Part shown: positions 1 through 64,000 of the stretch, piece by piece
How positions within the stretch are numbered: position 1 is the stretch's first letter
Layout of the letters: every line of letters begins with the position of its first letter
Assembly: GCF_025345565.1 (NCBI RefSeq)
Contig: NZ_CP054475.1
Location: 2,696,448-2,760,447 of the forward strand
Source: Thalassolituus hydrocarboniclasticus
Lineage (GTDB): Bacteria; Pseudomonadota; Gammaproteobacteria; Pseudomonadales; Oceanobacteraceae
DNA: 64,000 nucleotides
Reading direction: 5' to 3'
Position numbers and translations under genes: made by a program
The notes under the pieces: generated by a model
Databases searched by the model: none
The model's input: the letters and a program-made list of their open reading frames with translations, nothing else
Told to the model about the DNA's origin: nothing

Positions 1-167
1 CTAAATATCTGAAAGCAGCGCATGAAAAAAACTGGAGCGATGAGAAAATTATCGAAGAATTTCCTCTGGCGGTTGCTGAGGTGATTGGTATGGACACGAC
101 CCGGGCCTACGCCGATGTGGCAAATACCACCTCGCTGGAATCCGGCCTGGACAGCCTGCTGGAGTAA
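1..167 (+). CDS. 3' end of an unidentified gene (5' end outside window)
   Basis: An open frame running from the window edge (first full codon at base 3) stops at TAA 165-167. The 54 visible residues are charged and helical, beginning KYLKAAHEKNW and ending SGLDSLLE. Good coding character and an intrinsic terminator about 35 bp downstream show it is the true end of a plus-strand gene. I do not recognise the family from the C-terminus alone. It converges on the ATP-grasp gene at 246-1223. Confidence 0.6.
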   Translation, partial: KYLKAAHEKNWSDEKIIEEFPLAVAEVIGMDTTRAYADVANTTSLESGLDSLLE

Positions 168-200
168 ACCGGATTCCGGCTGTTGCAGAATACAAGATAA

Positions 201-231
201 AGAAAAAGGCTCATCTGAGCCTTTTTCTTTG
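201..231. terminator. Intrinsic terminator between convergent genes
   Basis: The hairpin AAAGGCTCA-TC-TGAGCCTTT is flanked by an A-rich left side and a T-rich right side. It can therefore end both the plus-strand partial gene and the minus-strand ATP-grasp gene that converge here. Confidence 0.8.
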
Positions 232-245
232 TCTGTTGTATCAGC

Positions 246-1223
246 TTATTGCGCTGCGCCTACCTGCTGCAGAGGATCGACAGCAAACCAGCGACGACTG
301 AACTCCACCCGTTCTGCCGCCGGGCGCGCCACATCAGCATCGGATAATGCATCAATTTTGCGTAACCGTGGCAGCAGGCCACAACCGTTGGCAACCTGAA
401 TCGTCAGTCCGGGACGGGCATTTAATTCCAGCAACATCGGACCATAGCGACGGTCGAGTACCATATCGGTTCCCAGATATCCCAGCCCTGTTTCTTCATA
501 ACAGCGTGCGGCCAATTCCAGTAACTGTCCCCATTGCGGAATCACCAGTTCTGATAATTCCCGTCCGGTATCCGGATGACGCTCAACACTTAAACCATCC
601 TGCACCGCATTTAACGGCCGGCCGGTGGCGATATCGAGTCCGACGCCAACCGCTCCCTGATGCAGGTTGGCTTTGCCATCTGAGCTGCGGGTAGAAAGAC
701 GCATCATCGCCATCACCGGGTAACCACGACAAACAATCACACGAATATCCGGTACACCTTCAAAGGAATAGCCGCCGAGTTGCGGATCAAACTCGATCAG
801 TTCTTCAATAATGGCAATATCGGGGCTGCCGCCCAGACTGTAGAGGCCGGACAGAATATTCGATACATGACGCTGCAGATCGGCCAGCGTAACCACACTA
901 CCGCTGTTTTTAACATACTGCCCATCCTCATCACGGCTGAGCACCATAATGCCTTTGCCACCACTGCCTTTTGCAGGCTTTATGGCAAAGCCCGGCACGT
1001 CACGCAACAGATCCGCAAGCAAAGAAACATCGTGCTGGCTCTGAATAGTGCCGATTAATGCAGGCGTGGTAATACCCGCCTTTTGCGCCAGCAGTTTGGT
1101 CTTCAGTTTGTTATCGACCAGTGGGTATAAACGCCGTGGATTGTAGCGGCTGATATAGCTGATATTACGCCGGTTCATACCCAGAATACCGCGCCGCTCA
1201 AGGCGCCATGGCAAGGTAAACAC
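246..1223 (-). CDS. ATP-grasp, alpha-L-glutamate ligase-like (RimK-type) protein
   Basis: The 325-residue cytosolic protein has the ATP-grasp layout: a Lys-rich nucleotide site (FAIKPAKGSGGKGIMVL, about residues 95-111), a central acidic stretch, and a C-terminal Mg-binding LELNARPGL motif. RimK-type enzymes ligate amino acids such as glutamate to a carboxyl group. This subfamily is known from a conserved trio with the two genes transcribed before it, a membrane-bound inactive transglutaminase and a retropepsin-like zinc protease. Its acceptor is unknown. The start is GTG at 1223, one base after the TGA of the upstream gene, with GGGA about seven bases ahead, which suggests translational coupling. 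An in-frame ATG sixteen codons in is less likely because it would lose the coupling. Confidence 0.85.
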   Translation of the reverse strand: MFTLPWRLERRGILGMNRRNISYISRYNPRRLYPLVDNKLKTKLLAQKAGITTPALIGTIQSQHDVSLLADLLRDVPGFAIKPAKGSGGKGIMVLSRDEDGQYVKNSGSVVTLADLQRHVSNILSGLYSLGGSPDIAIIEELIEFDPQLGGYSFEGVPDIRVIVCRGYPVMAMMRLSTRSSDGKANLHQGAVGVGLDIATGRPLNAVQDGLSVERHPDTGRELSELVIPQWGQLLELAARCYEETGLGYLGTDMVLDRRYGPMLLELNARPGLTIQVANGCGLLPRLRKIDALSDADVARPAAERVEFSRRWFAVDPLQQVGAAQ

Positions 1224-1224
1224 G

Positions 1225-2769
1225 TCAGTTCCCGAACGCTTTGAAGCGTTTCAGCTCAAGCAGACGATAGCCGGTGTAAGAACCAATCAGCAGTACCAGC
1301 GCCAGCACAATAAACTGAATACCAATAAAGTTGAATGTTAAATGCCGTACCCAGGGGTCACTCATCGCCCAGTAAGCCAGTACTGCCGTCAACAGACTGC
1401 CACCGCCCTGTACCATAACCTCGCGACCACCTTCTTCTTCCCACAGAATCGACATCCGCTCGATGGTCCAGGACAGAATAATCATCGGGAAAAAGGTAAT
1501 TTTCAGGCCTTCGGTCAGCCCGAGCTTATACGACAGCACACTGAAAATACTGATGATGGCAATCACAGTAATAATGACCGCAGTAATCCGTGCCACCAAT
1601 AATAAATTCAGACGGGATAAATAGCCGCGAATAAATAATCCGGTAGCAACCACCAGCAAAAAGCCAACCAGACCGGTAACCAGAGAGGTCTGAATAAATG
1701 CCAGTGCAATCAATACCGGCATAAAGGTACCCGATGTTCGGATACCGATAATAATGCGCAGGATACAGACAATCAGCGCACCGATCGGAATCAGCAGAAT
1801 GGTTTTAAACATTGCCTGCTCTTCCACTGGCAGGCTGTGGATAGAGAAATTCAGGAAGTCATGCTGACTGGACAGGTTTTCGGCGATATTCGCATAGGTG
1901 GATTCTTCCCGTTTCAGCATTGAAAAACGGATACTGGAATCGGTACCGCCGGTAACATCAAGAACCGGAGCACCACGCTGCTCCCACAGCAGTAAAGGTG
2001 TATCCGCGGTCAGCAGCACCGAGGCATTACTCTTTTCACCGGGCAACTCAAATATCTGACTGTCATTACCGTTCCATACGCGTAACAACGGCATCAGATT
2101 CTGGCGGCGACGGCCATCCTGCAGATTAAGGCCGTACACTACCGATGCCGGCACCCGTGCTTTATGCAGCATTTCTACCCACAGTTCCGGCAGTTGGTCA
2201 GAATAGTGAGTGCGCAGTAATTCAATATGCTGTGCGGTTTCATCTTCACGGAAGCGTTTAAGCAGCTCGCGCGTCAGACTGTAGTTATCGGCTGAGGTGG
2301 CATATGCCTCCGCCAGAACTTCACTCACAGCGCTGGCATAAGGTTCCGGCCAGCTGACCGGATCAATAGCCGGCGGCGGCAGATCGGCACCGGACTGCAT
2401 CTGGCTGACCAGGATTTCGGCGCGATAAAACAGCTCCTGTTTTCCTTTGGCCCCCCGCACCGTCCATTCAGCACGCGGTTCATTCCCATCCATAAAATTC
2501 AGGCCGTAACCCGGTGATGCACCGGCTTCTTTTAATACCGTAAAGCCATCCTGTGCTGACGGCCGGGCCATTGAGACTTTGACCGGCCCACCATGGGCAT
2601 TGAATTCCACCTTGGCCTCTACCGACCAGATGGTCTGGGTTTCGCCATACATCAGCGGCACTTCATACATCCAGTGGCGATGCAGCGTCAGTACGATTCC
2701 CACCACCAGCAGAAATCCGACCAGTAAAAAGAAAGGAGCACGGGAGAATGACAGAGAACGGAAGTTCAT
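1225..2769 (-). CDS. Inactive transglutaminase-fold membrane protein with C-terminal 7TM (UUP1-like)
   Basis: The 514-residue protein has one N-terminal membrane segment (about residues 13-30), a large soluble region to about residue 325 matching the inactive transglutaminase-like family, and about seven hydrophobic helices from residue 325 to 508. The family normally lacks the catalytic Cys of true transglutaminases and is read as a sensor or peptide-binding scaffold. It sits between the zinc-protease gene (17 bp upstream) and the ATP-grasp gene (1 bp downstream), the usual order of the trio. The protein probably spans the inner membrane with the transglutaminase fold outside. The family call rests on length, topology and neighbours. 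Confidence 0.82.
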   Translation of the reverse strand: MNFRSLSFSRAPFFLLVGFLLVVGIVLTLHRHWMYEVPLMYGETQTIWSVEAKVEFNAHGGPVKVSMARPSAQDGFTVLKEAGASPGYGLNFMDGNEPRAEWTVRGAKGKQELFYRAEILVSQMQSGADLPPPAIDPVSWPEPYASAVSEVLAEAYATSADNYSLTRELLKRFREDETAQHIELLRTHYSDQLPELWVEMLHKARVPASVVYGLNLQDGRRRQNLMPLLRVWNGNDSQIFELPGEKSNASVLLTADTPLLLWEQRGAPVLDVTGGTDSSIRFSMLKREESTYANIAENLSSQHDFLNFSIHSLPVEEQAMFKTILLIPIGALIVCILRIIIGIRTSGTFMPVLIALAFIQTSLVTGLVGFLLVVATGLFIRGYLSRLNLLLVARITAVIITVIAIISIFSVLSYKLGLTEGLKITFFPMIILSWTIERMSILWEEEGGREVMVQGGGSLLTAVLAYWAMSDPWVRHLTFNFIGIQFIVLALVLLIGSYTGYRLLELKRFKAFGN

Positions 2770-2786
2770 AATATTGAAGTCGCAGG

Positions 2787-3791
2787 CTACGGTGTGTTGG
2801 GAACCGGTTCAGCCTTCACCGGTTTTTTGACAGTGTCCGTCTGACTGCTGTCTGCAGCATTCGCCTTCGCAGCTGGCGAATTATTTTCAATGCCTGCCTT
2901 TCCGTTGGCAGGAAGTTCTTTCTTTACGTTTTTATCGTTCTGAACCGCCGCTTTGGCTTTTGCCGAATCATTAGCTTTGGCAGCATTACCCGTTGCTGAT
3001 GATTCAGACTCTGGCGGAACCAGCGCTTTTGTTGCCGGCGCAGTATCCGGTACAAATTTGGCGTGCAGGAAGCGACGACCAACATCAATCAGGGTCACAT
3101 CGCGCAAAAACTCACGGCCCAGCAAGATGGGATAGGTCATCTGCGAACGGTCAGTAAGCGTAAACTCGGTATCCTGCTGCAGATCCGTTCCCAGATTGAC
3201 GGTCAGTGAAACCACCGGCCGGCGATCGACCTCATCGCTGGATGCCTGACGAATCAGCACATGGCGCACCAGCGGTGCTTCGATCTCAATCGGTTCGGCC
3301 TCATCATCATGCTGCAGCCAGAAGCGTACCCAACGCTTACCATTGCGCTCAAAACGCACGACATTCACGGCACTCAGCGACGAAGTTGCCGCACCACTGT
3401 CAATTCGCGCCTGATAGTGATGACCTGGCGGAGACAGGTAAATCCATTCGCTGGCACCGACGATGGTTTTACCATCCATCAGGGTGGCCGGCGCCTCACG
3501 CGGAGGACATTCTGCTCCGGAAAAAGTTGGCGATGCCGCTGTCAGCGCCTGCAACTGTTTATTGATACGTACCAGCTGCAAACGCTGACGACGCAGCTTG
3601 TCATCCAGTGCTGCAACATCACCACAAACTGCCGCCGCAGGCACAGGCTCCGCCGCCGGCAGTTTCTGATCCAGTAACCGTTCAATGTCTGCCAGTGTCA
3701 GGTCTCGGTGTTCCGGGCCAGGCCATACAGAACAACCCGAGCTGATCAGGGCAGTACAAGCTATGAGGAAAAACGATGCCCGGATGGGCAT
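2787..3791 (-). CDS. ATP-dependent zinc protease-type (retropepsin-like) lipoprotein
   Basis: The start is ATG 3791, preceded by GGAGG six bases upstream; an earlier in-frame start at 3857 lacks a ribosome site. The 334-aa product opens with a lipoprotein signal ending in SSGC. Its retropepsin-like domain includes ARIDSGAATSSLSA (the D-S-G aspartyl signature) and LLGREFLRDV near residues 230-240. The tail is low-complexity, rich in Ala, Lys, Asn and Glu. Proteins of this family (DUF785, named RimK/LysX-associated protease) co-occur with ATP-grasp ligases. A lipidated periplasmic version fits a role in processing or binding envelope peptides. It is the first gene of the trio. Confidence 0.83.
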   Translation of the reverse strand: MPIRASFFLIACTALISSGCSVWPGPEHRDLTLADIERLLDQKLPAAEPVPAAAVCGDVAALDDKLRRQRLQLVRINKQLQALTAASPTFSGAECPPREAPATLMDGKTIVGASEWIYLSPPGHHYQARIDSGAATSSLSAVNVVRFERNGKRWVRFWLQHDDEAEPIEIEAPLVRHVLIRQASSDEVDRRPVVSLTVNLGTDLQQDTEFTLTDRSQMTYPILLGREFLRDVTLIDVGRRFLHAKFVPDTAPATKALVPPESESSATGNAAKANDSAKAKAAVQNDKNVKKELPANGKAGIENNSPAAKANAADSSQTDTVKKPVKAEPVPNTP

Positions 3792-3971
3792 AACAACCTC
3801 CACCAACAGAGAAATGCGTGCGGCATTTAACCACAGAAACCGGGGGAATCTGAACACAGGTACAACCTTTTACCGCGTTATTTACAGTGATACTGATTTA
3901 TCCCCGCTTCAGAGCCGTGGCTCCTGCGGCAACAGATCATGGGGATACGGCGGGTTTCGACCCGCAGATAT

Positions 3972-4000
3972 AAAAAAAGCTCCCGTTGGGAGCTTTTTTG
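3972..4000. terminator. Intrinsic terminator downstream of bacterioferritin operon
   Basis: The hairpin AAGCTCCC-GTT-GGGAGCTT has A7 on the left and T6 on the right. On the minus strand it lies 20 bp past the bfr stop codon and ends that operon. Confidence 0.85.
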
Positions 4001-4020
4001 TTGGCAACAGAGTGTTCCGG

Positions 4021-4491
4021 TCAGGACATCTGCGACTGCAGGTAGTTCGGCAGGCCGATTTTGTCGATCAACCCTAACTGCTGCTCCAGCCAGTGGGTGT
4101 GATCGTTTTCGGTATCATCCAGCAGCACCTGCAACATATCGCGGGTCTGGTAATCCTGCACCTGCTCACACAAGGCCATAACATCACGCAGATCGACAAT
4201 CACCTTATACTCCAGATCCAGATCGCTCTGCAGCATCGATGGTACATCGTTACCGATATTGAGCGGCACGCGGGTCACCATATCGGGTGTGCCACCGAGA
4301 AACAGGATACGCTCGATCAGTTTTGAAGCATGTTCTTTTTCATCTTCAAACTCGTGATCAATACGCTCGTACAGTTTTTTCAGTCCCCAGTCATCGTACA
4401 TGCGGGAATGAATAAAGTACTGATCCATGGCGCTTAATTCACCGGCCAGTAACTCGTTCAATTTGGCAATAACCTGTGCGTTACCTTTCAT
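4021..4491 (-). CDS. bfr: Bacterioferritin, ferroxidase-competent subunit
   Basis: The 156-aa four-helix ferritin-like protein stores iron in a 24-subunit cytosolic shell. By alignment with E. coli Bfr the di-iron ferroxidase ligands are present: E18, E51, H54, E94, then E128 and H131 (shifted by one residue). The haem ligand Met52 is replaced by Lys. This is therefore the catalytic, haem-deficient type of subunit. The gene lies 13 bp downstream of a second bfr gene that has the opposite pattern, so the two probably co-assemble. The start ATG has a GGAGG-type site formed by the end of the intergenic gap. Confidence 0.92.
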   Translation of the reverse strand: MKGNAQVIAKLNELLAGELSAMDQYFIHSRMYDDWGLKKLYERIDHEFEDEKEHASKLIERILFLGGTPDMVTRVPLNIGNDVPSMLQSDLDLEYKVIVDLRDVMALCEQVQDYQTRDMLQVLLDDTENDHTHWLEQQLGLIDKIGLPNYLQSQMS

Positions 4492-4504
4492 ATCCGGCCT
4501 CCTC

Positions 4505-4969
4505 TTACATCATGGACTGTTGATAATTTTCGATGCCAACCTGGGCAATCAGGGACTGCTGGGTTTCCAGCCAGTCGAGGTATTCTTCTTCGTATTCCTG
4601 GATCTCTTCCAGCAGTTCGCGGCTGACGTAATCCTTAACCGATTCACAGTAGGCGATGGCTTCTTTCAAAACGTCCAGCTGTTCAACAATCTGATCCAGA
4701 TCGCACTGCAACATTTCTGCGGTATTTTCACCAATACGCAGACGGTTCAGTTTCTGCAGATTAGGCAGACCTTCGAGAAATAAAATGCGTTCAATCAGTT
4801 TGTCGGCCTGCTTCATATCCTTGATGGATTTTTTATAAGCCTTTTCATCCAGCTCAGAAAAACCCCAGTTTTTGAACATGCGGGCATGGAGAAAATACTG
4901 ATTGATCGATGTGAGTTCGATGCTGAGAATCTGATTCAGATACTCGTTAACTTTGACGTCACCCTTCAT
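4505..4969 (-). CDS. bfr: Bacterioferritin, haem-binding subunit
   Basis: The 154-aa bacterioferritin keeps Met52 (in KDMKQADKLIE), the axial ligand for the inter-subunit haem. Ferroxidase positions are degraded: E51 is Asp, H54 is Gln, E94 is Ile and H130 is Tyr. It therefore complements the next gene in the operon, which has the di-iron site but no Met52. Two-gene alpha/beta bacterioferritins of this kind are established in Neisseria and several proteobacteria, where the haem subunit aids electron entry for iron release. It is the first gene of the operon. I see no convincing Fur box in the roughly 150 bp upstream. Confidence 0.92.
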   Translation of the reverse strand: MKGDVKVNEYLNQILSIELTSINQYFLHARMFKNWGFSELDEKAYKKSIKDMKQADKLIERILFLEGLPNLQKLNRLRIGENTAEMLQCDLDQIVEQLDVLKEAIAYCESVKDYVSRELLEEIQEYEEEYLDWLETQQSLIAQVGIENYQQSMM

Positions 4970-5119
4970 GGCCGCGCTCCTTAAAAACTGAATAAACCAG
5001 TCTATGAATTAGCGCCGGGCTGCGCAAGCTTTAGGGCACCTCTGGTACTAAGAAGACAATATAAATGACTTCGATTATTACCTGCATTGGTAACAAGCGA
5101 ACGGGCGGTCACTGTGAGC

Positions 5120-5602
5120 TCAGTGGTCCGCCGGTTTGGTACCGATATGGAAGCTGCCATCGGAGTGAAACTGCACAACCTGCGAGCGTTTCTTCCCTAA
5201 CAGAAAAGGCTCGTCGTCGTAGAATAAAAAATTCTTCCAGTAACGACGGAATATCTTCCAGCTGGTCTGCACGACATGCTCCGAGTGATAGCAGAAATAC
5301 ACTACCGTGTTGTCATCCCAGCTTAAATGCGCCGCAATCAGCTCGGGTAATTCATTGCTGTCACTGTCCCAGCTGGCCTGCCAGTCGCCCTGCTCTGCCC
5401 AGACACCGTTACGTGCCGGCCAGTCATCTCCCAGAAAATGGCTGGCGTGAGTGGCTTCTTTACTGATGTTCTGGCGCCAGAACTGCAAGGCCGCCACGGC
5501 AGTCAGCGGTTTGATATGTTCCAGATCTTCTGCGGCCACAGGTAATTCCCGGTGGCGGAAAATCCAGCCTTGTTTGTAATCGGGCCAGGCAAGGTAGTTC
5601 AT
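5120..5602 (-). CDS. DUF2947-like conserved hypothetical protein
   Basis: The 160-aa soluble, Trp-rich protein begins MNYLAWPDYKQGWIFRHREL. It has no signal peptide or membrane segment. The opening pattern (tyrosine/lysine, then W-I-F-x-H-x-x-L-P) and the length recall DUF2947 proteins of marine gammaproteobacteria; this is from memory and moderate. Function is unknown. It is a single gene between the bacterioferritin operon and the diguanylate cyclase, same strand. The start ATG 5602 has only a weak upstream ribosome site. Confidence 0.6.
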   Translation of the reverse strand: MNYLAWPDYKQGWIFRHRELPVAAEDLEHIKPLTAVAALQFWRQNISKEATHASHFLGDDWPARNGVWAEQGDWQASWDSDSNELPELIAAHLSWDDNTVVYFCYHSEHVVQTSWKIFRRYWKNFLFYDDEPFLLGKKRSQVVQFHSDGSFHIGTKPADH

Positions 5603-5705
5603 ACAGACTCACAACGTAAAAGAGTCATAAGGGTAACATTTTCAGCGGCAACTGCGGAATTGCCCGGCGGGAATTATCACAGCCCTGACCAACGGATGGC
5701 AGCAC

Positions 5706-6980
5706 TCAGCCAACAATGCGGTTACGGCCCAGCGATTTAGCACGGTACAGCGCTTTATCGGCACTCTGCACCAGATTTTTGATGCTTTTGCCGTTTTCCG
5801 GGCAGCTCGCCAGACCCGCACTGACCGTCAGCGGAATGCGGCGGCCGGACACTTTAAGGCTGGCATTCTCCAGTTGCTGGCGCAGCTCTTCGCAGACGCT
5901 CAGCCCGGCGCTGATACCAGTATCCGGCATCAGCAACAGAAACTCCTCGCCGCCCCAGCGCATCAGGGTATCGCTTGCCCGCAACCGTGCGCGGAACGTA
6001 TCAGATGCCAGCCGCAGCGCCCGGTCGCCAACCTGATGACCAAACTGATCGTTGATATTTTTAAAAGTATCCAGATCCAGTAACGCGATGGTGAAGACTG
6101 TACGCTGACGGATCGCCAGCTGCAGCTGCTGCTCAAACACCGCATAACCAGCACGGCGGTTAAGCAGGCCGGTCAGCTCATCAATGGTCGCCAGCTCCCG
6201 CAATCTGGCTTCCAGTTTTTTATATTCATCGATATTGTGCACCATGCCGACGATACGTAATGCACGGCCATTGGCATCGCGGGCACAGACATAACCGCGG
6301 TCATGTACCCAGATATAATCCCCGTTGCGGGTTCGCAGACGGTATTCAATATCATAGAGATCCTGCTTGCCAGAGACGTATTCTTCAGTGGCAACCAGAA
6401 TACGTTCGGCATCCTCCGGATGCAGACTGTCTTGCCAGGTAAACAGGGTGTGCTGCACTTCGTAAGGGCCGTAACCCAGCATACGTTTAAGCTGAGGGGC
6501 ATAAAACACGTCGTTGGTGGTCAGGTCCCAGTCCCAGATACCGTCCGAAGCTTCATTGAGTACAAACTGCATAATCGGCTCAAGATCATGCAGCGTTTTC
6601 TCGATTGCCTTGCGCTGGGTAATATCGCGGACCGATGACAACAGATATTCCGTACCATCCCAAACCACCACATGGCTGGAAACTTCTACCGGAAACTCAC
6701 TGCCATCGGCGCGTATATGACGACCGGAAAAAACATAGTCAGGGTCTGAGCGGATTGCCTGTACGACCAGCTGCCAGTGAGCGAGGTCGCGGATATCCCG
6801 CTGCTGATCAAAGACCGTACGCTGCACCAGCTGCTCCCGGCTTAGCTTCTGCTGGCGGCCAGCTTCATCATTCACCGCCACAATTTCCGCCGTCTGCGGA
6901 TTGACGATGTAAATGGCTTCTTTCAGCTGGTCGAATGCCTGCAGATAACCAAGCAGCTCCGGACCATATTCATGGCTCAT
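5706..6980 (-). CDS. Diguanylate cyclase with two PAS domains
   Basis: The 424-aa cytosolic protein has PAS domains at about residues 12-125 and 140-255, each followed by a PAC-like segment (SSVRDITQRK and GMVHNIDEYKK), then a GGDEF domain from about residue 262. The active-site motif is an intact GGEEF at 343-347, so it should make cyclic-di-GMP from two GTP. RASD at 334-337, five residues before it, is the inhibitory I-site. There is no membrane segment, so the PAS pair probably senses an internal ligand or redox state. Monocistronic, with both flanks separated by about 100 bp or more. Confidence 0.93.
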   Translation of the reverse strand: MSHEYGPELLGYLQAFDQLKEAIYIVNPQTAEIVAVNDEAGRQQKLSREQLVQRTVFDQQRDIRDLAHWQLVVQAIRSDPDYVFSGRHIRADGSEFPVEVSSHVVVWDGTEYLLSSVRDITQRKAIEKTLHDLEPIMQFVLNEASDGIWDWDLTTNDVFYAPQLKRMLGYGPYEVQHTLFTWQDSLHPEDAERILVATEEYVSGKQDLYDIEYRLRTRNGDYIWVHDRGYVCARDANGRALRIVGMVHNIDEYKKLEARLRELATIDELTGLLNRRAGYAVFEQQLQLAIRQRTVFTIALLDLDTFKNINDQFGHQVGDRALRLASDTFRARLRASDTLMRWGGEEFLLLMPDTGISAGLSVCEELRQQLENASLKVSGRRIPLTVSAGLASCPENGKSIKNLVQSADKALYRAKSLGRNRIVG

Positions 6981-7076
6981 ATCAATACCTGTTCAGACGG
7001 TATTTCCGGCAGGACAATCCAAACCTTTGTCTCAAAGAATAGACCAATTGTGCCCCTGCACAGGAATGCCAGACAT

Positions 7077-7102
7077 AAAAAAGGCCACTCAAGAGTGGCC
7101 TT
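7077..7102 (-). terminator. Intrinsic terminator after thrC
   Basis: The hairpin AAGGCCACTC-AAG-AGTGGCCTT has a run of A on its left, which reads as a U tract on the minus strand, 21 bp past the thrC stop codon. Confidence 0.82.
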
Positions 7103-7122
7103 CAGCAGCACCGTTTAAGGTA

Positions 7123-8535
7123 TCAGTCCTTAAAGGTGTTTTTTGCGATAAAGCTTTGTACCGTTGCCAGATCAGCAGGCAGCACATTCAGACGCTCTTC
7201 GCGCTCCATCAGATCGGTCAGGTGGTGCGGCAGTTTTGGCATATCGAAACCGGCACGCTGTACCGCTTCTTCAAATTTAACCGGATGCGCAGTCCCCAGC
7301 GTGACCATCGGAATGTTCTGGTTACGGCGGCATTCGCGCGCTGCTTTCACACCGATGGCGGTATGCGGATCAAGCAGATAACCGGTTTCACCAAAGACTT
7401 CCTGCATGGTGGCAACCGTCATGTCTTCACTGACCGCATAGCTGTCGAACAGCTCACGGGCTTTGGCCAGCTTGTCTTCATCCAGAGATACAACGTCTTT
7501 CTTAGCGTTCATGCGTGCCATCAGGTCGGCCAGTTTGGCGCCATCACGGTCGTACAGATCGAACAGCAGGCGCTCGAAGTTGCTGGATACGGCGATGTCC
7601 ATCGATGGTGTGATGGTATGCTGCAGCGGATGTACTTCGTACTGATTCTTGCTCATCAGACGATGCAAAACATCGTTGCTGTTGGTGGCGATAATCAGCT
7701 GTTCAATCGGCAGGCCCATTTTCTTCGCCATGTAACCGGCAAAGATATCGCCGAAGTTACCGGTCGGAACGGAATACGCCATCGGACGCAGCGGGCCACC
7801 CAGGTTCAGTGCGGAATAGAAGTAGTAAACGATCTGAGCCATGATGCGCGCCCAGTTGATGCTGTTTACTGCGACCAGTTTGCGCTCACCACGCAGGAAC
7901 TGCTGATCACCAAAGCTGGCTTTAACCATATCCTGCGCCTGATCGAAGTTACCTTCGATGGCGATATTGAAGATGTTGTCACCGGTAACGGTCGTCATCT
8001 GGCGACGCTGAACTTCTGACACCTTGCCGTGCGGATGCAGAATAAAGATGTCAACGTTGCGACAGGCTTTGGTGCCCTCAATCGCAGCTGAACCGGTATC
8101 ACCGGAGGTGGCACCCATAATAACGACTTTCTCGTGGCGGCGTTCCAGTACGTAATCCAGCAGACGACCCAGCAGCTGCAGAGCAAAGTCTTTAAACGCC
8201 AGCGTCGGACCGTGGAACAGTTCCAGCACGTATTCGTTGTGGTCGATCTGCTGCAGCGGCGCAATGGCTTTGTGACCGAAGTTACTGTTGTTGTAGACCG
8301 CTTCGAGCATGCCTTTCAGTGCCGCGGAATCCACACAGCCTTCCACGAACGGGTAAATCACTTTGTGCGCCAGTTCGGTGTACGGCAGGTCACGCCAGGA
8401 TTCGATCTCTTCGAGGGAGAATTGCGGTACGTCTTTCGGCACATATAAGCCGCCGTCGGTGGCCAGGCCGGTCAGCAGTACGTCTTCAAAGGTCAGTTCC
8501 GGCGCATTACCGCGGGTAGAAATGTATTTCATCAT
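7123..8535 (-). CDS. thrC: Threonine synthase
   Basis: The 470-aa PLP enzyme converts O-phosphohomoserine to threonine, the last step of threonine synthesis. It begins MKYISTRGNAPELTFEDVLL, typical of the long (E. coli/Pseudomonas) class. The PLP lysine lies in LAFKDFALQLLGRLL (about residue 115) and the glycine-rich phosphate loop in GATSGDTGSAA. Two adjacent ATG codons (8535 and 8532) are possible starts. It stands alone here, while hom lies near 35-36.5 kb; in many gammaproteobacteria the two are adjacent, so the pair is split in this genome. Confidence 0.96.
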   Translation of the reverse strand: MMKYISTRGNAPELTFEDVLLTGLATDGGLYVPKDVPQFSLEEIESWRDLPYTELAHKVIYPFVEGCVDSAALKGMLEAVYNNSNFGHKAIAPLQQIDHNEYVLELFHGPTLAFKDFALQLLGRLLDYVLERRHEKVVIMGATSGDTGSAAIEGTKACRNVDIFILHPHGKVSEVQRRQMTTVTGDNIFNIAIEGNFDQAQDMVKASFGDQQFLRGERKLVAVNSINWARIMAQIVYYFYSALNLGGPLRPMAYSVPTGNFGDIFAGYMAKKMGLPIEQLIIATNSNDVLHRLMSKNQYEVHPLQHTITPSMDIAVSSNFERLLFDLYDRDGAKLADLMARMNAKKDVVSLDEDKLAKARELFDSYAVSEDMTVATMQEVFGETGYLLDPHTAIGVKAARECRRNQNIPMVTLGTAHPVKFEEAVQRAGFDMPKLPHHLTDLMEREERLNVLPADLATVQSFIAKNTFKD

Positions 8536-8655
8536 GGGCGAAAGCCTGCGTGTCTTCCAAAGGTATGAAAAGGGGTGTGTAAAAAATGCGCGTAGTTTAC
8601 ATGGTTAAGGCCGCCGCTGCATCTTGCCTGCGGCCTGTTTACCGACAACGGCCGG

Positions 8656-9159
8656 CTACAGCTGCTCAAGCAGCTCCGGGCGGTAATCATCCACGCTCAC
8701 GGTCAGTCCCAGTCGCTCAATCTGCTTCTCCAGCTGGGCAATCTGAGTGTTCAGTTCATCCATGGTCAGCGTGTTATCTTCCAGCTGGTGCAGATGCTTT
8801 GAACCGTGCAGGAAATAGTACTGGATGGTCACCGCCAGCGGGTTATCGGCCTCCAGCGCAGCATTCAGCTTTGCACTGGCCCGGTAAATCCGGTTTAGCG
8901 CCTGCTTCAGGCGCCAGACGTACATAACCTCGGTCAGGGCCGGATGATCTTTAAAGCGGTTAATCAGTGCCGCAATCAAGATCGCGGCAGTTGCCACACC
9001 CGCGACATTGAGCCAGAAGTTGGACTCTGCACCGCCCCACAGGGCGATATACAGCGTTGAAAAGCCCAGCGACAGCACCAGCAGAGCAGCAACCAGTGCC
9101 GCCTGAAAACGGTTCAGATGTTTTTTAAAGCGGGCTTTATCAATGTTCTCAAGTTTCAT
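8656..9159 (-). CDS. DUF3087-like membrane protein
   Basis: I place the start at ATG 9159, with AGGAG six bases upstream, giving 167 aa. A longer in-frame reading to 9351 runs through the upstream regulator gene and is not supported. Two membrane segments lie at about residues 16-36 and 46-64, followed by a helical cytosolic tail rich in Gln, Leu and Glu. The opening (MKLENIDKARFKKHLNRF) and topology match DUF3087 proteins. Function is unknown. It starts two bases after the ArsR-type regulator stops and is probably co-transcribed with it. Confidence 0.75.
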   Translation of the reverse strand: MKLENIDKARFKKHLNRFQAALVAALLVLSLGFSTLYIALWGGAESNFWLNVAGVATAAILIAALINRFKDHPALTEVMYVWRLKQALNRIYRASAKLNAALEADNPLAVTIQYYFLHGSKHLHQLEDNTLTMDELNTQIAQLEKQIERLGLTVSVDDYRPELLEQL

Positions 9160-9161
9160 GT

Positions 9162-9515
9162 TTACTCCTGCGACGACAGCGGACGAAAGAAATCGCCCAG
9201 CTCGCGGTATACATCTTCGTTTAAAAAACAGGACACATATTTGCCCTGTTTTTCGACCCGGATCAGCCCGGCATCCACCAGCGCTTTTACGTGATGAGAG
9301 ACGGTCGGCGCACCAATGCTGAGCTTGCCGATAAAGTCGGCCACGCCACAACCAGCCGCCGGGGCCGGTAAGCCGCTGCGGCTGTGCTCTGCTGAGAGTT
9401 GTTCCGCCTGATGATGACGCACCACTTCCAGGTACATCTGCAAACGGTTGGGATGAGCCAGTGCTTTAAAGGCATCGGCCAGCAGGTTCACCCCTTTATC
9501 GGTCAGTCGGCACAT
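9162..9515 (-). CDS. ArsR/SmtB-family transcriptional regulator
   Basis: The winged-helix repressor of about 117 aa contains FKALAHPNRLQMYLEVV and the recognition helix GAPTVSHHVKALVDAGLIRVEKQGKYV. A short Cys-bearing insertion (PAAGCGVADF) lies before the recognition helix. The start ATG 9515 (MCRLTDKGVNLL) is the best fit to family length; an upstream ATG at 9602 would run across the divergent promoter region. No clear metal-binding CxC motif is seen in the alpha-3 position, so the signal is unclear. It is divergent from an SDR gene and has inverted repeats in the shared promoter region. Confidence 0.85.
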   Translation of the reverse strand: MCRLTDKGVNLLADAFKALAHPNRLQMYLEVVRHHQAEQLSAEHSRSGLPAPAAGCGVADFIGKLSIGAPTVSHHVKALVDAGLIRVEKQGKYVSCFLNEDVYRELGDFFRPLSSQE

Positions 9516-9592
9516 AGATTCACTGTGAACATCCGGAAAGTGGGCGGCAGTGTACTTCAGCCTCCGTCGTTTTAACACGATGGCAGAATAAC

Positions 9593-9612
9593 ACTTTGAC
9601 AACGATCAAACT
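9593..9612. promoter_or_regulatory. Candidate ArsR-type operator 1
   Basis: The imperfect inverted repeat ACTTTGAC-aacg-ATCAAACT has core half-sites TTTGA and TCAAA. It lies in the divergent region between the ArsR regulator and the SDR gene. A second related palindrome is 38 bp away, which supports a regulator binding site. Confidence 0.45.
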
Positions 9613-9630
9613 GTTTCTTAGCATCCAGTC

Positions 9631-9650
9631 AGTTCGACGACTGTCAAACT
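9631..9650. promoter_or_regulatory. Candidate ArsR-type operator 2
   Basis: The inverted repeat AGTTCGAC-gact-GTCAAACT has one mismatch between the arms and shares its arm sequence with the repeat at 9593-9612. It sits about 50 bp before the SDR start codon, where a repressor would block that promoter. Confidence 0.5.
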
Positions 9651-9700
9651 ATAAACAACCGCAAAATAAAAATAAACGCATCAGCCAACGGAGTTCTGCC

Positions 9701-10483
9701 ATGTGCACCTTCCATAACAAAACCGCTCTGATAACCGGTGCCTCCAGTGGCATTGGCGAATCCTTTGCCCGCCAGCTGGCCGCCGCCGGTTGCCATCTGA
9801 TTCTGGTGGCACGGCGCGAAGACAAATTACTGGCGTTAAAACAGGAGCTGGAGCACAGCGCGGGCATCCGCGTACAGGTGATCAGCCAGGACCTGGCTCA
9901 GCCCGGCTCGGCCACAGAGTTGTTTCATAAAACTCAGGCGCTGCAGCTGCCCGTCGATCTGCTGATTAATAACGCCGGATTTGCCCAGCATGGCTATCTG
10001 CTGGACGTACCTATGCCGGTTCACAGCCAGATGATTCAGCTGATGGTCATCACCCTGACCGAGCTGACCTGGCTGTATGCCGCTGATATGAAACAGCGTG
10101 GCGGCGGCCATATTCTGCTGGTGTCGTCCCTGCTGGGCTTCTTACCCGGCCCGCAGTTTGCCAGCTACGCCGGCAGCAAAGCCTATGTACTCAACTTTGC
10201 CGAATCGCTGGCGCGGGAACTGCGCCCGCATAAGATTCATATCAGCGCGCTCTGCCCCGGCGGTACGGCCACCGAGTTTATGGATGTATCCGGACAGAAG
10301 ATTGAAGGACTGCGCACCCTCGCCATTATGAGCAGCGACTCGGTCGCACGCGCCGGTCTTAAAGGTGTAATAAAAGGCAAAGCCAGCGTTGTACCCGGAC
10401 TGCTGTACAAAGCCTCGGTGTTTGGCATCCGCTTTATTCCGCGACAACTGCAGGCTGTTTTCGGTGAAGCGGCAACCCGCTGA
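9701..10483 (+). CDS. Short-chain dehydrogenase/reductase (classical SDR)
   Basis: The start is ATG 9701 with CGGAG about seven bases upstream, giving 260 aa; the frame is open upstream to 9596 but without family similarity. The N-terminal cofactor motif TGASSGIGESFA (TGxxxGxG) and NNAGFAQ identify the Rossmann fold, and the catalytic set is Ser (VSSLLGFLPG) with YAGSKAYV (YxxxK). It reduces or oxidises a carbonyl/hydroxyl with NAD(P)H, with substrate not predictable. It resembles YqjQ/DltE-like SDRs (ALCPGGTATEF). It is transcribed divergently from the ArsR regulator, which probably controls it. Confidence 0.9.
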   Translation: MCTFHNKTALITGASSGIGESFARQLAAAGCHLILVARREDKLLALKQELEHSAGIRVQVISQDLAQPGSATELFHKTQALQLPVDLLINNAGFAQHGYLLDVPMPVHSQMIQLMVITLTELTWLYAADMKQRGGGHILLVSSLLGFLPGPQFASYAGSKAYVLNFAESLARELRPHKIHISALCPGGTATEFMDVSGQKIEGLRTLAIMSSDSVARAGLKGVIKGKASVVPGLLYKASVFGIRFIPRQLQAVFGEAATR

Positions 10484-10583
10484 GCAGGCAACGACAGAGT
10501 AACCAGCAATAGCTACGCCGTTAACGCGGCGTAACCAAAAGCTCTCTCCATCCGCCGACTTCTGGCACAAATGCCTCCTGCAA

Positions 10584-10605
10584 GCCTACCTACCAGTAGG
10601 TAGGC
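10584..10605. promoter_or_regulatory. Perfect 22-bp palindrome, probable TetR operator
   Basis: Perfect inverted arms GCCTACCTAC and GTAGGTAGGC flank a central CA, 42 bp upstream of the TetR-family gene. The position and symmetry are typical of an autoregulatory TetR operator that also controls the downstream Old Yellow Enzyme. Confidence 0.75.
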
Positions 10606-10647
10606 TAATCACAGTCGATACCAACAAACGCCCAGAGCGATGCCGCT

Positions 10648-11271
10648 ATGACCACAAAATCTGCCAATGCCCGCCAGACCCGTCAGCAGCTGATTGATGT
10701 TGGCGCCGACCTGCTCTGCCGCCGTGGTTATACCGGCTTCAGTTATCAGGATCTGGCGCGCGAACTGGGCATCAGTAAACCCAGCGTGCATCACCACTTC
10801 GCACAGAAAGCCGACCTGGGCCTGGCACTGTGCGACTGGACCGAACAATGGCTGCGTGATGGTTTCGCGCACTTTGATCAGCATGGGCACAACGCACCGG
10901 ACAAACTGCAGCGCTATCTGCGCGCCGCGGCCAAACATACCTTTAACGAACATAAGCAGTGCCCGCTCAGCGCCCTGCACAGCGATCTGGCGCAACTGCC
11001 GGATGCCATGCGCGCACGCCTGAGTGACCTAAGCCGGCTCGAAGTGGATTGGGTTGCTGCTGTATTCCGGCAGGGGCTAGCAGACGGAGAGCTGCAGGCT
11101 CCGGCCACCGCCAGTGCGCAAGAACTGGCGCAATTATTTATTTTTGCCTGCAAAGGCGCGCTGTATTACGCCCGCCTGTTAGGGCGTGAACACTTTGAGC
11201 AGAGTATGTCACTGCTGCTGCAACAATGGCTGCCGGATGCACAACCGGCGCAATCACGCACAACCCTTTAA
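10648..11271 (+). CDS. TetR/AcrR-family transcriptional regulator
   Basis: The 207-aa protein has an N-terminal TetR helix-turn-helix (LIDVGADLLCRRGYTGFSYQDLARELGISK split over residues 15-45, then PSVHHHFAQKADLG). The C-terminal ligand domain includes CPLSALHSDLAQLPDAMRA, the Cys-containing segment common in regulators of enone reductases. Such proteins (NemR/AcuR-like) often respond to electrophiles. It has a perfect palindrome in its promoter and lies 63 bp before an Old Yellow Enzyme gene, so it probably represses itself and that enzyme. Confidence 0.9.
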   Translation: MTTKSANARQTRQQLIDVGADLLCRRGYTGFSYQDLARELGISKPSVHHHFAQKADLGLALCDWTEQWLRDGFAHFDQHGHNAPDKLQRYLRAAAKHTFNEHKQCPLSALHSDLAQLPDAMRARLSDLSRLEVDWVAAVFRQGLADGELQAPATASAQELAQLFIFACKGALYYARLLGREHFEQSMSLLLQQWLPDAQPAQSRTTL

Positions 11272-11334
11272 CAATTTCCGACAACCTTTTAACCATTTCC
11301 GAAACAGTAAAAAACAGCCAACAGGAATACCGAT

Positions 11335-12462
11335 ATGAGCAATGTCCACGGCGCCGTCAGCGCCCTGTTTGAACCCATCACCCTCGGCCCGCTGCAACTG
11401 AGCAACCGTATTGTTATGGCTCCGATGACCCGCACCTATTCGCCGGGCAATATCCCTAATGAGCTGGTCGCTGCCTACTACGCCCGCCGCGCCGAAAATG
11501 AAGTCGGACTGATCATTACCGAAGGCACCTGTGTCGGCCATAAAGCCGCTAATGGCTATCCGCGCGTTCCTTTTATTTATGGTGAAGACGCACTGGCCGG
11601 CTGGAAAAAAGTGGTCGATGCAGTACACGCCAAAGGCGGCAAAATCGCTCCACAGCTGTGGCACGTAGGCGCCATTCGTAAAGAAGGCGTGGAGCCTGAT
11701 CCGTCAGTGCCGGGTTACAGCCCGTCCGGTCTGGTCAAAGCCGGTAAAGAAAATGGCGTAGCCATGAGCAAAGAAGATATTCAGGAAGTGATTGAAGCCT
11801 TCGCTCAGGCGGCTGAAGATTCCAAACGCATTGGCTTTGATGCGGTGGAAGTACACGGCGCCCACGGTTATTTAATCGACCAGTTCTTCTGGGAAGGCTC
11901 TAACCAGCGTACTGACGAATACGGCGGTGATCTGGTTGCCCGTACCCGTTTCGCCTGCGAAATTGTCTCTGCCATCCGCGACCGTGTTGGTCCGGATTTC
12001 CCGATTATTTTCCGTTTCTCCCAGTGGAAACAGCAGGATTACAGCGCCCGTCTGTGTGAAACCCCGGAAGAACTGGAAGCCTTCCTAAAGCCATTGGTCG
12101 AAGCCGGTGTCGATATTTTCCACTGTTCAACCCGCCGTTTCTGGGAAAAAGAATTTGCAGGTTCCGACCTGAATCTGGCCGGCTGGACCAAAAAAATCAC
12201 CGGTAAGCCGGTGATTACCGTCGGTTCTGTTGGCCTGAATGCCAGCTTTATTGATGAAGACAAACGCGACATGGTTGACGCCTCCGGTGTTGCCACCGCC
12301 TCCATCGATGAACTTGGCCAGCGCATGGCAACCGGTGAGTTTGAACTGGTGGCCGTTGGCCGCGCACTGCTGCAGGACCCTGAGTGGGTACTGAAAGTAA
12401 AAGCAGGCCGCTATGACGAACTGGAAGACTACGATAAAAAATCGTTAATGCAGCTGGTGTAA
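11335..12462 (+). CDS. Old Yellow Enzyme-family FMN alkene reductase (NemA-like)
   Basis: The 375-aa TIM-barrel flavoenzyme reduces activated C=C bonds of enones and maleimides, and often nitro-compounds, with NAD(P)H. Visible signatures are LFEPITLGPLQLSNRIVMAP at the N-terminus, QLWHVGA, VHGAHGYLIDQF (His-Ala-His/Asn type substrate site), and VAVGRALLQDPEWVLK for phosphate binding of FMN. Start ATG 11335 is preceded by AGGA. It is downstream of the TetR gene in the same direction and closed by a strong terminator. Confidence 0.93.
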   Translation: MSNVHGAVSALFEPITLGPLQLSNRIVMAPMTRTYSPGNIPNELVAAYYARRAENEVGLIITEGTCVGHKAANGYPRVPFIYGEDALAGWKKVVDAVHAKGGKIAPQLWHVGAIRKEGVEPDPSVPGYSPSGLVKAGKENGVAMSKEDIQEVIEAFAQAAEDSKRIGFDAVEVHGAHGYLIDQFFWEGSNQRTDEYGGDLVARTRFACEIVSAIRDRVGPDFPIIFRFSQWKQQDYSARLCETPEELEAFLKPLVEAGVDIFHCSTRRFWEKEFAGSDLNLAGWTKKITGKPVITVGSVGLNASFIDEDKRDMVDASGVATASIDELGQRMATGEFELVAVGRALLQDPEWVLKVKAGRYDELEDYDKKSLMQLV

Positions 12463-12482
12463 ATACCACGCAGATAACACAG

Positions 12483-12512
12483 AACGGACCTTATTTAAGG
12501 TCCGTTTTTTTA
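12483..12512 (+). terminator. Intrinsic terminator after the Old Yellow Enzyme gene
   Basis: The hairpin AACGGACCTTA-TT-TAAGGTCCGTT is followed by T-rich sequence, 20 bp past the stop codon. Confidence 0.9.
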
Positions 12513-12609
12513 TTTATTCAAAGCAACTATACATCAGCCTTTTCCGGCATTGACCAATGCCCTGTCCAGCGGCATAGTTTTGCCCACTCTCACGCCGAAC
12601 GGACATGCA

Positions 12610-13308
12610 ATGAACTGGATATTCAACAACCTCTTCAGCATTATTCTGGCCATTATTATTATCAGCCTGGGCTGGAAACTATGGCGTAAAATCGCCATTA
12701 AATTGCGTGCCCGGCATATACAGAATTATGCCTTTCCCGGCACCTTAAAACGCAAGGTGGCACAGCGCTACCCCCATCTGGACGAAGCTCAGCTGGCGCT
12801 GGTAATCGACGGACTGCGCGAATATTTTCAGATCTGTAATATCGCCGGACGCAAACCCGTTGCCATGCCCTCGCAGGTGGTCGACCTCGCCTGGCATGAA
12901 TTTATTCTGTTTACCCGAAGATATCAGGAATTCTGCCGCGCCGCTTTTGGTCGTTTTCTTCACCACACACCAGCCGAAGCCATGAGTACGCCCACCACTG
13001 CAGCGAATGGCATTAAACGCGCCTGGCGTATAGCCTGCGCCCGGGAATGGCTGTCAGCCAAACAGCCCAGCAAACTGCCGTTGCTGTTTGCGCTTGATGC
13101 CCAGCTGAATATTGATGACGGATTTTTTTACCAGCTCAATTGTCAGATGGCAGCCACTGGCACAAACAAGAAAACGCAAAATGACACAACGCCCTACTGT
13201 GCCAGCCATATTGGCTGCGCTTCCGGTTGCTCCGGCAGTGGCGGCTGCACCAGCAGTTGTTCATCCGCTTCCGACAGCGGTTGCAGCAGCGGCTGCGGTG
13301 GTGATTAA
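12610..13308 (+). CDS. Glycine-rich-domain-like membrane-anchored protein with Cys/Gly/Ser tail
   Basis: The start is probably ATG 12610, giving 232 aa; an in-frame upstream start at 12550 adds no family-like sequence. A membrane anchor at about residues 8-25 is followed by a soluble domain with VVDLAWHEFILFTRRYQEFC and FGRFLHHTPAE, matching the GRDP-like (PF07173-type) pattern of W-H-x-F and H-H-T-P. The last 40 residues form a tail of repeated GCSSG, GSGGC and SCSSA units with about ten cysteines. The molecular role is unknown. The tail could bind metal or be processed, which is inference only. Confidence 0.65.
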   Translation: MNWIFNNLFSIILAIIIISLGWKLWRKIAIKLRARHIQNYAFPGTLKRKVAQRYPHLDEAQLALVIDGLREYFQICNIAGRKPVAMPSQVVDLAWHEFILFTRRYQEFCRAAFGRFLHHTPAEAMSTPTTAANGIKRAWRIACAREWLSAKQPSKLPLLFALDAQLNIDDGFFYQLNCQMAATGTNKKTQNDTTPYCASHIGCASGCSGSGGCTSSCSSASDSGCSSGCGGD

Positions 13309-13365
13309 ACAGCAGCACTTTCGAGCAAGGTTCAATACAAAAGAATCGACGTTAAGGAATACACC

Positions 13366-13578
13366 ATGTTAACCGACACGACCGCACTGTTTCTGTCTCT
13401 GATTTTCGGCTCCATTGGTTTTGGTTATTTTATTTACGGTAAGCGTCAAAGCCATAAAATCGCACTGTGGAGCGGCGTTGCCCTGATGATTTACCCCTAC
13501 TTTGTATCTAATCACTACGCCATGGTGATGACCGGAATTGGCCTGATGCTGGTGCCCAGATTTTTACGTCTGGACTAA
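13366..13578 (+). CDS. Small membrane protein, 70 aa, conserved hypothetical
   Basis: The 70-aa protein has two hydrophobic helices (about residues 6-24 and 33-62) with the linker YGKRQSHK. Start ATG 13366 has AAGGA upstream. It follows the GRDP-like gene by 57 bp on the same strand and probably shares its transcript. Its last 71 bp overlap the 3' end of the convergent EamA gene. Function is unknown. Confidence 0.7.
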   Translation: MLTDTTALFLSLIFGSIGFGYFIYGKRQSHKIALWSGVALMIYPYFVSNHYAMVMTGIGLMLVPRFLRLD

Positions 13579-14482
13579 CCGCGGCACTCATACTGTCCAG
13601 CAATGCTGCGCTCATAATACAGACGCAACCCAGCCAGCCCCATACACTCAACTGCGCTTCTCCCAGCCACCAGGCCGTTAATACCGCGGTGACCAGTTCC
13701 ATAATAATAATCAGCGACGAGCGGCTGGCAGGTAAATGACTGACTCCCCATTGCGACCCGAAAGACACCGCCAGAAGCCAGGTTGCGCCGTACAGCATGG
13801 CCAGCCAAACGGCGCTTGCCGATACCTGCAACAGCTGATCGGCATTAACTGTACCTGCCTGCCAAAGCCAGCTCAGCAACATAAAAAATGCGGCTCCCAG
13901 CAACATACTTTCTGCTTTTAATACCAGCGCAACCTGCTGCCCTTTACGGAATAAAATATTATTCGCTGCATAGGTAAAACCGGCAATCAGCCCCAGAGTA
14001 TCGCCTGTTCCCCAGGGCGTTTTCAGTAAGTTCGTCTGCCAGTCGCTACCCGGCTGAATCCCCGCAACCAGCACCACGCCCAATAAAGCCAGCACAATCA
14101 TCAGCGCTTTGCCGGCACTGACGGTCTCATGCAGAAATAATCGTCCAAGTAAGGTGCTCCACACAGGTAACAGATAAAACAGCACCATTACCCGCACCAC
14201 ATTGCCTTCCAGCAGCGCCAGCGAAAAACTGGCATTGGCCAGACCACCGACCAGAAATATTCCTGCTAACAACGCTTTATTCTGCTGCCAGTGCGCCAGT
14301 ACCCTGTGCCACTGACGCCACAGGATCACCGCGCTCAGAACACTGGCCACACTGTACGCCAGTAGCAGCAGTAATGAATGACTGATTCCGGCGTTTTCAA
14401 TAGCGTTCAGTGGTATCCAGGCACTGCCCCAGAGAACCGACGCCAGAAACAGCACCGCCGCAGGATTCAGAAATTCACGCAT
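13508..14482 (-). CDS. EamA/DMT-family transporter
   Basis: The start is ATG 14482 with GGGGAG six bases upstream, giving 324 aa; an upstream in-frame start at 14503 is weaker. Ten hydrophobic segments in two EamA repeats are visible, the first with ASVLWGSAWIPLNAI. These inner-membrane drug/metabolite transporters export small metabolites, with substrate not predictable. The C-terminal 25 residues are polar and their codons overlap the 3' end of the convergent 70-aa gene. It is divergent from the guanidine operon but has no obvious link to it. Confidence 0.88.
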   Translation of the reverse strand: MREFLNPAAVLFLASVLWGSAWIPLNAIENAGISHSLLLLLAYSVASVLSAVILWRQWHRVLAHWQQNKALLAGIFLVGGLANASFSLALLEGNVVRVMVLFYLLPVWSTLLGRLFLHETVSAGKALMIVLALLGVVLVAGIQPGSDWQTNLLKTPWGTGDTLGLIAGFTYAANNILFRKGQQVALVLKAESMLLGAAFFMLLSWLWQAGTVNADQLLQVSASAVWLAMLYGATWLLAVSFGSQWGVSHLPASRSSLIIIMELVTAVLTAWWLGEAQLSVWGWLGCVCIMSAALLDSMSAAVSPDVKIWAPASGQFRSSPWRSD

Positions 14483-14646
14483 ACATACTCCCCGAAGCAC
14501 CAAAACAAAACATGCGGATAAAAACTGCCCTTTAATGCGGCATAATTTTCTGTTTCAGATTTATTGATATGTTTCTCGCCCGACAATTTAGGGCATTTCT
14601 GTATGCCCTGTGCGCAAAAATCATTCATTTCCGTGCTTTGTAAGAA

Positions 14647-14663
14647 TTGGCACACCATTCGCA
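14647..14663 (+). promoter_or_regulatory. Candidate sigma-54 promoter of guanidine operon 1
   Basis: TTGGCACACCATTCGCA matches the -24/-12 consensus with a strong TTGGCAC and the required ten bases between GG and GC; the -12 element is TCGC instead of TTGC. The predicted start is about 14675, some 60 nt before the riboswitch core. A 7-bp-arm palindrome (AGGGCAT/ATGCCCT, 14590-14609) lies 40 bp upstream. Confidence 0.5.
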
Positions 14664-14730
14664 AATACCGTTGAGATGCGAAAACAATGGGGTGTTCTGC
14701 ATCGCTCGCGGAATTGCTACACTGAGTTCC

Positions 14731-14846
14731 GTTAATAGGTCGCTAGGGTTCCGGTTTGTGTTGTTAAACACGAACGACTGGTCCGAGAGCAACCGACCTC
14801 AGCCGCGTGCGGGGGTTACACGGAGGGATAAAAGCCCGGGAGATCA
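14731..14846 (+). ncRNA. Guanidine-I riboswitch (ykkC RNA), copy 1
   Basis: The conserved ykkC blocks appear in order with normal spacing: GTCGCTAGGGTTCCGG, then TGGTCCGAGAGCAACCGACC, then ACGGAGGGATAAAAGCCCGG followed by GAGA. The two outer blocks frame a variable P1b-type stem (TTGTGTTGTTAAACACGAA region). This RNA binds guanidinium and turns on downstream genes. It ends about 75 nt before an ABC permease, in agreement with the carboxylase-type guanidine operon it heads. The same motif recurs at 43112-43227. Confidence 0.95.
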
Positions 14847-14920
14847 CTGGAACATTCGCTCAGGCCAGCCTGTGCAATGCCCCTTGTATCCGCTCCGTTA
14901 ACCCGAACAGGAGTGCGCTT

Positions 14921-15733
14921 ATGCGCCGGCTGATTAATCAGAGAATTTCCCGCCCACTGGCTTTTTTTCTGGGCGCCCTGCCCTTCATTATCGCCATCCT
15001 GCTCTATATGGCAGCCTCAACCGAGCGCCTGAGCGACAATCCGAACGACAAATTACTGCCTGCCTTCAGCACCATGGGCGATACCCTGCTGCGCATGGCG
15101 ACCGAAGAAAATAAACGCAGCGGCGATATTCTGCTCTGGGTCGATACCCTCGCCAGCCTTGAACGCCTTGCCATGGGCGTTGGTATCAGTGCAACGATTG
15201 CTCTGTTATTTGGTTTAACGCTGGGTGCCCTGCCGCTGCTGCGCGCAAATTTATCACCCTTTACCACCGCCATCTCGATGGTGCCGCCCATGGCCCTGCT
15301 GCCGGTACTGTTTATTGTTTTCGGCCTCGGTGAAGTATCGAAAGTGGTACTGATTGTGATTGGTATCACGCCATATTTAATCCGCGAATTACAAAGCCGC
15401 GTATCGGAGCTCCCGACCGAACAGTGGATCAAGGCACAGACGCTGGGCGCCAACAGCTGGCAATTAATGCTGCGCATGGTGCTGCCGCAAATGCTGCCAC
15501 GCCTGGTCGATGCGCTGCGCCTGTCGATGGGAGCTGCCTGGTTATTTTTAATTGCCGCCGAAGCCATCGCCTCGACCGAAGGGCTTGGTTACCGGATTTT
15601 TCTGGTACGCCGTTATATGGCAATGGACGTCATCCTGCCTTATGTGGTGTGGATCAGCCTGCTGGCGATTATTTCTGATCAGTTACTGAAGCAACTGAAC
15701 CGCAAATTATTCCCCTGGTATCAGCCGCAATAA
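14921..15733 (+). CDS. Guanidine/urea-type ABC transporter permease
   Basis: The start is ATG 14921 with CAGGAG upstream, giving 270 aa; an open frame back to 14807 lies inside the riboswitch. It is a TauC/SsuC-like inner-membrane permease with about six helices and the EAA loop WIKAQTLGANSWQLMLRMVL near residue 175, which contacts the ATPase. It is the first gene after guanidine-I riboswitch 1. In this operon type the importer is annotated as urea-carboxylase-associated, but riboswitch control points to guanidine. The cognate binding protein is not here but at 43310-44371. Confidence 0.9.
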   Translation: MRRLINQRISRPLAFFLGALPFIIAILLYMAASTERLSDNPNDKLLPAFSTMGDTLLRMATEENKRSGDILLWVDTLASLERLAMGVGISATIALLFGLTLGALPLLRANLSPFTTAISMVPPMALLPVLFIVFGLGEVSKVVLIVIGITPYLIRELQSRVSELPTEQWIKAQTLGANSWQLMLRMVLPQMLPRLVDALRLSMGAAWLFLIAAEAIASTEGLGYRIFLVRRYMAMDVILPYVVWISLLAIISDQLLKQLNRKLFPWYQPQ

Positions 15734-15778
15734 ATGCACTGATCTTCAGACGCAGGATAACCACAAGGTGGAATATGT

Positions 15779-16642
15779 ATGAGTTTTATCGAATTTAAAA
15801 AAGTCAGCAAAACCTACGGCGATCAGCCGGTGCTGGACAATATCAATCTGAGCGTTAAAAAAGGCGAATTTGTGACCATGGTCGGAGCATCCGGCTGCGG
15901 CAAATCGACCTTTCTGAAAATGCTTTCCGGTCAGGAAAGCGCCAGTAAAGGCCAGTGCCTGCTGGATGGTCAGCCATTAACCGACGAGCCCAGTGTCGAC
16001 CGCGGCATTGTGTTTCAGAAATACTCGGTATTCCCCCATCTGAGCGTGCTGGACAACGTCATTCTCGGGCTGGAATTTGCCCAGAGTAAATTGCTGGCCC
16101 GCCTGTTTGGTAAAGCCCGCGCTCAGGCCAAAGAGAAAGCCATGAATCTGTTGCAGCGGGTAGGACTGCACAGCGCCGCCAATAAGTATCCACATGAACT
16201 TTCCGGTGGTATGCAGCAGCGTCTGGCCATTGCTCAGGCATTAATTAAAGAGCCAAAAATCCTGCTACTGGACGAGCCCTTCGGCGCCCTTGATCCGGGT
16301 ATCCGTGCCGATATGCACCAGTTAATTCTGGATTTATGGCAGCAAACCGGCACCACTATTTTTATGGTCACCCACGATATTGGTGAGGGTTTTTATCTCG
16401 GCAGCCGTTTATTGGTATTCGATAAAATCCGCCATGATCCTATGGCTCCCAATGCCTGGGGGGCGACCATTACCTACGATTTAAAACTGAACCTGGCCAA
16501 TCATGGCCAGCTGGCCAAAAGCGGCGACAGCGCTCAGGAACATTCTTTATACAACGATATTCAGCACTCCGTTCATGCCACAGCCCGTGTGCAGGACGAG
16601 GCAGGCCCAAGCATTGGAATAAGTACCGGAGTAGGTGCCTGA
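15779..16642 (+). CDS. Guanidine/urea-type ABC transporter ATPase
   Basis: The 287-aa protein has Walker A GASGCGKST (residues 36-44), signature LSGGMQQRLAIAQAL, Walker B LLLDEPFGALD and switch VTHDIGEGF. It powers the permease upstream. The C-terminal extension of about 70 residues beginning DKIRHDPMAPNAWGATITYD is characteristic of the urea-carboxylase-linked ATPase subgroup rather than TauB/SsuB. It starts 45 bp after the permease, with AAGGTGG before the ATG, and ends 22 bp before the deiminase-type gene. Confidence 0.92.
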   Translation: MSFIEFKKVSKTYGDQPVLDNINLSVKKGEFVTMVGASGCGKSTFLKMLSGQESASKGQCLLDGQPLTDEPSVDRGIVFQKYSVFPHLSVLDNVILGLEFAQSKLLARLFGKARAQAKEKAMNLLQRVGLHSAANKYPHELSGGMQQRLAIAQALIKEPKILLLDEPFGALDPGIRADMHQLILDLWQQTGTTIFMVTHDIGEGFYLGSRLLVFDKIRHDPMAPNAWGATITYDLKLNLANHGQLAKSGDSAQEHSLYNDIQHSVHATARVQDEAGPSIGISTGVGA

Positions 16643-16664
16643 ATAGGCGCCTGAAGGAGAACAT

Positions 16665-17420
16665 ATGACTCAGTTAAGCAAAAAACATCAGCAATTTTAT
16701 CAGGGCGAGGCCGTTTATCAGGATACGCTGGGAGGCGGCTGCCACTGGTCGATGCGGGTAAAAAAAGGCACGCTTATCACCTTTACCGACCTGCACGGCG
16801 GCGCCAATCTTGGTCTGTTAATGTTTAACCCATACGACCTGCTGGAAAAGTACAACGCACCGGATACCTTAAAATGCCAGCATACCTTTAAGCTGACTCA
16901 GGGCCACTGCCTGTATTCCGATATGGGCCGTATTTTTGCCTCTGTTGTGGCGGATGATTGCGGCTGGCACGACACCGTCTGCGGCAATATCAATAAAGCC
17001 ATGGTGGCAGAAAAATGGGGTATTAAAACCTATCAGGAAGCCCGTAATGGCTGGACACAGAACGGCTATGACAGCTTTCTGGTGGAATTCGCCAAATACG
17101 GTCTGTCACGCAAAGATATGGCCGCCAACCTCAATCTGTTCAGTCAGGTGCAGACCGATGATCAGGGCAATATGCGCTATATCGGCGATGCATCAAAGGC
17201 CGGAAATGCCATCACTCTGCGCTTTGAAATGGACACCCTGCTGATCATGCACACCTGTCCACATCCGTTAAACAATGCCGCCGAATATCCTGTGCGGCCG
17301 GTGCATTACCATCTGGGCAAAGCCGCCGCCGTTGCCGACGATGATGAGTGTAAAAATCACTGCGCAGAAAATCAGCGCGGTTTTCACAACAATTTTCTCT
17401 ATAACTTCTGCGAAGCCTGA
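16665..17420 (+). CDS. Carboxyguanidine deiminase subunit (urea carboxylase-associated protein 2 type)
   Basis: The 251-aa DUF1989-family protein is a member of the urea-carboxylase-associated pair. Work on Pseudomonas guanidine degradation assigned the pair as CgdAB, which deiminates carboxyguanidine to allophanate and ammonia. Conserved segments seen are [35 protein letters not shown] and [17 protein letters not shown]. The last 40 residues are Cys/His-rich ([10 protein letters not shown]). The ribosome site AAGGAG is strong. It is followed by its partner 11 bp downstream. The exact CgdA or CgdB assignment is left open. Confidence 0.88.
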
Positions 17421-17431
17421 GGAGCCGAATC

Positions 17432-18067
17432 ATGATTAAAGCAAGCACACTGCAGCCCCAGGATGCTAGTTTCCGCCAGACAGTACTCGCCGGTGACTAT
17501 TTTATTCACCGTATAGAAGCCGGACAGACCCTGCGTATTCTCGATCTGGAAGGTAATCAGGCCGCCGATACGCTGTTTTATAATGCCGATGATCCCAGCG
17601 AACGCTACAGCGCGACTGATACCATCCGCGCCCAGGGTAATGTATACCTGACAGCAGGCTCGGTGTTAATGACCAACGAAAACCGCCCGCTGCTGGAAAT
17701 TGTTGCCGATACCTGTGGTCGTCATGACACCTTAGGCGGTGCCTGCGCTACCGAATCCAATACCGTGCGCTACAGTCTGGAAAAAAAGTGCATGCACGCC
17801 TGCCGTGACAGCTGGATGCTGGCCATTAACGAGCATGAAGAATACGGGCTGGATAAAGCCGATATTACCCACAATATTAATTTCTTTATGAATGTACCGG
17901 TCACCGCTGAAGGCGGACTGACCTTTGCCGATGGCATTTCCGATGCCGGCAAATATGTCGAACTGAAAGCCCTGATGAACACCATTGTGCTGATATCCAA
18001 CTGCCCGCAGCTGAACAACCCCTGCAATGCCTATAACCCGACACCGATTGAAGTGATTGTCTGGTAA
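17432..18067 (+). CDS. Carboxyguanidine deiminase subunit (urea carboxylase-associated protein 1 type)
   Basis: The 211-aa paralogue of the preceding gene shares the DUF1989 pattern: [43 protein letters not shown] and [19 protein letters not shown]. The family is thought to work as a heteromer with the upstream subunit, turning carboxyguanidine into allophanate. The ribosome site is GAGGAG, and the start ATG 17432 follows the upstream stop by 11 bp, so tight coupling is likely. A 271-bp MITE begins 30 bp after its stop codon, separating it from the carboxylase gene. Confidence 0.88.
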
Positions 18068-18096
18068 TCCTGCCTGCCGATCAGAAAATTCATATT

Positions 18097-18367
18097 TTAA
18101 GGCACCTCTGAATAATTCTGCACAGCTTCGCGTGAGTGCTGCAGAGTGCTTTTGACAAGGCGTCGATTGCAGTGAATGGCGAGTCCTTTATAAAATCGAC
18201 AACACCGTCAAAACACTCTGCAGCCCACGCCCTTCGGGGCTTGCTGAAAAAATCCAGCTCGGTGTTGCCACGTTTTGGCGTAACCCGTTATGCCTTCAAC
18301 GTGGCGCCTTGATCTGAACTTTTTCAGTAAGCCGAAGCGGGCACTGAATTATTCAGAGGTGCCTTAA
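18097..18367 (+). mobile_element. MITE-like element, copy 1 (271 bp)
   Basis: A 271-bp non-coding element is bounded by perfect 22-bp terminal inverted repeats; each starts TTAAGGCACCTCTGAATAAT. The TTAA at each end is palindromic and may include the target duplication. Internal inverted arms include CTGCAGAGTG/CACTCTGCAG and GCCACGTT/AACGTGGC, so the transcript could fold into stacked hairpins. A second copy, inverted, is at 47296-47566 with the same length and about seven mismatches by my count. It lies inside the guanidine operon between the deiminase and carboxylase genes. No transposase is encoded. Confidence 0.85.
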
Positions 18368-18452
18368 GCCGCCGGACGACCGGCAGGCTTCAGTATTTAT
18401 GCAGGACGACCTGCCTCTTGTGAAACAAGACATTTAAGAATGAGGCAAGACC

Positions 18453-21400
18453 ATGTTTAAAAAAGTCTTAATCGCCAACCGTGGCGCTATTGCCAACCGT
18501 ATTATCCGCACCCTGAAAAAAATGAATATTCAGGCGGTTGCGGTTTACCATCAGGCCGACCAGCATTCGTTGCATGTCCAGCAGGCCGATGAGGCTTTCT
18601 GCTTGGGTGATGGCACGGTCGCGGATACCTACCTGAATCAGGAAAAAATCCTGCAGATTGCCAAAGACTGCGGTGCTGAAGCCATTCATCCCGGCTATGG
18701 TTTTTTAAGCGAAAATACCGGCTTCTCCCATGCCTGTGATCAGGATGGCGTGGTCTTTCTTGGCCCCACCGCCGCACAAATGGATGCCTTTGGCTTAAAA
18801 CACTCGGCGCGTGCACTGGCTGAAGCCAACAACGTTCCGCTGCTGCCGGGCACCGAACTGCTGACCGATATTCACAGTGCCACCCGTGAAGCCGAATGTA
18901 TTGGTTATCCGGTGATGTTAAAAAGCACCGCCGGTGGTGGCGGTATTGGTATGCAACTGTGTTACAGCGAGGCCGAACTACAGCAGGCGTTTGCCTCGGT
19001 TAAACGGTTAAGCGCCAATAACTTTGCCAACGATGGCGTATTTATCGAAAAATTTGTCGAAAAAGCCCGCCATATCGAAGTACAGATTTTTGGTGACGGT
19101 AAGGGGCAGGTGCTGGCATTGGGCGAGCGCGACTGTTCTATTCAGCGCCGCAACCAGAAAGTGCTGGAAGAAACACCGGCACCGGGTTTAACCGCACAAC
19201 AACGTGAAGCCTTGCACAGCACAGCAGCGCGTCTGGGCCGCTCGGTTAATTACCGCAGTGCCGGTACGGTCGAATTTATTTACGATGCCGATTCCGGCGA
19301 GTTTTATTTTCTCGAAGTGAATACCCGCTTACAGGTTGAGCACGGCGTTACCGAAGAAGTCTATGGTATTGATCTGGTGGAATGGATGGTGCGCCTTGGT
19401 GCCGGAGAAACGCTGCCACTGACAGAAGATTTCACGCCCAAAGGCCACAGCATTCAGGCACGGATTTATGCCGAAGATCCGGCACAGGATTTTCAGCCCT
19501 GCGCCGGATTATTAAGCAATGTCCGCTGGCCTCTGATAAAAGAGACTTCCGGTTGGCCATCACTGCGTATTGATACCTGGGTAGAAAGCGGCTCAGAAGT
19601 ACCGGCACTGTTCGACCCTATGCTGGCCAAAGTGATTGCCACCGCCGCCAACCGCGATCAGGCGCTGGCAACCCTGGCAGAAGCGCTGGCCGACACGGAA
19701 TTGTACGGACTGGAGTGCAACCGCCGTTATCTGCTCGATATTCTTAAAGATAAGCGCGTACAAGCCGGTGACGTGTACACCCAGTTATTAAAAACCCTGC
19801 AACACCAGCCCACCAGCGTGCAGGTATTAACCGCCGGAACACAAACCACCCTTCAGGATTTACCCGCGCGCATTGGCTATTGGGATATTGGTGTGCCACC
19901 GTCAGGTCCGTTCGATGGTTATTCTTTTGCTCTCGGTAACCGTTTACTCGGCAATGCAGAGCAGGCCGCGGGTCTGGAAATTACCTTAAAAGGCCCGGTA
20001 CTTAAATTTAACGCACCGACAAGGATATTACTGGCCGGTGCAGCCACCAGCGCCAGTCTGACCCGTGCCAACCAACCTACTGACAGCCTGAATCACAACA
20101 GTACAACCAGTGATATTGAATTCTGGCAGGTCATTGATATTAATGCCGGCGATATTCTCGACTGCGGCAGCGTTGGCAGTGGCGGTGCACGCGCCTATTG
20201 TTTAATCGCCGGTGGTTTTAACTGCCCGGACTATCTGGGTTCAAAATCCACCTTTACTCTCGGTCAGTTTGGCGGCCATAACGGTCGCGCATTATTACCG
20301 GGCGATGTGCTGCATTTTTCCGCAGATAATAAAACAGAACCTGCAACCCTTAACGATCCGGCTTTGCTGCCCACGATTGCCAATGAGTGGGAATTACGGG
20401 TTATTTACGGCCCACACGGCGCGCCTGAATTTTTCACCGACAGCGATATTGAACGCTTCTTTGCCCACACCTGGGAAGTGCACTACAACTCCAGCCGCAC
20501 CGGTGTGCGCCTGATTGGCCCCAAACCGGAATGGGCACGGGCCGACGGTGGTGAAGCCGGCTTGCATCCATCCAATATCCACGACAATGCCTACGCCATT
20601 GGTACCGTCGATTTTACCGGTGATATGCCGGTGATTTTAGGGCCGGACGGCCCGAGTCTGGGTGGCTTTGTCTGCCCGGCCACAGTGATCACCGCCGATT
20701 TATGGAAACTCGGTCAGTTAAAAGCCGGTGATAAAATCCGCTTTCTGCCGGTCAGCCAGCAGACTGCCGTTGCCTTAAACCGCGCACAGCAAAACAGCCT
20801 GGCAACACTGAATGCAGAGAATTATGCGGTTGAACGCTGGTTACCGGACAGCCCGATTGTACACAGCATCGCATATACCGGTCAGGCAGACTCACATCCG
20901 ACCGGTGTCGTTTATCGCCCCAGTGGAGACCAGTATTTACTGGTGGAATACGGCCCGCTGCAGCTGGATATCCGCTTGCGCTTCCGTGTCCACGCCTTAA
21001 TGCAGTATTTAAACACACAGAATATTACCGGCCTGTGGGAACTGACACCGGGCATCCGCTCGCTGCAGCTGCACTACGATTCCACACGTTTAAGTCAGCA
21101 GAAATTACTGCAGATATTAATTGCCGCCGAAGATCAGCTCGGTGATTTGCAGGATGCTGAAGTGCCGTCGCGCATTGTTCACCTGCCGCTTTCGTGGAAC
21201 GACGAAGCCTGCCAGCTGGCGGTGAATAAATACATGCAATCGGTACGGGCCGATGCGCCCTGGTGCCCGGATAATATTGAGTTTATCCGCCGTATTAATG
21301 GCCTGAAATCCATCGACGAAGTAAAGGACATTGTCTTTAACGCCAGTTATCTGGTGATGGGCTTAGGCGATGTGTATTTAGGTGCTCCGGTGGCAACGCC

Positions 21401-22124
21401 CATGGACCCGCGCCACCGTCTGGTCACCACCAAATATAATCCGGCGCGTACCTGGACGGCGGAAAACTCCGTCGGTATCGGCGGCGCCTATATGTGTATT
21501 TACGGTATGGAAGGCCCGGGCGGTTATCAGTTTGTTGGCCGCACCCTGCAGATGTGGAACCGCTATAAAACCACCCGCGAATTTACCCAGCCCTGGCTGC
21601 TGCGCTTTTTCGATCAGGTGCGTTTTTACGAGGTCAGCCACGACGAACTGATGACGATCCGCCAGCAGTTTCCCCACGGCCAGTACCCCATCAGAATTGA
21701 AAAAACCCGCTTTAATCTGGCGGAATACGAACGCTTTTTACAGGAACAGGGCACAGGCATTTCAGCCTTCCAGCAGGAGCGGCAAAAAGCCTTTCAGGCA
21801 GAACTTGAGGAATGGAAAGCCTCAGGAAAATTCCATTACGACAGCGAACCAGCGGTGTTGGAAGAAAGCGATGAGCGTCCGCTGGCTGAGGGTGAATTCA
21901 GCATCGACAGTCATGTCTCCGGTAATGTCTGGCAATGTCTGGTTAAACCCGGCGATCAGGTCAGCGCCGGTCAGCCTCTGGTGGTGCTGGAATCCATGAA
22001 AATGGAAATTGAAGTCAGCAGCCATCAGAGCGGTACCGTGGTGGAAGTGCTGCGCACAACCGGCCAGAGCGTCAGTCCGGGCAAAGCGCTGGTCATTCTG
22101 CAAACAGCCGGTAACGGGGAGTAA
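18453..22124 (+). CDS. Biotin-dependent guanidine carboxylase (urea carboxylase family)
   Basis: The 1223-aa enzyme has a biotin carboxylase domain (about 1-450; AEAIHPGYGFLSENTGFS, ATP loop STAGGGGIGMQ), a KipI/KipA-like carboxyltransferase region (about 465-1090; LQDLPARIGYWDIGVPPSGP and FVGRTLQMWNRY), and a C-terminal biotinyl domain with ESMKMEIEV, Lys1183 being the biotin site. It carboxylates guanidine or urea with bicarbonate and ATP. No allophanate hydrolase domain is fused or adjacent. The guanidine-I riboswitch and the deiminase pair in the operon favour guanidine as substrate. A MITE separates it from the upstream genes, and it has its own leader of about 85 bp with a GAGG ribosome site. 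Confidence 0.93.
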   Translation: MFKKVLIANRGAIANRIIRTLKKMNIQAVAVYHQADQHSLHVQQADEAFCLGDGTVADTYLNQEKILQIAKDCGAEAIHPGYGFLSENTGFSHACDQDGVVFLGPTAAQMDAFGLKHSARALAEANNVPLLPGTELLTDIHSATREAECIGYPVMLKSTAGGGGIGMQLCYSEAELQQAFASVKRLSANNFANDGVFIEKFVEKARHIEVQIFGDGKGQVLALGERDCSIQRRNQKVLEETPAPGLTAQQREALHSTAARLGRSVNYRSAGTVEFIYDADSGEFYFLEVNTRLQVEHGVTEEVYGIDLVEWMVRLGAGETLPLTEDFTPKGHSIQARIYAEDPAQDFQPCAGLLSNVRWPLIKETSGWPSLRIDTWVESGSEVPALFDPMLAKVIATAANRDQALATLAEALADTELYGLECNRRYLLDILKDKRVQAGDVYTQLLKTLQHQPTSVQVLTAGTQTTLQDLPARIGYWDIGVPPSGPFDGYSFALGNRLLGNAEQAAGLEITLKGPVLKFNAPTRILLAGAATSASLTRANQPTDSLNHNSTTSDIEFWQVIDINAGDILDCGSVGSGGARAYCLIAGGFNCPDYLGSKSTFTLGQFGGHNGRALLPGDVLHFSADNKTEPATLNDPALLPTIANEWELRVIYGPHGAPEFFTDSDIERFFAHTWEVHYNSSRTGVRLIGPKPEWARADGGEAGLHPSNIHDNAYAIGTVDFTGDMPVILGPDGPSLGGFVCPATVITADLWKLGQLKAGDKIRFLPVSQQTAVALNRAQQNSLATLNAENYAVERWLPDSPIVHSIAYTGQADSHPTGVVYRPSGDQYLLVEYGPLQLDIRLRFRVHALMQYLNTQNITGLWELTPGIRSLQLHYDSTRLSQQKLLQILIAAEDQLGDLQDAEVPSRIVHLPLSWNDEACQLAVNKYMQSVRADAPWCPDNIEFIRRINGLKSIDEVKDIVFNASYLVMGLGDVYLGAPVATPMDPRHRLVTTKYNPARTWTAENSVGIGGAYMCIYGMEGPGGYQFVGRTLQMWNRYKTTREFTQPWLLRFFDQVRFYEVSHDELMTIRQQFPHGQYPIRIEKTRFNLAEYERFLQEQGTGISAFQQERQKAFQAELEEWKASGKFHYDSEPAVLEESDERPLAEGEFSIDSHVSGNVWQCLVKPGDQVSAGQPLVVLESMKMEIEVSSHQSGTVVEVLRTTGQSVSPGKALVILQTAGNGE

Positions 22125-22236
22125 TTACTCCCCACTTTTCTGTGGCAGGTACTGGTAATGCCCTGATCATTCTGCGAACAGCCGGTAACGGGGAGTAATT
22201 ACTCCCCACTCCTCTGCGGCAGGTACTGGTAATGCC
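22089..22236. repeat. 74-bp tandem duplication over convergent gene ends
   Basis: Two adjacent 74-bp units (22089-22162 and 22163-22236) differ at a handful of bases. Each contains the perfect palindrome GGGGAGTAATTACTCCCC (22116-22133 and 22190-22207). The first unit supplies the carboxylase C-terminus and stop, and the second supplies the DUF1287 C-terminus and stop on the other strand. In both cases the palindrome encodes Gly-Glu-stop. Before duplication the two genes probably ended within the same palindrome, which also works as a bidirectional hairpin. Confidence 0.9.
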
Positions 22237-22837
22237 CGGTAATCCGGTAACGAAATAACATATCCTCCAGCACCGGACCGGCGCCGATGTTATGCACGAT
22301 TAACGGCGTCTTGGAGCCTGGCGCATAACGGTCGCTGACCACACCAATATGCGGCAGGTTGCCCGGCAGCATCCAGGTCACCAGATCCCCCGGCTGATAA
22401 TCGGCCGGGTTATCACTGACGGCTAATGTCTGGCCATTACGCTGAAAAAACGCCTGTAAATTCGGCACCCGGCGATGATCAATATTGGTATCGGTACGGG
22501 TCATACCCCAGATGCGGCGCGACGGGTAAGCGGCAAAATCGGCCACCATATCTTCGTGCACCCGTTGCTGTAAATCGATCCCCAGGGCGCGGTAGCTGCG
22601 GATCACCACATCGGTGCACACACCAATGCCTGGCGCCACATCACCATTGGGATAGGCAATTTTCTGGTAAGCGCCGTCATAGCGCACCTGCTGAGTCGTA
22701 CGCTGCAATGCCGCGGCCACCAGCTCCTGACGGAAAGCCGCGGCGCTGCCCTCCCCGGCATTAACCTGCACCGTGGCCAGTATGAAGACCAGCAGCGTTA
22801 CGCCGGGCAACCATTTGAATGTCTGCATCCTGTTCAT
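22199..22837 (-). CDS. DUF1287 family secreted protein
   Basis: The 212-aa protein has a signal peptide (about 1-27, ending VNAGEG). The body carries the DUF1287 pattern GVCTDVVIRSYRALGIDLQQ and LPHIGVVSDRY, with Cys74 and the later His forming a possible NlpC/CHAP-like Cys-His pair (inference). It is probably periplasmic, and substrate is unknown although cell-wall peptide is plausible from the fold. ATG 22837 follows AAAGGAA. Its 3' end lies in the second copy of the 74-bp duplication and converges on the carboxylase gene. Confidence 0.88.
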   Translation of the reverse strand: MNRMQTFKWLPGVTLLVFILATVQVNAGEGSAAAFRQELVAAALQRTTQQVRYDGAYQKIAYPNGDVAPGIGVCTDVVIRSYRALGIDLQQRVHEDMVADFAAYPSRRIWGMTRTDTNIDHRRVPNLQAFFQRNGQTLAVSDNPADYQPGDLVTWMLPGNLPHIGVVSDRYAPGSKTPLIVHNIGAGPVLEDMLFRYRITGHYQYLPQRSGE

Positions 22838-23059
22838 ACCCTGAGATTCCTTTCGTTAATGGTCAGCGGATATCTGAGCATCATAAGGCATAACCATAGC
22901 CTTACCCGCATCAGGATTGACCAGAATTCCGGCCGTTAGTGCCAACGGCAATAAACGCCAGACCTCGGTTTCAACCAGTAATCTGTGCATATTGATCATT
23001 GCTCTGTTATTCCGGGTTTGCCATCATGCCCGCCATACTGAACCGATGAGATCTTCCCT

Positions 23060-23815
23060 ATGTATCAGGACATTATCTACAGTCTGGAAAACGGCATTGC
23101 CGTGATTACTCTGAACCGCCCGAAAGTACTGAACGCCATCCGCGTACAGACTTACAAAGATGTTATCGCCGCCCTGCACGACAGCGATGCCAACGATGAG
23201 GTTAAAGTCATCGTGATGACCGGTGCCGAAGGCCGTTTTACCGCCGGTAACGATCTGGCCGACCTGCTGCCAGGCGGCGATCTGCCTGCCGTTCAGGAAG
23301 GTGTTGCCGGCATTTTTGATGCCTTCGCCGGTCTGCAAAAGCCCCTGATTATGGCGCAGGAAGGTGTGGCCATTGGTATTGGCGCCAACATGCTGCTGCA
23401 TGCCGATATCGCTTACGCCGGTAACAGCATCCGTTATAGCCTGCCATTCGCCAAAATCGGTGTCACTTCTGAAGGTGCCTGCTCGGTACTGCTGTCTGAA
23501 GCCATTGGTCCTAAGCGTGCCAACGAGCTGCTTTACACCGGCCGTTTCTTCACCGCAGCCGAAGCCGAAAAATGGGGTCTGTTAACCGCCGCTGTGGAAG
23601 ACGGCAAAGCACTGGAAACAGCGATGGCCACCGCCAACGAATTACTGAAAAATTCTCAGGATTCGATCCGCGCCATTAAAAAGCTGGGTCGAGCCGAAGG
23701 CCACCGTGAGCGTGTAAATAAAGCCGTTAAACTGGAGATGGAATTATTCTCCGGCCTGCTGGGCACACCAGAAACTCAGGCGCGTATTAATCACGTGCTG
23801 AAAGGCGGTAAATAA
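23060..23815 (+). CDS. Enoyl-CoA hydratase/isomerase (crotonase family)
   Basis: The 251-aa protein begins MYQDIIYSLENGIAVITLNRP, and its oxyanion-hole segments are AEGRFTAGNDLADLL and GVAIGIGANMLLHADIAY. The usual Glu pair of true hydratases is not clearly in place: residues SEGACSVLLSE resemble the isomerase/PaaG-like groups. It therefore acts on an acyl-CoA, but hydratase versus isomerase is undecided. The gene stands alone, with only a weak ribosome site before ATG 23060. Confidence 0.88.
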   Translation: MYQDIIYSLENGIAVITLNRPKVLNAIRVQTYKDVIAALHDSDANDEVKVIVMTGAEGRFTAGNDLADLLPGGDLPAVQEGVAGIFDAFAGLQKPLIMAQEGVAIGIGANMLLHADIAYAGNSIRYSLPFAKIGVTSEGACSVLLSEAIGPKRANELLYTGRFFTAAEAEKWGLLTAAVEDGKALETAMATANELLKNSQDSIRAIKKLGRAEGHRERVNKAVKLEMELFSGLLGTPETQARINHVLKGGK

Positions 23816-23826
23816 GTTCAGTACTT

Positions 23827-23865
23827 TTAAAGCACCGCTGAATAAATAATTCAGCGGTGCTTTAA
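23827..23865. repeat. TTAA-bounded 39-bp palindrome related to MITE ends
   Basis: Two perfect 17-bp arms (TTAAAGCACCGCTGAAT and its complement) flank AAATA. The arm resembles the MITE terminal repeat (TTAAGGCACCTCTGAAT) with two differences. It may be a solo-end derivative of the element, and it could also function as a terminator of the crotonase gene. Confidence 0.6.
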
Positions 23866-23890
23866 CACTGAACCGTTTAAGACGTTCAAT

Positions 23891-23930
23891 AAAAAACCGC
23901 CGGTTGCGAACAACCGGCGGTTTTTTATTT
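23891..23930. terminator. Bidirectional intrinsic terminator
   Basis: The hairpin AAAACCGCCGGTTG-CGAA-CAACCGGCGGTTTT has A-rich and T-rich flanks between the convergent crotonase and DoxX-like genes. Confidence 0.92.
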
Positions 23931-23955
23931 TAAGGCAGGCACTGTATCCCCGCTT

Positions 23956-23985
23956 GAGCACAATAGAGCACAACAGAGCACACTA
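23956..23985. repeat. Three 10-bp tandem repeats
   Basis: GAGCACAATA, GAGCACAACA and GAGCACACTA lie end to end in the short spacer before the DoxX-like gene's 3' end. No function is evident. Confidence 0.6.
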
Positions 23986-24011
23986 TGAATAAAACGTCGC
24001 GCTGACCGCAA

Positions 24012-24383
24012 TCAGGATATTGATTTTCCTGGCATCATAATCCAGATAAGTACCATAATCGGCAGGTTTTTAACCACCGGCGCAAACGGATGCCACCAGA
24101 ACTCAGGAGCAATAACCGACAGCAGTACGCTATAAACCGCAATAGTGATCAGCTGTATCTGAAAACACAGACGTTGCGCCCAGGGCAGTAACAGCCAGAG
24201 TCCTAAAAGCGCATCTACAATACTGCCACCATAGAGCAGCCAGGGAGCCAGAGCATCGGCGACGCCACCCTGCTGTAAGATCACCAGACCAATATCCTGC
24301 GCCGTCGCGACCGACACCAACGCCGTAATAAGCCAAAGCAGGCTCAGCGTCCAGCGACCGAACGTTTGCTGTAATGCCGTCAT
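24012..24383 (-). CDS. DoxX-like membrane protein
   Basis: The 123-aa protein has four hydrophobic helices and the pattern LLYGGSIVDALLGLWLLL, typical of small DoxX-like/DUF4345-type membrane proteins. It is the last gene of a three-gene operon and overlaps the upstream DUF2269 gene by four bases (ATGA). In other proteobacteria the same trio with a saccharopine-dehydrogenase-like reductase recurs, so the three probably function together, but their job is not known. Confidence 0.78.
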   Translation of the reverse strand: MTALQQTFGRWTLSLLWLITALVSVATAQDIGLVILQQGGVADALAPWLLYGGSIVDALLGLWLLLPWAQRLCFQIQLITIAVYSVLLSVIAPEFWWHPFAPVVKNLPIMVLIWIMMPGKSIS

Positions 24384-24847
24384 ATTACCGCCAGAGGCTT
24401 GGCCACCATCAACCAGAAAAGCACCAGCATGGCAGCGAATGCCGGTATTCCCAATGCAATCCAGAGTCGCATCAGACGTTTAAAGCGTACGCTTAAAAAG
24501 CCATTTTCCATACAGGCTTCGCGGTGCAACTGATACTGAATCCAGACCACCGGCAGCCAGCAGCAACCAATCAATATAAACAGCGCAGCGACCGTCAGAA
24601 ACCACGGCGAGGTAAAACTGACATTCAGCAGAGACATCAGTAATAATCCGGATAACAGCTGTACAACAACCGCCGGAGCGGTAAACAACCAATCCGCCAG
24701 AATAACGATCCGGCTGACATGACGGATTGTTTCCTGACTGCGGCTGAGAACCGCCATTAACATAAAAAAAGCAATGCCACTGCCGGTGCCCATTAATACG
24801 ACCGCCGAGAGAATGTGCAGCGTTTTCAGCAGAAAATAATCAGTCAC
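24380..24847 (-). CDS. DUF2269 family membrane protein
   Basis: The 155-aa integral membrane protein has four helices with KTLHILSAVVLMGTGSGIAFF at the N-terminus and a conserved HREACMENG loop. The start is GTG 24847, with GGGAGGAG upstream, overlapping the end of the reductase gene by eight bases. DUF2269 proteins accompany DoxX-like and saccharopine-reductase-like partners. Function is unknown. The His in the first helix resembles haem-binding membrane proteins, which is speculation. Confidence 0.82.
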   Translation of the reverse strand: MTDYFLLKTLHILSAVVLMGTGSGIAFFMLMAVLSRSQETIRHVSRIVILADWLFTAPAVVVQLLSGLLLMSLLNVSFTSPWFLTVAALFILIGCCWLPVVWIQYQLHREACMENGFLSVRFKRLMRLWIALGIPAFAAMLVLFWLMVAKPLAVI

Positions 24848-25958
24848 CCTGCTCCTCCCTGATCACCAGTCCTAAGCTCTGTGCATAAGGGTAAAATTCC
24901 GCCAGCGAAAATTCACCGCTGCAGGCTCTGGCACCGGGATTCACCTGCCCTGCCAGCAATTGTCTGGCGATGATAATGGTCGACAATGTGGGGATAAAAG
25001 GGCCAATACCATCATAAGCCTCCAGACGCCAACGAAGCCTGCTGGCTGCACCCTGCGTATTTAACCCGGCGATATCAATCTGCATCGCACCATCAGCGCT
25101 GCCCAGTTTACTGAACCAATGGCTCATCCGATAAATAAGCGCCGTTGCCGGTGCCCAGTTTTTAATCAGGCGCAGACGCGCCAGTGAGGCCATCGCCAGC
25201 ATCGAAAAATGCAGAAACGTCAGCTCAAGACTGGCCTGAAAGCGCACCCGCTCAGTAACCGCAAATTGCGCCGGGAACAGTTCCAGATCGGGCACATCCA
25301 CATTCGCCAGCCAGCGCCATCCTAACTCTGGGCCAAAATATTTACGCCGGGAATTCATCCAGCCATACACCGTACGACCACCTCCCTGTTCAAACACCGA
25401 AAAAGGACGGCCGGTGTACGACAAAATGCCACGCAGCGTTGCTTCACCGCGTTCAGCCTGATTACCCGGTGCGATAGCAATATCAATGCTGTCGATCTGG
25501 CGGAAGCGTGATTGATAATGTTCAATAACCGCCGACGACAAGCCCGGTACCGAGCTGGCACCACTGATGATCTGCACTCCGGCGTCTTCGGCCTGTTTAT
25601 TAAGTAAGGTGATATCGCAGACAAAACGACGGTCATCGGCAAGATCCAGATAATGCGCACCAATCGCAATACAGGCTTCGGCAACACGATAATTCTGCCC
25701 CTGAAAAGGACCACCGGTATGAATCACCAGAAACGGCGTTAAATCCTGCAGCTGTGCGCGGAAATCGGCCGCGTTGATATCCAGCACAACGGCCTGTAAT
25801 TCTGCTTTGGCTGACGGCTGCAACTGAGCAACCAGAGCACGGGCTTTATCAGAATGACGTCCACAGCACAGTAAGCGGATACCGCTGTCCTGCGCCAGAG
25901 TTTCACAAATGCGCTTACCGAAGTTTCCATAACCGCCCAATACAACGACTGTTTTCAT
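24840..25958 (-). CDS. Saccharopine dehydrogenase-like NAD(P)-binding protein
   Basis: I place the start at ATG 25958 (MKTVVVLGGYGNFGKRI), giving 372 aa; the frame extends to 26039 without family similarity. The N-terminal Rossmann motif GGYGNFG and ISGASSVPGLSSAVIEHY are those of the saccharopine dehydrogenase-like superfamily. The substrate is unlikely to be saccharopine, because no lysine-pathway genes are nearby. It is the first of the three-gene operon with DUF2269 and DoxX-like membrane proteins. Confidence 0.85.
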   Translation of the reverse strand: MKTVVVLGGYGNFGKRICETLAQDSGIRLLCCGRHSDKARALVAQLQPSAKAELQAVVLDINAADFRAQLQDLTPFLVIHTGGPFQGQNYRVAEACIAIGAHYLDLADDRRFVCDITLLNKQAEDAGVQIISGASSVPGLSSAVIEHYQSRFRQIDSIDIAIAPGNQAERGEATLRGILSYTGRPFSVFEQGGGRTVYGWMNSRRKYFGPELGWRWLANVDVPDLELFPAQFAVTERVRFQASLELTFLHFSMLAMASLARLRLIKNWAPATALIYRMSHWFSKLGSADGAMQIDIAGLNTQGAASRLRWRLEAYDGIGPFIPTLSTIIIARQLLAGQVNPGARACSGEFSLAEFYPYAQSLGLVIREEQGD

Positions 25959-26272
25959 CCTGATGACTGGCTCCTGGTTTCTGATAGCAGACGCAGTATA
26001 ACGGAGTGCCGGAGCGGGTAACCATGCTGTACTACACACTCTCCGCTGTTTTTCCCCGTTGTGTGCCGTGGCAGATCTGCAGATACCCAGCCATCTCTGC
26101 TAATCACTCTTTCTGGCATTGATTGAACCCGGCAACCTCAGTACCCTCACCTTCAATACCCTTACCTTCAATAACCCAGTGATAAGGCAGGGATAGCGGT
26201 ATCAGAAACCGCTTTAAATATTCAGGATTTTTCCTGCCGAACATAAAAAGAACACGGCGTTCAGGGAGCATT

Positions 26273-26755
26273 ATGAGAAAAATACGCACGATACTGACCG
26301 TCATAATCATCGCATTTATGTTTGCACCACTCTCTCAATGCACGAGGATGATCGTACTGACACCCAATGGCGGAGGTGAGGGGGTCAACGAACTGAGCCG
26401 CGAAAGGGTGACAGAAACCTACGTTGTCTACGATAAAATCATGTCGCAGATTTCGACCGATCTCATTGAAGCATTCCTGTTAATTATTACCTTTTTTGCA
26501 CCGCTGTTCATTAACCTGATCAACCCCGTGTCTTACCGGATGAAGCTGTTGAACAACATCGCACAGTTAGCAGCAGGTGGATGGTTACTTTATTTCAGTG
26601 TTATCGTTGTTTTTTTATTCGGCGATGCCCTGCTCTTTGGTTATCTGTTCTGTACAGTCGTCGCCAGCCTGAATCTTGTGAACCTTTATGCCCTGTTCAG
26701 TCTCATTAAAAACCGCACAACACAGAAGCACAGCGCCGATATTCCGCCTCACTGA
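26273..26755 (+). CDS. Hypothetical membrane protein, 160 aa
   Basis: The protein has an N-terminal hydrophobic signal or anchor (about 5-22, followed by Cys in APLSQC, an imperfect lipobox) and three further hydrophobic segments near residues 65-83, 98-118 and 120-140. ATG 26273 follows AGGGAG. The base composition is lower in G+C than the neighbours. A degraded MITE end begins just after its stop codon. I do not recognise the family, and the gene may be strain-specific. Confidence 0.65.
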   Translation: MRKIRTILTVIIIAFMFAPLSQCTRMIVLTPNGGGEGVNELSRERVTETYVVYDKIMSQISTDLIEAFLLIITFFAPLFINLINPVSYRMKLLNNIAQLAAGGWLLYFSVIVVFLFGDALLFGYLFCTVVASLNLVNLYALFSLIKNRTTQKHSADIPPH

Positions 26756-26761
26756 ATAAAA

Positions 26762-26815
26762 GCACCCTGATCTGAACGTTGCAGTAAGCCGGAGCTGAAT
26801 TATTAAGAGGTGTCA
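26762..26815 (+). mobile_element. Degenerate right end of the MITE family
   Basis: About 54 bp align with the last 60 bp of the 271-bp MITE, including CTGATCTGAACGTTGCAGTA, AGCCGGAGCTGAATTATT and AAGAGGTG, with several substitutions and a small deletion. The left part of the element is missing. It is an old decayed copy. Confidence 0.7.
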
Positions 26816-26864
26816 AGAATAATCCGTTTTAACGGTTGGGGGTTAAACTGCCGCTGAGCCGTAC

Positions 26865-26893
26865 AAAACGCCGGTTAAATAACCGGCGCTTTT
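26865..26893 (-). terminator. Intrinsic terminator after the AraC-family gene
   Basis: The hairpin CGCCGGTTA-AA-TAACCGGCG is flanked by AAAA on the left and TTTTATTT on the right. It serves the minus-strand regulator ending at 26931. Confidence 0.75.
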
Positions 26894-26930
26894 ATTTGTA
26901 CCGCAATAAACCCGCTGTTTTTCGCCCGGC

Positions 26931-27743
26931 TTACTCCAAACGATCGCGCTGCTTCAGTCGCTGCCGGTACTGTCCGGGGGTAAGGCCCACCACCTGTTTA
27001 AAATCATGAATAAAATGTGCCTGATCAAAATAGCCGGCGTTATAGGCCGTGCCGGTCAGATCCGTTTGCGGAATTTTCAGTAATTCCCGTGCATGCTGAA
27101 CACGCCGGATACGGGCCAGCTGTTTCGGTGTCAGTCCGACCCATTGCCGGAATAATCGCTCAACCTGACGCTCTCCCAGCGCCATACGCCGGGCCAGATC
27201 GGCGGTAGAAAACTGCCCGCTGTCTGGCAATGAAGGCAGCACCGCCAGCAGCGGATTTTTTGCCTGAATCTGCACATCCAGCTGACGCAGCAACCAGAGT
27301 TCAATCTGTTGCACCCGCTCTGCCGCCGGCCCCGCTTCCCACACCTGCTGCCAGCTTGCTTCCAAAGGCAGATCCGTTACCGGTAACAGACAACCATGCA
27401 GCTCGGACAACGGCAGCTGAAAAAATGCATGTGCCGCACCAGGATAAAAGCGCACGCCAATAGCATCGACCTGACCGCTCAGTGTCAGGGTACCGGTACG
27501 TTGCGCAGGACCAATTAACAGACAGGGGCTGAGATAAGGCTGGCCATTGAAAATCAGCGGATCAGCAAAATTAAACACCACACCGGAACCCCCTTCCGGA
27601 TGCAGAAATTCATCGGCCAGTGCCGACTGCCCCACATGACAGCGGATATGCCAATAACACTGAACCAGCGGCTGTAATGCCGTTGTTGGCCGGAAAAACC
27701 GGAATCCCAGATGATTCAGGTGCTGTGCCATTGCCATCCCCAT
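26931..27743 (-). CDS. AraC-family transcriptional regulator
   Basis: The C-terminal AraC domain contains FSTADLARRMALGERQVERL and AYNAGYFDQAHFIHDFKQVVG, the two helix-turn-helix units. The N-terminal region (DEFLHPEGGSGVVFNFADPL) matches the DUF6597-type sensor domain. The start is uncertain: ATG 27743, 27737 or 27731 are clustered, and the open frame extends to 27917 through the divergent promoter. It is transcribed away from an AhpD-like gene and is its likely regulator. The signal is unknown, possibly oxidative stress. Confidence 0.88.
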   Translation of the reverse strand: MGMAMAQHLNHLGFRFFRPTTALQPLVQCYWHIRCHVGQSALADEFLHPEGGSGVVFNFADPLIFNGQPYLSPCLLIGPAQRTGTLTLSGQVDAIGVRFYPGAAHAFFQLPLSELHGCLLPVTDLPLEASWQQVWEAGPAAERVQQIELWLLRQLDVQIQAKNPLLAVLPSLPDSGQFSTADLARRMALGERQVERLFRQWVGLTPKQLARIRRVQHARELLKIPQTDLTGTAYNAGYFDQAHFIHDFKQVVGLTPGQYRQRLKQRDRLE

Positions 27744-27930
27744 GCAGCGGTTCTGCCGCTGCATTGCAGGCGGCGGTTCTTGCCAGTCTAACAAACCTCC
27801 CAAGCGCCTCACAGCACCGTAAAAGCCTTGCGCATGTCGTATTTTTACAATTACCGCCGGGAGCTGGCCGTTACTCTGCACAGGTATTTCAACCTCATTA
27901 CGATTAACCAAACGCAATAAGGAGAGCCTT

Positions 27931-28392
27931 ATGACTCAGCGTCTTAACTACTACCAGGCGGCCCCCGCCGCCATGAAGCCCTTAATGGCCGGTGAGCAAT
28001 ATCTGAAAGAATGCGGACTGGAAAAATCGCTGCTGGAACTGGTGAAACTGCGGGTTTCGCAGCTGAACGGCTGCGCCTATTGTCTGGATATGCACAGTAA
28101 AGATGCCCGCGCAGAAGGCGAAAGTGAACAGCGCCTGTATACGCTCAGCGCCTGGCGTGAAGCACCCTTTTTCAGTCCGCGTGAACAGGCGGCGCTGGCC
28201 TGGGCAGAAGCCCTGACGCTGTTGTCTCAACAGCATCCGGCAGAGCAGCTTCTGGATGATGTACGGAAATCCTTTAGCGATGCAGAGCTTACCAGCCTGA
28301 CGCTGGCCATCTGCAATATCAACAGCTGGAACCGTTTTGCCGTGGGATTTGGTGCTGATGTGGGCTCTTACCAGCCGGGTGATTTCGGCTGA
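27931..28392 (+). CDS. AhpD/carboxymuconolactone decarboxylase-family peroxidase
   Basis: The 153-aa protein contains NGCAYCLDMHSKDARAEG, the CxxC plus downstream His signature of AhpD-like alkylhydroperoxidases; the two cysteines form the redox-active pair. It probably removes hydroperoxides in the cytosol. ATG 27931 follows AAGGAGAG. The AraC-family gene is divergent, the common arrangement for this enzyme. Confidence 0.92.
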   Translation: MTQRLNYYQAAPAAMKPLMAGEQYLKECGLEKSLLELVKLRVSQLNGCAYCLDMHSKDARAEGESEQRLYTLSAWREAPFFSPREQAALAWAEALTLLSQQHPAEQLLDDVRKSFSDAELTSLTLAICNINSWNRFAVGFGADVGSYQPGDFG

Positions 28393-28397
28393 AGTTG

Positions 28398-28895
28398 TCA
28401 GTGCAGAGCACTGATTTCCCACCCGGGCTGGCCATTCAGGGTCAGCTCATCACCCACTTCCAGCTGACTCAGTTGCTGCGCCAGCGGGGCCTGCAGGCTG
28501 ATCACCTGTATGCTCTGCCCGGCAACCTGAAGTTGACGCCCGCCCACCGGAGCCAACCACAGCCATCGTGCCTCCTGTTGCGGATGCTGCAACTGCAGCA
28601 AGGCACCAGCGGCAATAGCATCATCGTCGCTGAAGTCAGGTACCGGCCACTGACCGATACGAATGCGGGTTTCTTGCAGTTCACGGATGCGCTCCGACTG
28701 GCCATGGGCCAGATAGGCCGCTTCAAGCGCCAGCGTATCGTATTTATTTTCCGGTTTATTCGCTTCATGCGATGCCGTTTCCTGTGCCTGTCGGGCAGCA
28801 TTGAGCGCCGCGTTAATCTCTTCATCCAGAGCGGTCAGCAGGGCTTCTTTCAAAACGCTTTTGGCAAAAGGAACAGTATTCAAATGGATAACCAC
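28398..28895 (-). CDS. GreA/GreB-like transcript cleavage factor homologue
   Basis: The 165-aa protein has an N-terminal helical hairpin (about 10-80; EANKPENKYDTLALEAAYLA) and a C-terminal FKBP-like Gre domain (QVISLQAPLAQQLSQLEVGD). GreA/GreB bind RNA polymerase's secondary channel. Here the acidic tip of the coiled coil is not obviously conserved, so it may act more like an anti-cleavage Gfh or be a Gre-like regulator. The GTG start at 28895 has a poor ribosome site, so the start is uncertain. It converges with the AhpD-like gene six bp away. Confidence 0.75.
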   Translation of the reverse strand: MVIHLNTVPFAKSVLKEALLTALDEEINAALNAARQAQETASHEANKPENKYDTLALEAAYLAHGQSERIRELQETRIRIGQWPVPDFSDDDAIAAGALLQLQHPQQEARWLWLAPVGGRQLQVAGQSIQVISLQAPLAQQLSQLEVGDELTLNGQPGWEISALH

Positions 28896-29005
28896 AGAGC
28901 AAATTATTGTGCGATTATAGTGTCATTTATCGTTTACATTCATGTTTTGTCTGCGCCCTGATAACCGGGCGGTTACTGAACTGATTCTGCAAGGTAGCGT
29001 ATTTC

Positions 29006-29944
29006 ATGTCATCCCACTCCCCGGCTCCTGCCGCCTGTCTGGCTGAATTACTGGCCCACAGTCCTTTTGTTAAAGCGGTGCAGCGTGATGAGCTGACCTG
29101 TCTGGAAATCCGTCATCCGCAGTTCAGCGCCGATCTGTTATTACAGGGTGCGCAGTTAATTCATTACGCGCCTGAAGGTGAGAGCAACTGGCTGTGGCTG
29201 AGCGAGCAGGCGGAATACAAACAGGGGCAATCAGTACGTGGCGGTATTCCCGTATGCTGGCCGTGGTTTGGTAATGCGGCGATGAATCCGGCGGCGGTAA
29301 AAGCCGCTATTACTGATCCGGAGCAGGCACCGGCCCATGGTTTTGCCCGGGCACGGCAATGGCAGCTGAGCGATTTGTACGAGGCCTGCGACCGGGTAGA
29401 AATTACGCTGACATTAAATGATCGCCAGCATCCGCAATGGGCAGCGCAGCTGAACGTTGAGGCGCAGTTTATTTTCCGCGCCGACAGTCTGGCGGTTAAT
29501 GTAATCAGCCAGAATAACGGAACCGAACCGGTATGTTTCAGCCAGGCGTTGCATACCTATTTCCCCACCGACGATGTACGTGCCACTCAGGTATTGGGCT
29601 TTGAAGGTGAGCGTTATATCGAAACCTTAGAAGGCTGGTGCGAGAAAACCCAGCAGGGGCCGGTACGTTTTAACGGTGAAACCGACCGTATTTACGATGC
29701 CACACGTCCCTTACGTTTAATCAGCCCGCAGCAACGTTTATTACTGCAATCCCGTGGCAGCGCCAGTGCCGTGGTATGGAACCCGTATATTGAAAAAAGC
29801 CTGCGTCTGAGCCAGTTTGCAGCGGATGCCTGGATGCGGATGTTTTGTGTAGAAACCGCCAATGCCTTTGCCGATGTAATTACCCTCGCGGCAGGCGAAA
29901 AGCATTGCCTGGGACTGCAATTAAGCTCGCTGGGCCAAAGTTAA
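29006..29944 (+). CDS. D-hexose-6-phosphate mutarotase (YeaD-like)
   Basis: The 312-aa aldose-1-epimerase-fold protein contains GGIPVCWPWFG, APAHGFARARQW and the Glu-bearing SQALHTYFPTDDV, the hallmarks of the YeaD/YMR099C group. It interconverts anomers of glucose-6-phosphate. Conserved His (HGFAR) and a late catalytic Glu are visible. It stands alone, with AAGG 12 bases before ATG 29006. Confidence 0.92.
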   Translation: MSSHSPAPAACLAELLAHSPFVKAVQRDELTCLEIRHPQFSADLLLQGAQLIHYAPEGESNWLWLSEQAEYKQGQSVRGGIPVCWPWFGNAAMNPAAVKAAITDPEQAPAHGFARARQWQLSDLYEACDRVEITLTLNDRQHPQWAAQLNVEAQFIFRADSLAVNVISQNNGTEPVCFSQALHTYFPTDDVRATQVLGFEGERYIETLEGWCEKTQQGPVRFNGETDRIYDATRPLRLISPQQRLLLQSRGSASAVVWNPYIEKSLRLSQFAADAWMRMFCVETANAFADVITLAAGEKHCLGLQLSSLGQS

Positions 29945-30011
29945 TCTCGCTGAGCAAGGGTTAAACTCGCTGGATTAAAACGGCATTCTGCCAATATTAA
30001 CAAGGAGGTTT

Positions 30012-30482
30012 ATGGTGGCTTACGAATTAACCGTCAGCGCCCCACGTCAGGTGCGGATGTTACAAATGCTGTTGTATTACAGCATCGCTTTTCTTGTCGC
30101 CTGGCTGGTCAGCAGTGATCAGCCACCGGTCGTTCTCTGGCCGGTTACTGCGCTGGCTCTGCCATTACTGTTGTGGCTGCAGTGGTGGGAACATAAACGC
30201 CATCATCATCAGCAGCAACGGGTTAAAACCCTGCTGCGTTATGACGATGGGCAACTGTTTATTGCTCCGCATGCTAACCACCCGGCACTGACACTGGCTG
30301 CTGCTGATATCCGTAAGGTATTGACCGGCCCCGGCTATATTGCCGTAGAGGGTGATTACCCCATTGCCCGCTCGCTAAGCCTGCCTGTGCAGGCCGATAC
30401 CCGGGAACGGGATAAAGCGATAGAAGATATTATTGCCGCGTTATTGCAGGATAATCCGGCGCTGGCGGTTATCCGTGAATAA
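30012..30482 (+). CDS. Hypothetical membrane protein, 156 aa
   Basis: Two hydrophobic segments (about 22-36 and 42-60) are followed by the basic WEHKRHHHQQQRVKTLL and a soluble C-terminal domain of about 85 residues. GGAGG lies three bases before ATG and six before the next codon, GTG, so GTG 30015 may be the real initiator. The family is not recognised. It follows the mutarotase on the same strand and may be co-transcribed. Confidence 0.6.
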   Translation: MVAYELTVSAPRQVRMLQMLLYYSIAFLVAWLVSSDQPPVVLWPVTALALPLLLWLQWWEHKRHHHQQQRVKTLLRYDDGQLFIAPHANHPALTLAAADIRKVLTGPGYIAVEGDYPIARSLSLPVQADTRERDKAIEDIIAALLQDNPALAVIRE

Positions 30483-30489
30483 CCGCCTG

Positions 30490-30912
30490 TTAATGCGCCC
30501 GCTTCTGATCCTGTTTTTGTTCCTGCTGCACTAAAAACTGCGATAGCGCCCGGTCGTAATCGTTCATATGCCGGCCAAACCAGTCTGGAATCACATCCAT
30601 TAAAAATTCGAGTACAGCGGTCATATCGCCACTGTTTTCATAGCCTGCCAGGGCGTCGGCAAACTGCTGCAATATACGCTGGTGTTCATGGCGGTGGGAT
30701 GCAAGGGCAGGAAAGCGCAGGTATTCCATATCACGCTCTTCCTGTGCAAAGTGCTGCTGACAATGCTCATACACGCGGCGTAAATACGGCAGCCCTGCGC
30801 GCCCCATCAGCAACGCCTGCTCGGCCTCGTTCAGCAGGTTGGCAAATTCTTCGTGTTCACGGTTCATTTGCGCTAACGCCAGCGGGCGGTAATCGCGGAA
30901 GTCGATGGTCAT
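30490..30912 (-). CDS. Hemerythrin-domain protein
   Basis: The 140-aa four-helix protein has His/Glu/Asp in hemerythrin spacing: H20, H54 with E58, H73/H77, H115 and Asp118/120, with local motifs QQHFAQEERDM and HRHEHQRIL. It probably binds a di-iron centre and oxygen, or nitric oxide, in the cytosol. A second hemerythrin is at 59053-59523. The genes are not adjacent. It converges with the upstream hypothetical gene at a distance of eight bp. Confidence 0.9.
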   Translation of the reverse strand: MTIDFRDYRPLALAQMNREHEEFANLLNEAEQALLMGRAGLPYLRRVYEHCQQHFAQEERDMEYLRFPALASHRHEHQRILQQFADALAGYENSGDMTAVLEFLMDVIPDWFGRHMNDYDRALSQFLVQQEQKQDQKRAH

Positions 30913-31010
30913 GACAGCAGATCCGCAGCAACAATCAGTAGTGGCAGTCTAACCCGCCACAACTGATCATGATGTTGATTATCGTCAAGCGAAGGCCGAT
31001 CGAACGGCAA

Positions 31011-31952
31011 TCAGCAGTACTGCGCCACATCGACAATGGTGCGGCGTAACCAGCGATGCGCCTGATGGTGCTGCAGCAGCGGCGACCAGGCCATTTTCAG
31101 CTCGAACGGCGGGATTTTGAACGGCGGCTCTTTCACCACCAGCGAGGCCGATTCGGCCTGCATATCGGCCACTTTGCGCGGCAATGTCGCCACCAGATCA
31201 TTATTCAGCGCCAGCAGCGCCGGCATCTGATAATGGCGGGTAAACACCGAAATTTTACGCTTATGCCCGAGCTTCGACAGGGCGTTATCCACCCAGCCCA
31301 GACGGATGACTTTCTCAGGGTCGATACCTACACCAGCCCCCATACCGGTTTTGCTTACCCAGATATGTTTGGAAGCCAGATAGGCATTGAGATCAAAATT
31401 GAGAATCCCCGGATGATCGGGGTTAATCAGACAGACAAAGTCGTCCTGCCACAGAGTCATCTGGTGGAAAGACTGTGGCATCTCGTCAAAGCGGTTAATG
31501 GCCATATCGACCTTACCGGCTTCTACGTCTTTAAAGGTCACATCCGAGGGGGTCAGTACGTCGAGGATGATATCCGGCGCTTCGGTACGCAGGCGCTTTA
31601 CCAGCTCCGGCACCAGCGTGGATTCGGCGTAATCGCTGACCATAATGCGGAACACGCGGTGGCTGCTCAGGGCGTCAAACTCTTCCAGTGGCTGTAACGC
31701 CATTTCCAGTTCGCCCAGCGCCTTCCGGATCACCGGCTGCAGCTCCTGTGCCCGCTCAGTCGGTGTCATACCGTCGGAGGTGCGTACCAGCAGCGGGTCA
31801 CCAAACAGTTCGCGCAGGCGGCGCAGACCGTTGCTCATCGCCGGCTGAGTAATACCCAGCTGCTGTGCCGCTTTGGTTACGCTGCCTTCACGCAGCAGGA
31901 CATCGAGGTAGACCAGCAGGTTAAGATCGATACGATCGAGGTTCACAGACAT
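31011..31952 (-). CDS. LysR-family transcriptional regulator
   Basis: The 313-aa protein has the N-terminal LysR winged helix (DLNLLVYLDVLLREGSVTKA, then GITQPAMSNGLRRLRELFGD) and a periplasmic-binding-protein-like effector domain. It resembles the NodD/LeuO-type group in its MxDLNLL opening. ATG 31952 or the GTG one codon before it are possible starts. Its target is unclear: neither neighbour is divergent in the usual way, and the phosphoribosyltransferase gene upstream runs in the same direction. Confidence 0.9.
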   Translation of the reverse strand: MSVNLDRIDLNLLVYLDVLLREGSVTKAAQQLGITQPAMSNGLRRLRELFGDPLLVRTSDGMTPTERAQELQPVIRKALGELEMALQPLEEFDALSSHRVFRIMVSDYAESTLVPELVKRLRTEAPDIILDVLTPSDVTFKDVEAGKVDMAINRFDEMPQSFHQMTLWQDDFVCLINPDHPGILNFDLNAYLASKHIWVSKTGMGAGVGIDPEKVIRLGWVDNALSKLGHKRKISVFTRHYQMPALLALNNDLVATLPRKVADMQAESASLVVKEPPFKIPPFELKMAWSPLLQHHQAHRWLRRTIVDVAQYC

Positions 31953-32055
31953 CACCCTTCAGTGTTGAAGGGCGCATTGTCGCAGGAATCAAAGCATTCA
32001 CCAAGACTATACGACTGCCTTGGTACATAACTTTTATTAATACTGAGTATAAGGC

Positions 32056-32631
32056 TCAGCCTTCTGTTTTGCGCAGGAAAGGCTCAACCCAGGGCTTATT
32101 GGCAGCGATTTCTTCCTCACTCAGGCCTTTCAGCTCGTACGGGAATACCAGCCAGTCATCGGTTTCACGCAGACAGAAATCGGGTTTGAAATCGACCCGG
32201 TTATACGCCGGACGCTGCCACAGTGTCGCCACTTTTACCTGGCTGGGCATATTACGTTTGAGCTTGCCCTGCAAACGGTTGATCACCGCGCTGATGTTAT
32301 AACCGGTGCTGAATACGTCATCGACAATCAGCAGGCCATCATCGACATTGAGGTTTTCCACCAGATACTGAGTGCCGTGTACGCGAATATCTTCCGGCGA
32401 CTGCACCATACTCTGATAGGCCGGCAGGCCACGATACGAGGTACGCAGCGCGATATGATCGGTTTTCACGCCCAGCGTCTGCAGACATTCCTGCACATAG
32501 ATGCCCACCGAGCTGCCACCACGCCAGAGACCAACGATAAAGGTCGGGCGGAAACCGCTCTCAAAAATCTGCACGCCGAGGCGGAACGCATCCTGAATAA
32601 CCGTTTCTTCGTCCAAAAATCGTTTCTGCAT
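32056..32631 (-). CDS. Phosphoribosyltransferase-family protein A
   Basis: The 191-aa type I PRTase has the PRPP loop LLIVDDVFSTGYN and the N-terminal PTFIVGLWRGGSSVGIYV. Similar to xanthine/hypoxanthine PRTase-like domain proteins. It ends LSEEEIAANKPWVEPFL. It is transcribed away from a paralogue at 32737-33303, and a perfect 20-bp palindrome lies between them. Base specificity is not predictable. A purine salvage role is possible. Confidence 0.85.
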   Translation of the reverse strand: MQKRFLDEETVIQDAFRLGVQIFESGFRPTFIVGLWRGGSSVGIYVQECLQTLGVKTDHIALRTSYRGLPAYQSMVQSPEDIRVHGTQYLVENLNVDDGLLIVDDVFSTGYNISAVINRLQGKLKRNMPSQVKVATLWQRPAYNRVDFKPDFCLRETDDWLVFPYELKGLSEEEIAANKPWVEPFLRKTEG

Positions 32632-32677
32632 GAGGTACTCTTATGTGACAGGCATAGGAACAGAGCGTTATGATAGC

Positions 32678-32697
32678 ACCTGACCAATTGGTCAGGT
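32678..32697. promoter_or_regulatory. Perfect 20-bp palindrome between divergent PRTase genes
   Basis: ACCTGACCAATTGGTCAGGT is self-complementary along its full length. It lies 47 bp from one start and 40 bp from the other, a natural operator position for co-regulating both genes. The regulator is unknown. Confidence 0.65.
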
Positions 32698-32736
32698 AAA
32701 GAGTTGTTTCGAAACACGACGGGAGCCGGAATCATT

Positions 32737-33303
32737 ATGAGTGCCAAATTGTACCTAACCGCCCAGGGATTGCTGGAAGATTCTTATCATCTTGCGGCCA
32801 AGGTGCTCGACAGCGGCTTCCGCCCGACCTTTATGATTGCCGTATGGCGCGGCGGCGCACCGATTGGCATTGCGGTGCAGGAATACCTCGATTACCACGG
32901 CGTAGAGACCGACAACATTGCCATCCGCACCTCTTCTTATCAGGGTATCGACCAGCAGGCCAAAGAGGTCAAAGTGCATGGTCTGAACTATCTGGTGAAG
33001 AACGTTAAGCACAGCGACAGCCTGCTGATAGTCGATGATGTATTCGACAGCGGCCGTTCCATCGAAGCCATTATTAACGAGCTGAGCCGTCGCGCACGCC
33101 TGAATACCCCACACGATATCCGCGTTGCCGTGCCCTACTATAAGCCGCACCGCAACCAGACCGACCGCGTACCGGATTACTATATCCACGAAACCAGCGA
33201 CTGGCTGAAGTATCCGCATTCGCTGGAAGGCCTGAGCAACGAAGAAATCGCTCAGGGCCGTCCGGAGCTGTACGAGATTATCAAAGATCACCTGCCAGCC
33301 TGA
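32737..33303 (+). CDS. Phosphoribosyltransferase-family protein B
   Basis: The start is ATG 32737, giving 188 aa; the frame extends to 32704 but that part overlaps the operator region. The PRPP motif is LLIVDDVFDSGRSI, and GFRPTFMIAVWRGGAPIG matches the divergent paralogue. Both end in a similar LxxLSxEEIA tail. Known neighbours do not settle the purine specificity. The pair looks like an ancient duplication in inverted orientation. The gene is closed by a bidirectional terminator. Confidence 0.87.
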   Translation: MSAKLYLTAQGLLEDSYHLAAKVLDSGFRPTFMIAVWRGGAPIGIAVQEYLDYHGVETDNIAIRTSSYQGIDQQAKEVKVHGLNYLVKNVKHSDSLLIVDDVFDSGRSIEAIINELSRRARLNTPHDIRVAVPYYKPHRNQTDRVPDYYIHETSDWLKYPHSLEGLSNEEIAQGRPELYEIIKDHLPA

Positions 33304-33323
33304 GAAGCAGGCAGAACTGGCAT

Positions 33324-33360
33324 CAATAAAAACGGGCCTTAATCAGGCCCGTTTTTATTG
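33324..33360. terminator. Bidirectional intrinsic terminator
   Basis: The hairpin AACGGGCCT-TAATC-AGGCCCGTT has A5 and T5 flanks between the convergent PRTase B and SBP genes. Confidence 0.93.
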
Positions 33361-33386
33361 AAAGAAACACTCATTGTATGAGCGGT

Positions 33387-34130
33387 TTATTTTAATCCGG
33401 CCAGATAATCTGCCTGAATTTTTGCAGCATCGATCTTTTTCAGGCCTTTATTAAAAATATCGGCGATTGCCTGCTGGTTTTTCTTAAAACAGATAAAGAG
33501 TTTTTTATCTTCCAGAAGCTTGTCATTAAAACTGATTTTATCCTTCAGCTTGATAAGATCAGGGTCGGTCTTAACACTGTATTCCAACACATTTTTATCA
33601 ATGACAGCGAGATCGATACGACTGAAGGCTGCTTTCTGAATATTGCTTTTATCGCTGATCACTTCACTGACTTTCAGCTGTCCTGCTGCCACCATATTGT
33701 CAAAGCCAGCAGTGTTGACATAATCCTGTACCACACCAATCCGATAAGATTTCAGATCCGCCAGCTCCGACCAGCTGACCGGTTTAGCCGCCGGCTGCAC
33801 AAAACCCAGCGGTCCGCTGCCCATCTCAGCCGAGAAAATAAACTCCTGAGCAATGGATTCACTGTAATATTCAGGAAAATAGCCGGCGTATTTACTCTCC
33901 TGATCTTTAGCCAGATATACCGCCCGCCGCCAGGGATAAAAATCGACCACCAGCTTATAGCCCATGGCTGCAAAAGCCGCTCTGGCCACGGCAATACTGG
34001 CGCCCTGCTCTGCCATCTGCGGATCAGAATAAGGGGGCCAGCTGAGTGAGGTCAGGTACACCGTGTTCTCTGCACCGGATTGAGCAGAGAACAACAGTGT
34101 CATCAGTAAAGGCAGCAGCCAGCGTTTCAT
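33387..34130 (-). CDS. Periplasmic solute-binding protein family 3 (lone)
   Basis: The 247-aa protein has a signal peptide (about 1-20, ending SGAEN). The body is of the bacterial extracellular solute-binding family 3 type, with SLSWPPYSDPQMAEQGASIA and YAGYFPEYYSESIAQEF. No ABC permease or ATPase is adjacent. Such lone family-3 proteins often act as sensors or have lost their transporter. It lies ten bp downstream of the outer-membrane protein gene, so the two may be co-transcribed. Confidence 0.85.
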   Translation of the reverse strand: MKRWLLPLLMTLLFSAQSGAENTVYLTSLSWPPYSDPQMAEQGASIAVARAAFAAMGYKLVVDFYPWRRAVYLAKDQESKYAGYFPEYYSESIAQEFIFSAEMGSGPLGFVQPAAKPVSWSELADLKSYRIGVVQDYVNTAGFDNMVAAGQLKVSEVISDKSNIQKAAFSRIDLAVIDKNVLEYSVKTDPDLIKLKDKISFNDKLLEDKKLFICFKKNQQAIADIFNKGLKKIDAAKIQADYLAGLK

Positions 34131-34139
34131 CAGAACGGT

Positions 34140-34838
34140 TTACTTCATCAGCTCAAAACTGCGTTTAACCGACAGTACGATGGTACTGTCGCCATTGTCG
34201 TTAAAGTCGTCGTCAATGGTCGTGGTCATCACCGTTCCTTTTATTTCAAAACCATGAAACATGCGGCTGACCGCAGCCTCAACATACTGATAGGCTGCTT
34301 CATTCTCATCCCAGGCCCAAACATCCTTATCACCGGATACACTGTGCGCAGCAGAAAATGCCAGGGTGTAATCACCAAGCGGCATACTGTGTGTCAGTTT
34401 AAAAATATTATGGTCGGTATCCAGACCAAAATATTCCGGTGCGTGATACCAGTAGAGGGTGGTATTGGCGTTAAAATACAGCCCGACATAGTACTCGCCA
34501 TAATTATAATCATCGGAATAGCTGGCACCGTGATAGGTGTACTGGGCATAGCCAACATCAAAACCAAAGGCCGGATTGATATCGCGGTAATAGCCCAGAT
34601 AATAATCCCACTCCAGATTGGTATCATCGTTACCGCCAAAATCGACATTACTGGCCCAGGTTCCGGCATATAAGCCGCTGGTGTGGCTGTAATTCAGTGC
34701 GCCCTGCAACGCTGGTCCTTTGTCTGTTTGTGACACACCGTTAAAACGATAATCGGACACAACTTCGATGTCCGCCGATACTGCAGCCAAAGAAGCTACA
34801 GGAGCAAAAGCGAGGGCAAACAATAAATGCTTTTTCAT
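34140..34838 (-). CDS. TIGR02001-type outer-membrane beta-barrel protein
   Basis: The 232-aa protein has a signal peptide (about 1-19) followed by amphipathic strands rich in Tyr and Asp with repeated G-x-Y-x-G turns (SDYRFNGVSQTDKGPALQG, YYVGLYFNANTTLYWYHAPE). This is the pattern of TorF/TIGR02001 putative porins, and the final residue pattern fits a barrel. ATG 34838 is preceded by GGAGA. The upstream 34839-35220 region is promoter-like and T/A rich. Confidence 0.85.
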   Translation of the reverse strand: MKKHLLFALAFAPVASLAAVSADIEVVSDYRFNGVSQTDKGPALQGALNYSHTSGLYAGTWASNVDFGGNDDTNLEWDYYLGYYRDINPAFGFDVGYAQYTYHGASYSDDYNYGEYYVGLYFNANTTLYWYHAPEYFGLDTDHNIFKLTHSMPLGDYTLAFSAAHSVSGDKDVWAWDENEAAYQYVEAAVSRMFHGFEIKGTVMTTTIDDDFNDNGDSTIVLSVKRSFELMK

Positions 34839-35220
34839 AATATTTCTCCGTCAGTGGTCAAAACCATGCTCTGCTGTTATTTGCAGATGCATTCATCGTT
34901 GACACCTGCGAATCAGACATTCGGCATTTCAGGTTGTGAGACACCGTAAGCAGAACGCACCCTGTCACTGACCATTGTGCTGACCATATCCACGTTTTTT
35001 AAAACCGGTACCGGCCTGCATAATGTTCTCCTGTTATCATTAAACGATAGTACAGGAGACTATCATCACCAGAATTCAGACAAGAAAGTATATTTTTCTC
35101 TGCAATACAGCCCACCATTATAAATGATGATAAATATCTCATTTAAATCCGTTGCTGATTTACATAAAACGTCAGATATTCGTTAAATATTTGTTACACA
35201 ACGCGGACATTCTGCAGGCA
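34839..35220. other. Intergenic region, about 380 bp, no gene seen
   Basis: The stretch is A/T-rich and contains no open frame with coding character. It holds the promoter of the outer-membrane protein gene on the minus strand and an inverted repeat GATAGT-ACAGGAG-ACTATC (about 35046-35064) of unknown role. Confidence 0.4.
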
Positions 35221-35251
35221 TAAAAAACGGAGCCGAAGCTCCGTTTTTTAT
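35221..35251 (-). terminator. Intrinsic terminator after hom
   Basis: The hairpin AACGGAGC-CGAA-GCTCCGTT has A/T-rich flanks. It lies 21 bp past the hom stop on the minus strand. Confidence 0.9.
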
Positions 35252-35272
35252 ATCTCAGCTGTCAGGCAAACC

Positions 35273-36571
35273 TCAGTTGAGGTGCTCCACACGAATGCGG
35301 GTCACATCACCCACGGTGCTGGACAGAGCTTCGATAGCAGCAATGGCTTCGTTCATCTGTTTTTCCACCACAACGTGGGTCAGCAGGATGATCTGCGCCA
35401 GCGCTTCGCCATCTTTTGGCTCTTTCTGGATGATGGCTTCGATATTGATGCCACGCTCACTCAGAATGCTGGCAACAGCCGCCAGTACACCGGTTTTGTC
35501 TTCCGCCTGAATACGCAGGTAGTAAGCGGTTTCCACTTCTTCCATCGGCAGTACCGCCACGTCTTCAATATCGTTGAAGGCGAGGTGATTAACGCTGGCT
35601 TCTGCCGGTGCGTCAAAGGTACGGGCCAGATCGATAATGTCGGCCACTACCGCAGAAGCGGTCGGGCCAGCACCGGCACCGGCACCAACATACAGCGTGT
35701 TACCAACAGCATCACCGTTAACCATCACAGCATTCAGCACGCCATCAACGGTCGCAATCGGACGCGCAACCGGAATCATGGTCGGATGAACACGCAGGTC
35801 GATACCTTTTTCAGTACGGCGGCTGACACCCAGATGCTTGATGCGGTAACCCAGCTCTTCGGCGTACTCAACGTCATCCGGAGTCACCTTGCTGATACCT
35901 TCGGTATAGCAACGGGCAAACTGCAGCGGGATACCGTAAGCAATCGACGACAGAATGGTCAGCTTGTGTGCCGCGTCGATACCTTCAACGTCGAAGGTCG
36001 GGTCGGCTTCGGCATAACCCAGCGCCTGAGCTTCAGCCAGTACATCGGCGAAGTCACGGCCTTTGTCGCGCATTTCGGTCAGGATAAAGTTACCGGTACC
36101 GTTAATGATGCCCGCCAGCCAGTTGATACGGTTGGCCGCCAGACCTTCACGGATCGCCTTAATGATCGGGATGCCGCCGGCAACCGCCGCTTCGTACATC
36201 ACGCTCACGCCTTTGGCTTCCGCCGCGGCGAAGATTTCGTCACCGTGTACCGCAATCAGTGCTTTGTTGGCGGTAACCACGTGTTTACCATTGGCAATCG
36301 CGCCCAGCACCACGTCTTTGGCGATGGTGTAGCCACCGATCAGTTCAACAACAACATCGATCTCCGGGTTGTTGATAACGTCGTTCACGTCGGCGGTAAC
36401 CGCCACAGCGCCGGTGTCCACATCCGGGTTCGGATGACGGGTAGCCACCTGCGCGATAATAATTTCACGACCCGCCCGGCGCGCGATGTCTTGTGCATTA
36501 CGGGTCAGCACATTAAAAGTGCCGCCGCCAACTGTACCTAAACCACAGATACCTACTTTTACCGGTTTCAA
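35273..36571 (-). CDS. hom: Homoserine dehydrogenase
   Basis: The 432-aa cytosolic enzyme reduces aspartate semialdehyde to homoserine for threonine and methionine. The N-terminal cofactor motif is VGICGLGTVGGGTF, the central catalytic part includes AVAGGIPIIKAIREGL and GIINGTGNFI, and a C-terminal ACT domain (about 350-430; LRIQAEDKTGVLAAVASILS) gives feedback control. The start codon is TTG at 36571, with AAGGAG eight bases upstream; no ATG fits. alaC lies 37 bp upstream on the same strand. thrC is elsewhere (7.1-8.5 kb). Confidence 0.97.
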   Translation of the reverse strand: MKPVKVGICGLGTVGGGTFNVLTRNAQDIARRAGREIIIAQVATRHPNPDVDTGAVAVTADVNDVINNPEIDVVVELIGGYTIAKDVVLGAIANGKHVVTANKALIAVHGDEIFAAAEAKGVSVMYEAAVAGGIPIIKAIREGLAANRINWLAGIINGTGNFILTEMRDKGRDFADVLAEAQALGYAEADPTFDVEGIDAAHKLTILSSIAYGIPLQFARCYTEGISKVTPDDVEYAEELGYRIKHLGVSRRTEKGIDLRVHPTMIPVARPIATVDGVLNAVMVNGDAVGNTLYVGAGAGAGPTASAVVADIIDLARTFDAPAEASVNHLAFNDIEDVAVLPMEEVETAYYLRIQAEDKTGVLAAVASILSERGINIEAIIQKEPKDGEALAQIILLTHVVVEKQMNEAIAAIEALSSTVGDVTRIRVEHLN

Positions 36572-36608
36572 GGTCGTTTCTCCTTAAGATATAGAGAGTA
36601 TTAAGTTG

Positions 36609-37799
36609 TTAACCGCCAAAGCCATCGTTACGCAGCATCTGTTTAATGCCGCGCAGCGCCTGGCGGGTGCGCTGGTCATTCTCAATCAGGGCGAAGCGTA
36701 CATGGTCATCGCCGTATTCGCCAAAGCCAATTCCCGGTGACACAGCCACCTTGGCCTCGGTCAGCAGCTTCTTGCTGAACTCGAGGGAGCCCATTTTACG
36801 ATAAGCTTCAGGAATTTGCGCCCAGACAAACATGGTGGCTTTCGGCCATTTTACCGGCCAGCCCAGATCATTCAGCCCCTTGCAGAGTACATCCCGGCGG
36901 CTGCGGTACATCTCGCAGATATCGCTCACCACCGTCTGATCACCTTCCAGTGCGGCAATCGCTGCCACCTGAATAGGCGTGAATGTACCATAATCGAGGT
37001 AGGACTTAATCCTTGCCAGGGCATAAATCAGATCTTTATTGCCACAGCAGAAGCCAACCCGCCAGCCCGGCATGTTGTAGCTCTTCGACAGCGAGTAAAA
37101 CTCCACCGCAATGTCTTTCGCACCTTCGACCTGCAGAATGGACGGCGGCTGGTAACCGTCAAACACAATATCGGCATAGGCCAGATCCTGCACCACCCAG
37201 ATTTCATGCTCTTTACACATCGCCACCACCTTCTCGAAGAAGGCTAAATCGACACACTCGGCGGTCGGGTTGCCGGGAAAATTCAGCACCAGCATCTTCG
37301 GTCGTGGCCAGGTGGTTTTGATGGCTTTTTCCAGCTCATCGAAGAAATTCACATCCGGCGTCATCGGCACATGGCGGATATCGGCGCCGGCAATAACAAA
37401 ACCATAAGGGTGAATCGGATAAGACGGATTCGGCACCAGCACGTTATCGCCCGGACCCAGAGTGGCCAGCGCCAGATGCGCCAGTCCTTCCTTCGAGCCG
37501 ATGGTGGTAATCACCTCAGTTTCCGGATCGAGATCGACATTGAATTTGCGCTTATACCAGCTGGCCATGGCGCGGCGCAGACGCGGAATACCCTTCGACT
37601 GGCTGTAGCGATGGGTTCCGCCACGGGTCGCGGTTTCCACCAGCTTATCGACAATGTGTTTTGGCGTGTCCTGATCCGGGTTACCCATCGACATATCGAC
37701 GATGTCCTCCCCCGCCGCTCGTGCCGCCATCTTCATTTCGCCGATCACATTGAAGACATAAGGAGGCAGGCGCTTAATGCGCGGGAAGTTAGTATCCAT
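36609..37799 (-). CDS. alaC: Glutamate-pyruvate aminotransferase AlaC
   Basis: The 396-aa class I aminotransferase contains [31 protein letters not shown] and the PLP lysine in [16 protein letters not shown]. The start [17 protein letters not shown] is diagnostic of the AlaC/YfdZ group, which makes alanine from pyruvate and glutamate. It is followed by hom 37 bp downstream, so nitrogen and aspartate-family genes are joined in one transcript. ATG 37799 has a poor ribosome site. Confidence 0.95.
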
Positions 37800-37973
37800 A
37801 ACGGTGTCCTGATTCTCAGGTAATTAAAGGGACATCAAGGCTACTGTATCAACCGCAGGGGAACAACGATCAGTCGGCAGGAATTTGACCGGCACAGTAC
37901 GTGCGGTAAATCGCATAAAGCTGTGTTAGTGTCAGAACGACAATCTGATTGCAGAAAAACATAAGGAAAAGCA

Positions 37974-38486
37974 ATGGCAAACTTTCTTGTATTAACCGTT
38001 ATTGCCGACGACAAACCCGGAATTGTTGAACAACTGTCAGCCACCATAGCCCGCAATGGCGGTAACTGGCTGGAAAGCCGTATGGCGCATATGGCAGGAA
38101 AATTTGCCGGGATTTTGCGGGTATCTATTGCCGCCGAACAAAGCAACAGCCTGATTGCCGAATTAAGCTCGCTCAGCTCACGCGGTATTCTGGTCAATGC
38201 CGAAACCGGCAGCGACAGCGAAGAAAACGACAGCCTCGACCTGACCCTGAATCTGGTCGGCAACGACCGTCCGGGCATCGTCAAAGAAGTGTCTCAGGCA
38301 CTGGCAAAAATGGGCGTGAACGTACTGGAATTAACCACCGACTGCGGCACCGCCGAAATGTCTGCGGTGCCACTGTTCCGCGCCGAAGCCCTGCTGCGCG
38401 TACCACACAGTTTTGATACCGATATTCTGGCCAGTGCACTGGAAGCCATTTCCAATGACCTGATGGTAGAAATCCGTCTGGATTAA
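37974..38486 (+). CDS. Double-ACT-domain regulator, GcvR-like
   Basis: The 170-aa protein consists of two ACT domains: about 1-75 (LVLTVIADDKPGIVEQLSAT) and about 88-165 (LNLVGNDRPGIVKEVSQAL). GcvR of E. coli has this architecture and modulates the glycine-cleavage activator GcvA in response to glycine. Many marine gammaproteobacteria have such stand-alone proteins without proven function. It is divergent from alaC. AAGGA precedes ATG 37974. Confidence 0.85.
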   Translation: MANFLVLTVIADDKPGIVEQLSATIARNGGNWLESRMAHMAGKFAGILRVSIAAEQSNSLIAELSSLSSRGILVNAETGSDSEENDSLDLTLNLVGNDRPGIVKEVSQALAKMGVNVLELTTDCGTAEMSAVPLFRAEALLRVPHSFDTDILASALEAISNDLMVEIRLD

Positions 38487-38541
38487 TACTCCGGAAAGTG
38501 CCGTGCTGCACAGCGCTGCAGCACGGCCGGTATAAAAAGCA

Positions 38542-39309
38542 TCAGCCAATAACGGCCTGTCCCAGCAGCCAGGCAGAGTTACCCGCCAGCAGCCACATCA
38601 TCACTTTAAAAAACACATCGCCATCCATGCGTTTGCTTAACCAGCGACCAAGATAAACACCGGCAAAAGCCACCGGCACCAGAATCACGGTTAACCAGCC
38701 GATATCAAAATTCAGCAGCCCCAGCATGCCGTATGGCAATAATTTGATCGCATTCATCAGACCGATCGCGAGGGTTATCTGCGCCAGAAACGATTCCTTA
38801 TTGAGCTTACCCAGTAAAAAATACGCCTGCAGCGGTGCCGCACCGGCATGAGCAAGAGTACTGCCCAAACCGGCGATGCTGCCCAGTAAACCACCCTGCA
38901 ACGCCGACGCCTGCGCCGGTTGCTCTTGTCCGGCAGCCGCCATGCGCCGGCCGGCCAGCCAGGGCCAGCGCTTCTGCGCCAGCACCCAGAAACCGATCAG
39001 ACCAATCAGCGCCTGTACGCCACGTTCGCTGACCACGCCCAGTAATAAGGTGCCCGCCGTGATGCCCAGCAGAATACCGGGCAACAGGGGCTTCACCAGC
39101 GCGAACGACAGGTAACGGCGGTAGACGCGCAGGGTCATAATGTCCATCAGCAGCAGAATCGGCAGCAGAATACCGATGGCCTGCTCACCGCCGATAAAAG
39201 GCGCCATCATCGGCACTGCCACCACACCGATACCACCACCAAAACCGGATTTGGCAATGCCGGTTAACAACACGCCGAGCACGGCAATCGCAACAAAGGT
39301 CAGATCCAC
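38542..39309 (-). CDS. TSUP/TauE-SafE family membrane permease
   Basis: The 255-aa inner-membrane protein has about eight helices in two repeats with GIAKSGFGGGIGVVAVPMMAP and LNKESFLAQITLAIGL. The family exports sulfite, sulfonates or other organic anions. The start is GTG 39309 with GGGA upstream. No sulfonate genes are nearby, so the substrate is open. Confidence 0.9.
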   Translation of the reverse strand: MDLTFVAIAVLGVLLTGIAKSGFGGGIGVVAVPMMAPFIGGEQAIGILLPILLLMDIMTLRVYRRYLSFALVKPLLPGILLGITAGTLLLGVVSERGVQALIGLIGFWVLAQKRWPWLAGRRMAAAGQEQPAQASALQGGLLGSIAGLGSTLAHAGAAPLQAYFLLGKLNKESFLAQITLAIGLMNAIKLLPYGMLGLLNFDIGWLTVILVPVAFAGVYLGRWLSKRMDGDVFFKVMMWLLAGNSAWLLGQAVIG

Positions 39310-39361
39310 AAAACTATCCCGTCAGGCGGAGCCTTATCTGTACCCTCAGATCCGGCGCCGG

Positions 39362-40060
39362 TTAAGGTAAATCGAACAACAAGGCCTCCGCCTGGCTGTC
39401 AGCGCTGAAGGTCAGCGCCTGTTCATGGCTGATACTCACGCCGTCACCGGCATGTAATATCAGCGTGTCATCGCCGGCCTGCAGTTGCAGCGGGCCGTTA
39501 ATGGCATGCACATAATAGCGGCGCACCGGGTTCAGTATCTGCTCTGCGCTTTCTGCAGTCAGGCGCACGTGCAGCAGCTGCGCGTCCTGGCGGATACTGA
39601 GCGTGCCGTCGCGTCCGTCCGGCGTAATCACCGGCTGAATGGCCCGCTGGCGGGGAAAGCGCTTCTGCTGATAACCCGGCTCGGTATTCTGCTCATTGGG
39701 CTGAATCCAGATCTGCAGAAAATGCAGCGACTGGTCTGTCGCCGGATTAAATTCGCTGTGCATCACACCGCTGCCGGCCGACATCAGCTGAAACTCACCG
39801 GCCGGCAAATGCTCAACGTTGCCCATCGAGTCACGGTGAGCAATGGTGCCGTCCAGCACATAGCTGATGATTTCCATATTGCGGTGGCCGTGGGTATCGA
39901 AGCCTGCGCCCGGGGCAACCCGGTCGTCGTTGATAACCCGTAAAGCAGACACCCCCATATGCTGAGGGTCGTAATACTGGCCAAAAGAAAACGTATGCGA
40001 GCTGTTGAGCCAGCCAAAATTGGCCCGGCCACGTTCGCTGGCTGCGCGTAAGATTAACAT
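39362..40060 (-). CDS. Pirin-family cupin protein (YhhW-like)
   Basis: The 232-aa bicupin has the pirin pattern LNSSHTFSFGQYYDPQHMGV and the metal ligand set FDTHGHRNMEI plus SGVMHSEFN (two His, later His and Glu), as in quercetinase-active YhhW. It may act as a metal-dependent dioxygenase or redox sensor. It is divergent from an EamA transporter gene. No clear partner. Confidence 0.9.
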   Translation of the reverse strand: MLILRAASERGRANFGWLNSSHTFSFGQYYDPQHMGVSALRVINDDRVAPGAGFDTHGHRNMEIISYVLDGTIAHRDSMGNVEHLPAGEFQLMSAGSGVMHSEFNPATDQSLHFLQIWIQPNEQNTEPGYQQKRFPRQRAIQPVITPDGRDGTLSIRQDAQLLHVRLTAESAEQILNPVRRYYVHAINGPLQLQAGDDTLILHAGDGVSISHEQALTFSADSQAEALLFDLP

Positions 40061-40195
40061 GGTTCGCTCTCCTTCCGGGGTTATGGATGCAACACTCTTT
40101 TTCAGTGTCGCCGTAAAGCAGACACAGACTTCCGCCGAAGGCTGTGAAATACTGCTGCGCTTTTTTTGCTAAGCCTTTTTTCATGGCAAGCCGGT

Positions 40196-41152
40196 ATGTA
40201 TCCGGCAGCCCTACTGCCTGCGGGCCAGCGGTTTATTGTGTCTTCTACTTCCGAATCCGTATCCACAGACGATCAGCATCACGCCCAGCTGTTGCGCGCC
40301 GACCTGATTCTGCTTGGCGTTACCCTGCTGGCTGCTGTCAGCTGGATGTTTTCCAAAGAGGCGTTAAACGAATTTCCGCCGTTGCTGTTTATGGCCTGCC
40401 GCTTTAGCGCCGCCGGTCTGCTGCTGGCGATTCCCGGCCGCCGTGCGCTGGCCGCCTTACAGGCCCACGAATGGCGCGCTTCGGCCCTGGTCGGCCTGTT
40501 TTTCGGTGCCGCCATGAGCTTCTGGATCATGGGGCTGTTTAATGCTCACACCCTCGGCGAAGGCGCCTTTATTACCAGTCTGGCGGTGGTGCTGGTGCCT
40601 TTTATCAGCTGGCTGCTGTTCCGCGAGCGGCCGGCGAAAAGCATCTGGATTGCCCTGCCGCTGGCCATCGGCGGGCTGGCGCTGCTGTCGTTACGTCATG
40701 GTTTTACCCCTGACCCCGGCCAGCTGTTTTTCTTTGCCGCCGCCCTGCTTTTGTCACTCACCTTTATTCTCAACGGCCGTGCCGCGGCGCGTATTTCGGC
40801 ACTGGCCCTGAGCGCTATCCAGCTGGTGCTGGTCGGCGTTGTGTCTTTTACCCTGTCGGCCATGTTTGAAGACTGGCCCGATACTTTTACCCCAACCATG
40901 TGGCTGTGGCTGATTCTGAGCGTGACCGTCGGCACCGCCGCACGCTTTCTGCTGCAGACCTATGCTCAGGGTCTGGCGTCACCCAGCCATGCTGCAGTGA
41001 TTATGGTGCTGGAGCCGGTCTGGACCGCCATCATCGCCGCCTTCTGGTTTACCGAACGGATGGAAACAGCGCAGATTCTCGGCTGTACCCTGATTCTGCT
41101 GGCACTGCTGGCTAACCGCTGGAGTGCCATCAGCCGCTGGCTGAAGCGCTGA
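40196..41152 (+). CDS. EamA/DMT-family transporter
   Basis: The protein of about 318 aa has ten membrane helices in two EamA repeats (first LLGVTLLAAVSWMFSKEAL; second FFAAALLLSLTFILNGRAA). The start is uncertain: TTG 40166, ATG 40196 and GTG 40238 are all in frame and none has a good ribosome site. Hydrophobic sequence begins about residue 36 of the ATG form. It exports small metabolites. It is divergent from the pirin gene. Paralogous to the EamA gene at 13508-14482 but not adjacent. Confidence 0.85.
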   Translation: MYPAALLPAGQRFIVSSTSESVSTDDQHHAQLLRADLILLGVTLLAAVSWMFSKEALNEFPPLLFMACRFSAAGLLLAIPGRRALAALQAHEWRASALVGLFFGAAMSFWIMGLFNAHTLGEGAFITSLAVVLVPFISWLLFRERPAKSIWIALPLAIGGLALLSLRHGFTPDPGQLFFFAAALLLSLTFILNGRAAARISALALSAIQLVLVGVVSFTLSAMFEDWPDTFTPTMWLWLILSVTVGTAARFLLQTYAQGLASPSHAAVIMVLEPVWTAIIAAFWFTERMETAQILGCTLILLALLANRWSAISRWLKR

Positions 41153-41204
41153 AGCGGGCGCACTGCCCGCTTTACCGGCCCGCTTTTCCCAACTTGTTTA
41201 GCAA

Positions 41205-41849
41205 TTAATTACTCAGATCGTGCAGCTTACCCGGACGGCCATCCAGCACCGTCACTTCGCTCGCTGCCAGACGCGGCTTACGTGGCCAGTTACCGTCTTT
41301 GGCGTAACCCAGAGTCACCATCATGGCAACGCTGTAGCGCTCAGCAATGTTGAACACTTCTTTCGCTTTCGCGGTATCGAAGCCGATCATCGGCCCGGTG
41401 GCCATGCCCTTACCGGCCGCGGCCGTCATCAGGTTCATGGTCGCCATGCTGGCTGAGCGCAGTGCTTCATCGTGGGCTGCGGCTTTGTTATCGCCGTAGG
41501 CACCGTTTACCGCGCTGACAAAATAGTCGCGCACGCCTTCGTTGTAGATACCGGCATCGACACCACGCTGGGCGATATCCGGCATACGCTCATGGCCCTG
41601 TTCGTCAGCCAGCACCAGAATAACCACCGGCGCATCGGCCACTTTCTGCTGACCGTAGGCGATGTCTTTTAAGGTTTCTTTCGCCGCCTGATCGGTGACC
41701 ACCAGATAGCGGGTATGCTGAATGTTAAAGGCCGTTGGCGCATGCTGGGCGTAATCCAGCAGCTCCAGTACTTCCGCCGTGCTGATGGCACGTTCGGTAT
41801 CAAAGTAGTTCACAGAAGTACGCTGGCTCAGGGCATCAAATACGTTCAT
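41205..41849 (-). CDS. Nitroreductase-family FMN oxidoreductase
   Basis: The start is ATG 41849 with AAGGA seven bases upstream, giving 214 aa (MNVFDALSQRTSVNYF); the frame extends to 41912. The nitroreductase fold signature is LLDYAQHAPTAFNIQHTRY and AAAGKGMATGPMIGFD. It reduces quinones or nitro-compounds using NAD(P)H and FMN. It is divergent from a LysR gene, which probably controls it. Confidence 0.92.
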   Translation of the reverse strand: MNVFDALSQRTSVNYFDTERAISTAEVLELLDYAQHAPTAFNIQHTRYLVVTDQAAKETLKDIAYGQQKVADAPVVILVLADEQGHERMPDIAQRGVDAGIYNEGVRDYFVSAVNGAYGDNKAAAHDEALRSASMATMNLMTAAAGKGMATGPMIGFDTAKAKEVFNIAERYSVAMMVTLGYAKDGNWPRKPRLAASEVTVLDGRPGKLHDLSN

Positions 41850-41998
41850 GGCGGCATCCTTAAATCGGGTATCGGTTCGGGTATTGGTTGTGGTGTTAGG
41901 GCTGTTAAGCAATGAGTGCAGTTTAAGTTCGCTTTATTCGATTAAAAATCTCATAATTTAACGCATAGCTTTCGATATTTACGAAAAGGTATTCAGCA

Positions 41999-42907
41999 AT
42001 GAAAACAACCCTCGAACAGTGGCGCATGTTTAAAGCGGTGGTTGACCATGGCGGCTACGCTCAGGCGGCCGAGGCCATCTTCAAGAGTCAGTCGACCATC
42101 AGCTATGGCGTACACAAACTGCAGGAACAACTGGGCGTACAGCTTTTGGAAGTAGAAGGGCGCAAAGCGGTACTGACCGAGCACGGCCGTATTCTGTTAC
42201 AGCGTGCCGAACAGTTGCTCGATCAGGCAGAGAATATCGATCAGGTTGCCAGCTCGCTTAATCAGGGCGTCGAGCCTGTTGTGCGTGCGGCCATCGACAC
42301 TATTTACCCCAACGATGTGTTGTTTGATGTGTTTGAAGCTTTCTCGGCCGAGTACCCAGATACCCGTCTGGAGCTGGAAGAATTTGTGCTCAGTGGCGGC
42401 AACGAAATGCTGCTCGAAGACAGCATCGATATTCTGATTACCCCACAACTGCCCAGTGGCTGGAACGGCGAGCACGTACACCGCTCCTGCTTTCTGCCGG
42501 TCACCAGCCCGCAGCATCCGTTGCAACATCTGGGGCGCGAGGTCACCTACGATGACCTTACCGCTCACCGGCAGGTGGTGCTGCGCGACAGCAGCCGTAA
42601 ACGCCGCAGCGAAGGTGGCTGGCTCGGTGCCCATCAGCGCTGGACCGTGACCCATACCAGCACCCGACTGAATATTGTCCGTCGCGGTCTGGGCTTTGCC
42701 TGGCTGCCGGAACTGCTGATTGCCGACGACCTGAAAAGCGGGGCCTTGCAGGTGATTCCCTTTGCTCAGGATGCGCGGCGCTACGTCGACCTTTATCTGG
42801 TGATGGCCCATGAAGAAAGCGCCGGCCCCGCCACCCGCGCCCTCGCCCGTCTGTTAGCCAACACTGATACCGGCTGCAAGGCTGCGCATAAAGCAGAAAC
42901 CGAATAA
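41999..42907 (+). CDS. LysR-family transcriptional regulator
   Basis: The 302-aa protein has a LysR helix-turn-helix (QWRMFKAVVDHGGYAQAAEA, then STISYGVHKLQEQLGVQLL) and an effector-binding domain with PNDVLFDVFEAFSAEYPDTR. It is divergent from the nitroreductase gene with 149 bp between the starts, the standard LysR arrangement. The downstream end carries a palindrome before guanidine operon 2. Confidence 0.92.
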   Translation: MKTTLEQWRMFKAVVDHGGYAQAAEAIFKSQSTISYGVHKLQEQLGVQLLEVEGRKAVLTEHGRILLQRAEQLLDQAENIDQVASSLNQGVEPVVRAAIDTIYPNDVLFDVFEAFSAEYPDTRLELEEFVLSGGNEMLLEDSIDILITPQLPSGWNGEHVHRSCFLPVTSPQHPLQHLGREVTYDDLTAHRQVVLRDSSRKRRSEGGWLGAHQRWTVTHTSTRLNIVRRGLGFAWLPELLIADDLKSGALQVIPFAQDARRYVDLYLVMAHEESAGPATRALARLLANTDTGCKAAHKAETE

Positions 42908-42949
42908 GCGCCCCAGAATGCAGCGACCATCTGTTCAGCTAATCATCTG

Positions 42950-42968
42950 TGCACCCTTTTGGGGTGCA
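42950..42968. promoter_or_regulatory. NtrC-like palindrome upstream of guanidine operon 2
   Basis: TGCACCC-TTTTG-GGGTGCA has perfect 7-bp arms. It resembles an NtrC enhancer (TGCACC...GGTGCA) with the arms two bases farther apart than the 17-bp consensus. It lies 73 bp before a sigma-54-like promoter. It could instead be part of a terminator for the LysR gene, but no T-run follows. Confidence 0.5.
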
Positions 42969-43040
42969 ACTGACAGCAAAATCAGCAACTTAACACTCGC
43001 CAGCCTGCCGGATGCTGCAATTTTCAGGCTCCGGCAAAAC

Positions 43041-43056
43041 TGGTACAGCCCTTGCT
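43041..43056 (+). promoter_or_regulatory. Candidate sigma-54 promoter of guanidine operon 2
   Basis: TGGTACAGCCCTTGCT fits TGGYACR-N4-TTGCW with exactly ten bases between GG and GC. The predicted start, about 43068, is 45-50 nt before the riboswitch core. It suggests RpoN-dependent transcription on nitrogen limitation. Confidence 0.6.
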
Positions 43057-43111
43057 GAACCCTGATCAGTAACAGGAGATACTCGGCAACCGAATCCGGT
43101 TGGGATTCACA

Positions 43112-43227
43112 GAAATAGGTGGCTAGGGTTCCGGTTCTTTGCTGAAAAAGAACGTCTGGTCCGAGAGCAACCGACCTCAGCGTATTCACAGCGCAGGTTA
43201 CACGGCGGGACAAAAGCCCGGGAGACC
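43112..43227 (+). ncRNA. Guanidine-I riboswitch (ykkC RNA), copy 2
   Basis: All conserved ykkC blocks are present: GTGGCTAGGGTTCCGG, then CTGGTCCGAGAGCAACCGAC, and ACGGCGGGACAAAAGCCCGG followed by GAGA. The variable stem pairs GTTCTTT with AAAGAAC. It differs from copy 1 mainly in stem sequence, so it is not a recent duplicate. It ends 83 nt before the binding-protein start codon and would turn on that gene when guanidine is present. Confidence 0.95.
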
Positions 43228-43309
43228 CACACGCGAATGCCAGCATCTGGCCGTTTCGCGCTGAGTTCTCCTGCCGTCTGATTTATGTGGATATCAAAGA
43301 GGAAGTCCT

Positions 43310-44371
43310 ATGAAGCCGTTAAAACGTCTGCTCACCGCCAGCCTGGTCACCCTGGCCGCCCTTACCCCATTACACGCTCAGGCCAAAGACAGTTTCCGTC
43401 TGGCCTGGTCTATCTATGTTGGCTGGATGCCGTGGGATTACGCCGACAAGGCCGGCATCGTAAAAAAATGGGCCGATAAATACGGCATCGAGATCGAAGT
43501 GGTGCAGATCAACGATTACGTTGAATCCATCAACCAGTTTACCGCCGGTGAATTCGACGCCTGCGTAATGACCAATATGGATGCCCTGACCATTCCGGCC
43601 GCCAGCGGCGTCGACACCACCGCCTTAATCGTCGGTGACTTCTCCAACGGCAACGACGCTGTGATTCTGAAAGAAGGCACAAGCCTGAAAGACATCAAAG
43701 GCCTGCCGGTGAATCTGGTGGAGCTGTCGGTTTCCCATTATCTGCTGGCACGTGGTCTGGAAAGCGTAGGCATGAGCGAAAAAGACGTATCGGTGATCAA
43801 CACCTCCGACGCCGATATGGTGGCGGCTTATGGCACCGGTGATGTTAAAGCCGTGGTCACCTGGAACCCGCTGGTGAGCGAAATTCTGGCGCAGCCAAAC
43901 GCAACCTCCGTGTTTAATTCCTCACAGATTCCGGGTGAAATTATCGACACCACCATGGTCAACAGCGAAACCCTGGCCGCTAACCCTGCCTTCGCCAAAG
44001 CCCTGACCGGCGCCTGGTACGAAACCATGAGCATCATGGCGAAAGACGACGCCGAAGGTAAAAAAGCACGCAGCATGATGGCCGAAGCCTCAGGCACCGA
44101 CCTGGCCGGTTACGATGCTCAGCTGGCCGCCACCAAAATGTTCTACGACGCACAAAAAGCCGTGGAATTTGTGAACAGCGCCGAGCTGCCAAAAACCATG
44201 GAATACGTGGCGAAATTCTCCTTCGACCACGGTCTGCTGGGTGATGGCGCCGCCGATGCCGGCTTTATCGGCATGGCCTTCCCGAATGGCAAAACCTTTG
44301 GCGATAAAGGTAATGTGAAACTGCGCTTTACCGACAGCTATATGAAGATGGCGGCTGAAGGAAAGCTGTGA
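43310..44371 (+). CDS. Guanidine/urea-type ABC transporter substrate-binding protein
   Basis: The 353-aa protein has a signal peptide (about 1-26, ending HAQAKDS). The mature part is of the NitT/TauT type with SIYVGWMPWDYADKAGIVKK and the urea-carboxylase-linked family's length and pattern. It probably binds guanidine in the periplasm and delivers it to the permease/ATPase at 14.9-16.6 kb. It is the only gene after riboswitch 2. GAGGAAG precedes ATG 43310. Confidence 0.9.
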   Translation: MKPLKRLLTASLVTLAALTPLHAQAKDSFRLAWSIYVGWMPWDYADKAGIVKKWADKYGIEIEVVQINDYVESINQFTAGEFDACVMTNMDALTIPAASGVDTTALIVGDFSNGNDAVILKEGTSLKDIKGLPVNLVELSVSHYLLARGLESVGMSEKDVSVINTSDADMVAAYGTGDVKAVVTWNPLVSEILAQPNATSVFNSSQIPGEIIDTTMVNSETLAANPAFAKALTGAWYETMSIMAKDDAEGKKARSMMAEASGTDLAGYDAQLAATKMFYDAQKAVEFVNSAELPKTMEYVAKFSFDHGLLGDGAADAGFIGMAFPNGKTFGDKGNVKLRFTDSYMKMAAEGKL

Positions 44372-44510
44372 TGCCCGGCCATTGAGTATCAGGCGCTGCG
44401 CGGCAGAGTTTGCTGCCGCAGCGTTTTTAAGCCGTACCGCAGCCATCGCGGCCAGCGGCAAAAATCGCTACAATGCTGCCCTTTCTTTGAATAACCCGTA
44501 GCGAATTGTC

Positions 44511-46631
44511 ATGACCGCACAGAATCCCCGCAAAATCCTCGTCACCAGCGCCCTGCCCTATGCCAATGGTTCCATTCACCTCGGCCACCTGCTGGAATAC
44601 ATTCAGACTGATATCTGGGTTCGGTTCCAGAAACTGCGTGGCAACGAATGCCACTATGTTTGCGCCGACGACGCCCACGGCACCGCCATCATGCTGCGCG
44701 CCGAAAAAGAAGGTATCAGCCCGGAAGAGCAGATTGCGCGGGTAAAGGCCGAGCACGAAGCGGATTTCGCCGGTTTCCAGATTGCGTTCGACAACTTCCA
44801 CAGCACCCACAGCGAAGAAAACCGCCTGCTGTCAGAAGAAATCTACAAAGCCTGCCGTGACAAAGGCCATATCGCCATCCGCAGCATCAAGCAGCTGTAC
44901 GATCCGGTTAAAGAGCTGTTTCTGGCCGACCGTTATATCAAAGGCGAGTGCCCTAAGTGTGGCGCCGCCGACCAGTACGGCGACAACTGCGAAGCCTGTG
45001 GCGCAACCTACACCCCAGCCGAGCTGAAAAACCCGTTCTCGGTTATTTCCGGTGCTACCCCGGTCGAAAAAGAATCTGAGCACTACTTCTTTAAACTGCC
45101 CGATTTTCAGGAATTTCTGCAGCAGTGGACCCGTTCCGGCACCCTGCAGGATGAAGTGGCCAACAAACTGGCCGAGTGGCTGGATTCCGGTCTGCAGGAG
45201 TGGGATATCTCCCGTGATGCGCCGTATTTCGGCTTCGAAATTCCGGATGCACCGAACAAGTTTTTCTACGTCTGGCTGGATGCCCCTATCGGTTATATGG
45301 CCAGCTTTAAAAACCTGTGTGACAAGCGCGGTGACCTCGACTTTAACGAGTACTGGAAAAAAGATTCCACCACCGAGCTGTATCACTTTATCGGTAAAGA
45401 CATTATTAACTTCCATGCGCTGTTCTGGCCTTCCATGCTGAGCGCCGCGGAATACCGCACACCAACGGCGGTCAATGCTCACGGTTTCGTGACCGTGAAC
45501 GGTTCTAAAATGTCGAAGTCGCGCGGTACCTTTATTAAGGCGCGTACTTTCCTGAATCATTTAAACCCGACCTATCTGCGTTACTACTTTGCCGCCAAAC
45601 TGAGCTCCAGCGTCGATGATTTCGATTTAAATCTGGAAGATTTCGTGCAGCGCGTAAACGCCGATCTGGTCAACAAGCTGGTGAACATCGCCTCGCGTAC
45701 CGGCAACTTTATTGCCAAAGCATCCGGCGAACTGAGCGCCACCTGCGCTGAACCGGAAATGTTGCAGCAATTTATTGATGCCGGCGACCAGATTGCCAGC
45801 CATTACGAAAAACGCGAATTTGGCCGCGCGATGAAAGACATCATGGCGTTGGCCGACCGTGCTAACGAATACATTCAGGAAAAAGCCCCGTGGGCAATGA
45901 ATAAAGAAGAAGGCCGCCAGCAGGAAGTGCAGGAGGTCTGTTCCGTAGCCCTTAACCTGTTCCGTCAGCTGGTGACGTATCTGGCACCGGTACTGCCGGA
46001 AATTGCCGACAAAACCAAAGCATTCCTGAATCTGGACAGCCTTGACTGGGAAGCACGCCGCGAGATTCTGCTGAGCCACAAAATCAATAAATTCCAGCCG
46101 ATGCTGGCCCGTGCTGAAATGGATAAAGTAACCGCCATTCTGGAAGAAACCAAAACCGAGCTGGCCAAAGAAAACGGTGAAGCTCCGGCGGCGGATAACA
46201 GTGCCGATAAAACCGCTGCGAAAAACGCCGAGAAAAAGGCCGATAAAAAAGCGAAGAATAAAGGACCAGAGCTGCGTGAAGACGGTAACGAAGTGATTGC
46301 CGACACCATCGAGTTCCCGGATTTCGCCAAAGTCGACCTGCGTATTGCCCGTATCGTTAAAGCCGAACATGTCGAAGGTGCAGAAAAACTGCTGCAGCTG
46401 ACGCTGGATATCGGCAACGGCGAAACCCGCAACGTATTCTCCGGTATTAAATCGGCCTACAACCCGGAAGACCTGAACGGCAAGCTCACCGTGATGGTTG
46501 CCAACCTGGCGCCACGTAAAATGAAATTCGGCATGTCCGAAGGCATGGTACTGGCCGCAGGCCCGGGCGGTGAAGATATTTTCCTGCTCGAACCACACGA
46601 CGGCGCCCAGCCGGGTATGCGCGTGATGTAA
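44511..46631 (+). CDS. metG: Methionyl-tRNA synthetase
   Basis: The 706-aa enzyme charges tRNA-Met. The class I HIGH motif is in [14 protein letters not shown] (residues 17-30), the Zn knuckle is [18 protein letters not shown], and KMSKS is in [12 protein letters not shown] near residue 335. After the anticodon domain there is a Lys/Ala-rich linker (about 555-590) and a C-terminal EMAP/tRNA-binding domain ([20 protein letters not shown]), used for dimerisation. Length is typical of E. coli-type MetG. Confidence 0.98.
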
Positions 46632-46645
46632 AAAAGCAGAAACAT

Positions 46646-46675
46646 AAAAGCCGGGGTTTTACCCCGGCTTTTTAT
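46646..46675 (+). terminator. Intrinsic terminator after metG
   Basis: The hairpin AAAGCCGGGG-TTTTA-CCCCGGCTTT is followed by TTATT, 15 bp past the stop codon. Confidence 0.93.
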
Positions 46676-46718
46676 TGAGCGACTCTAGCGCTAAACCCGG
46701 CTTAACAGGCCTGTCACA

Positions 46719-47141
46719 CTATTCACCACAGGGAAGATTAACAACATTCGTATTAATATCGTTTTCCAGCTCAACCCAGAAGTTAATACTCCATGCCTCG
46801 CGCTTCTTTCGAATAATATAAGATTTACCCTTTTCGGCTAAAAACTTCAAACAGCGTTCAGATTTAACCTTCCCCTGATAAAACCCTACGTCAATCTCAG
46901 TCAGGCCAGGTTCAATATAAGCACTTTCATAATAACCGTTAAAAAACCCACCGATAGAAACACCATCAACCGCATTAATATAAAGTTTCTCATCAAGCCC
47001 CTGAAAAATACCATGATCACGCTCTGAATCTGCTTTTAAATATACGGCATCTTCTTTCGCAAGCCCCGGAGGTGAATAAGCAGAATCAGCGATACATCCC
47101 AACAAAAATCCGGTTAAAAAAAACACACCCAACAACTTCAT
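46719..47141 (-). CDS. Hypothetical lipoprotein, 140 aa
   Basis: The N-terminus is a lipoprotein signal, LLGVFFLTGFLLGC, cut before Cys16. The mature 125 residues are rich in Gly, Tyr and charged residues, with GFFNGYYESAYIEPGL and a basic FLAEKGKSYIIRKKRE. Base composition is A/T-rich compared with neighbours, and a MITE follows the start region. Not recognised; likely an accessory gene of the patch between metG and the urease operon. Confidence 0.65.
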   Translation of the reverse strand: MKLLGVFFLTGFLLGCIADSAYSPPGLAKEDAVYLKADSERDHGIFQGLDEKLYINAVDGVSIGGFFNGYYESAYIEPGLTEIDVGFYQGKVKSERCLKFLAEKGKSYIIRKKREAWSINFWVELENDINTNVVNLPCGE

Positions 47142-47295
47142 TCTTCACAGATCCTTTGATATTGCTAACGCCCGATTCAGCAGAATACTTTCCAATACTT
47201 ATCAATTCAGTCACAGAGCATCAAGCAGGTCATCCTAAAGGCTGAAACAGGATAAATCCAGTTCATCCCCTCAGCCATATAGCCATTAAAGAATA

Positions 47296-47566
47296 TTAAG
47301 GCACCTCTGAATAATTCAGTGCCCGCTTCGGCTTACTGAAAACGTTCAGATCAAGGCGCCACGTTGAAGGCATAGCGGGTTACGTCAAAACGTGGCAACA
47401 CCGAGCTGGATTTTTCCAGCAAGCCCCGAAGGGCGTGGGCTGCAGAGCGTTTTGACGGTGTTGTCGATTTTATAAAGGACTCGCCATTCACTGCAATCGA
47501 CGCCTTGTCAAAAGCACTTTGCAGCACTCACGCGAAGCTGTGCAGAATTATTCAGAGATGCCTTAA
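47296..47566 (-). mobile_element. MITE-like element, copy 2 (271 bp, inverted)
   Basis: The reverse complement of this element matches copy 1 (18097-18367) over its whole length with about seven mismatches by my count, or about 97% identity. The terminal repeats are TTAAGGCACCTCTGAATAAT with one substitution in the right end (GAGATGCC for GAGGTGCC). It sits between the lipoprotein gene and rluA. It has no open frame. The near-identity means recent movement or homogenisation. Confidence 0.85.
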
Positions 47567-47642
47567 TTATGAATCTCAGCAGATAACCCGATGCAGCGCA
47601 TTATGGCCAAAAGAGATATAAGAAAAACGAGGCTTCTGATTC

Positions 47643-48431
47643 ATGTATCTGACGGACAAGACTTCTGACCATCTGGCGGTGATTAATCATTGCCAGAACC
47701 CCGCAGGTTTCATTAAATATACGCTCACTTCATCAGAGTTTATCAACGTGACTGACGTAACACCTCCTGCTTACTACATCGCCCCACGCTGCGACGAAGA
47801 ACTGCAGATACTGCACGTTGATGACGATCTGATTGTGGTTAATAAACCGGCCTTTCTCTACACCGTGCCCGGCCGCGGCCCGGAAAACAGCGACTCAGTA
47901 ATTACCCGCCTGCAGCCGGATTACCCGGAAGCGGTCATTGTGCACCGCCTCGATCTGGATACCTCTGGTTTGCTGGTTGTTGCCCGCTCCGAACGAGCGC
48001 GCCAGGTGCTGTCACAACAGATCCGCGACCGTGAGATTCAGAAAACCTATCAGGCCGTGGTCTGGGGCATTATTGAACAGGACGAAGGCGAGATTAACCT
48101 GCCCATTGGCAAAGACTGGGAAAACCGTCCGCGCTGCAAAATCGACTATGAAGAAGGCAAAGCCTCGCTCACTTATTTCACAGTCGAGCAGCGCAATCCG
48201 GACACCCACCGCACACTGGTGACGCTGAAACCCGTTACCGGCCGCCAGCACCAGCTGCGCCTGCATTTAAAATCCATCGGCCATCCTATTTTAGGCTGCG
48301 ATTTATACGCCCACGACGAAGCCCTGCACGCCGAACCACGATTAATGCTGCACGCCTGTGGCTTGGCCTTTAAACACCCGGATGGACAAATGGTGAGCTG
48401 GGATGTGAAGAATGATTGGGGATTGGATTAA
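47643..48431 (+). CDS. rluA: RluA-type RNA pseudouridine synthase
   Basis: The 262-aa enzyme contains LHVDDDLIVVNKPAFLYTVPGR, the catalytic VHRLDLDTSGLLVVA (Asp) and VTLKPVTGRQHQLRLHL, in the order and wording of E. coli RluA, which modifies 23S rRNA U746 and tRNA U32. The first 35 residues before the core are not conserved, so a downstream GTG near 47748 could be the start. It is near the MITE but shows normal codon use. Confidence 0.85.
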   Translation: MYLTDKTSDHLAVINHCQNPAGFIKYTLTSSEFINVTDVTPPAYYIAPRCDEELQILHVDDDLIVVNKPAFLYTVPGRGPENSDSVITRLQPDYPEAVIVHRLDLDTSGLLVVARSERARQVLSQQIRDREIQKTYQAVVWGIIEQDEGEINLPIGKDWENRPRCKIDYEEGKASLTYFTVEQRNPDTHRTLVTLKPVTGRQHQLRLHLKSIGHPILGCDLYAHDEALHAEPRLMLHACGLAFKHPDGQMVSWDVKNDWGLD

Positions 48432-48441
48432 CGCAGGCTTG

Positions 48442-48585
48442 TTAAAGGTATTTTTCACTGAGAATCTGGATATCGGGATAATCTTCCTTCCACTTATCGC
48501 ATTCATCCATAAGATGAAGGTGATCATAATCCTCACCCAGCTTTTCCATCTCATCCGCTGCGGCGAGTAAAAACGCGGCCAGATC
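48442..48585 (-). pseudogene. 3' remnant of a gene (possible immunity-type protein)
   Basis: A minus-strand frame of 47 codons runs to TAA 48442-48444 after an in-frame TGA at 48586-48588. It encodes a well-formed acidic C-terminus including AADEMEKLGEDYDHLHLMDE and CDKWKEDYPDIQILSEKYL. No start or upstream part is present, so it is the tail of a truncated gene. The acid-rich helical style recalls small immunity proteins of toxin loci (weak inference). Confidence 0.55.
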
Positions 48586-48630
48586 TCACGATTAGATCGC
48601 CGGAAAACTCACATTGATAACAACCCTGCG

Positions 48631-49572
48631 TCAGCTTAAGTATTCAACCCGGGAAGTTCTGCCTTTATAAAACTTAAAGTCATTAATGGATGCGCACACC
48701 ATTTGCTTATCGAAGTATTTAAGTGCTTCTGTTGTACTCCTCTGGCTTGCGAGGAAAACGATAAGACGCTGCAGCGATGGCATACCATGGCTCAGGTCAT
48801 GAAAACACAGGGGATCAATTTTTGAGTTGATCATAGCCAGCTCAGCAATAGAACTGCCTTTAATCCCCGCCAGTGAAGAAAGTCCGTTCATGGTATCCAT
48901 AACCAGACTCTTAAGCTGCCCGAGTTCAGACAGATCCGGCATGGATGCAACCTGTTTAAGAGTACTCAGCGACAGACATTCCAGTGACTTCAGCCTCTGC
49001 AGCGAACGGAGGTCCCGTAACTTCTTAACCCAGCATATCTCTAAGCTTTTAAGTCTGGATAATCCCTTAACAGCATCCAGGCTTTCAAAGGTTCCGAAGC
49101 CTAAATACAGCTTTTCTAAACCACGCAGAGCAGCAACATGCTCGACCTGCTTACTCTGATAGCCTGTCAGGCTGAGATCCCTCAGACCGGGCAAACAGGT
49201 TATAGAACCTATATCCTTCTTATTTCTTACCAGACTGAGAGAGCTGAGCTTCTGAAGGTTCTGCAATGGCTTTAAAGAGACCGCCGGGCTGCTGAATTCG
49301 CCGAGGCTCAGAAATTCTAATCCACTGACATACTCTGCGATGGCATCGATGCTGGTGAGCGATGGAAGAAAAACTTCTAACGCCCTGATATCAGAATAGT
49401 GCTTCAGAAAACCGAGGTTATACTCTTTATCCTCAGGCCAGACCGGACCGAATGCACCACCCAAATATGACAGCGATATCCCATCAATATTGCCCTGACG
49501 TATTTCTTCAGCAATCAGAGAATGCTCTTCATCCGTCAGATTATCGGCTATTTTTTTCAGCTTTATACTCAT
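48631..49572 (-). CDS. Leucine-rich-repeat protein
   Basis: I take ATG 49572 (MSIKLKKIADNLTDEEHSLI) as the start, giving 313 aa; the frame extends to 49656. At least seven leucine-rich repeats follow, each about 21-23 residues with LxxLxxLxL cores (LKSLEICWVKKLRDL, LKSLECLSLSTLKQV). No signal peptide or membrane segment is present, so it is probably cytosolic. Bacterial LRR proteins of this type bind other proteins. It is in the accessory patch beside the gene remnant. The exact function is unknown. Confidence 0.75.
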   Translation of the reverse strand: MSIKLKKIADNLTDEEHSLIAEEIRQGNIDGISLSYLGGAFGPVWPEDKEYNLGFLKHYSDIRALEVFLPSLTSIDAIAEYVSGLEFLSLGEFSSPAVSLKPLQNLQKLSSLSLVRNKKDIGSITCLPGLRDLSLTGYQSKQVEHVAALRGLEKLYLGFGTFESLDAVKGLSRLKSLEICWVKKLRDLRSLQRLKSLECLSLSTLKQVASMPDLSELGQLKSLVMDTMNGLSSLAGIKGSSIAELAMINSKIDPLCFHDLSHGMPSLQRLIVFLASQRSTTEALKYFDKQMVCASINDFKFYKGRTSRVEYLS

Positions 49573-49656
49573 AGTCGCGGATACGGCTTCAGTGGTTAAC
49601 AATCCATGGTATGCCTGCGCGCTGACCCGGAGTGAACCTCTCAGGATTCCCCACAA

Positions 49657-49824
49657 CGCTATGATTCAATGACGACACAAAACATCACTCAAAAGATTTT
49701 ACAAAAAGATCTTCACAAAAATCTTATTCAGAAGAACAGGCACACAGGAAAACTACGCTATAGCGTGCACGGACCTGCATACCAGAGCTAAGGCTGCTTT
49801 TTAACTGCCCAAGAACTTATCACC
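49657..49824. other. Intergenic start of urease control region, nothing coding
   Basis: The 5' part of the 520-bp gap before ureD is A/T-rich and holds no convincing gene. A short palindrome ACGCTATAGCGT (about 49753-49764) is present. The regulatory sites of the urease operon lie in the rest of the gap. Confidence 0.4.
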
Positions 49825-49841
49825 TGCCTGAACATCAGGCA
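49825..49841. promoter_or_regulatory. Candidate enhancer palindrome 1 upstream of urease operon
   Basis: TGCCTG-AACAT-CAGGCA has the 6-5-6 geometry of an NtrC site, although the arms differ from TGCACC. It lies 20 bp from the better site at 49861-49877. Confidence 0.4.
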
Positions 49842-49860
49842 AGGCAAAGACTGGATGCCA

Positions 49861-49877
49861 TGCGCCTTACTGGCGCA
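49861..49877. promoter_or_regulatory. Candidate NtrC enhancer upstream of urease operon
   Basis: TGCGCC-TTACT-GGCGCA is a perfect 6-5-6 palindrome that fits the NtrC consensus TGCRCC-N5-GGYGCA. It is about 130 bp upstream of a sigma-54-like promoter, the usual distance for an NtrC enhancer. Confidence 0.6.
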
Positions 49878-50005
49878 GCGTGATCACCAGAGTTGTGCAT
49901 ACCCAATGCGTGGTCCTTATTTACCAGTTTTTCCCTCCGGCAGCGGCATATTTCTGCCCGGCAAACAAACGCGCTGCACCGCTAAATCTGACTAACCAGT
50001 CAATA

Positions 50006-50021
50006 TGGTATCCCTCTTGCT
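50006..50021 (+). promoter_or_regulatory. Candidate sigma-54 promoter of urease operon
   Basis: TGGTATCCCTCTTGCT has GG and GC ten bases apart and a full TTGCT -12 element. The ureD start is 72 bp downstream. Together with the NtrC-like palindromes this indicates nitrogen-limitation control of urease. Confidence 0.6.
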
Positions 50022-50092
50022 TAACAACCCGGCATAACCCATTGCGGCCCGTTGTTATTGGGCTGGTTCTGACAGAGCAAAGGAGATACGGC

Positions 50093-50977
50093 TTGAATCA
50101 CCCCGTTCAGCCGCTGCTAAGCGCGCAGGCTGATGCACCATACTGGAACGCGCAGTTACAGCTGAGTACGCGCCAGACAGAAAGAGGCACCCGTTTGGTG
50201 CAATGCGAACATAACGGCCCTCTTTATGTGCAAAAGCCGTTTTACCCGGAAGGGCCGGACTGTGCGCACCTGTATCTGCTGCATCCGCCCGGCGGCATGG
50301 TGTCGGGTGATTTTCTCACCATTAATGTCAGTGCCGGTGAAAACAGCCATGTGCTGGTAACAACACCCGGAGCAGGACGTGTTTACCGCGCCCGTGCTGA
50401 TGGTTTGCTGCAGCAGCAGAAAGTGCAGCTGACGGTTGATAACAACGCGGCACTGGAATGGATGCCACTGGAAACCATTTTATTTCCGTCATCGCGTGCG
50501 CAGCTGGAAACCGAAGTCCATCTGGGTGAAAACAGCCGCTATATCGGCTGGGATATTGTCAGCCTCGGTTTGCCCGCCAATGGCAGCCGTCTGGATGACC
50601 TTGGTCAGCACACCACGCTGAAGCAGGGGCTGCGTATTTATTATAAGCAACAGCTATTGCTGAATGAGCGCCTGAGCCTGCATCCGGGTAACAGCGAATT
50701 ATTAAATGCCGCGGCCGGTTTCCGTGGCATGCCGGTACACGGTCTGTTAGTGGCCGGACCTTTTACTCAGGGCTTTTGTGAACAGGCTCTGGAAAAGCTT
50801 CAGGAGCTGTGCGCCGACCAACTGGCCGGTGTCAGCCTGAACGGCCAATTGTTAAGCGTGCGTTATCTTGGCACCTGCAGCGAGCAAGCCCGTCTGCTGC
50901 TGAGTGACGCCTGGGCGATTATCCGCCCGCAATTAATGCAACGTCCAGCCTGCGCTCCGCGCATCTGGGCAACCTGA
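50093..50977 (+). CDS. ureD: Urease accessory protein UreD
   Basis: The start is TTG 50093, with AAGGAG seven bases upstream, giving 294 aa; the ATG-initiated open frame at 49880 would include the control region and is rejected. Signatures are QKPFYPEGPDCAHLYLLHPPG and the PGAGRVYRARADG segment. UreD joins UreF and UreG on apo-urease and channels nickel to the active site. It is the first gene of the ureDABCEFG cluster and lies 46 bp before ureA. Confidence 0.93.
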   Translation: MNHPVQPLLSAQADAPYWNAQLQLSTRQTERGTRLVQCEHNGPLYVQKPFYPEGPDCAHLYLLHPPGGMVSGDFLTINVSAGENSHVLVTTPGAGRVYRARADGLLQQQKVQLTVDNNAALEWMPLETILFPSSRAQLETEVHLGENSRYIGWDIVSLGLPANGSRLDDLGQHTTLKQGLRIYYKQQLLLNERLSLHPGNSELLNAAAGFRGMPVHGLLVAGPFTQGFCEQALEKLQELCADQLAGVSLNGQLLSVRYLGTCSEQARLLLSDAWAIIRPQLMQRPACAPRIWAT

Positions 50978-51023
50978 TTATTTCTGACTATTTAAAGCAC
51001 TGATTGATTAACTGAGGTGAACG

Positions 51024-51326
51024 ATGGAACTGCTACCGCGCGAAAAAGATAAGCTGCTGATTTTTACCGCAGCCCTGCTGGCAGAACGCCGCCTGAACCG
51101 TGGTCTGAAATTAAATTATCCGGAAGCCATGGCCTATCTGACCATGGAAATTATGGAAGGCGCACGCGATGGCAAAACCGTGGCCGAGCTGATGGGTTAC
51201 GGTAAAACACTGCTGAGCGCCGATCAGGTAATGCCCGGCGTGCCGGAATTAATTCATGAGGTACAGGTAGAAGCGACCTTCCCGGATGGCACTAAGCTGG
51301 TCACCGTGCATGAGCCCATTGTTTAA
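51024..51326 (+). CDS. ureA: Urease gamma subunit
   Basis: The 100-aa subunit ([20 protein letters not shown] ... [20 protein letters not shown]) matches the UreA length and end motif exactly. It forms, with UreB and UreC, the (alpha-beta-gamma)3 enzyme that hydrolyses urea to ammonia and carbamate in the cytosol. GAGG precedes ATG 51024. Confidence 0.98.
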
Positions 51327-51385
51327 AACGGCCTGCGTTTAAACAACTTCAGCCCAGATGCTCAACGGTTTACAGGAGAAAGAAC

Positions 51386-51697
51386 ATGATCCCAGGTGAA
51401 ATTATCGTCGGCGAAGGCGATATCGAATTAAACGCAGGCCGTGAAACGCTTCGTCTGCGTGTTGAGAATACCGGTGACCGCCCGATTCAGGTTGGCTCCC
51501 ATTATCATTTTTACGAAACCAATCCGGCGCTGTCGTTTGAGCGGGAAAAAACCAGAGGTTTCCGCCTGAATATTGCCTCGGGTACCGCCGTGCGTTTTGA
51601 GCCGGGCCAGGGCCGTGAAGTGGAATTAGTCGCCTACGCCGGAGACCGTATTGTCTACGGTTTCCGCGGCGAAATAATGGGCAAGCTGGATAACTGA
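51386..51697 (+). CDS. ureB: Urease beta subunit
   Basis: The 103-aa subunit has the UreB pattern [20 protein letters not shown] and [16 protein letters not shown]-like core (here [16 protein letters not shown]), followed by [20 protein letters not shown]. It packs against UreC and has a structural role. It is 59 bp after ureA and 10 bp before ureC, with CAGGAGAAAG at the start. Confidence 0.98.
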
Positions 51698-51707
51698 GGG
51701 GAAGTAC

Positions 51708-53420
51708 ATGAGTAATAAAACCATGGACCGCACGTCCTACGCGCAGATGTTCGGCCCTACCACCGGCGATAAAGTGCGCCTCGGCGATACTGAATTATTT
51801 ATTCAGATTGAAAAAGATTTCACCACCTACGGCGATGAAGTGAAATTCGGCGGCGGCAAAGTCATCCGTGATGGCATGGGCCAGAGCCAGCGCGTCAGCG
51901 CAGAAACCGTCGATCTGGTGATTACCAACGCCGTGGTGCTGGATCACTGGGGGATTGTAAAAGGCGATGTCGGTATTAAAGACGGTCGTATTTTTGCCGT
52001 AGGTAAAGCCGGTAATCCGGATATTCAGGATAACGTCGATATTATTGTCGGCCCGGGCACCGAAGTGATTGCCGGTGAAGGCTCCATTCTTACCGCTGGC
52101 GGTATCGATGCGCACATTCATTTTATTTGTCCGCAACAGGTCGAAGAAGCCTTAATGAGCGGCGTCACCACCATGATTGGCGGCGGCACCGGGCCTGCCA
52201 CCGGCACTAACGCCACCACCTGTTCGTCCGGCCCCTGGTACATCGGCAAAATGCTGCAGGCCACCGACGATATGCCAATGAATTTCGGCTTTTTAGGTAA
52301 AGGCAACGCCAGCCTGCCAGAGGCACTGGAAGAACAACTGGAAGCCGGCGCCTGCGGTCTGAAATTACATGAAGACTGGGGCACCACACCGGCGTCCATC
52401 GACTGCTGTCTGAGCGTGGCGGAAAAATACGATGTGCAGGTTGCCATTCATACCGACACCCTGAATGAATCCGGTTTTGTTGATGACACCATTGGTGCTT
52501 TTAAAGACCGCGTAATTCATACCTACCATACCGAAGGGGCCGGTGGTGGCCATGCGCCGGATATTATCCGCGCCTGTTCTTACCCCAATGTGCTGCCCTC
52601 TTCCACCAACCCAACGCGCCCTTATACGCGTAATACGGTGGATGAACATCTGGATATGCTGATGGTCTGTCATCACCTTGACAGCAGCATTCCTGAAGAC
52701 GTTGCTTTTGCCGATTCGCGCATCCGTAAAGAAACCATTGCCGCTGAAGATATTTTTCACGACCGTGGCGCCTTCAGCATGATCTCATCCGACTCTCAGG
52801 CCATGGGCCGCGTGGGCGAAGTGATTACCCGCACCTGGCAGACGGCGCATAAAATGAAAACCCAGTTCGGTTTATTAAAAGAAGATCTGGAGATCGGCGC
52901 CGATAATTTCCGCGCGCGCCGCTACATCGCCAAGTACACCATTAACCCGGCCATTGCTCATGGTATTTCCCACGAAGTGGGTTCCATCGAAAAAGGTAAG
53001 CTGGCTGATCTGGTGTTGTGGAAACCGGCTTTTTTTGCCACCAAGCCGAGCATGATTATTAAAGGCGGCATGATTGCCGCAGCGCCGATGGGCGATCCGA
53101 ATGCGTCGATTCCGACACCACAGCCGGTGCATTACCGCATGATGTTCGGTGCCTTTGGTAAAGCCGCTGCCGCCACCAGCCTGACCTTTGTATCGGCAGC
53201 GGCGTTAAATAATAACGTCGGTGAAAAACTGGGAGTTAAACGCACCTTAGCGGCCTGTAAAAATACCCGCAATATCCGTAAATCAGACATGATTCTGAAC
53301 GACTGGATGCCGGACGTTACCGTTGATCCGCAAACCTATGAAGTGCGTGCCGACGGCGAATTACTGACCTGCGAACCGGCCAGCGAACTGCCACTGGCAC
53401 AACTGTATAACTTATTTTAA
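51708..53420 (+). CDS. ureC: Urease alpha (catalytic) subunit
   Basis: The 570-aa amidohydrolase binds two Ni ions. Visible ligands are the two His of [14 protein letters not shown], the carbamylated Lys in [12 protein letters not shown], His in [13 protein letters not shown] and [15 protein letters not shown], and Asp in [12 protein letters not shown]; the mobile-flap catalytic His is in MVCHHLD. All are intact, so urease should be active. It starts ten bp after ureB. Confidence 0.99.
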
Positions 53421-53456
53421 CCGTGCAATATAAAAGCACTGTTTTAAGGACTGCTT

Positions 53457-54023
53457 ATGTTGGAAGTTTACGAACGTCTTGGCACCCATTGCCATGATCC
53501 TGTCAGTGCTACGGTCGTGCTGAACTACGAACAGCGCGACCGTGGTCGTCTGCGTCTGACCAGTACCGACGGCGAAGAAGTCCGCCTGTTTCTGGAGCGT
53601 GGCAAACCCTTGCTGGTTGGTGAATTTTTACGCGCCACCGATGGCAAAATCGTAAAAATTGAAGGCGCTGAAGAAGACGTCGCCCACGCCAGCTGCGACG
53701 ACTGGCAAACCTTTGCCAAAGCCTGTTATCACCTCGGCAACCGCCATGTAAAAGTGGAAGTGGGTGAACGCTGGTTACGGATAAAACCGGATCATGTGCT
53801 GGAAGATATGCTGCATCTGCTTGGCCTGATGGTCAGCCATGAACACGCCGTCTTTGTACCTGAGTCCGGCGCTTATGCACCCGGTTACGGGCATTCGCAT
53901 GGTCATTCACATGGCCACTCACATGGGCATTCCCACGATCATGGTCATCACCACGGCCATAACGGCGGGCATAGCCATGATGACGAACATGATAAAGGGC
54001 ACGGTGACGGACATGACCACTGA
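53457..54023 (+). CDS. ureE: Urease accessory protein UreE (nickel metallochaperone)
   Basis: The 188-aa protein has the UreE peptide-binding and metal-binding domains with AHASCDDWQTFAKACYHLGNRHV. The tail (about 140-188) is unusually His-rich, with GHSHGHSHGHSHGHSHDHGH and further His-Asp pairs, as in nickel-buffering UreE of Klebsiella. It supplies Ni to UreG. Its end overlaps the ureF start by 11 bp. AAGGA precedes ATG 53457. Confidence 0.95.
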   Translation: MLEVYERLGTHCHDPVSATVVLNYEQRDRGRLRLTSTDGEEVRLFLERGKPLLVGEFLRATDGKIVKIEGAEEDVAHASCDDWQTFAKACYHLGNRHVKVEVGERWLRIKPDHVLEDMLHLLGLMVSHEHAVFVPESGAYAPGYGHSHGHSHGHSHGHSHDHGHHHGHNGGHSHDDEHDKGHGDGHDH

Positions 54024-54711
54024 TCACCACGCGGCGCTAACAACACCGGGGCTGCTGCGTTTATTGCAGCTGTCCAGTGTCAGCCTGCCGGTGGGTGGTT
54101 ACGCCTTTTCTCAGGGGCTGGAATACGCCGTGGAAAAAGGCTGGGTCAGTAATATGGCAAAGACCCGTGACTGGATTGCGCTGCAATTGCACGAAACCCA
54201 GGCGCTGATTGATTTACCGGTATTAAAAGGTGCGATGCAGGCGGTGACCGCAGCCAATGAAAAAGGCTGGGAAAGCTGGAACGATTTAATTCTGGCCAGC
54301 CGCGAAACCAGCGAATTACGCCTTACCGATACCGCCATGGGCGAGGCTCTGGTGCGTTTATTAAAGCAGCTGGACGTTAAGCTGCCGCGCTATGCCAGTG
54401 AGGCCGAAGGCGATGTCAGCTTTGTTGCACTGTATGCCTATCCGGCGGTGCAGTGGCAGATTCCGTTTGCTGCCGCCGCCACCGGTCTGACCTTTGCCTG
54501 GCTGGAAAATCAGATTGCCGCCGCCACCAAGCTGGTACCGCTGGGCCAGACTCAGGCGCAGCAATTATTAAGTGATTTACAGACGCTGATTCCGGCCACT
54601 ATCCGCACTGCAGAAGACGTGGATGAAGCAGAAATTGGCGGCTCGTTACCGGCATTAGCCATTGCCAGTGCGCAGCATGAAACGCAATACACGCGCCTGT
54701 TCCGATCATGA
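54013..54711 (+). CDS. ureF: Urease accessory protein UreF
   Basis: I place the start at ATG 54013 (MTTDHHAALTTPGLLRLLQL), 232 aa, inside the end of ureE; an upstream reading from 53839 translates the His-rich ureE tail in another frame. UreF motifs are LSSVSLPVGGYAFSQGLEYA and AAATGLTFAWLENQIAAATK. It activates the GTPase UreG within the UreDFG complex. The 11-bp overlap suggests translational coupling with ureE. Confidence 0.93.
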   Translation: MTTDHHAALTTPGLLRLLQLSSVSLPVGGYAFSQGLEYAVEKGWVSNMAKTRDWIALQLHETQALIDLPVLKGAMQAVTAANEKGWESWNDLILASRETSELRLTDTAMGEALVRLLKQLDVKLPRYASEAEGDVSFVALYAYPAVQWQIPFAAAATGLTFAWLENQIAAATKLVPLGQTQAQQLLSDLQTLIPATIRTAEDVDEAEIGGSLPALAIASAQHETQYTRLFRS

Positions 54712-54771
54712 GGGCTGGTTGCATTACATCATTAAAAATTTAAGCAAGACTCAGAATTACTGGAGAACAAA

Positions 54772-55413
54772 ATGAAAAAACAAACCTTACGCGTAGGTGT
54801 CGGTGGTCCGGTCGGCTCCGGTAAAACAGCATTATTACGCTCGCTCTGTTCTGCCCTGCGTGATCACTACAATATTGCGGTGGTAACCAACGATATTTAC
54901 ACCAAAGAAGATGCCGAATTCTTAACCCGTAACGAAGCGCTGTCAGCTGACCGCATCATGGGCGTGGAAACCGGAGGTTGTCCGCATACCGCGATCCGCG
55001 AAGATGCCTCGATGAACCTGGCGGCTATCGACGTATTAATGAAACGTCATGGTGATCTGGATGTGGTCTTTGTCGAAAGCGGCGGCGATAACCTGAGTGC
55101 GACGTTCAGCCCGGAATTATCCGACCTGACCATTTATGTGATCGACGTATCCGCCGGTGACAAAATTCCGCGTAAAGGTGGCCCCGGCATTACCCGCTCC
55201 GATTTACTGGTGATTAATAAAACCGACCTGGCGCCACTGGTGGGTGCCGATCTGGATGTGATGGACCGCGATGCGAAAAAAATGCGCGGTGAGCGTCCCT
55301 TTGTATTTTCTAACCTGAAAAAGGCGCAGGGGCTGGACGATATTATTCAGTTTATTGTGACCGAGGGGATGCTGGAGCAAAAAGAGATCCCACCCGCCAA
55401 GGCGGTCGTCTGA
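54772..55413 (+). CDS. ureG: Urease accessory GTPase UreG
   Basis: The 213-aa SIMIBI GTPase has the P-loop [13 protein letters not shown], metal/CPH motif [10 protein letters not shown], and [16 protein letters not shown]. It hydrolyses GTP during Ni insertion. Strong sequence identity to UreG from other proteobacteria is evident. ATG 54772 has GGAG upstream. It is 60 bp after ureF. Confidence 0.98.
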
Positions 55414-55430
55414 TCTGAGCTGCTGCACTG

Positions 55431-55450
55431 GACGTCTGACGTCTGACGTC
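55431..55450. repeat. Heptamer direct repeat GACGTCT (about three copies)
   Basis: Two full and one near-full copy of GACGTCT lie end to end just after ureG. It may be replication slippage and has no evident function. Confidence 0.6.
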
Positions 55451-55502
55451 CGGCGCGTTAACCTGAATTAAATTTTAAATATTTCCTCCCCAGGAGACTC
55501 TT

Positions 55503-56072
55503 ATGAAAAAAGTTCTGATCTCTGCCGCAGCCCTGCTGATGCCAGCCGCTGCTTTTGCTCATACCGGTCATGAAGTGTCTGGTTTTGCTGCCGGTGTGGC
55601 ACATCCTTTTACCGGGCTTGATCACCTGCTGGCGATGCTGGCAGTGGGTCTGTGGGCCGCACGCCAGAGTGGTACCGCCCGCTGGGCGACGCCACTGGCC
55701 TTTGTTGCCATGATGGCGGTGGGTGCTCTGGCCGGCGCCAGCAGCCTGCAGCTGCCGTTTACCGAACTGATGATTGCCGCCTCTGTGGTGGTGTTCGGTG
55801 GTCTGATTGCCTTTAACCTGAAACAAGGCGCTCTGGCCGGTGCATTGCTGGCCGGTGGTTTTGCCTTTTTCCACGGTTTTGCCCACGGTGTGGAAATGCC
55901 GGCGATGAGCACTCTGGCAACCTATGGCGCGGGCTTCCTGCTGGCCACCGCTGTTCTGCATGCAGCCGGTTATGCGCTGGCCGCCTTTGGTCACAGCAAA
56001 GCAGCTGATATCAGCCGTCGTGTGGCTGGTGCCGTTATCGCGCTGACCGGTATTGCTTTAGGCGCAGCCTGA
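55503..56072 (+). CDS. hupE: HupE/UreJ-family nickel permease-like protein
   Basis: The 189-aa protein has a signal-like first helix (about 1-20) and about six helices. HupE/UreJ hallmarks are HTGHEVSGFAAGVAHPFTGL and DHLLAMLAVGLWA, followed by a later FFHGFAHGVEMP. These proteins are thought to carry Ni or act with urease and hydrogenase assembly. It follows ureG by 89 bp and completes the urease cluster. AGGAG precedes ATG 55503. Confidence 0.92.
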   Translation: MKKVLISAAALLMPAAAFAHTGHEVSGFAAGVAHPFTGLDHLLAMLAVGLWAARQSGTARWATPLAFVAMMAVGALAGASSLQLPFTELMIAASVVVFGGLIAFNLKQGALAGALLAGGFAFFHGFAHGVEMPAMSTLATYGAGFLLATAVLHAAGYALAAFGHSKAADISRRVAGAVIALTGIALGAA

Positions 56073-56095
56073 GACCCGCTGCTGACTAAGCCTGC

Positions 56096-56127
56096 CGCCG
56101 TGAAAGCCAGCGACTGGTTTTCACGGC
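56096..56127 (+). terminator. Hairpin after hupE
   Basis: The arms CGCCGTGAAA and TTTCACGGCG are separated by 12 bases, 24 bp past the hupE stop codon. There is no long T-run, so termination by this hairpin is probable but not certain. Confidence 0.6.
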
Positions 56128-56234
56128 GTAAGGTCCTGCTGATCATTTATTGATCTGAGTCGTGACCATGCCTCCGCCATAGCGCTACAGTGAACGGGTA
56201 TCACCTGTGTTTGCAGCCCTTAAAGGAGGCTCCC

Positions 56235-56624
56235 ATGAAAACACGCTATATTGCCCTGCCCGTCTTGTCCGTCTTATTTTCCGCATCATTTTTACTGAGC
56301 ACTGGTGCTCAGGCCGCCGATGTTCCTGCCCGTGGGCCTATGGCCTTCAGCGATTACGACACCGATAAAAACGGCAGTATTTCTGAAGCCGAATTCAATG
56401 CCGCCCATGACAAACGCATGCAAAATAACTCTGCCGCCGGTATGCCGATGAAAGGCGCCGCTAAACGCCCTATGTTCAGCCAGTTTGATAGCAATAACGA
56501 TGGCAAGCTGAGCGCCGAGGAGCTGAAGAATGGCCAGATGCATCATCAGCAGGAAATGATGGATATGCGTAAAGATCAAATGATGAATATGCAGAACATG
56601 CATAAGAAAAATATGCAGCAATAG
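56235..56624 (+). CDS. Secreted EF-hand protein with Met-rich tail
   Basis: The start is ATG 56235 with AAAGGAGG six bases upstream, giving 129 aa. A signal peptide of about 28 residues (ending AQAADV) is followed by two EF-hand loops, DYDTDKNGSISEAEF and QFDSNNDGKLSAEEL. The last 30 residues are a Met/Gln/His-rich helix (HHQQEMMDMRKDQM, NMQNMHKKNMQQ). The protein is probably periplasmic, binding calcium, and the tail could bind copper or another soft metal (inference). No known partner. Confidence 0.8.
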   Translation: MKTRYIALPVLSVLFSASFLLSTGAQAADVPARGPMAFSDYDTDKNGSISEAEFNAAHDKRMQNNSAAGMPMKGAAKRPMFSQFDSNNDGKLSAEELKNGQMHHQQEMMDMRKDQMMNMQNMHKKNMQQ

Positions 56625-56631
56625 TTCGCAG

Positions 56632-56656
56632 GCAGGCGGCGTATTACGTCGCCTGC
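56632..56656 (+). terminator. Hairpin after the EF-hand gene
   Basis: The arms GCAGGCG and CGCCTGC are separated by 11 bases just after the stop codon. No T-run follows. Confidence 0.5.
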
Positions 56657-56775
56657 ATTAATCACCGTATCAGACCCGGACAGCCTGGTTATTCAGCTGA
56701 CACATAAGTGAACAGCCAGCGGGCAGAAAAAGCGTTACACTGCCGCTATTATTTCAACTGCCGCGACACGCAACG

Positions 56776-57447
56776 ATGCCTCAGCCTCAGAATGGCGATC
56801 CTTCCGCAAGCCACCAGCCACCGCTTTCTGCACATGAGTTACGGCCATCCTTTGTCCGTCTCGACCAGTATATTCCTGACATTCTGATCGACCTGAAATA
56901 CGCCGGTTGCGATAACTTTATTGGCGCGGTGGTGGATGGTTACCAGCAGGCCTGTGCATTGCTCAGCCGTCCGGCGGCAGAAGCTCTGGCCAATGTGGCA
57001 GCCGAATTACGTCAGCAAAACCTGCGCTTAAAAATCTTTGATGCTTATCGCCCGCAACGCGCGGTCGACCATTTTTTACGCTGGGCCAGCAGTGCCGAAG
57101 ACTTGCGCACCAAAGAGCGTTTTTATCCGGCGCTGGAAAAGCCGCAACTGTTTGAGCAGGGTTACTTATTCAGCCACTCCTCACACTCACGCGGCAGTAC
57201 CGCCGACCTGACCCTGACCGACAACGACGGTCGGGAGCTGGATATGGGTACCATCTTTGATTTCTTTGGCCCGCAGTCCTGGCCGGAGTCGGCGGACGTC
57301 AGCCCCCATCAGCGCGCCAACCGCGATTTACTGCAGAGCGTTATGCGTCGCCACGGTTTTACAGGTGTGCGGGAAGAGTGGTGGCACTTTACCCTTGCCG
57401 ATGAACCCTACCCCGATCAGTATTTTGATTTTTTGCCTTGGGAATAA
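56776..57447 (+). CDS. ddpX: D-alanyl-D-alanine dipeptidase (VanX/DdpX type)
   Basis: The 223-aa Zn enzyme hydrolyses D-Ala-D-Ala. The VanX signatures are all present: substrate Arg in FDAYRPQRAV (Arg92), Zn ligands His137 and Asp144 in SSHSRGSTADLTL, and the catalytic Glu201 and third ligand His204 in EEWWHFTL. No signal peptide is visible, so the protein is cytosolic, as in E. coli DdpX. It may recycle D-Ala-D-Ala from peptidoglycan. No van genes are present. Confidence 0.93.
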   Translation: MPQPQNGDPSASHQPPLSAHELRPSFVRLDQYIPDILIDLKYAGCDNFIGAVVDGYQQACALLSRPAAEALANVAAELRQQNLRLKIFDAYRPQRAVDHFLRWASSAEDLRTKERFYPALEKPQLFEQGYLFSHSSHSRGSTADLTLTDNDGRELDMGTIFDFFGPQSWPESADVSPHQRANRDLLQSVMRRHGFTGVREEWWHFTLADEPYPDQYFDFLPWE

Positions 57448-57621
57448 AACTCCGCCCATACCTCATACGGCCATAAAAAGCAGCTGGATGACAAAAACAA
57501 TTCTGCCTTATACCTGCGGTTATTACCGTAGTTATACCTAGGGCTAAGTATTATAAACCCGACTGGCGGCAGCCCGCGCCACGCAGTATGCTGAACCATT
57601 GCCATTAATAAAGGTAGGGCT

Positions 57622-58980
57622 ATGCTCTCTTCCGCTTTTTTCCGGCGCTGGCGCGGACCACTGATTTTAACGGCCGATATTCTGCTGTTTGTGCTGCTGC
57701 TCAAAACCCTGCCCTTTGCTCCGGCGGTGGTTACCGGGCTGAGTATTCTGGTGTTTATTGCTGTGCTGTGGCTGACCGAAGCCATTCATGTATCGGTAAC
57801 CGCATTACTGGTCCCCATTCTGGCCGTCGGTTTCGGCATCTTTAAAACACCTCAGGCACTGAGTAACTTTGCCGACCCTATTATCTTTTTGTTTCTTGGT
57901 GGCTTTGCTCTGGCTTCAGCACTGCATGCTCAGGAGCTTGACCGCGCCATCGCCAATAAAGTACTGAATATTGCCCGTGGCCGTCTGGCCATTGCGGTGC
58001 TGATGATGTTTGCCGTATCGGCTGGCCTGTCGATGTGGGTCAGTAACACTGCTACGGCGGCCATGATGTTGCCGTTGGTGCTGGGTATGCTCAGCCAGCT
58101 TGACCGAGAAAAACATCACCGCACCTACGTATTTACCCTGCTCGGCGTTGCCTACTGCGCCAGTATTGGCGGTATCGCTACTCTGGTTGGCAGCCCGCCG
58201 AATGCCATTGCTGCAGCACAGAATGGCATGACATTTGTCGATTGGATGAAACTGGCGCTGCCGGTGACGCTGGTTCTGCTTCCGGTTGCTGTCGGCGTAC
58301 TGTACTGGGTACTAAAACCCGATCTGAAACAACGCTTCAGCGTGCAGAAAAGTACTCTGGTCTGGGATAACAATAAACGTATTACCCTCGCCATTTTTGT
58401 CATCACCGTATTGTGCTGGATTTTCAGTGCTCCGCTGAATGCCTGGCTCGGCAAATTTGCATCCTTTGACAGTATTATTGGTATCAGCGCCATTATTGCA
58501 CTGGCCACCAGTGGCGTGGTGAGCTGGAAAGATATTGAAAAAACCACCGACTGGAGTGTGCTGTTATTGTTCGGTGGCGGTCTGTGCCTCAGTGCCATTT
58601 TAAAAGCCACCGGCACCAGTGAATTTCTGGCGCACAGTATTGGCGATTTTCTGCACTCCGGCGGCACTCTCGTAGCACTGCTGAGTATTGTGACCTTTGT
58701 GGTGTTTCTTACCGAGTTTGCCAGCAACACCGCCAGCGCCGCACTGTTAGTACCGGTATTTGCGGCCATTGCCGACAGCCTGGGTGTATCACCGGTTATT
58801 CTGTCGGCGCTGATTGCCATCGCCGCCTCCTGTGCCTTTATGCTGCCGGTCGCCACACCACCCAATGCCATCGTATTCGGCAGCGGTTATGTGCAGCAAA
58901 GTGAAATGATGCGCGTGGGTATCTGGCTGAATCTGGCCTGCATTATTGTGCTGACCCTGTTTGCCTGGTTGTTCTGGTAA
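57622..58980 (+). CDS. SLC13/DASS-family anion:sodium symporter
   Basis: The 452-aa inner-membrane protein has about 12 hydrophobic segments. The DASS signature motifs are [51 protein letters not shown] and the second repeat [18 protein letters not shown] and [17 protein letters not shown]. Substrates of this family are dicarboxylates or sulfate. AAGG precedes ATG 57622. It stands alone before a strong terminator. Confidence 0.92.
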
Positions 58981-59007
58981 AGAGGAGTTTCTCAGCGAAA
59001 CGCGCAT

Positions 59008-59045
59008 AAAAAAACGGCTGAGGTTTTACTCAGCCGTTTTTTATT
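59008..59045. terminator. Bidirectional intrinsic terminator
   Basis: The hairpin AAAACGGCTGAG-GTTTTA-CTCAGCCGTTTT has A/T tracts on both sides between the convergent SLC13 and hemerythrin genes. Confidence 0.95.
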
Positions 59046-59052
59046 TCGCCGC

Positions 59053-59523
59053 TCAGGCGTTGGAGGTAGTGTTGCCGAAAATCCGCTTTAATGCCGAATT
59101 AATCCAGCCTGCTTCACGCTTCAGCACTTTTTTTACCACCGGCACATAATCGACATCCTCGTGGCGGATATGCTGAATAAGCCACGCCATTAATGACGTA
59201 CGCACCCGGCGGGCAATACCAAACGGATCGCGGCCGCTGGTCAGCTCTTCCTGCATACGCGCAATTTTATCTTCGAAGCGGCGATGCACCATCTGGTGCG
59301 CGCTCAGCAAAACATAACCCGCCTGATTCATTAACTGCTCTTCAAACACAAAATGATCCAGGGTGTAGTCACGCAGGCGCTCCATAACGTCGAAAACCTC
59401 ATCCACGTTTTCAGAGCTGATCGCTCGTGTCAGATCATTGATGTAATACACAATCTGGCGATGCTGGGCATCAATCACTTCAATTCCCAGATTCAGGTCA
59501 GCGGTCCACTCATACATTTCCAT
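59053..59523 (-). CDS. Bacteriohemerythrin
   Basis: The 156-aa cytosolic four-helix protein has all the di-iron ligands in place: H21, H57, E61, H76, H80, H118 and D123 (AQHRQIVYYI, DHFVFEEQLM, LIQHIRHED). It binds oxygen reversibly and is often linked to microaerobic or chemotactic behaviour. It is convergent with the SLC13 gene. A separate hemerythrin lies at 30490-30912. Confidence 0.95.
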   Translation of the reverse strand: MEMYEWTADLNLGIEVIDAQHRQIVYYINDLTRAISSENVDEVFDVMERLRDYTLDHFVFEEQLMNQAGYVLLSAHQMVHRRFEDKIARMQEELTSGRDPFGIARRVRTSLMAWLIQHIRHEDVDYVPVVKKVLKREAGWINSALKRIFGNTTSNA

Positions 59524-59787
59524 AGCCGGAACATCCTTTCGCTGTTGTTTTTATTAATATACTCCGGCGAGTCTAGTTAAATGGCCTGATCTGAAATTGA
59601 TCTGAATCAATTCCCACACACTTTGAAAGGTCAAATTCACGCAAAATACAACGTCCATCACATTTACGATTCCTGCCAATTCCGTGCATGACGACCCCCT
59701 CTCACTGCCCTATGATGCATGCCTGAAAATGGCTTTTCTGCAGAAACCTATGCAGAAAGAGCCGCATAAAAATACAACGAGGATACT

Positions 59788-60648
59788 ATGAAAGCCTTCT
59801 GGACCCTGTTCACCGCCCTGATGCTTACCTTCGGACTTGCCAGCACCGCGGATGCCGCACGCTTTGGCTCCGGTGGTTTTGGCAAATCCAAAGCTGTGCC
59901 TTTCCAACAGAAAAAAGCCACTCCGGATCAGACCCAGAAACAGCAGCCAGCCAACAGCGCCCGTCCGGGCAGCGGTCTGGGTAAAGGCTTGCTGGGTGGT
60001 TTACTGGCCGGTGGCCTGTTCGCCTACCTGCTGGGCAGCGGCGCCTTTGAAGGCATTCAGATGATGGATATTCTGCTGCTGGCGCTGGTTGGTTTTGTTC
60101 TGTTCAAGCTGTTGCGTGGCCGCGCCGCTCAGCACAATGCGCCACAGAGTGCTTATTCCGCTGCCGGCAATGCTGCTCAGCAACGTCAGAGCTTCGATAT
60201 GGGTAATCTCGCCGACAACGGTGCTGCTGCCACTTCTGGCAACAGCGCCGCTTTTGCTGCCGAAGCCAGCATTGATCTGCCAGCCGGTTTTGATCAGCAG
60301 GCCTTTATCGACGGTGCCTTACAGCACTACCGTGAAGTACAGGAAGCCTGGAATCAGGGCAACCTCGATACCATTGCTGAATACGTCAGCCCGGGCCTGT
60401 ATGCCGCCCTCGCCAACCAGCGCAACCGTATGATGGTGCCACCACAAACCGAAGTGCTGGATTTAAGCGCCGAAATCGTCGCCGCCGGTCAGGCCGGAGA
60501 CACCGCCGAAATCAGCCTGCTGTTTAAAGGCCGCGTACGCGACCTGCTGGAAAAATCCGAAGACGGTATTTTTGATATCTGGCATCTGGAGCGTGATCTG
60601 AGCAAAGACAACGCGCCATGGCTGATCGTGGGCATTCAGGCCGAATAA
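59788..60648 (+). CDS. Tim44-like domain protein
   Basis: The 286-aa protein has a signal peptide (about 1-23), a low-complexity Gly/Gln segment, hydrophobic segments near 68-90 (LLGGLLAGGLFAYLLGSGAF and MMDILLLALVGFVLF) and a C-terminal Tim44-like domain (about 160-286; FIDGALQHYREVQEAWNQGN). It is probably anchored in the inner membrane with a periplasmic or cytosolic domain. Function is unclear in bacteria. GAGG precedes ATG 59788. Confidence 0.88.
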   Translation: MKAFWTLFTALMLTFGLASTADAARFGSGGFGKSKAVPFQQKKATPDQTQKQQPANSARPGSGLGKGLLGGLLAGGLFAYLLGSGAFEGIQMMDILLLALVGFVLFKLLRGRAAQHNAPQSAYSAAGNAAQQRQSFDMGNLADNGAAATSGNSAAFAAEASIDLPAGFDQQAFIDGALQHYREVQEAWNQGNLDTIAEYVSPGLYAALANQRNRMMVPPQTEVLDLSAEIVAAGQAGDTAEISLLFKGRVRDLLEKSEDGIFDIWHLERDLSKDNAPWLIVGIQAE

Positions 60649-60674
60649 AACGGCCGGTTTTCCTTTCATCTGCT

Positions 60675-60717
60675 TTAACGCAACAGGGCAGCACAATGTG
60701 CTGCCCTGTTGCGTTAA
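60675..60717. repeat. 43-bp perfect palindrome bounded by TTAA
   Basis: Two 20-bp arms (TTAACGCAACAGGGCAGCAC and its complement) flank AAT. It lies between two convergent genes and is far longer than an ordinary terminator. It may act as a bidirectional terminator or be a remnant of a small mobile element. The TTAA ends match the MITE ends, but the rest of the arm does not. Confidence 0.7.
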
Positions 60718-60771
60718 GACCGCTATCAATCTTTTGGCGCTACCTTGGTGGGCAACCGCCTTCTGACAACC

Positions 60772-62818
<2,047 letters not shown>

Positions 62819-62867
62819 AGTTCGTGCCTTCTTTATTTAAAAATAAGCACCCGGCGGCCAACAAGAG

Positions 62868-63031
62868 TCTTACCAACATCCGTACCCGGCAGGTGTCTTT
62901 TTACGCACAGACAATTTGTCGGGCATAAAAAGAAGTCCGGTATTCACTCTTACCAAGAGGGTATTTTGGAACCGCGTTTATGCTGCTGTGTTGCGCACAG
63001 CCGATAAAGGCGTTTCCCTTCTTACCAAGAG
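62868..63031. repeat. Three copies of TCTTACCAA motif in leader of oxygenase operon
   Basis: TCTTACCAACAT (62868-62879), TCTTACCAAGAG (62948-62959) and TCTTACCAAGAG (63020-63031) are spaced 80 and 72 bp apart. The last two form short palindromes with arms CTCTT/AAGAG around the central bases. They lie in the roughly 330-bp leader region on the minus strand, and may be operators or RNA hairpins. Confidence 0.6.
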
Positions 63032-63072
63032 AATGGCGTCTTGGGCTCTTATGGTCTGGCTTCCATGCAGAC

Positions 63073-63092
63073 AGAGCGGCTAAAGCCGCTCT
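63073..63092. terminator. Hairpin between BMP gene and oxygenase leader
   Basis: AGAGCGGCT-TA-AGCCGCTCT-type stem (AGAGCGGC...GCCGCTCT) sits 60 bp past the BMP stop codon on the minus strand. No T-run is obvious, so it is a weak terminator call. Confidence 0.5.
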
Positions 63093-63149
63093 GCCGGAAC
63101 AATGACAGCAGGGCCTGTTAACACTAATTAAACAGGCCCAGGGTCAGTA

Positions 63150-64000
63150 TTATTTCGGGATAGTAGCGTCAATGCCTTCAACAAACCAGTTAACACCGGC
63201 AAGTTCGGTATCGGTCAGAGTGTGACCGGCAGGCACCACTTCTTTACCCTGGTTGTCTGTGATCGGACCTGTGAACGGATGGAATTCACCGGATTTGATT
63301 TTAGCCTGCATATCGTTCACGGCTTTCTTAACATCCGCTGGCAGGTTGTCGTTCATAGAAGCAACAGACAGCATATCTTCAGCGAAACCACCCCAGAAAT
63401 CCTGTGGTGCCCAGGTACCCGCTTTCACTTTCTCGATCACATCGATGTAGTGTGGTGCCCAGTCGTCACGGATAGAGAACATATGCGCAGTCGGAGCAAA
63501 CTTGCTCATGTCAGATGCCTGACCTACCGCTTTAACACCACGCTTTTCCGCAGCCATTAATGGCGCCGGAGAGTCAGTGTGCTGAATCAGTACGTCAACG
63601 CCCTGGTCGATCAGAGCATTAGCCGCTTCGCTTTCTTTAACCGGGTCGTACCAGGTGCTTACCCACATGATCTTGATTTTAACATCCGGATTTACGGCTT
63701 TAGCCGCCATATATACGGAGTTAATATCACGGATTACTTCAGGGATAGGGAACGATGCGATGTAACCGATGGTATTGGTTTTGGTCATCATACCGGCAGC
63801 AGTACCGGACAGGTAACGGCCTTCATAGGTACGCAGCGCATAGGTCGACATGTTTTTGCTGCGTTTGTAACCGGTAGCGTGTTCAAAAGTAACCTTAGGG
63901 AAACGCTTGGCCACTTTCTCAGTCGGGTTCATAAAACCGAATGAGGTGGTGAAGATAATATCATTGCCGCTCTGCGCCATCTGACGGATAACACGCTCAG
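63150..64000 (-). CDS. BMP/PnrA-family nucleoside-type binding protein (5' end outside window)
   Basis: A minus-strand frame, still open at the window edge, covers 283 codons; an internal ATG at 63980 is not the start, because ERVIRQ precedes it in frame. The Bmp-family signature is FTTSFGFMNPTEKVAKRFPK and FEHATGY, followed by YLSGTAAGMMTKTNTIGYIA and WVSTWYDPVKESEAANALID. These are periplasmic binding proteins of ABC importers for nucleosides or purines. It is just upstream of a deaminase and oxygenase on the same strand and so fits purine uptake. Confidence 0.9.
   Translation of the reverse strand, partial: ERVIRQMAQSGNDIIFTTSFGFMNPTEKVAKRFPKVTFEHATGYKRSKNMSTYALRTYEGRYLSGTAAGMMTKTNTIGYIASFPIPEVIRDINSVYMAAKAVNPDVKIKIMWVSTWYDPVKESEAANALIDQGVDVLIQHTDSPAPLMAAEKRGVKAVGQASDMSKFAPTAHMFSIRDDWAPHYIDVIEKVKAGTWAPQDFWGGFAEDMLSVASMNDNLPADVKKAVNDMQAKIKSGEFHPFTGPITDNQGKEVVPAGHTLTDTELAGVNWFVEGIDATIPK

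Follow-up and report, generated by a model that had tools for sequence, protein, structure and literature searches.

How did the binding protein of a guanidine importer come to lie far from its permease, each behind a riboswitch of its own? The question is raised by a window of 64,000 nucleotides (the whole stretch of DNA analysed) from Thalassolituus hydrocarboniclasticus. A preliminary description recognized a pair of guanidine-I units, the binding protein being set apart, and supposed that this protein had been moved out of the operon. The two units and the separation stand, the picture of control given there was incomplete, and the supposed history is doubtful, as gene order in relatives favours the reverse.

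Three sensors and the genes behind them

Covariance search supported both guanidine-I motifs of the preliminary description, with aptamers at 14732..14844 (+, unit A; RF00442, 90.5 bits, E 5.6e-15) and 43112..43226 (+, unit C; 89.4 bits, E 1e-14), each above the gathering score of 63, so that neither copy failed the model. A search of the whole 4.07 Mb genome found no copies other than these two, which belong to the same sensor class, have similar scores, share 77% identity across 113 aligned columns and lie 28.4 kb apart. No full guanidine ABC operon exists elsewhere in the genome, which holds a single TIGR03427 protein scoring over the cut-off and, at E 1e-200, a single match to TIGR02712.

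The unit A aptamer precedes an ABC permease (14921..15733, +), whose start codon, 3' of the aptamer, was chosen in the analysis, an ABC ATPase (15779..16642, +), and two carboxyguanidine deiminase subunits. The permease matches TauC/SaoP-type permease models and the ATPase matches ABC ATPase models, in each case below the cut-offs; both fall in general ABC families, with no score above a cut-off among the NCBIfam matches listed. The subunits are of the CgdA type (UAAP1; 16665..17420, +; TIGR03425, 310 bits, cut-off 206) and the CgdB type (UAAP2; 17432..18067, +; TIGR03424, 328 bits, cut-off 285), TIGR03425 and TIGR03424 being taken here as the CgdA and CgdB models. The presence of both paired subunits identifies a predicted CgdAB deiminase. 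Divergent from unit A lies an EamA/DMT-family transporter gene (13508..14503, -; Pfam EamA, 59.3 bits), a homologue of which shows 56-57% identity at loci L162 and L163.

The carboxylase, which had been counted as the last gene of this unit, instead stands behind an overlooked guanidine-II (mini-ykkC) riboswitch at 18368..18414 (+; RF01068, 36.7 bits, cut-off 32) with two ACGR-loop hairpins; the earlier assignment holds for the four preceding genes. Because the carboxylase has a switch of its own, the system comprises three sensors. Guanidine-II ahead of the carboxylase is an already published arrangement. Its base pairs appear strongly covarying, among sequences preselected for pairing; these counts are not independent evidence, because a pairing-requiring rule selected the sequences.

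The carboxylase gene (unit B; 18453..22124, +) scores 1800.6 bits against TIGR02712 (cut-off 1303.85). According to the portion of the source available, guanidine carboxylases are separated from urea carboxylases by Asp at the positions of K. lactis 1330 and 1584 (PMC11410670). The window protein has Asp aligned to position 1330, where the K. lactis urea carboxylase has Asn; position 1584 is read from a GLGDV motif, its column being absent from the printed alignment. Model match and Asp together mark the product as a predicted guanidine carboxylase.

A MITE (18101..18363, no strand assigned) directly adjoins the guanidine-II aptamer. It has terminal inverted repeats, TTAA at 18097-18100 and 18364-18367, no long open reading frame, three near full-length copies in the genome, and an empty site in relatives, being absent from the carboxylase site in L025 and L026 and present in G039. 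TTAA brackets two of these copies, the third being without a clean duplication. Both guanidine-II hairpins are retained in a fold that includes the insertion.

Unit C consists, as first described, of the binding-protein gene alone (43310..44371, +; TIGR03427, 573 bits, cut-off 334). The match exceeds the family cut-off, the model being titled putative urea ABC binding protein, and guanidine is the putative substrate; comparison with PDB sequences found no relative at E 1e-5. To the left of unit C is a LysR-type regulator gene (41999..42907, +; Pfam LysR).

Gene order in relatives and the history of the split

The view that many bacteria hold these genes in a single operon proved sound: guanidine-I, binding protein, permease, ATPase, CgdA, CgdB and carboxylase in one run is the commonest form (34 of 80 named loci), many loci outside it being cut by contig ends or the 10 kb flank. 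The canonical single operon including the hydrolase is absent from the window genome. The split seen here recurs in four of nine genomes of the genus (G000, G036, G039, G042), each piece having the window's flanks; T. alkanivorans TMPB967 is one strain that has it.

Among 24 one-locus relatives, left neighbours of unit C lie beside the guanidine locus in 13, an argument that rests on those 13 genomes and on two genes only in G010 and G029. Left neighbours of the permease unit or EamA do so in 0 of 24, a count weaker than it appears, as gene 12550 (left of EamA) is well matched in only 7 of 22 genomes, four of them split ones, and was the only gene covered by the genome-wide search on the permease side. 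In the other 11, the stretch examined contains none of the window's neighbours. In G028, homologues of window genes 41999 and 60772 bracket the guanidine locus, which sits in the position taken by unit C in the window, and a LysR homologue occurs within the guanidine-locus stretch of G014-G017, G028 and G043. From the neighbour counts, the binding protein most likely stayed by its old neighbours (28-43 kb in the window) and the permease-carboxylase block moved. Excision of the binding protein from an operon at the permease site, followed by its transfer together with a sensor to 43 kb, would suit the fact that it alone is apart and all remaining genes are contiguous, and the permease side is poorly tested because the gene left of that unit is missing in most relatives; given the neighbour counts and the G028 slot, however, such an event is quite unlikely.

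An intermediate order is found in G016 and G017 of the Oceanobacter group: LysR, guanidine-I, binding protein, antisense EamA, guanidine-I, and then permease to carboxylase. These side-by-side units appear to show an earlier step of the split. Stepwise dismantling of an ancestral single guanidine operon, most pieces keeping a guanidine sensor, is the probable explanation. EamA and a second guanidine-I would first have come to stand between binding protein and permease, as in G016 and G017; the block from EamA and permease to carboxylase would then have departed, leaving the binding protein at the older site. Tandem duplication with complementary loss would account for the swapped order of the units in one orientation. 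No empty destination site was seen, the homologues of gene 12550 in G017, G028 and G018 being without the window's flanks within 20 kb.

If unit C had instead been acquired independently, its binding protein and riboswitch both coming from a different strain, and the earlier binding protein had been lost, this would suit the limited identity of the two aptamers and their failure to pair in the tree. Against this, the binding protein is 80-82% identical to the G016/G017 proteins, resembling the 76% of the permease, and LysR is retained beside it; independent gain is thus judged unlikely. In the guanidine-I tree, the permease-side copies of Thalassolituus are not grouped with those of G016 and G017 and supports are low, so the RNA does not show a single origin of the second copy.

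Recombination between MITE copies was also considered, as the copies at 18.1 and 47.3 kb are 97% identical and flank the interval. They are inverted, however, and would yield an inversion, and G036 and G042 are split without a MITE match in the four stretches examined from them; as a cause of the rearrangement, the MITE was rejected as most improbable.

Under stepwise dismantling, unit A would import guanidine and convert carboxyguanidine to allophanate, guanidine-II within the same run would set carboxylase synthesis, and ligand-bound aptamers would increase expression of all three units; the break may have been tolerated because each piece has its own sensor. Capture and breakdown may, as the preliminary description proposed, be under separate control. 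Alternatively, the units may simply co-respond to guanidine, separate sensors merely preserving coordination, a neutral account that comes close to an even chance and is compatible with stepwise dismantling, as it concerns benefit. It agrees with the shared class and similar scores of the unit A and C sensors and with the several split patterns, as expected from drift. A hint of selection for binding-protein supply comes instead from one family (G103, G267, G373 and G390), in which additional paralogues of the binding protein, with guanidine-I copies of their own, precede the plain operon. The importer is split into separate guanidine-I units in 11 of 18 sampled genomes with at least two copies, from four families; the guanidine-I pattern can miss copies, as four Vibrio loci with an intact gene run show none.

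More tentatively, sensor RNAs may make each pathway gene a self-regulating cassette, with the importer repeatedly broken, capture units favoured, and a borrowed hydrolase left uncontrolled. On such a reading, the modules broken apart in Pseudomonadales would be the binding protein, the permease-ATPase pair and the carboxylase, breaking repeatedly because each piece brings a sensor; isolated binding proteins would be favoured for high-output capture, and the last enzyme would have been replaced from the urea-carboxylase pathway, outside guanidine control. Lone binding proteins behind guanidine-I recur within Pseudomonadales. The arrangement found here is a natural setting in which to ask whether separate control of an ABC binding protein is of advantage. 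With its relatives it also provides an ordered series for the break-up of an operon with a shared RNA sensor, from single operon through adjacent units to distant units.

Candidate expression platforms and a distant hydrolase

According to the accessible part of a published account, the usual guanidine-I expression platform is an intrinsic terminator (PMC12186494). No terminator-like site occurs in either guanidine-I leader of the window, an absence that bears on mechanism and not on membership of the guanidine-I class; by rule, 4 of 99 distinct guanidine-I leaders are terminator-like, three of these more than 75 bases away. Candidate anti-aptamer platforms are found in both leaders. In unit A, 14888..14904 (+), which ends 16 bases 5' of the start codon, is complementary to aptamer bases 14813-14829 with one bulge per side; the pairing is present in the minimum-energy fold (z -2.64), and a gap-free helix test was not significant, 69% of shuffles being as good. 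In unit C, 43269..43277 (+) is complementary to aptamer bases 43202-43210, forming a 9-base helix equalled by 3% of 200 shuffles, with five of its nine pairs in the minimum-energy fold and a fold z of only -1.40. Across leaders, anti-aptamer pairing reaches the 5% level or below in 28 of 128, against roughly 6 by chance, with a median of 0.42 and values of 0.03 for unit C and 0.69 for unit A; this is suggestive only, the automatic start codon being wrong for some leaders, unit C among them.

Anti-Shine-Dalgarno pairing was rejected as the guanidine-I platform, reaching 5% in 2 of 93 leaders (4 more were dropped, with the start not found or too short), with a median of 66 of 100 shuffles as good. 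The last bases of the aptamer pair with the leader at the 5% level in 9 of 93. Additionally, the 3' strand of the second guanidine-II hairpin pairs with the Shine-Dalgarno region at the 5% level or below in only 8 of 55 loci (window 4%), and such pairing is therefore not general among them.

The allophanate hydrolase lies outside the window, 2.55 Mb away beside a GntR gene, and a genome search saw no guanidine riboswitch there. Both a hydrolase, one copy per genome, and a guanidine-type carboxylase occur in 24 genomes; the hydrolase adjoins that carboxylase in nine and lies elsewhere or on another contig in 15. In the hydrolase tree, those 15 form a single clade with G001 and one Vreelandella protein (17 members, support 1.0). 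Two of the 17 adjoin urea carboxylases, and all 52 operon-labelled hydrolases fall outside this clade. By its phylogeny, the distant hydrolase is thus assigned to a putative urea-carboxylase-linked lineage and not to the guanidine-operon type, and it would act from its distant site. Solitary hydrolases of the urea-pathway type are predicted to complete guanidine breakdown, in which case gene-neighbourhood searches would miss the last step.

Relation to known guanidine systems

In the accessible part of its description, Vreelandella boliviensis has one operon with guanidine-I first and guanidine-II between cgdB and the carboxylase (PMC12508155). Thalassolituus shares guanidine-I, the placement of guanidine-II, an ABC importer with binding protein, CgdA, CgdB and allophanate hydrolase. 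The Vreelandella operon, as far as that text goes, includes the hydrolase and mgdH/mgdL, whereas Thalassolituus has its binding protein and hydrolase at other sites, and its permease-carboxylase run has no room for mgdH/mgdL. Raoultella terrigena, Erwinia rhapontici and Klebsiella michiganensis, in the portion of their account available, likewise carry guanidine-I on importer and deaminase genes and guanidine-II on the carboxylase; unlike the window, they have carboxylase and allophanate hydrolase directly downstream, and a separated binding protein is not among the features described in that portion (PMC12186494).

Operon IV of Ectopseudomonas guguanensis G3, as partially available, also has more than one guanidine-I by ABC transporter genes, together with two binding-protein genes and a LysR gene; it is one operon, in contrast to the separate sites here, and guanidine-II is unmentioned in that part of the source (PMC13296017). 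In Marinobacter (L031, L033, L034 and seven more loci), the importer is likewise in two guanidine-I units, but the split differs: the binding protein accompanies CgdA, CgdB and carboxylase, and permease and ATPase form the second unit. Guanidine-II had no match in any of 17 Marinobacter loci, and L039, L040 and L045 hold all genes in one run. A distant guanidine-I unit with the binding protein was not found described in the open-licence PMC literature. Set beside these systems, the parts of the Thalassolituus pathway are known, and the manner in which its operon was probably dismantled is a new variation.

Riboswitches and genes in the window

The genome is a single contig of 4,067,951 bases, and whole-genome searches returned two guanidine-I riboswitches and one guanidine-II riboswitch, all three lying in the window. 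The preliminary description had reported two guanidine-I copies, and both exceed the Rfam cut-off (14732-14844 and 43112-43226); it had overlooked the guanidine-II match at 18368-18414, which is likewise over the cut-off. The first guanidine-I copy precedes permease, ATPase, CgdA and CgdB (unit A), a gene run continued by guanidine-II and the carboxylase (unit B), while the second precedes the binding protein (unit C), itself followed by what we take, by eye, to be a methionyl-tRNA synthetase-like gene. CgdA, CgdB, the carboxylase and the binding protein each exceed NCBIfam cut-offs; for the permease and ATPase the matches are to general ABC families and fall short of the cut-offs.

The carboxylase shares 96% identity with its Thalassolituus alkanivorans counterpart, and the genome is on that basis assigned to Thalassolituus. 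The enzyme carries Asp at the position aligned to Kluyveromyces lactis 1330, where the K. lactis urea carboxylase has Asn; PMC11410670 gives Asp there as the rule for guanidine carboxylases. A motif scan of 80 named loci with carboxylase relatives found 79 motif copies with Asp and 2 with Asn. Of the latter, one is a second, urea-type carboxylase in locus L093 and the other is the sole carboxylase of L046, though the L046 operon carries both guanidine-I and guanidine-II. The urea-type carboxylases of genomes G001 and G032 also have Asn.

A custom model placed the start of guanidine-II no more than about 120 bases from the carboxylase match at 54 of the 80 loci; 25 of the model's 28 training sequences come from among these 54, which leaves 29 that were new to it. 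Among its 57 hits, those at L059:6060, L091 and L099 are positioned elsewhere. Guanidine-II has been described in the guanidine operon of V. boliviensis (PMC12508155) and likewise in three enterobacteria (PMC12186494), and its position before the carboxylase is a standard, already known part.

CgdB is separated from guanidine-II by a 263-base element that has inverted ends, TTAA on both sides and no long ORF. It gave 13 match rows in the genome, including partial and terminal-repeat rows, of which three are near full length; a second near-identical copy (97%) of this MITE occupies 47296-47565 on the minus strand. G039 also carries the element; at this site G036 (locus L025) and G042 (L026) lack it. 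Its RNA has a very stable predicted hairpin (z -11.3), and both guanidine-II hairpins are intact in the predicted fold.

About 6.7 kb past the binding-protein gene begin genes for urease gamma, beta and alpha, UreE and UreG (51024-55413), so urea has its own route. A match to Rfam 5_ureB_sRNA (51863-52149, minus strand, 99.1 bits), antisense within the alpha-subunit gene (51708-53420), probably reflects protein-coding conservation to which the model responds, not an sRNA.

Probable history of the split

Guanidine-I occurs in 28 of 44 family genomes, six of which have two copies. Four of these six, all within the genus (4/9 genus genomes, the window's own included), are divided as in the window, each piece having the flanks that it has there; the distance between the pieces is measurable only in the window's own genome, since the other split assemblies are insufficiently complete. 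One genome with this split is the metagenome-assembled G042, where the binding-protein gene (L169, 9926-10985) is broken into two overlapping frames, either by real decay or by assembly error.

In the Oceanobacter-group genomes G016 and G017, a single stretch holds LysR, guanidine-I, binding protein, EamA (antisense), guanidine-I, permease, ATPase, CgdA, CgdB, guanidine-II and carboxylase. Homologues of their LysR and EamA are the left neighbours of unit C and unit A, respectively. Under a neighbour rule of 45% identity and 90 bits, applied to fetched stretches some 6 to 70 kb long, homologues of window 28-43 kb genes are present around the guanidine locus in 13 of 24 other guanidine-I family genomes with one locus each, and homologues of genes left of EamA in none of the 24. 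Homologues of most 28.4-42.9 kb genes lead into the locus in G043, and single-contig G028 has the order 36609, 37974, 40166, 41999, guanidine locus, 23060, 60772, 63150 (genes named by window start). The binding protein had been proposed to have moved out; these counts and gene orders favour the reverse, namely that it most likely stayed while the remaining genes moved. The enoyl-CoA hydratase gene (23060) would have moved with the block, as its homologue comes after the carboxylase in G015, G017, G028 and G043. Against this history, 11 of the 24 one-locus genomes lack the window neighbours in the fetched stretch, and the genes left of EamA may be absent from relatives; the permease-side test is weaker than its count suggests, because the gene left of EamA (12550) is well matched in only 7 of 22 genomes.

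Other loci vary in content. In L170 (G043; 4736-10013), a different ABC set, divergent from guanidine-I and CgdAB, is accompanied by genes for a type III glutamine synthetase and for a creatininase-like protein that scores below cut-off; this set may replace the guanidine importer, though it does not lie on the riboswitch strand. Similar ABC sets occupy that place in G018, G027, G028, G030-G032, G035, G040 and G041. In L172 (G040; 4624-11518), CgdA and CgdB are 79% and 92% identical to the window's, the carboxylase is only 61% identical and the hydrolase is of operon type, so the module downstream of guanidine-II looks to have been exchanged as a block. Additionally, EamA-family transporter genes recur around guanidine loci (L035, L057, L237, L241, L243, L244), and their products are candidate guanidino-compound transporters.

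Divided importers and a distant hydrolase

Of the 80 named carboxylase relatives, 34 show guanidine-I, binding protein, permease, ATPase, CgdA, CgdB and carboxylase in this plain order. In ten Marinobacter loci one guanidine-I heads CgdA, CgdB, carboxylase and binding protein, and another heads permease and ATPase; three other Marinobacter loci hold all genes in one run, and one more, L030, is cut off after the second guanidine-I copy. In a strictly filtered order-wide sample, 110 of 390 genomes carry guanidine-I (E 1e-6) and 18 carry two or more copies; all 18 were examined, 16 via newly fetched stretches, plus G000 and G016. Binding protein and permease stand under separate copies in 11 of them: G000 and G016 (family f1), G068 (f26), G102, G134, G185, G339 and G356 (one genus of f20), and G229, G357 and G406 (f21). 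These genomes are related, hence not 11 independent events. An antisense EamA gene also separates the two units of G068. An extra guanidine-I with a binding-protein paralogue lies ahead of a plain operon in G103, G267, G373 and G390 (f21), and three genomes have, besides a plain operon, a further copy at another place, which accompanies another ABC set in G135 and G209 and a lone binding-protein-like gene (by eye) in G178. In L238, a lone ABC-binding-protein-like gene (by eye; 6608-7756, minus strand) immediately follows a guanidine-I of its own; no ABC partner genes were seen next to it.

The sole match over cut-off to the allophanate hydrolase model TIGR02713 lies at genome position 158540-160210, at a distance along the contig of 2.55 Mb from unit A, and is followed by a GntR gene; no guanidine RNA families were seen in the 4.7 kb scanned. 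In the family, 26 of 44 genomes have a match to the carboxylase model TIGR02712 (E 1e-200) and 25 have one TIGR02713 match (E 1e-100). Setting aside G001, with only a urea-type carboxylase/hydrolase pair, and G019, where the census found a carboxylase and no hydrolase, placement was counted in 24 genomes. The hydrolase adjoins the guanidine carboxylase in nine (G003, G004, G007, G009, G010, G018, G029, G033, G040) and lies elsewhere or on another contig in 15, including G032, where it adjoins a urea carboxylase. In a midpoint-rooted FastTree of 74 proteins, with short or identical ones dropped, those 15, the G001 protein and one Vreelandella protein (L101) form one clade (support 1.0), outside which fall all 52 proteins labelled as guanidine-operon type and 5 from Marinobacter. 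We infer that the operon hydrolase would have been replaced by a urea-pathway hydrolase.

Switching and comparison with known systems

A terminator-like site is absent from both window guanidine-I leaders and present in 4 of 99 distinct guanidine-I leaders, and anti-Shine-Dalgarno pairing in guanidine-I leaders is not above chance. Both window leaders hold a stretch complementary to the aptamer 3' core, significant in a gap-free test for unit C only. An expression platform that masks the aptamer and acts on translation or Rho is the favoured proposal, with low confidence.

The split is real and its parts are mostly known; the gene arrangement is a new version of a known one, and its history is reasonably supported. 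According to PMC12508155 and PMC12186494, guanidine-I and guanidine-II are on-switches. The former describes guanidine-I of V. boliviensis as guanidine-specific and guanidine-II as equally sensitive to methylguanidine, and presumes an intrinsic terminator there, in contrast to the window's leaders.
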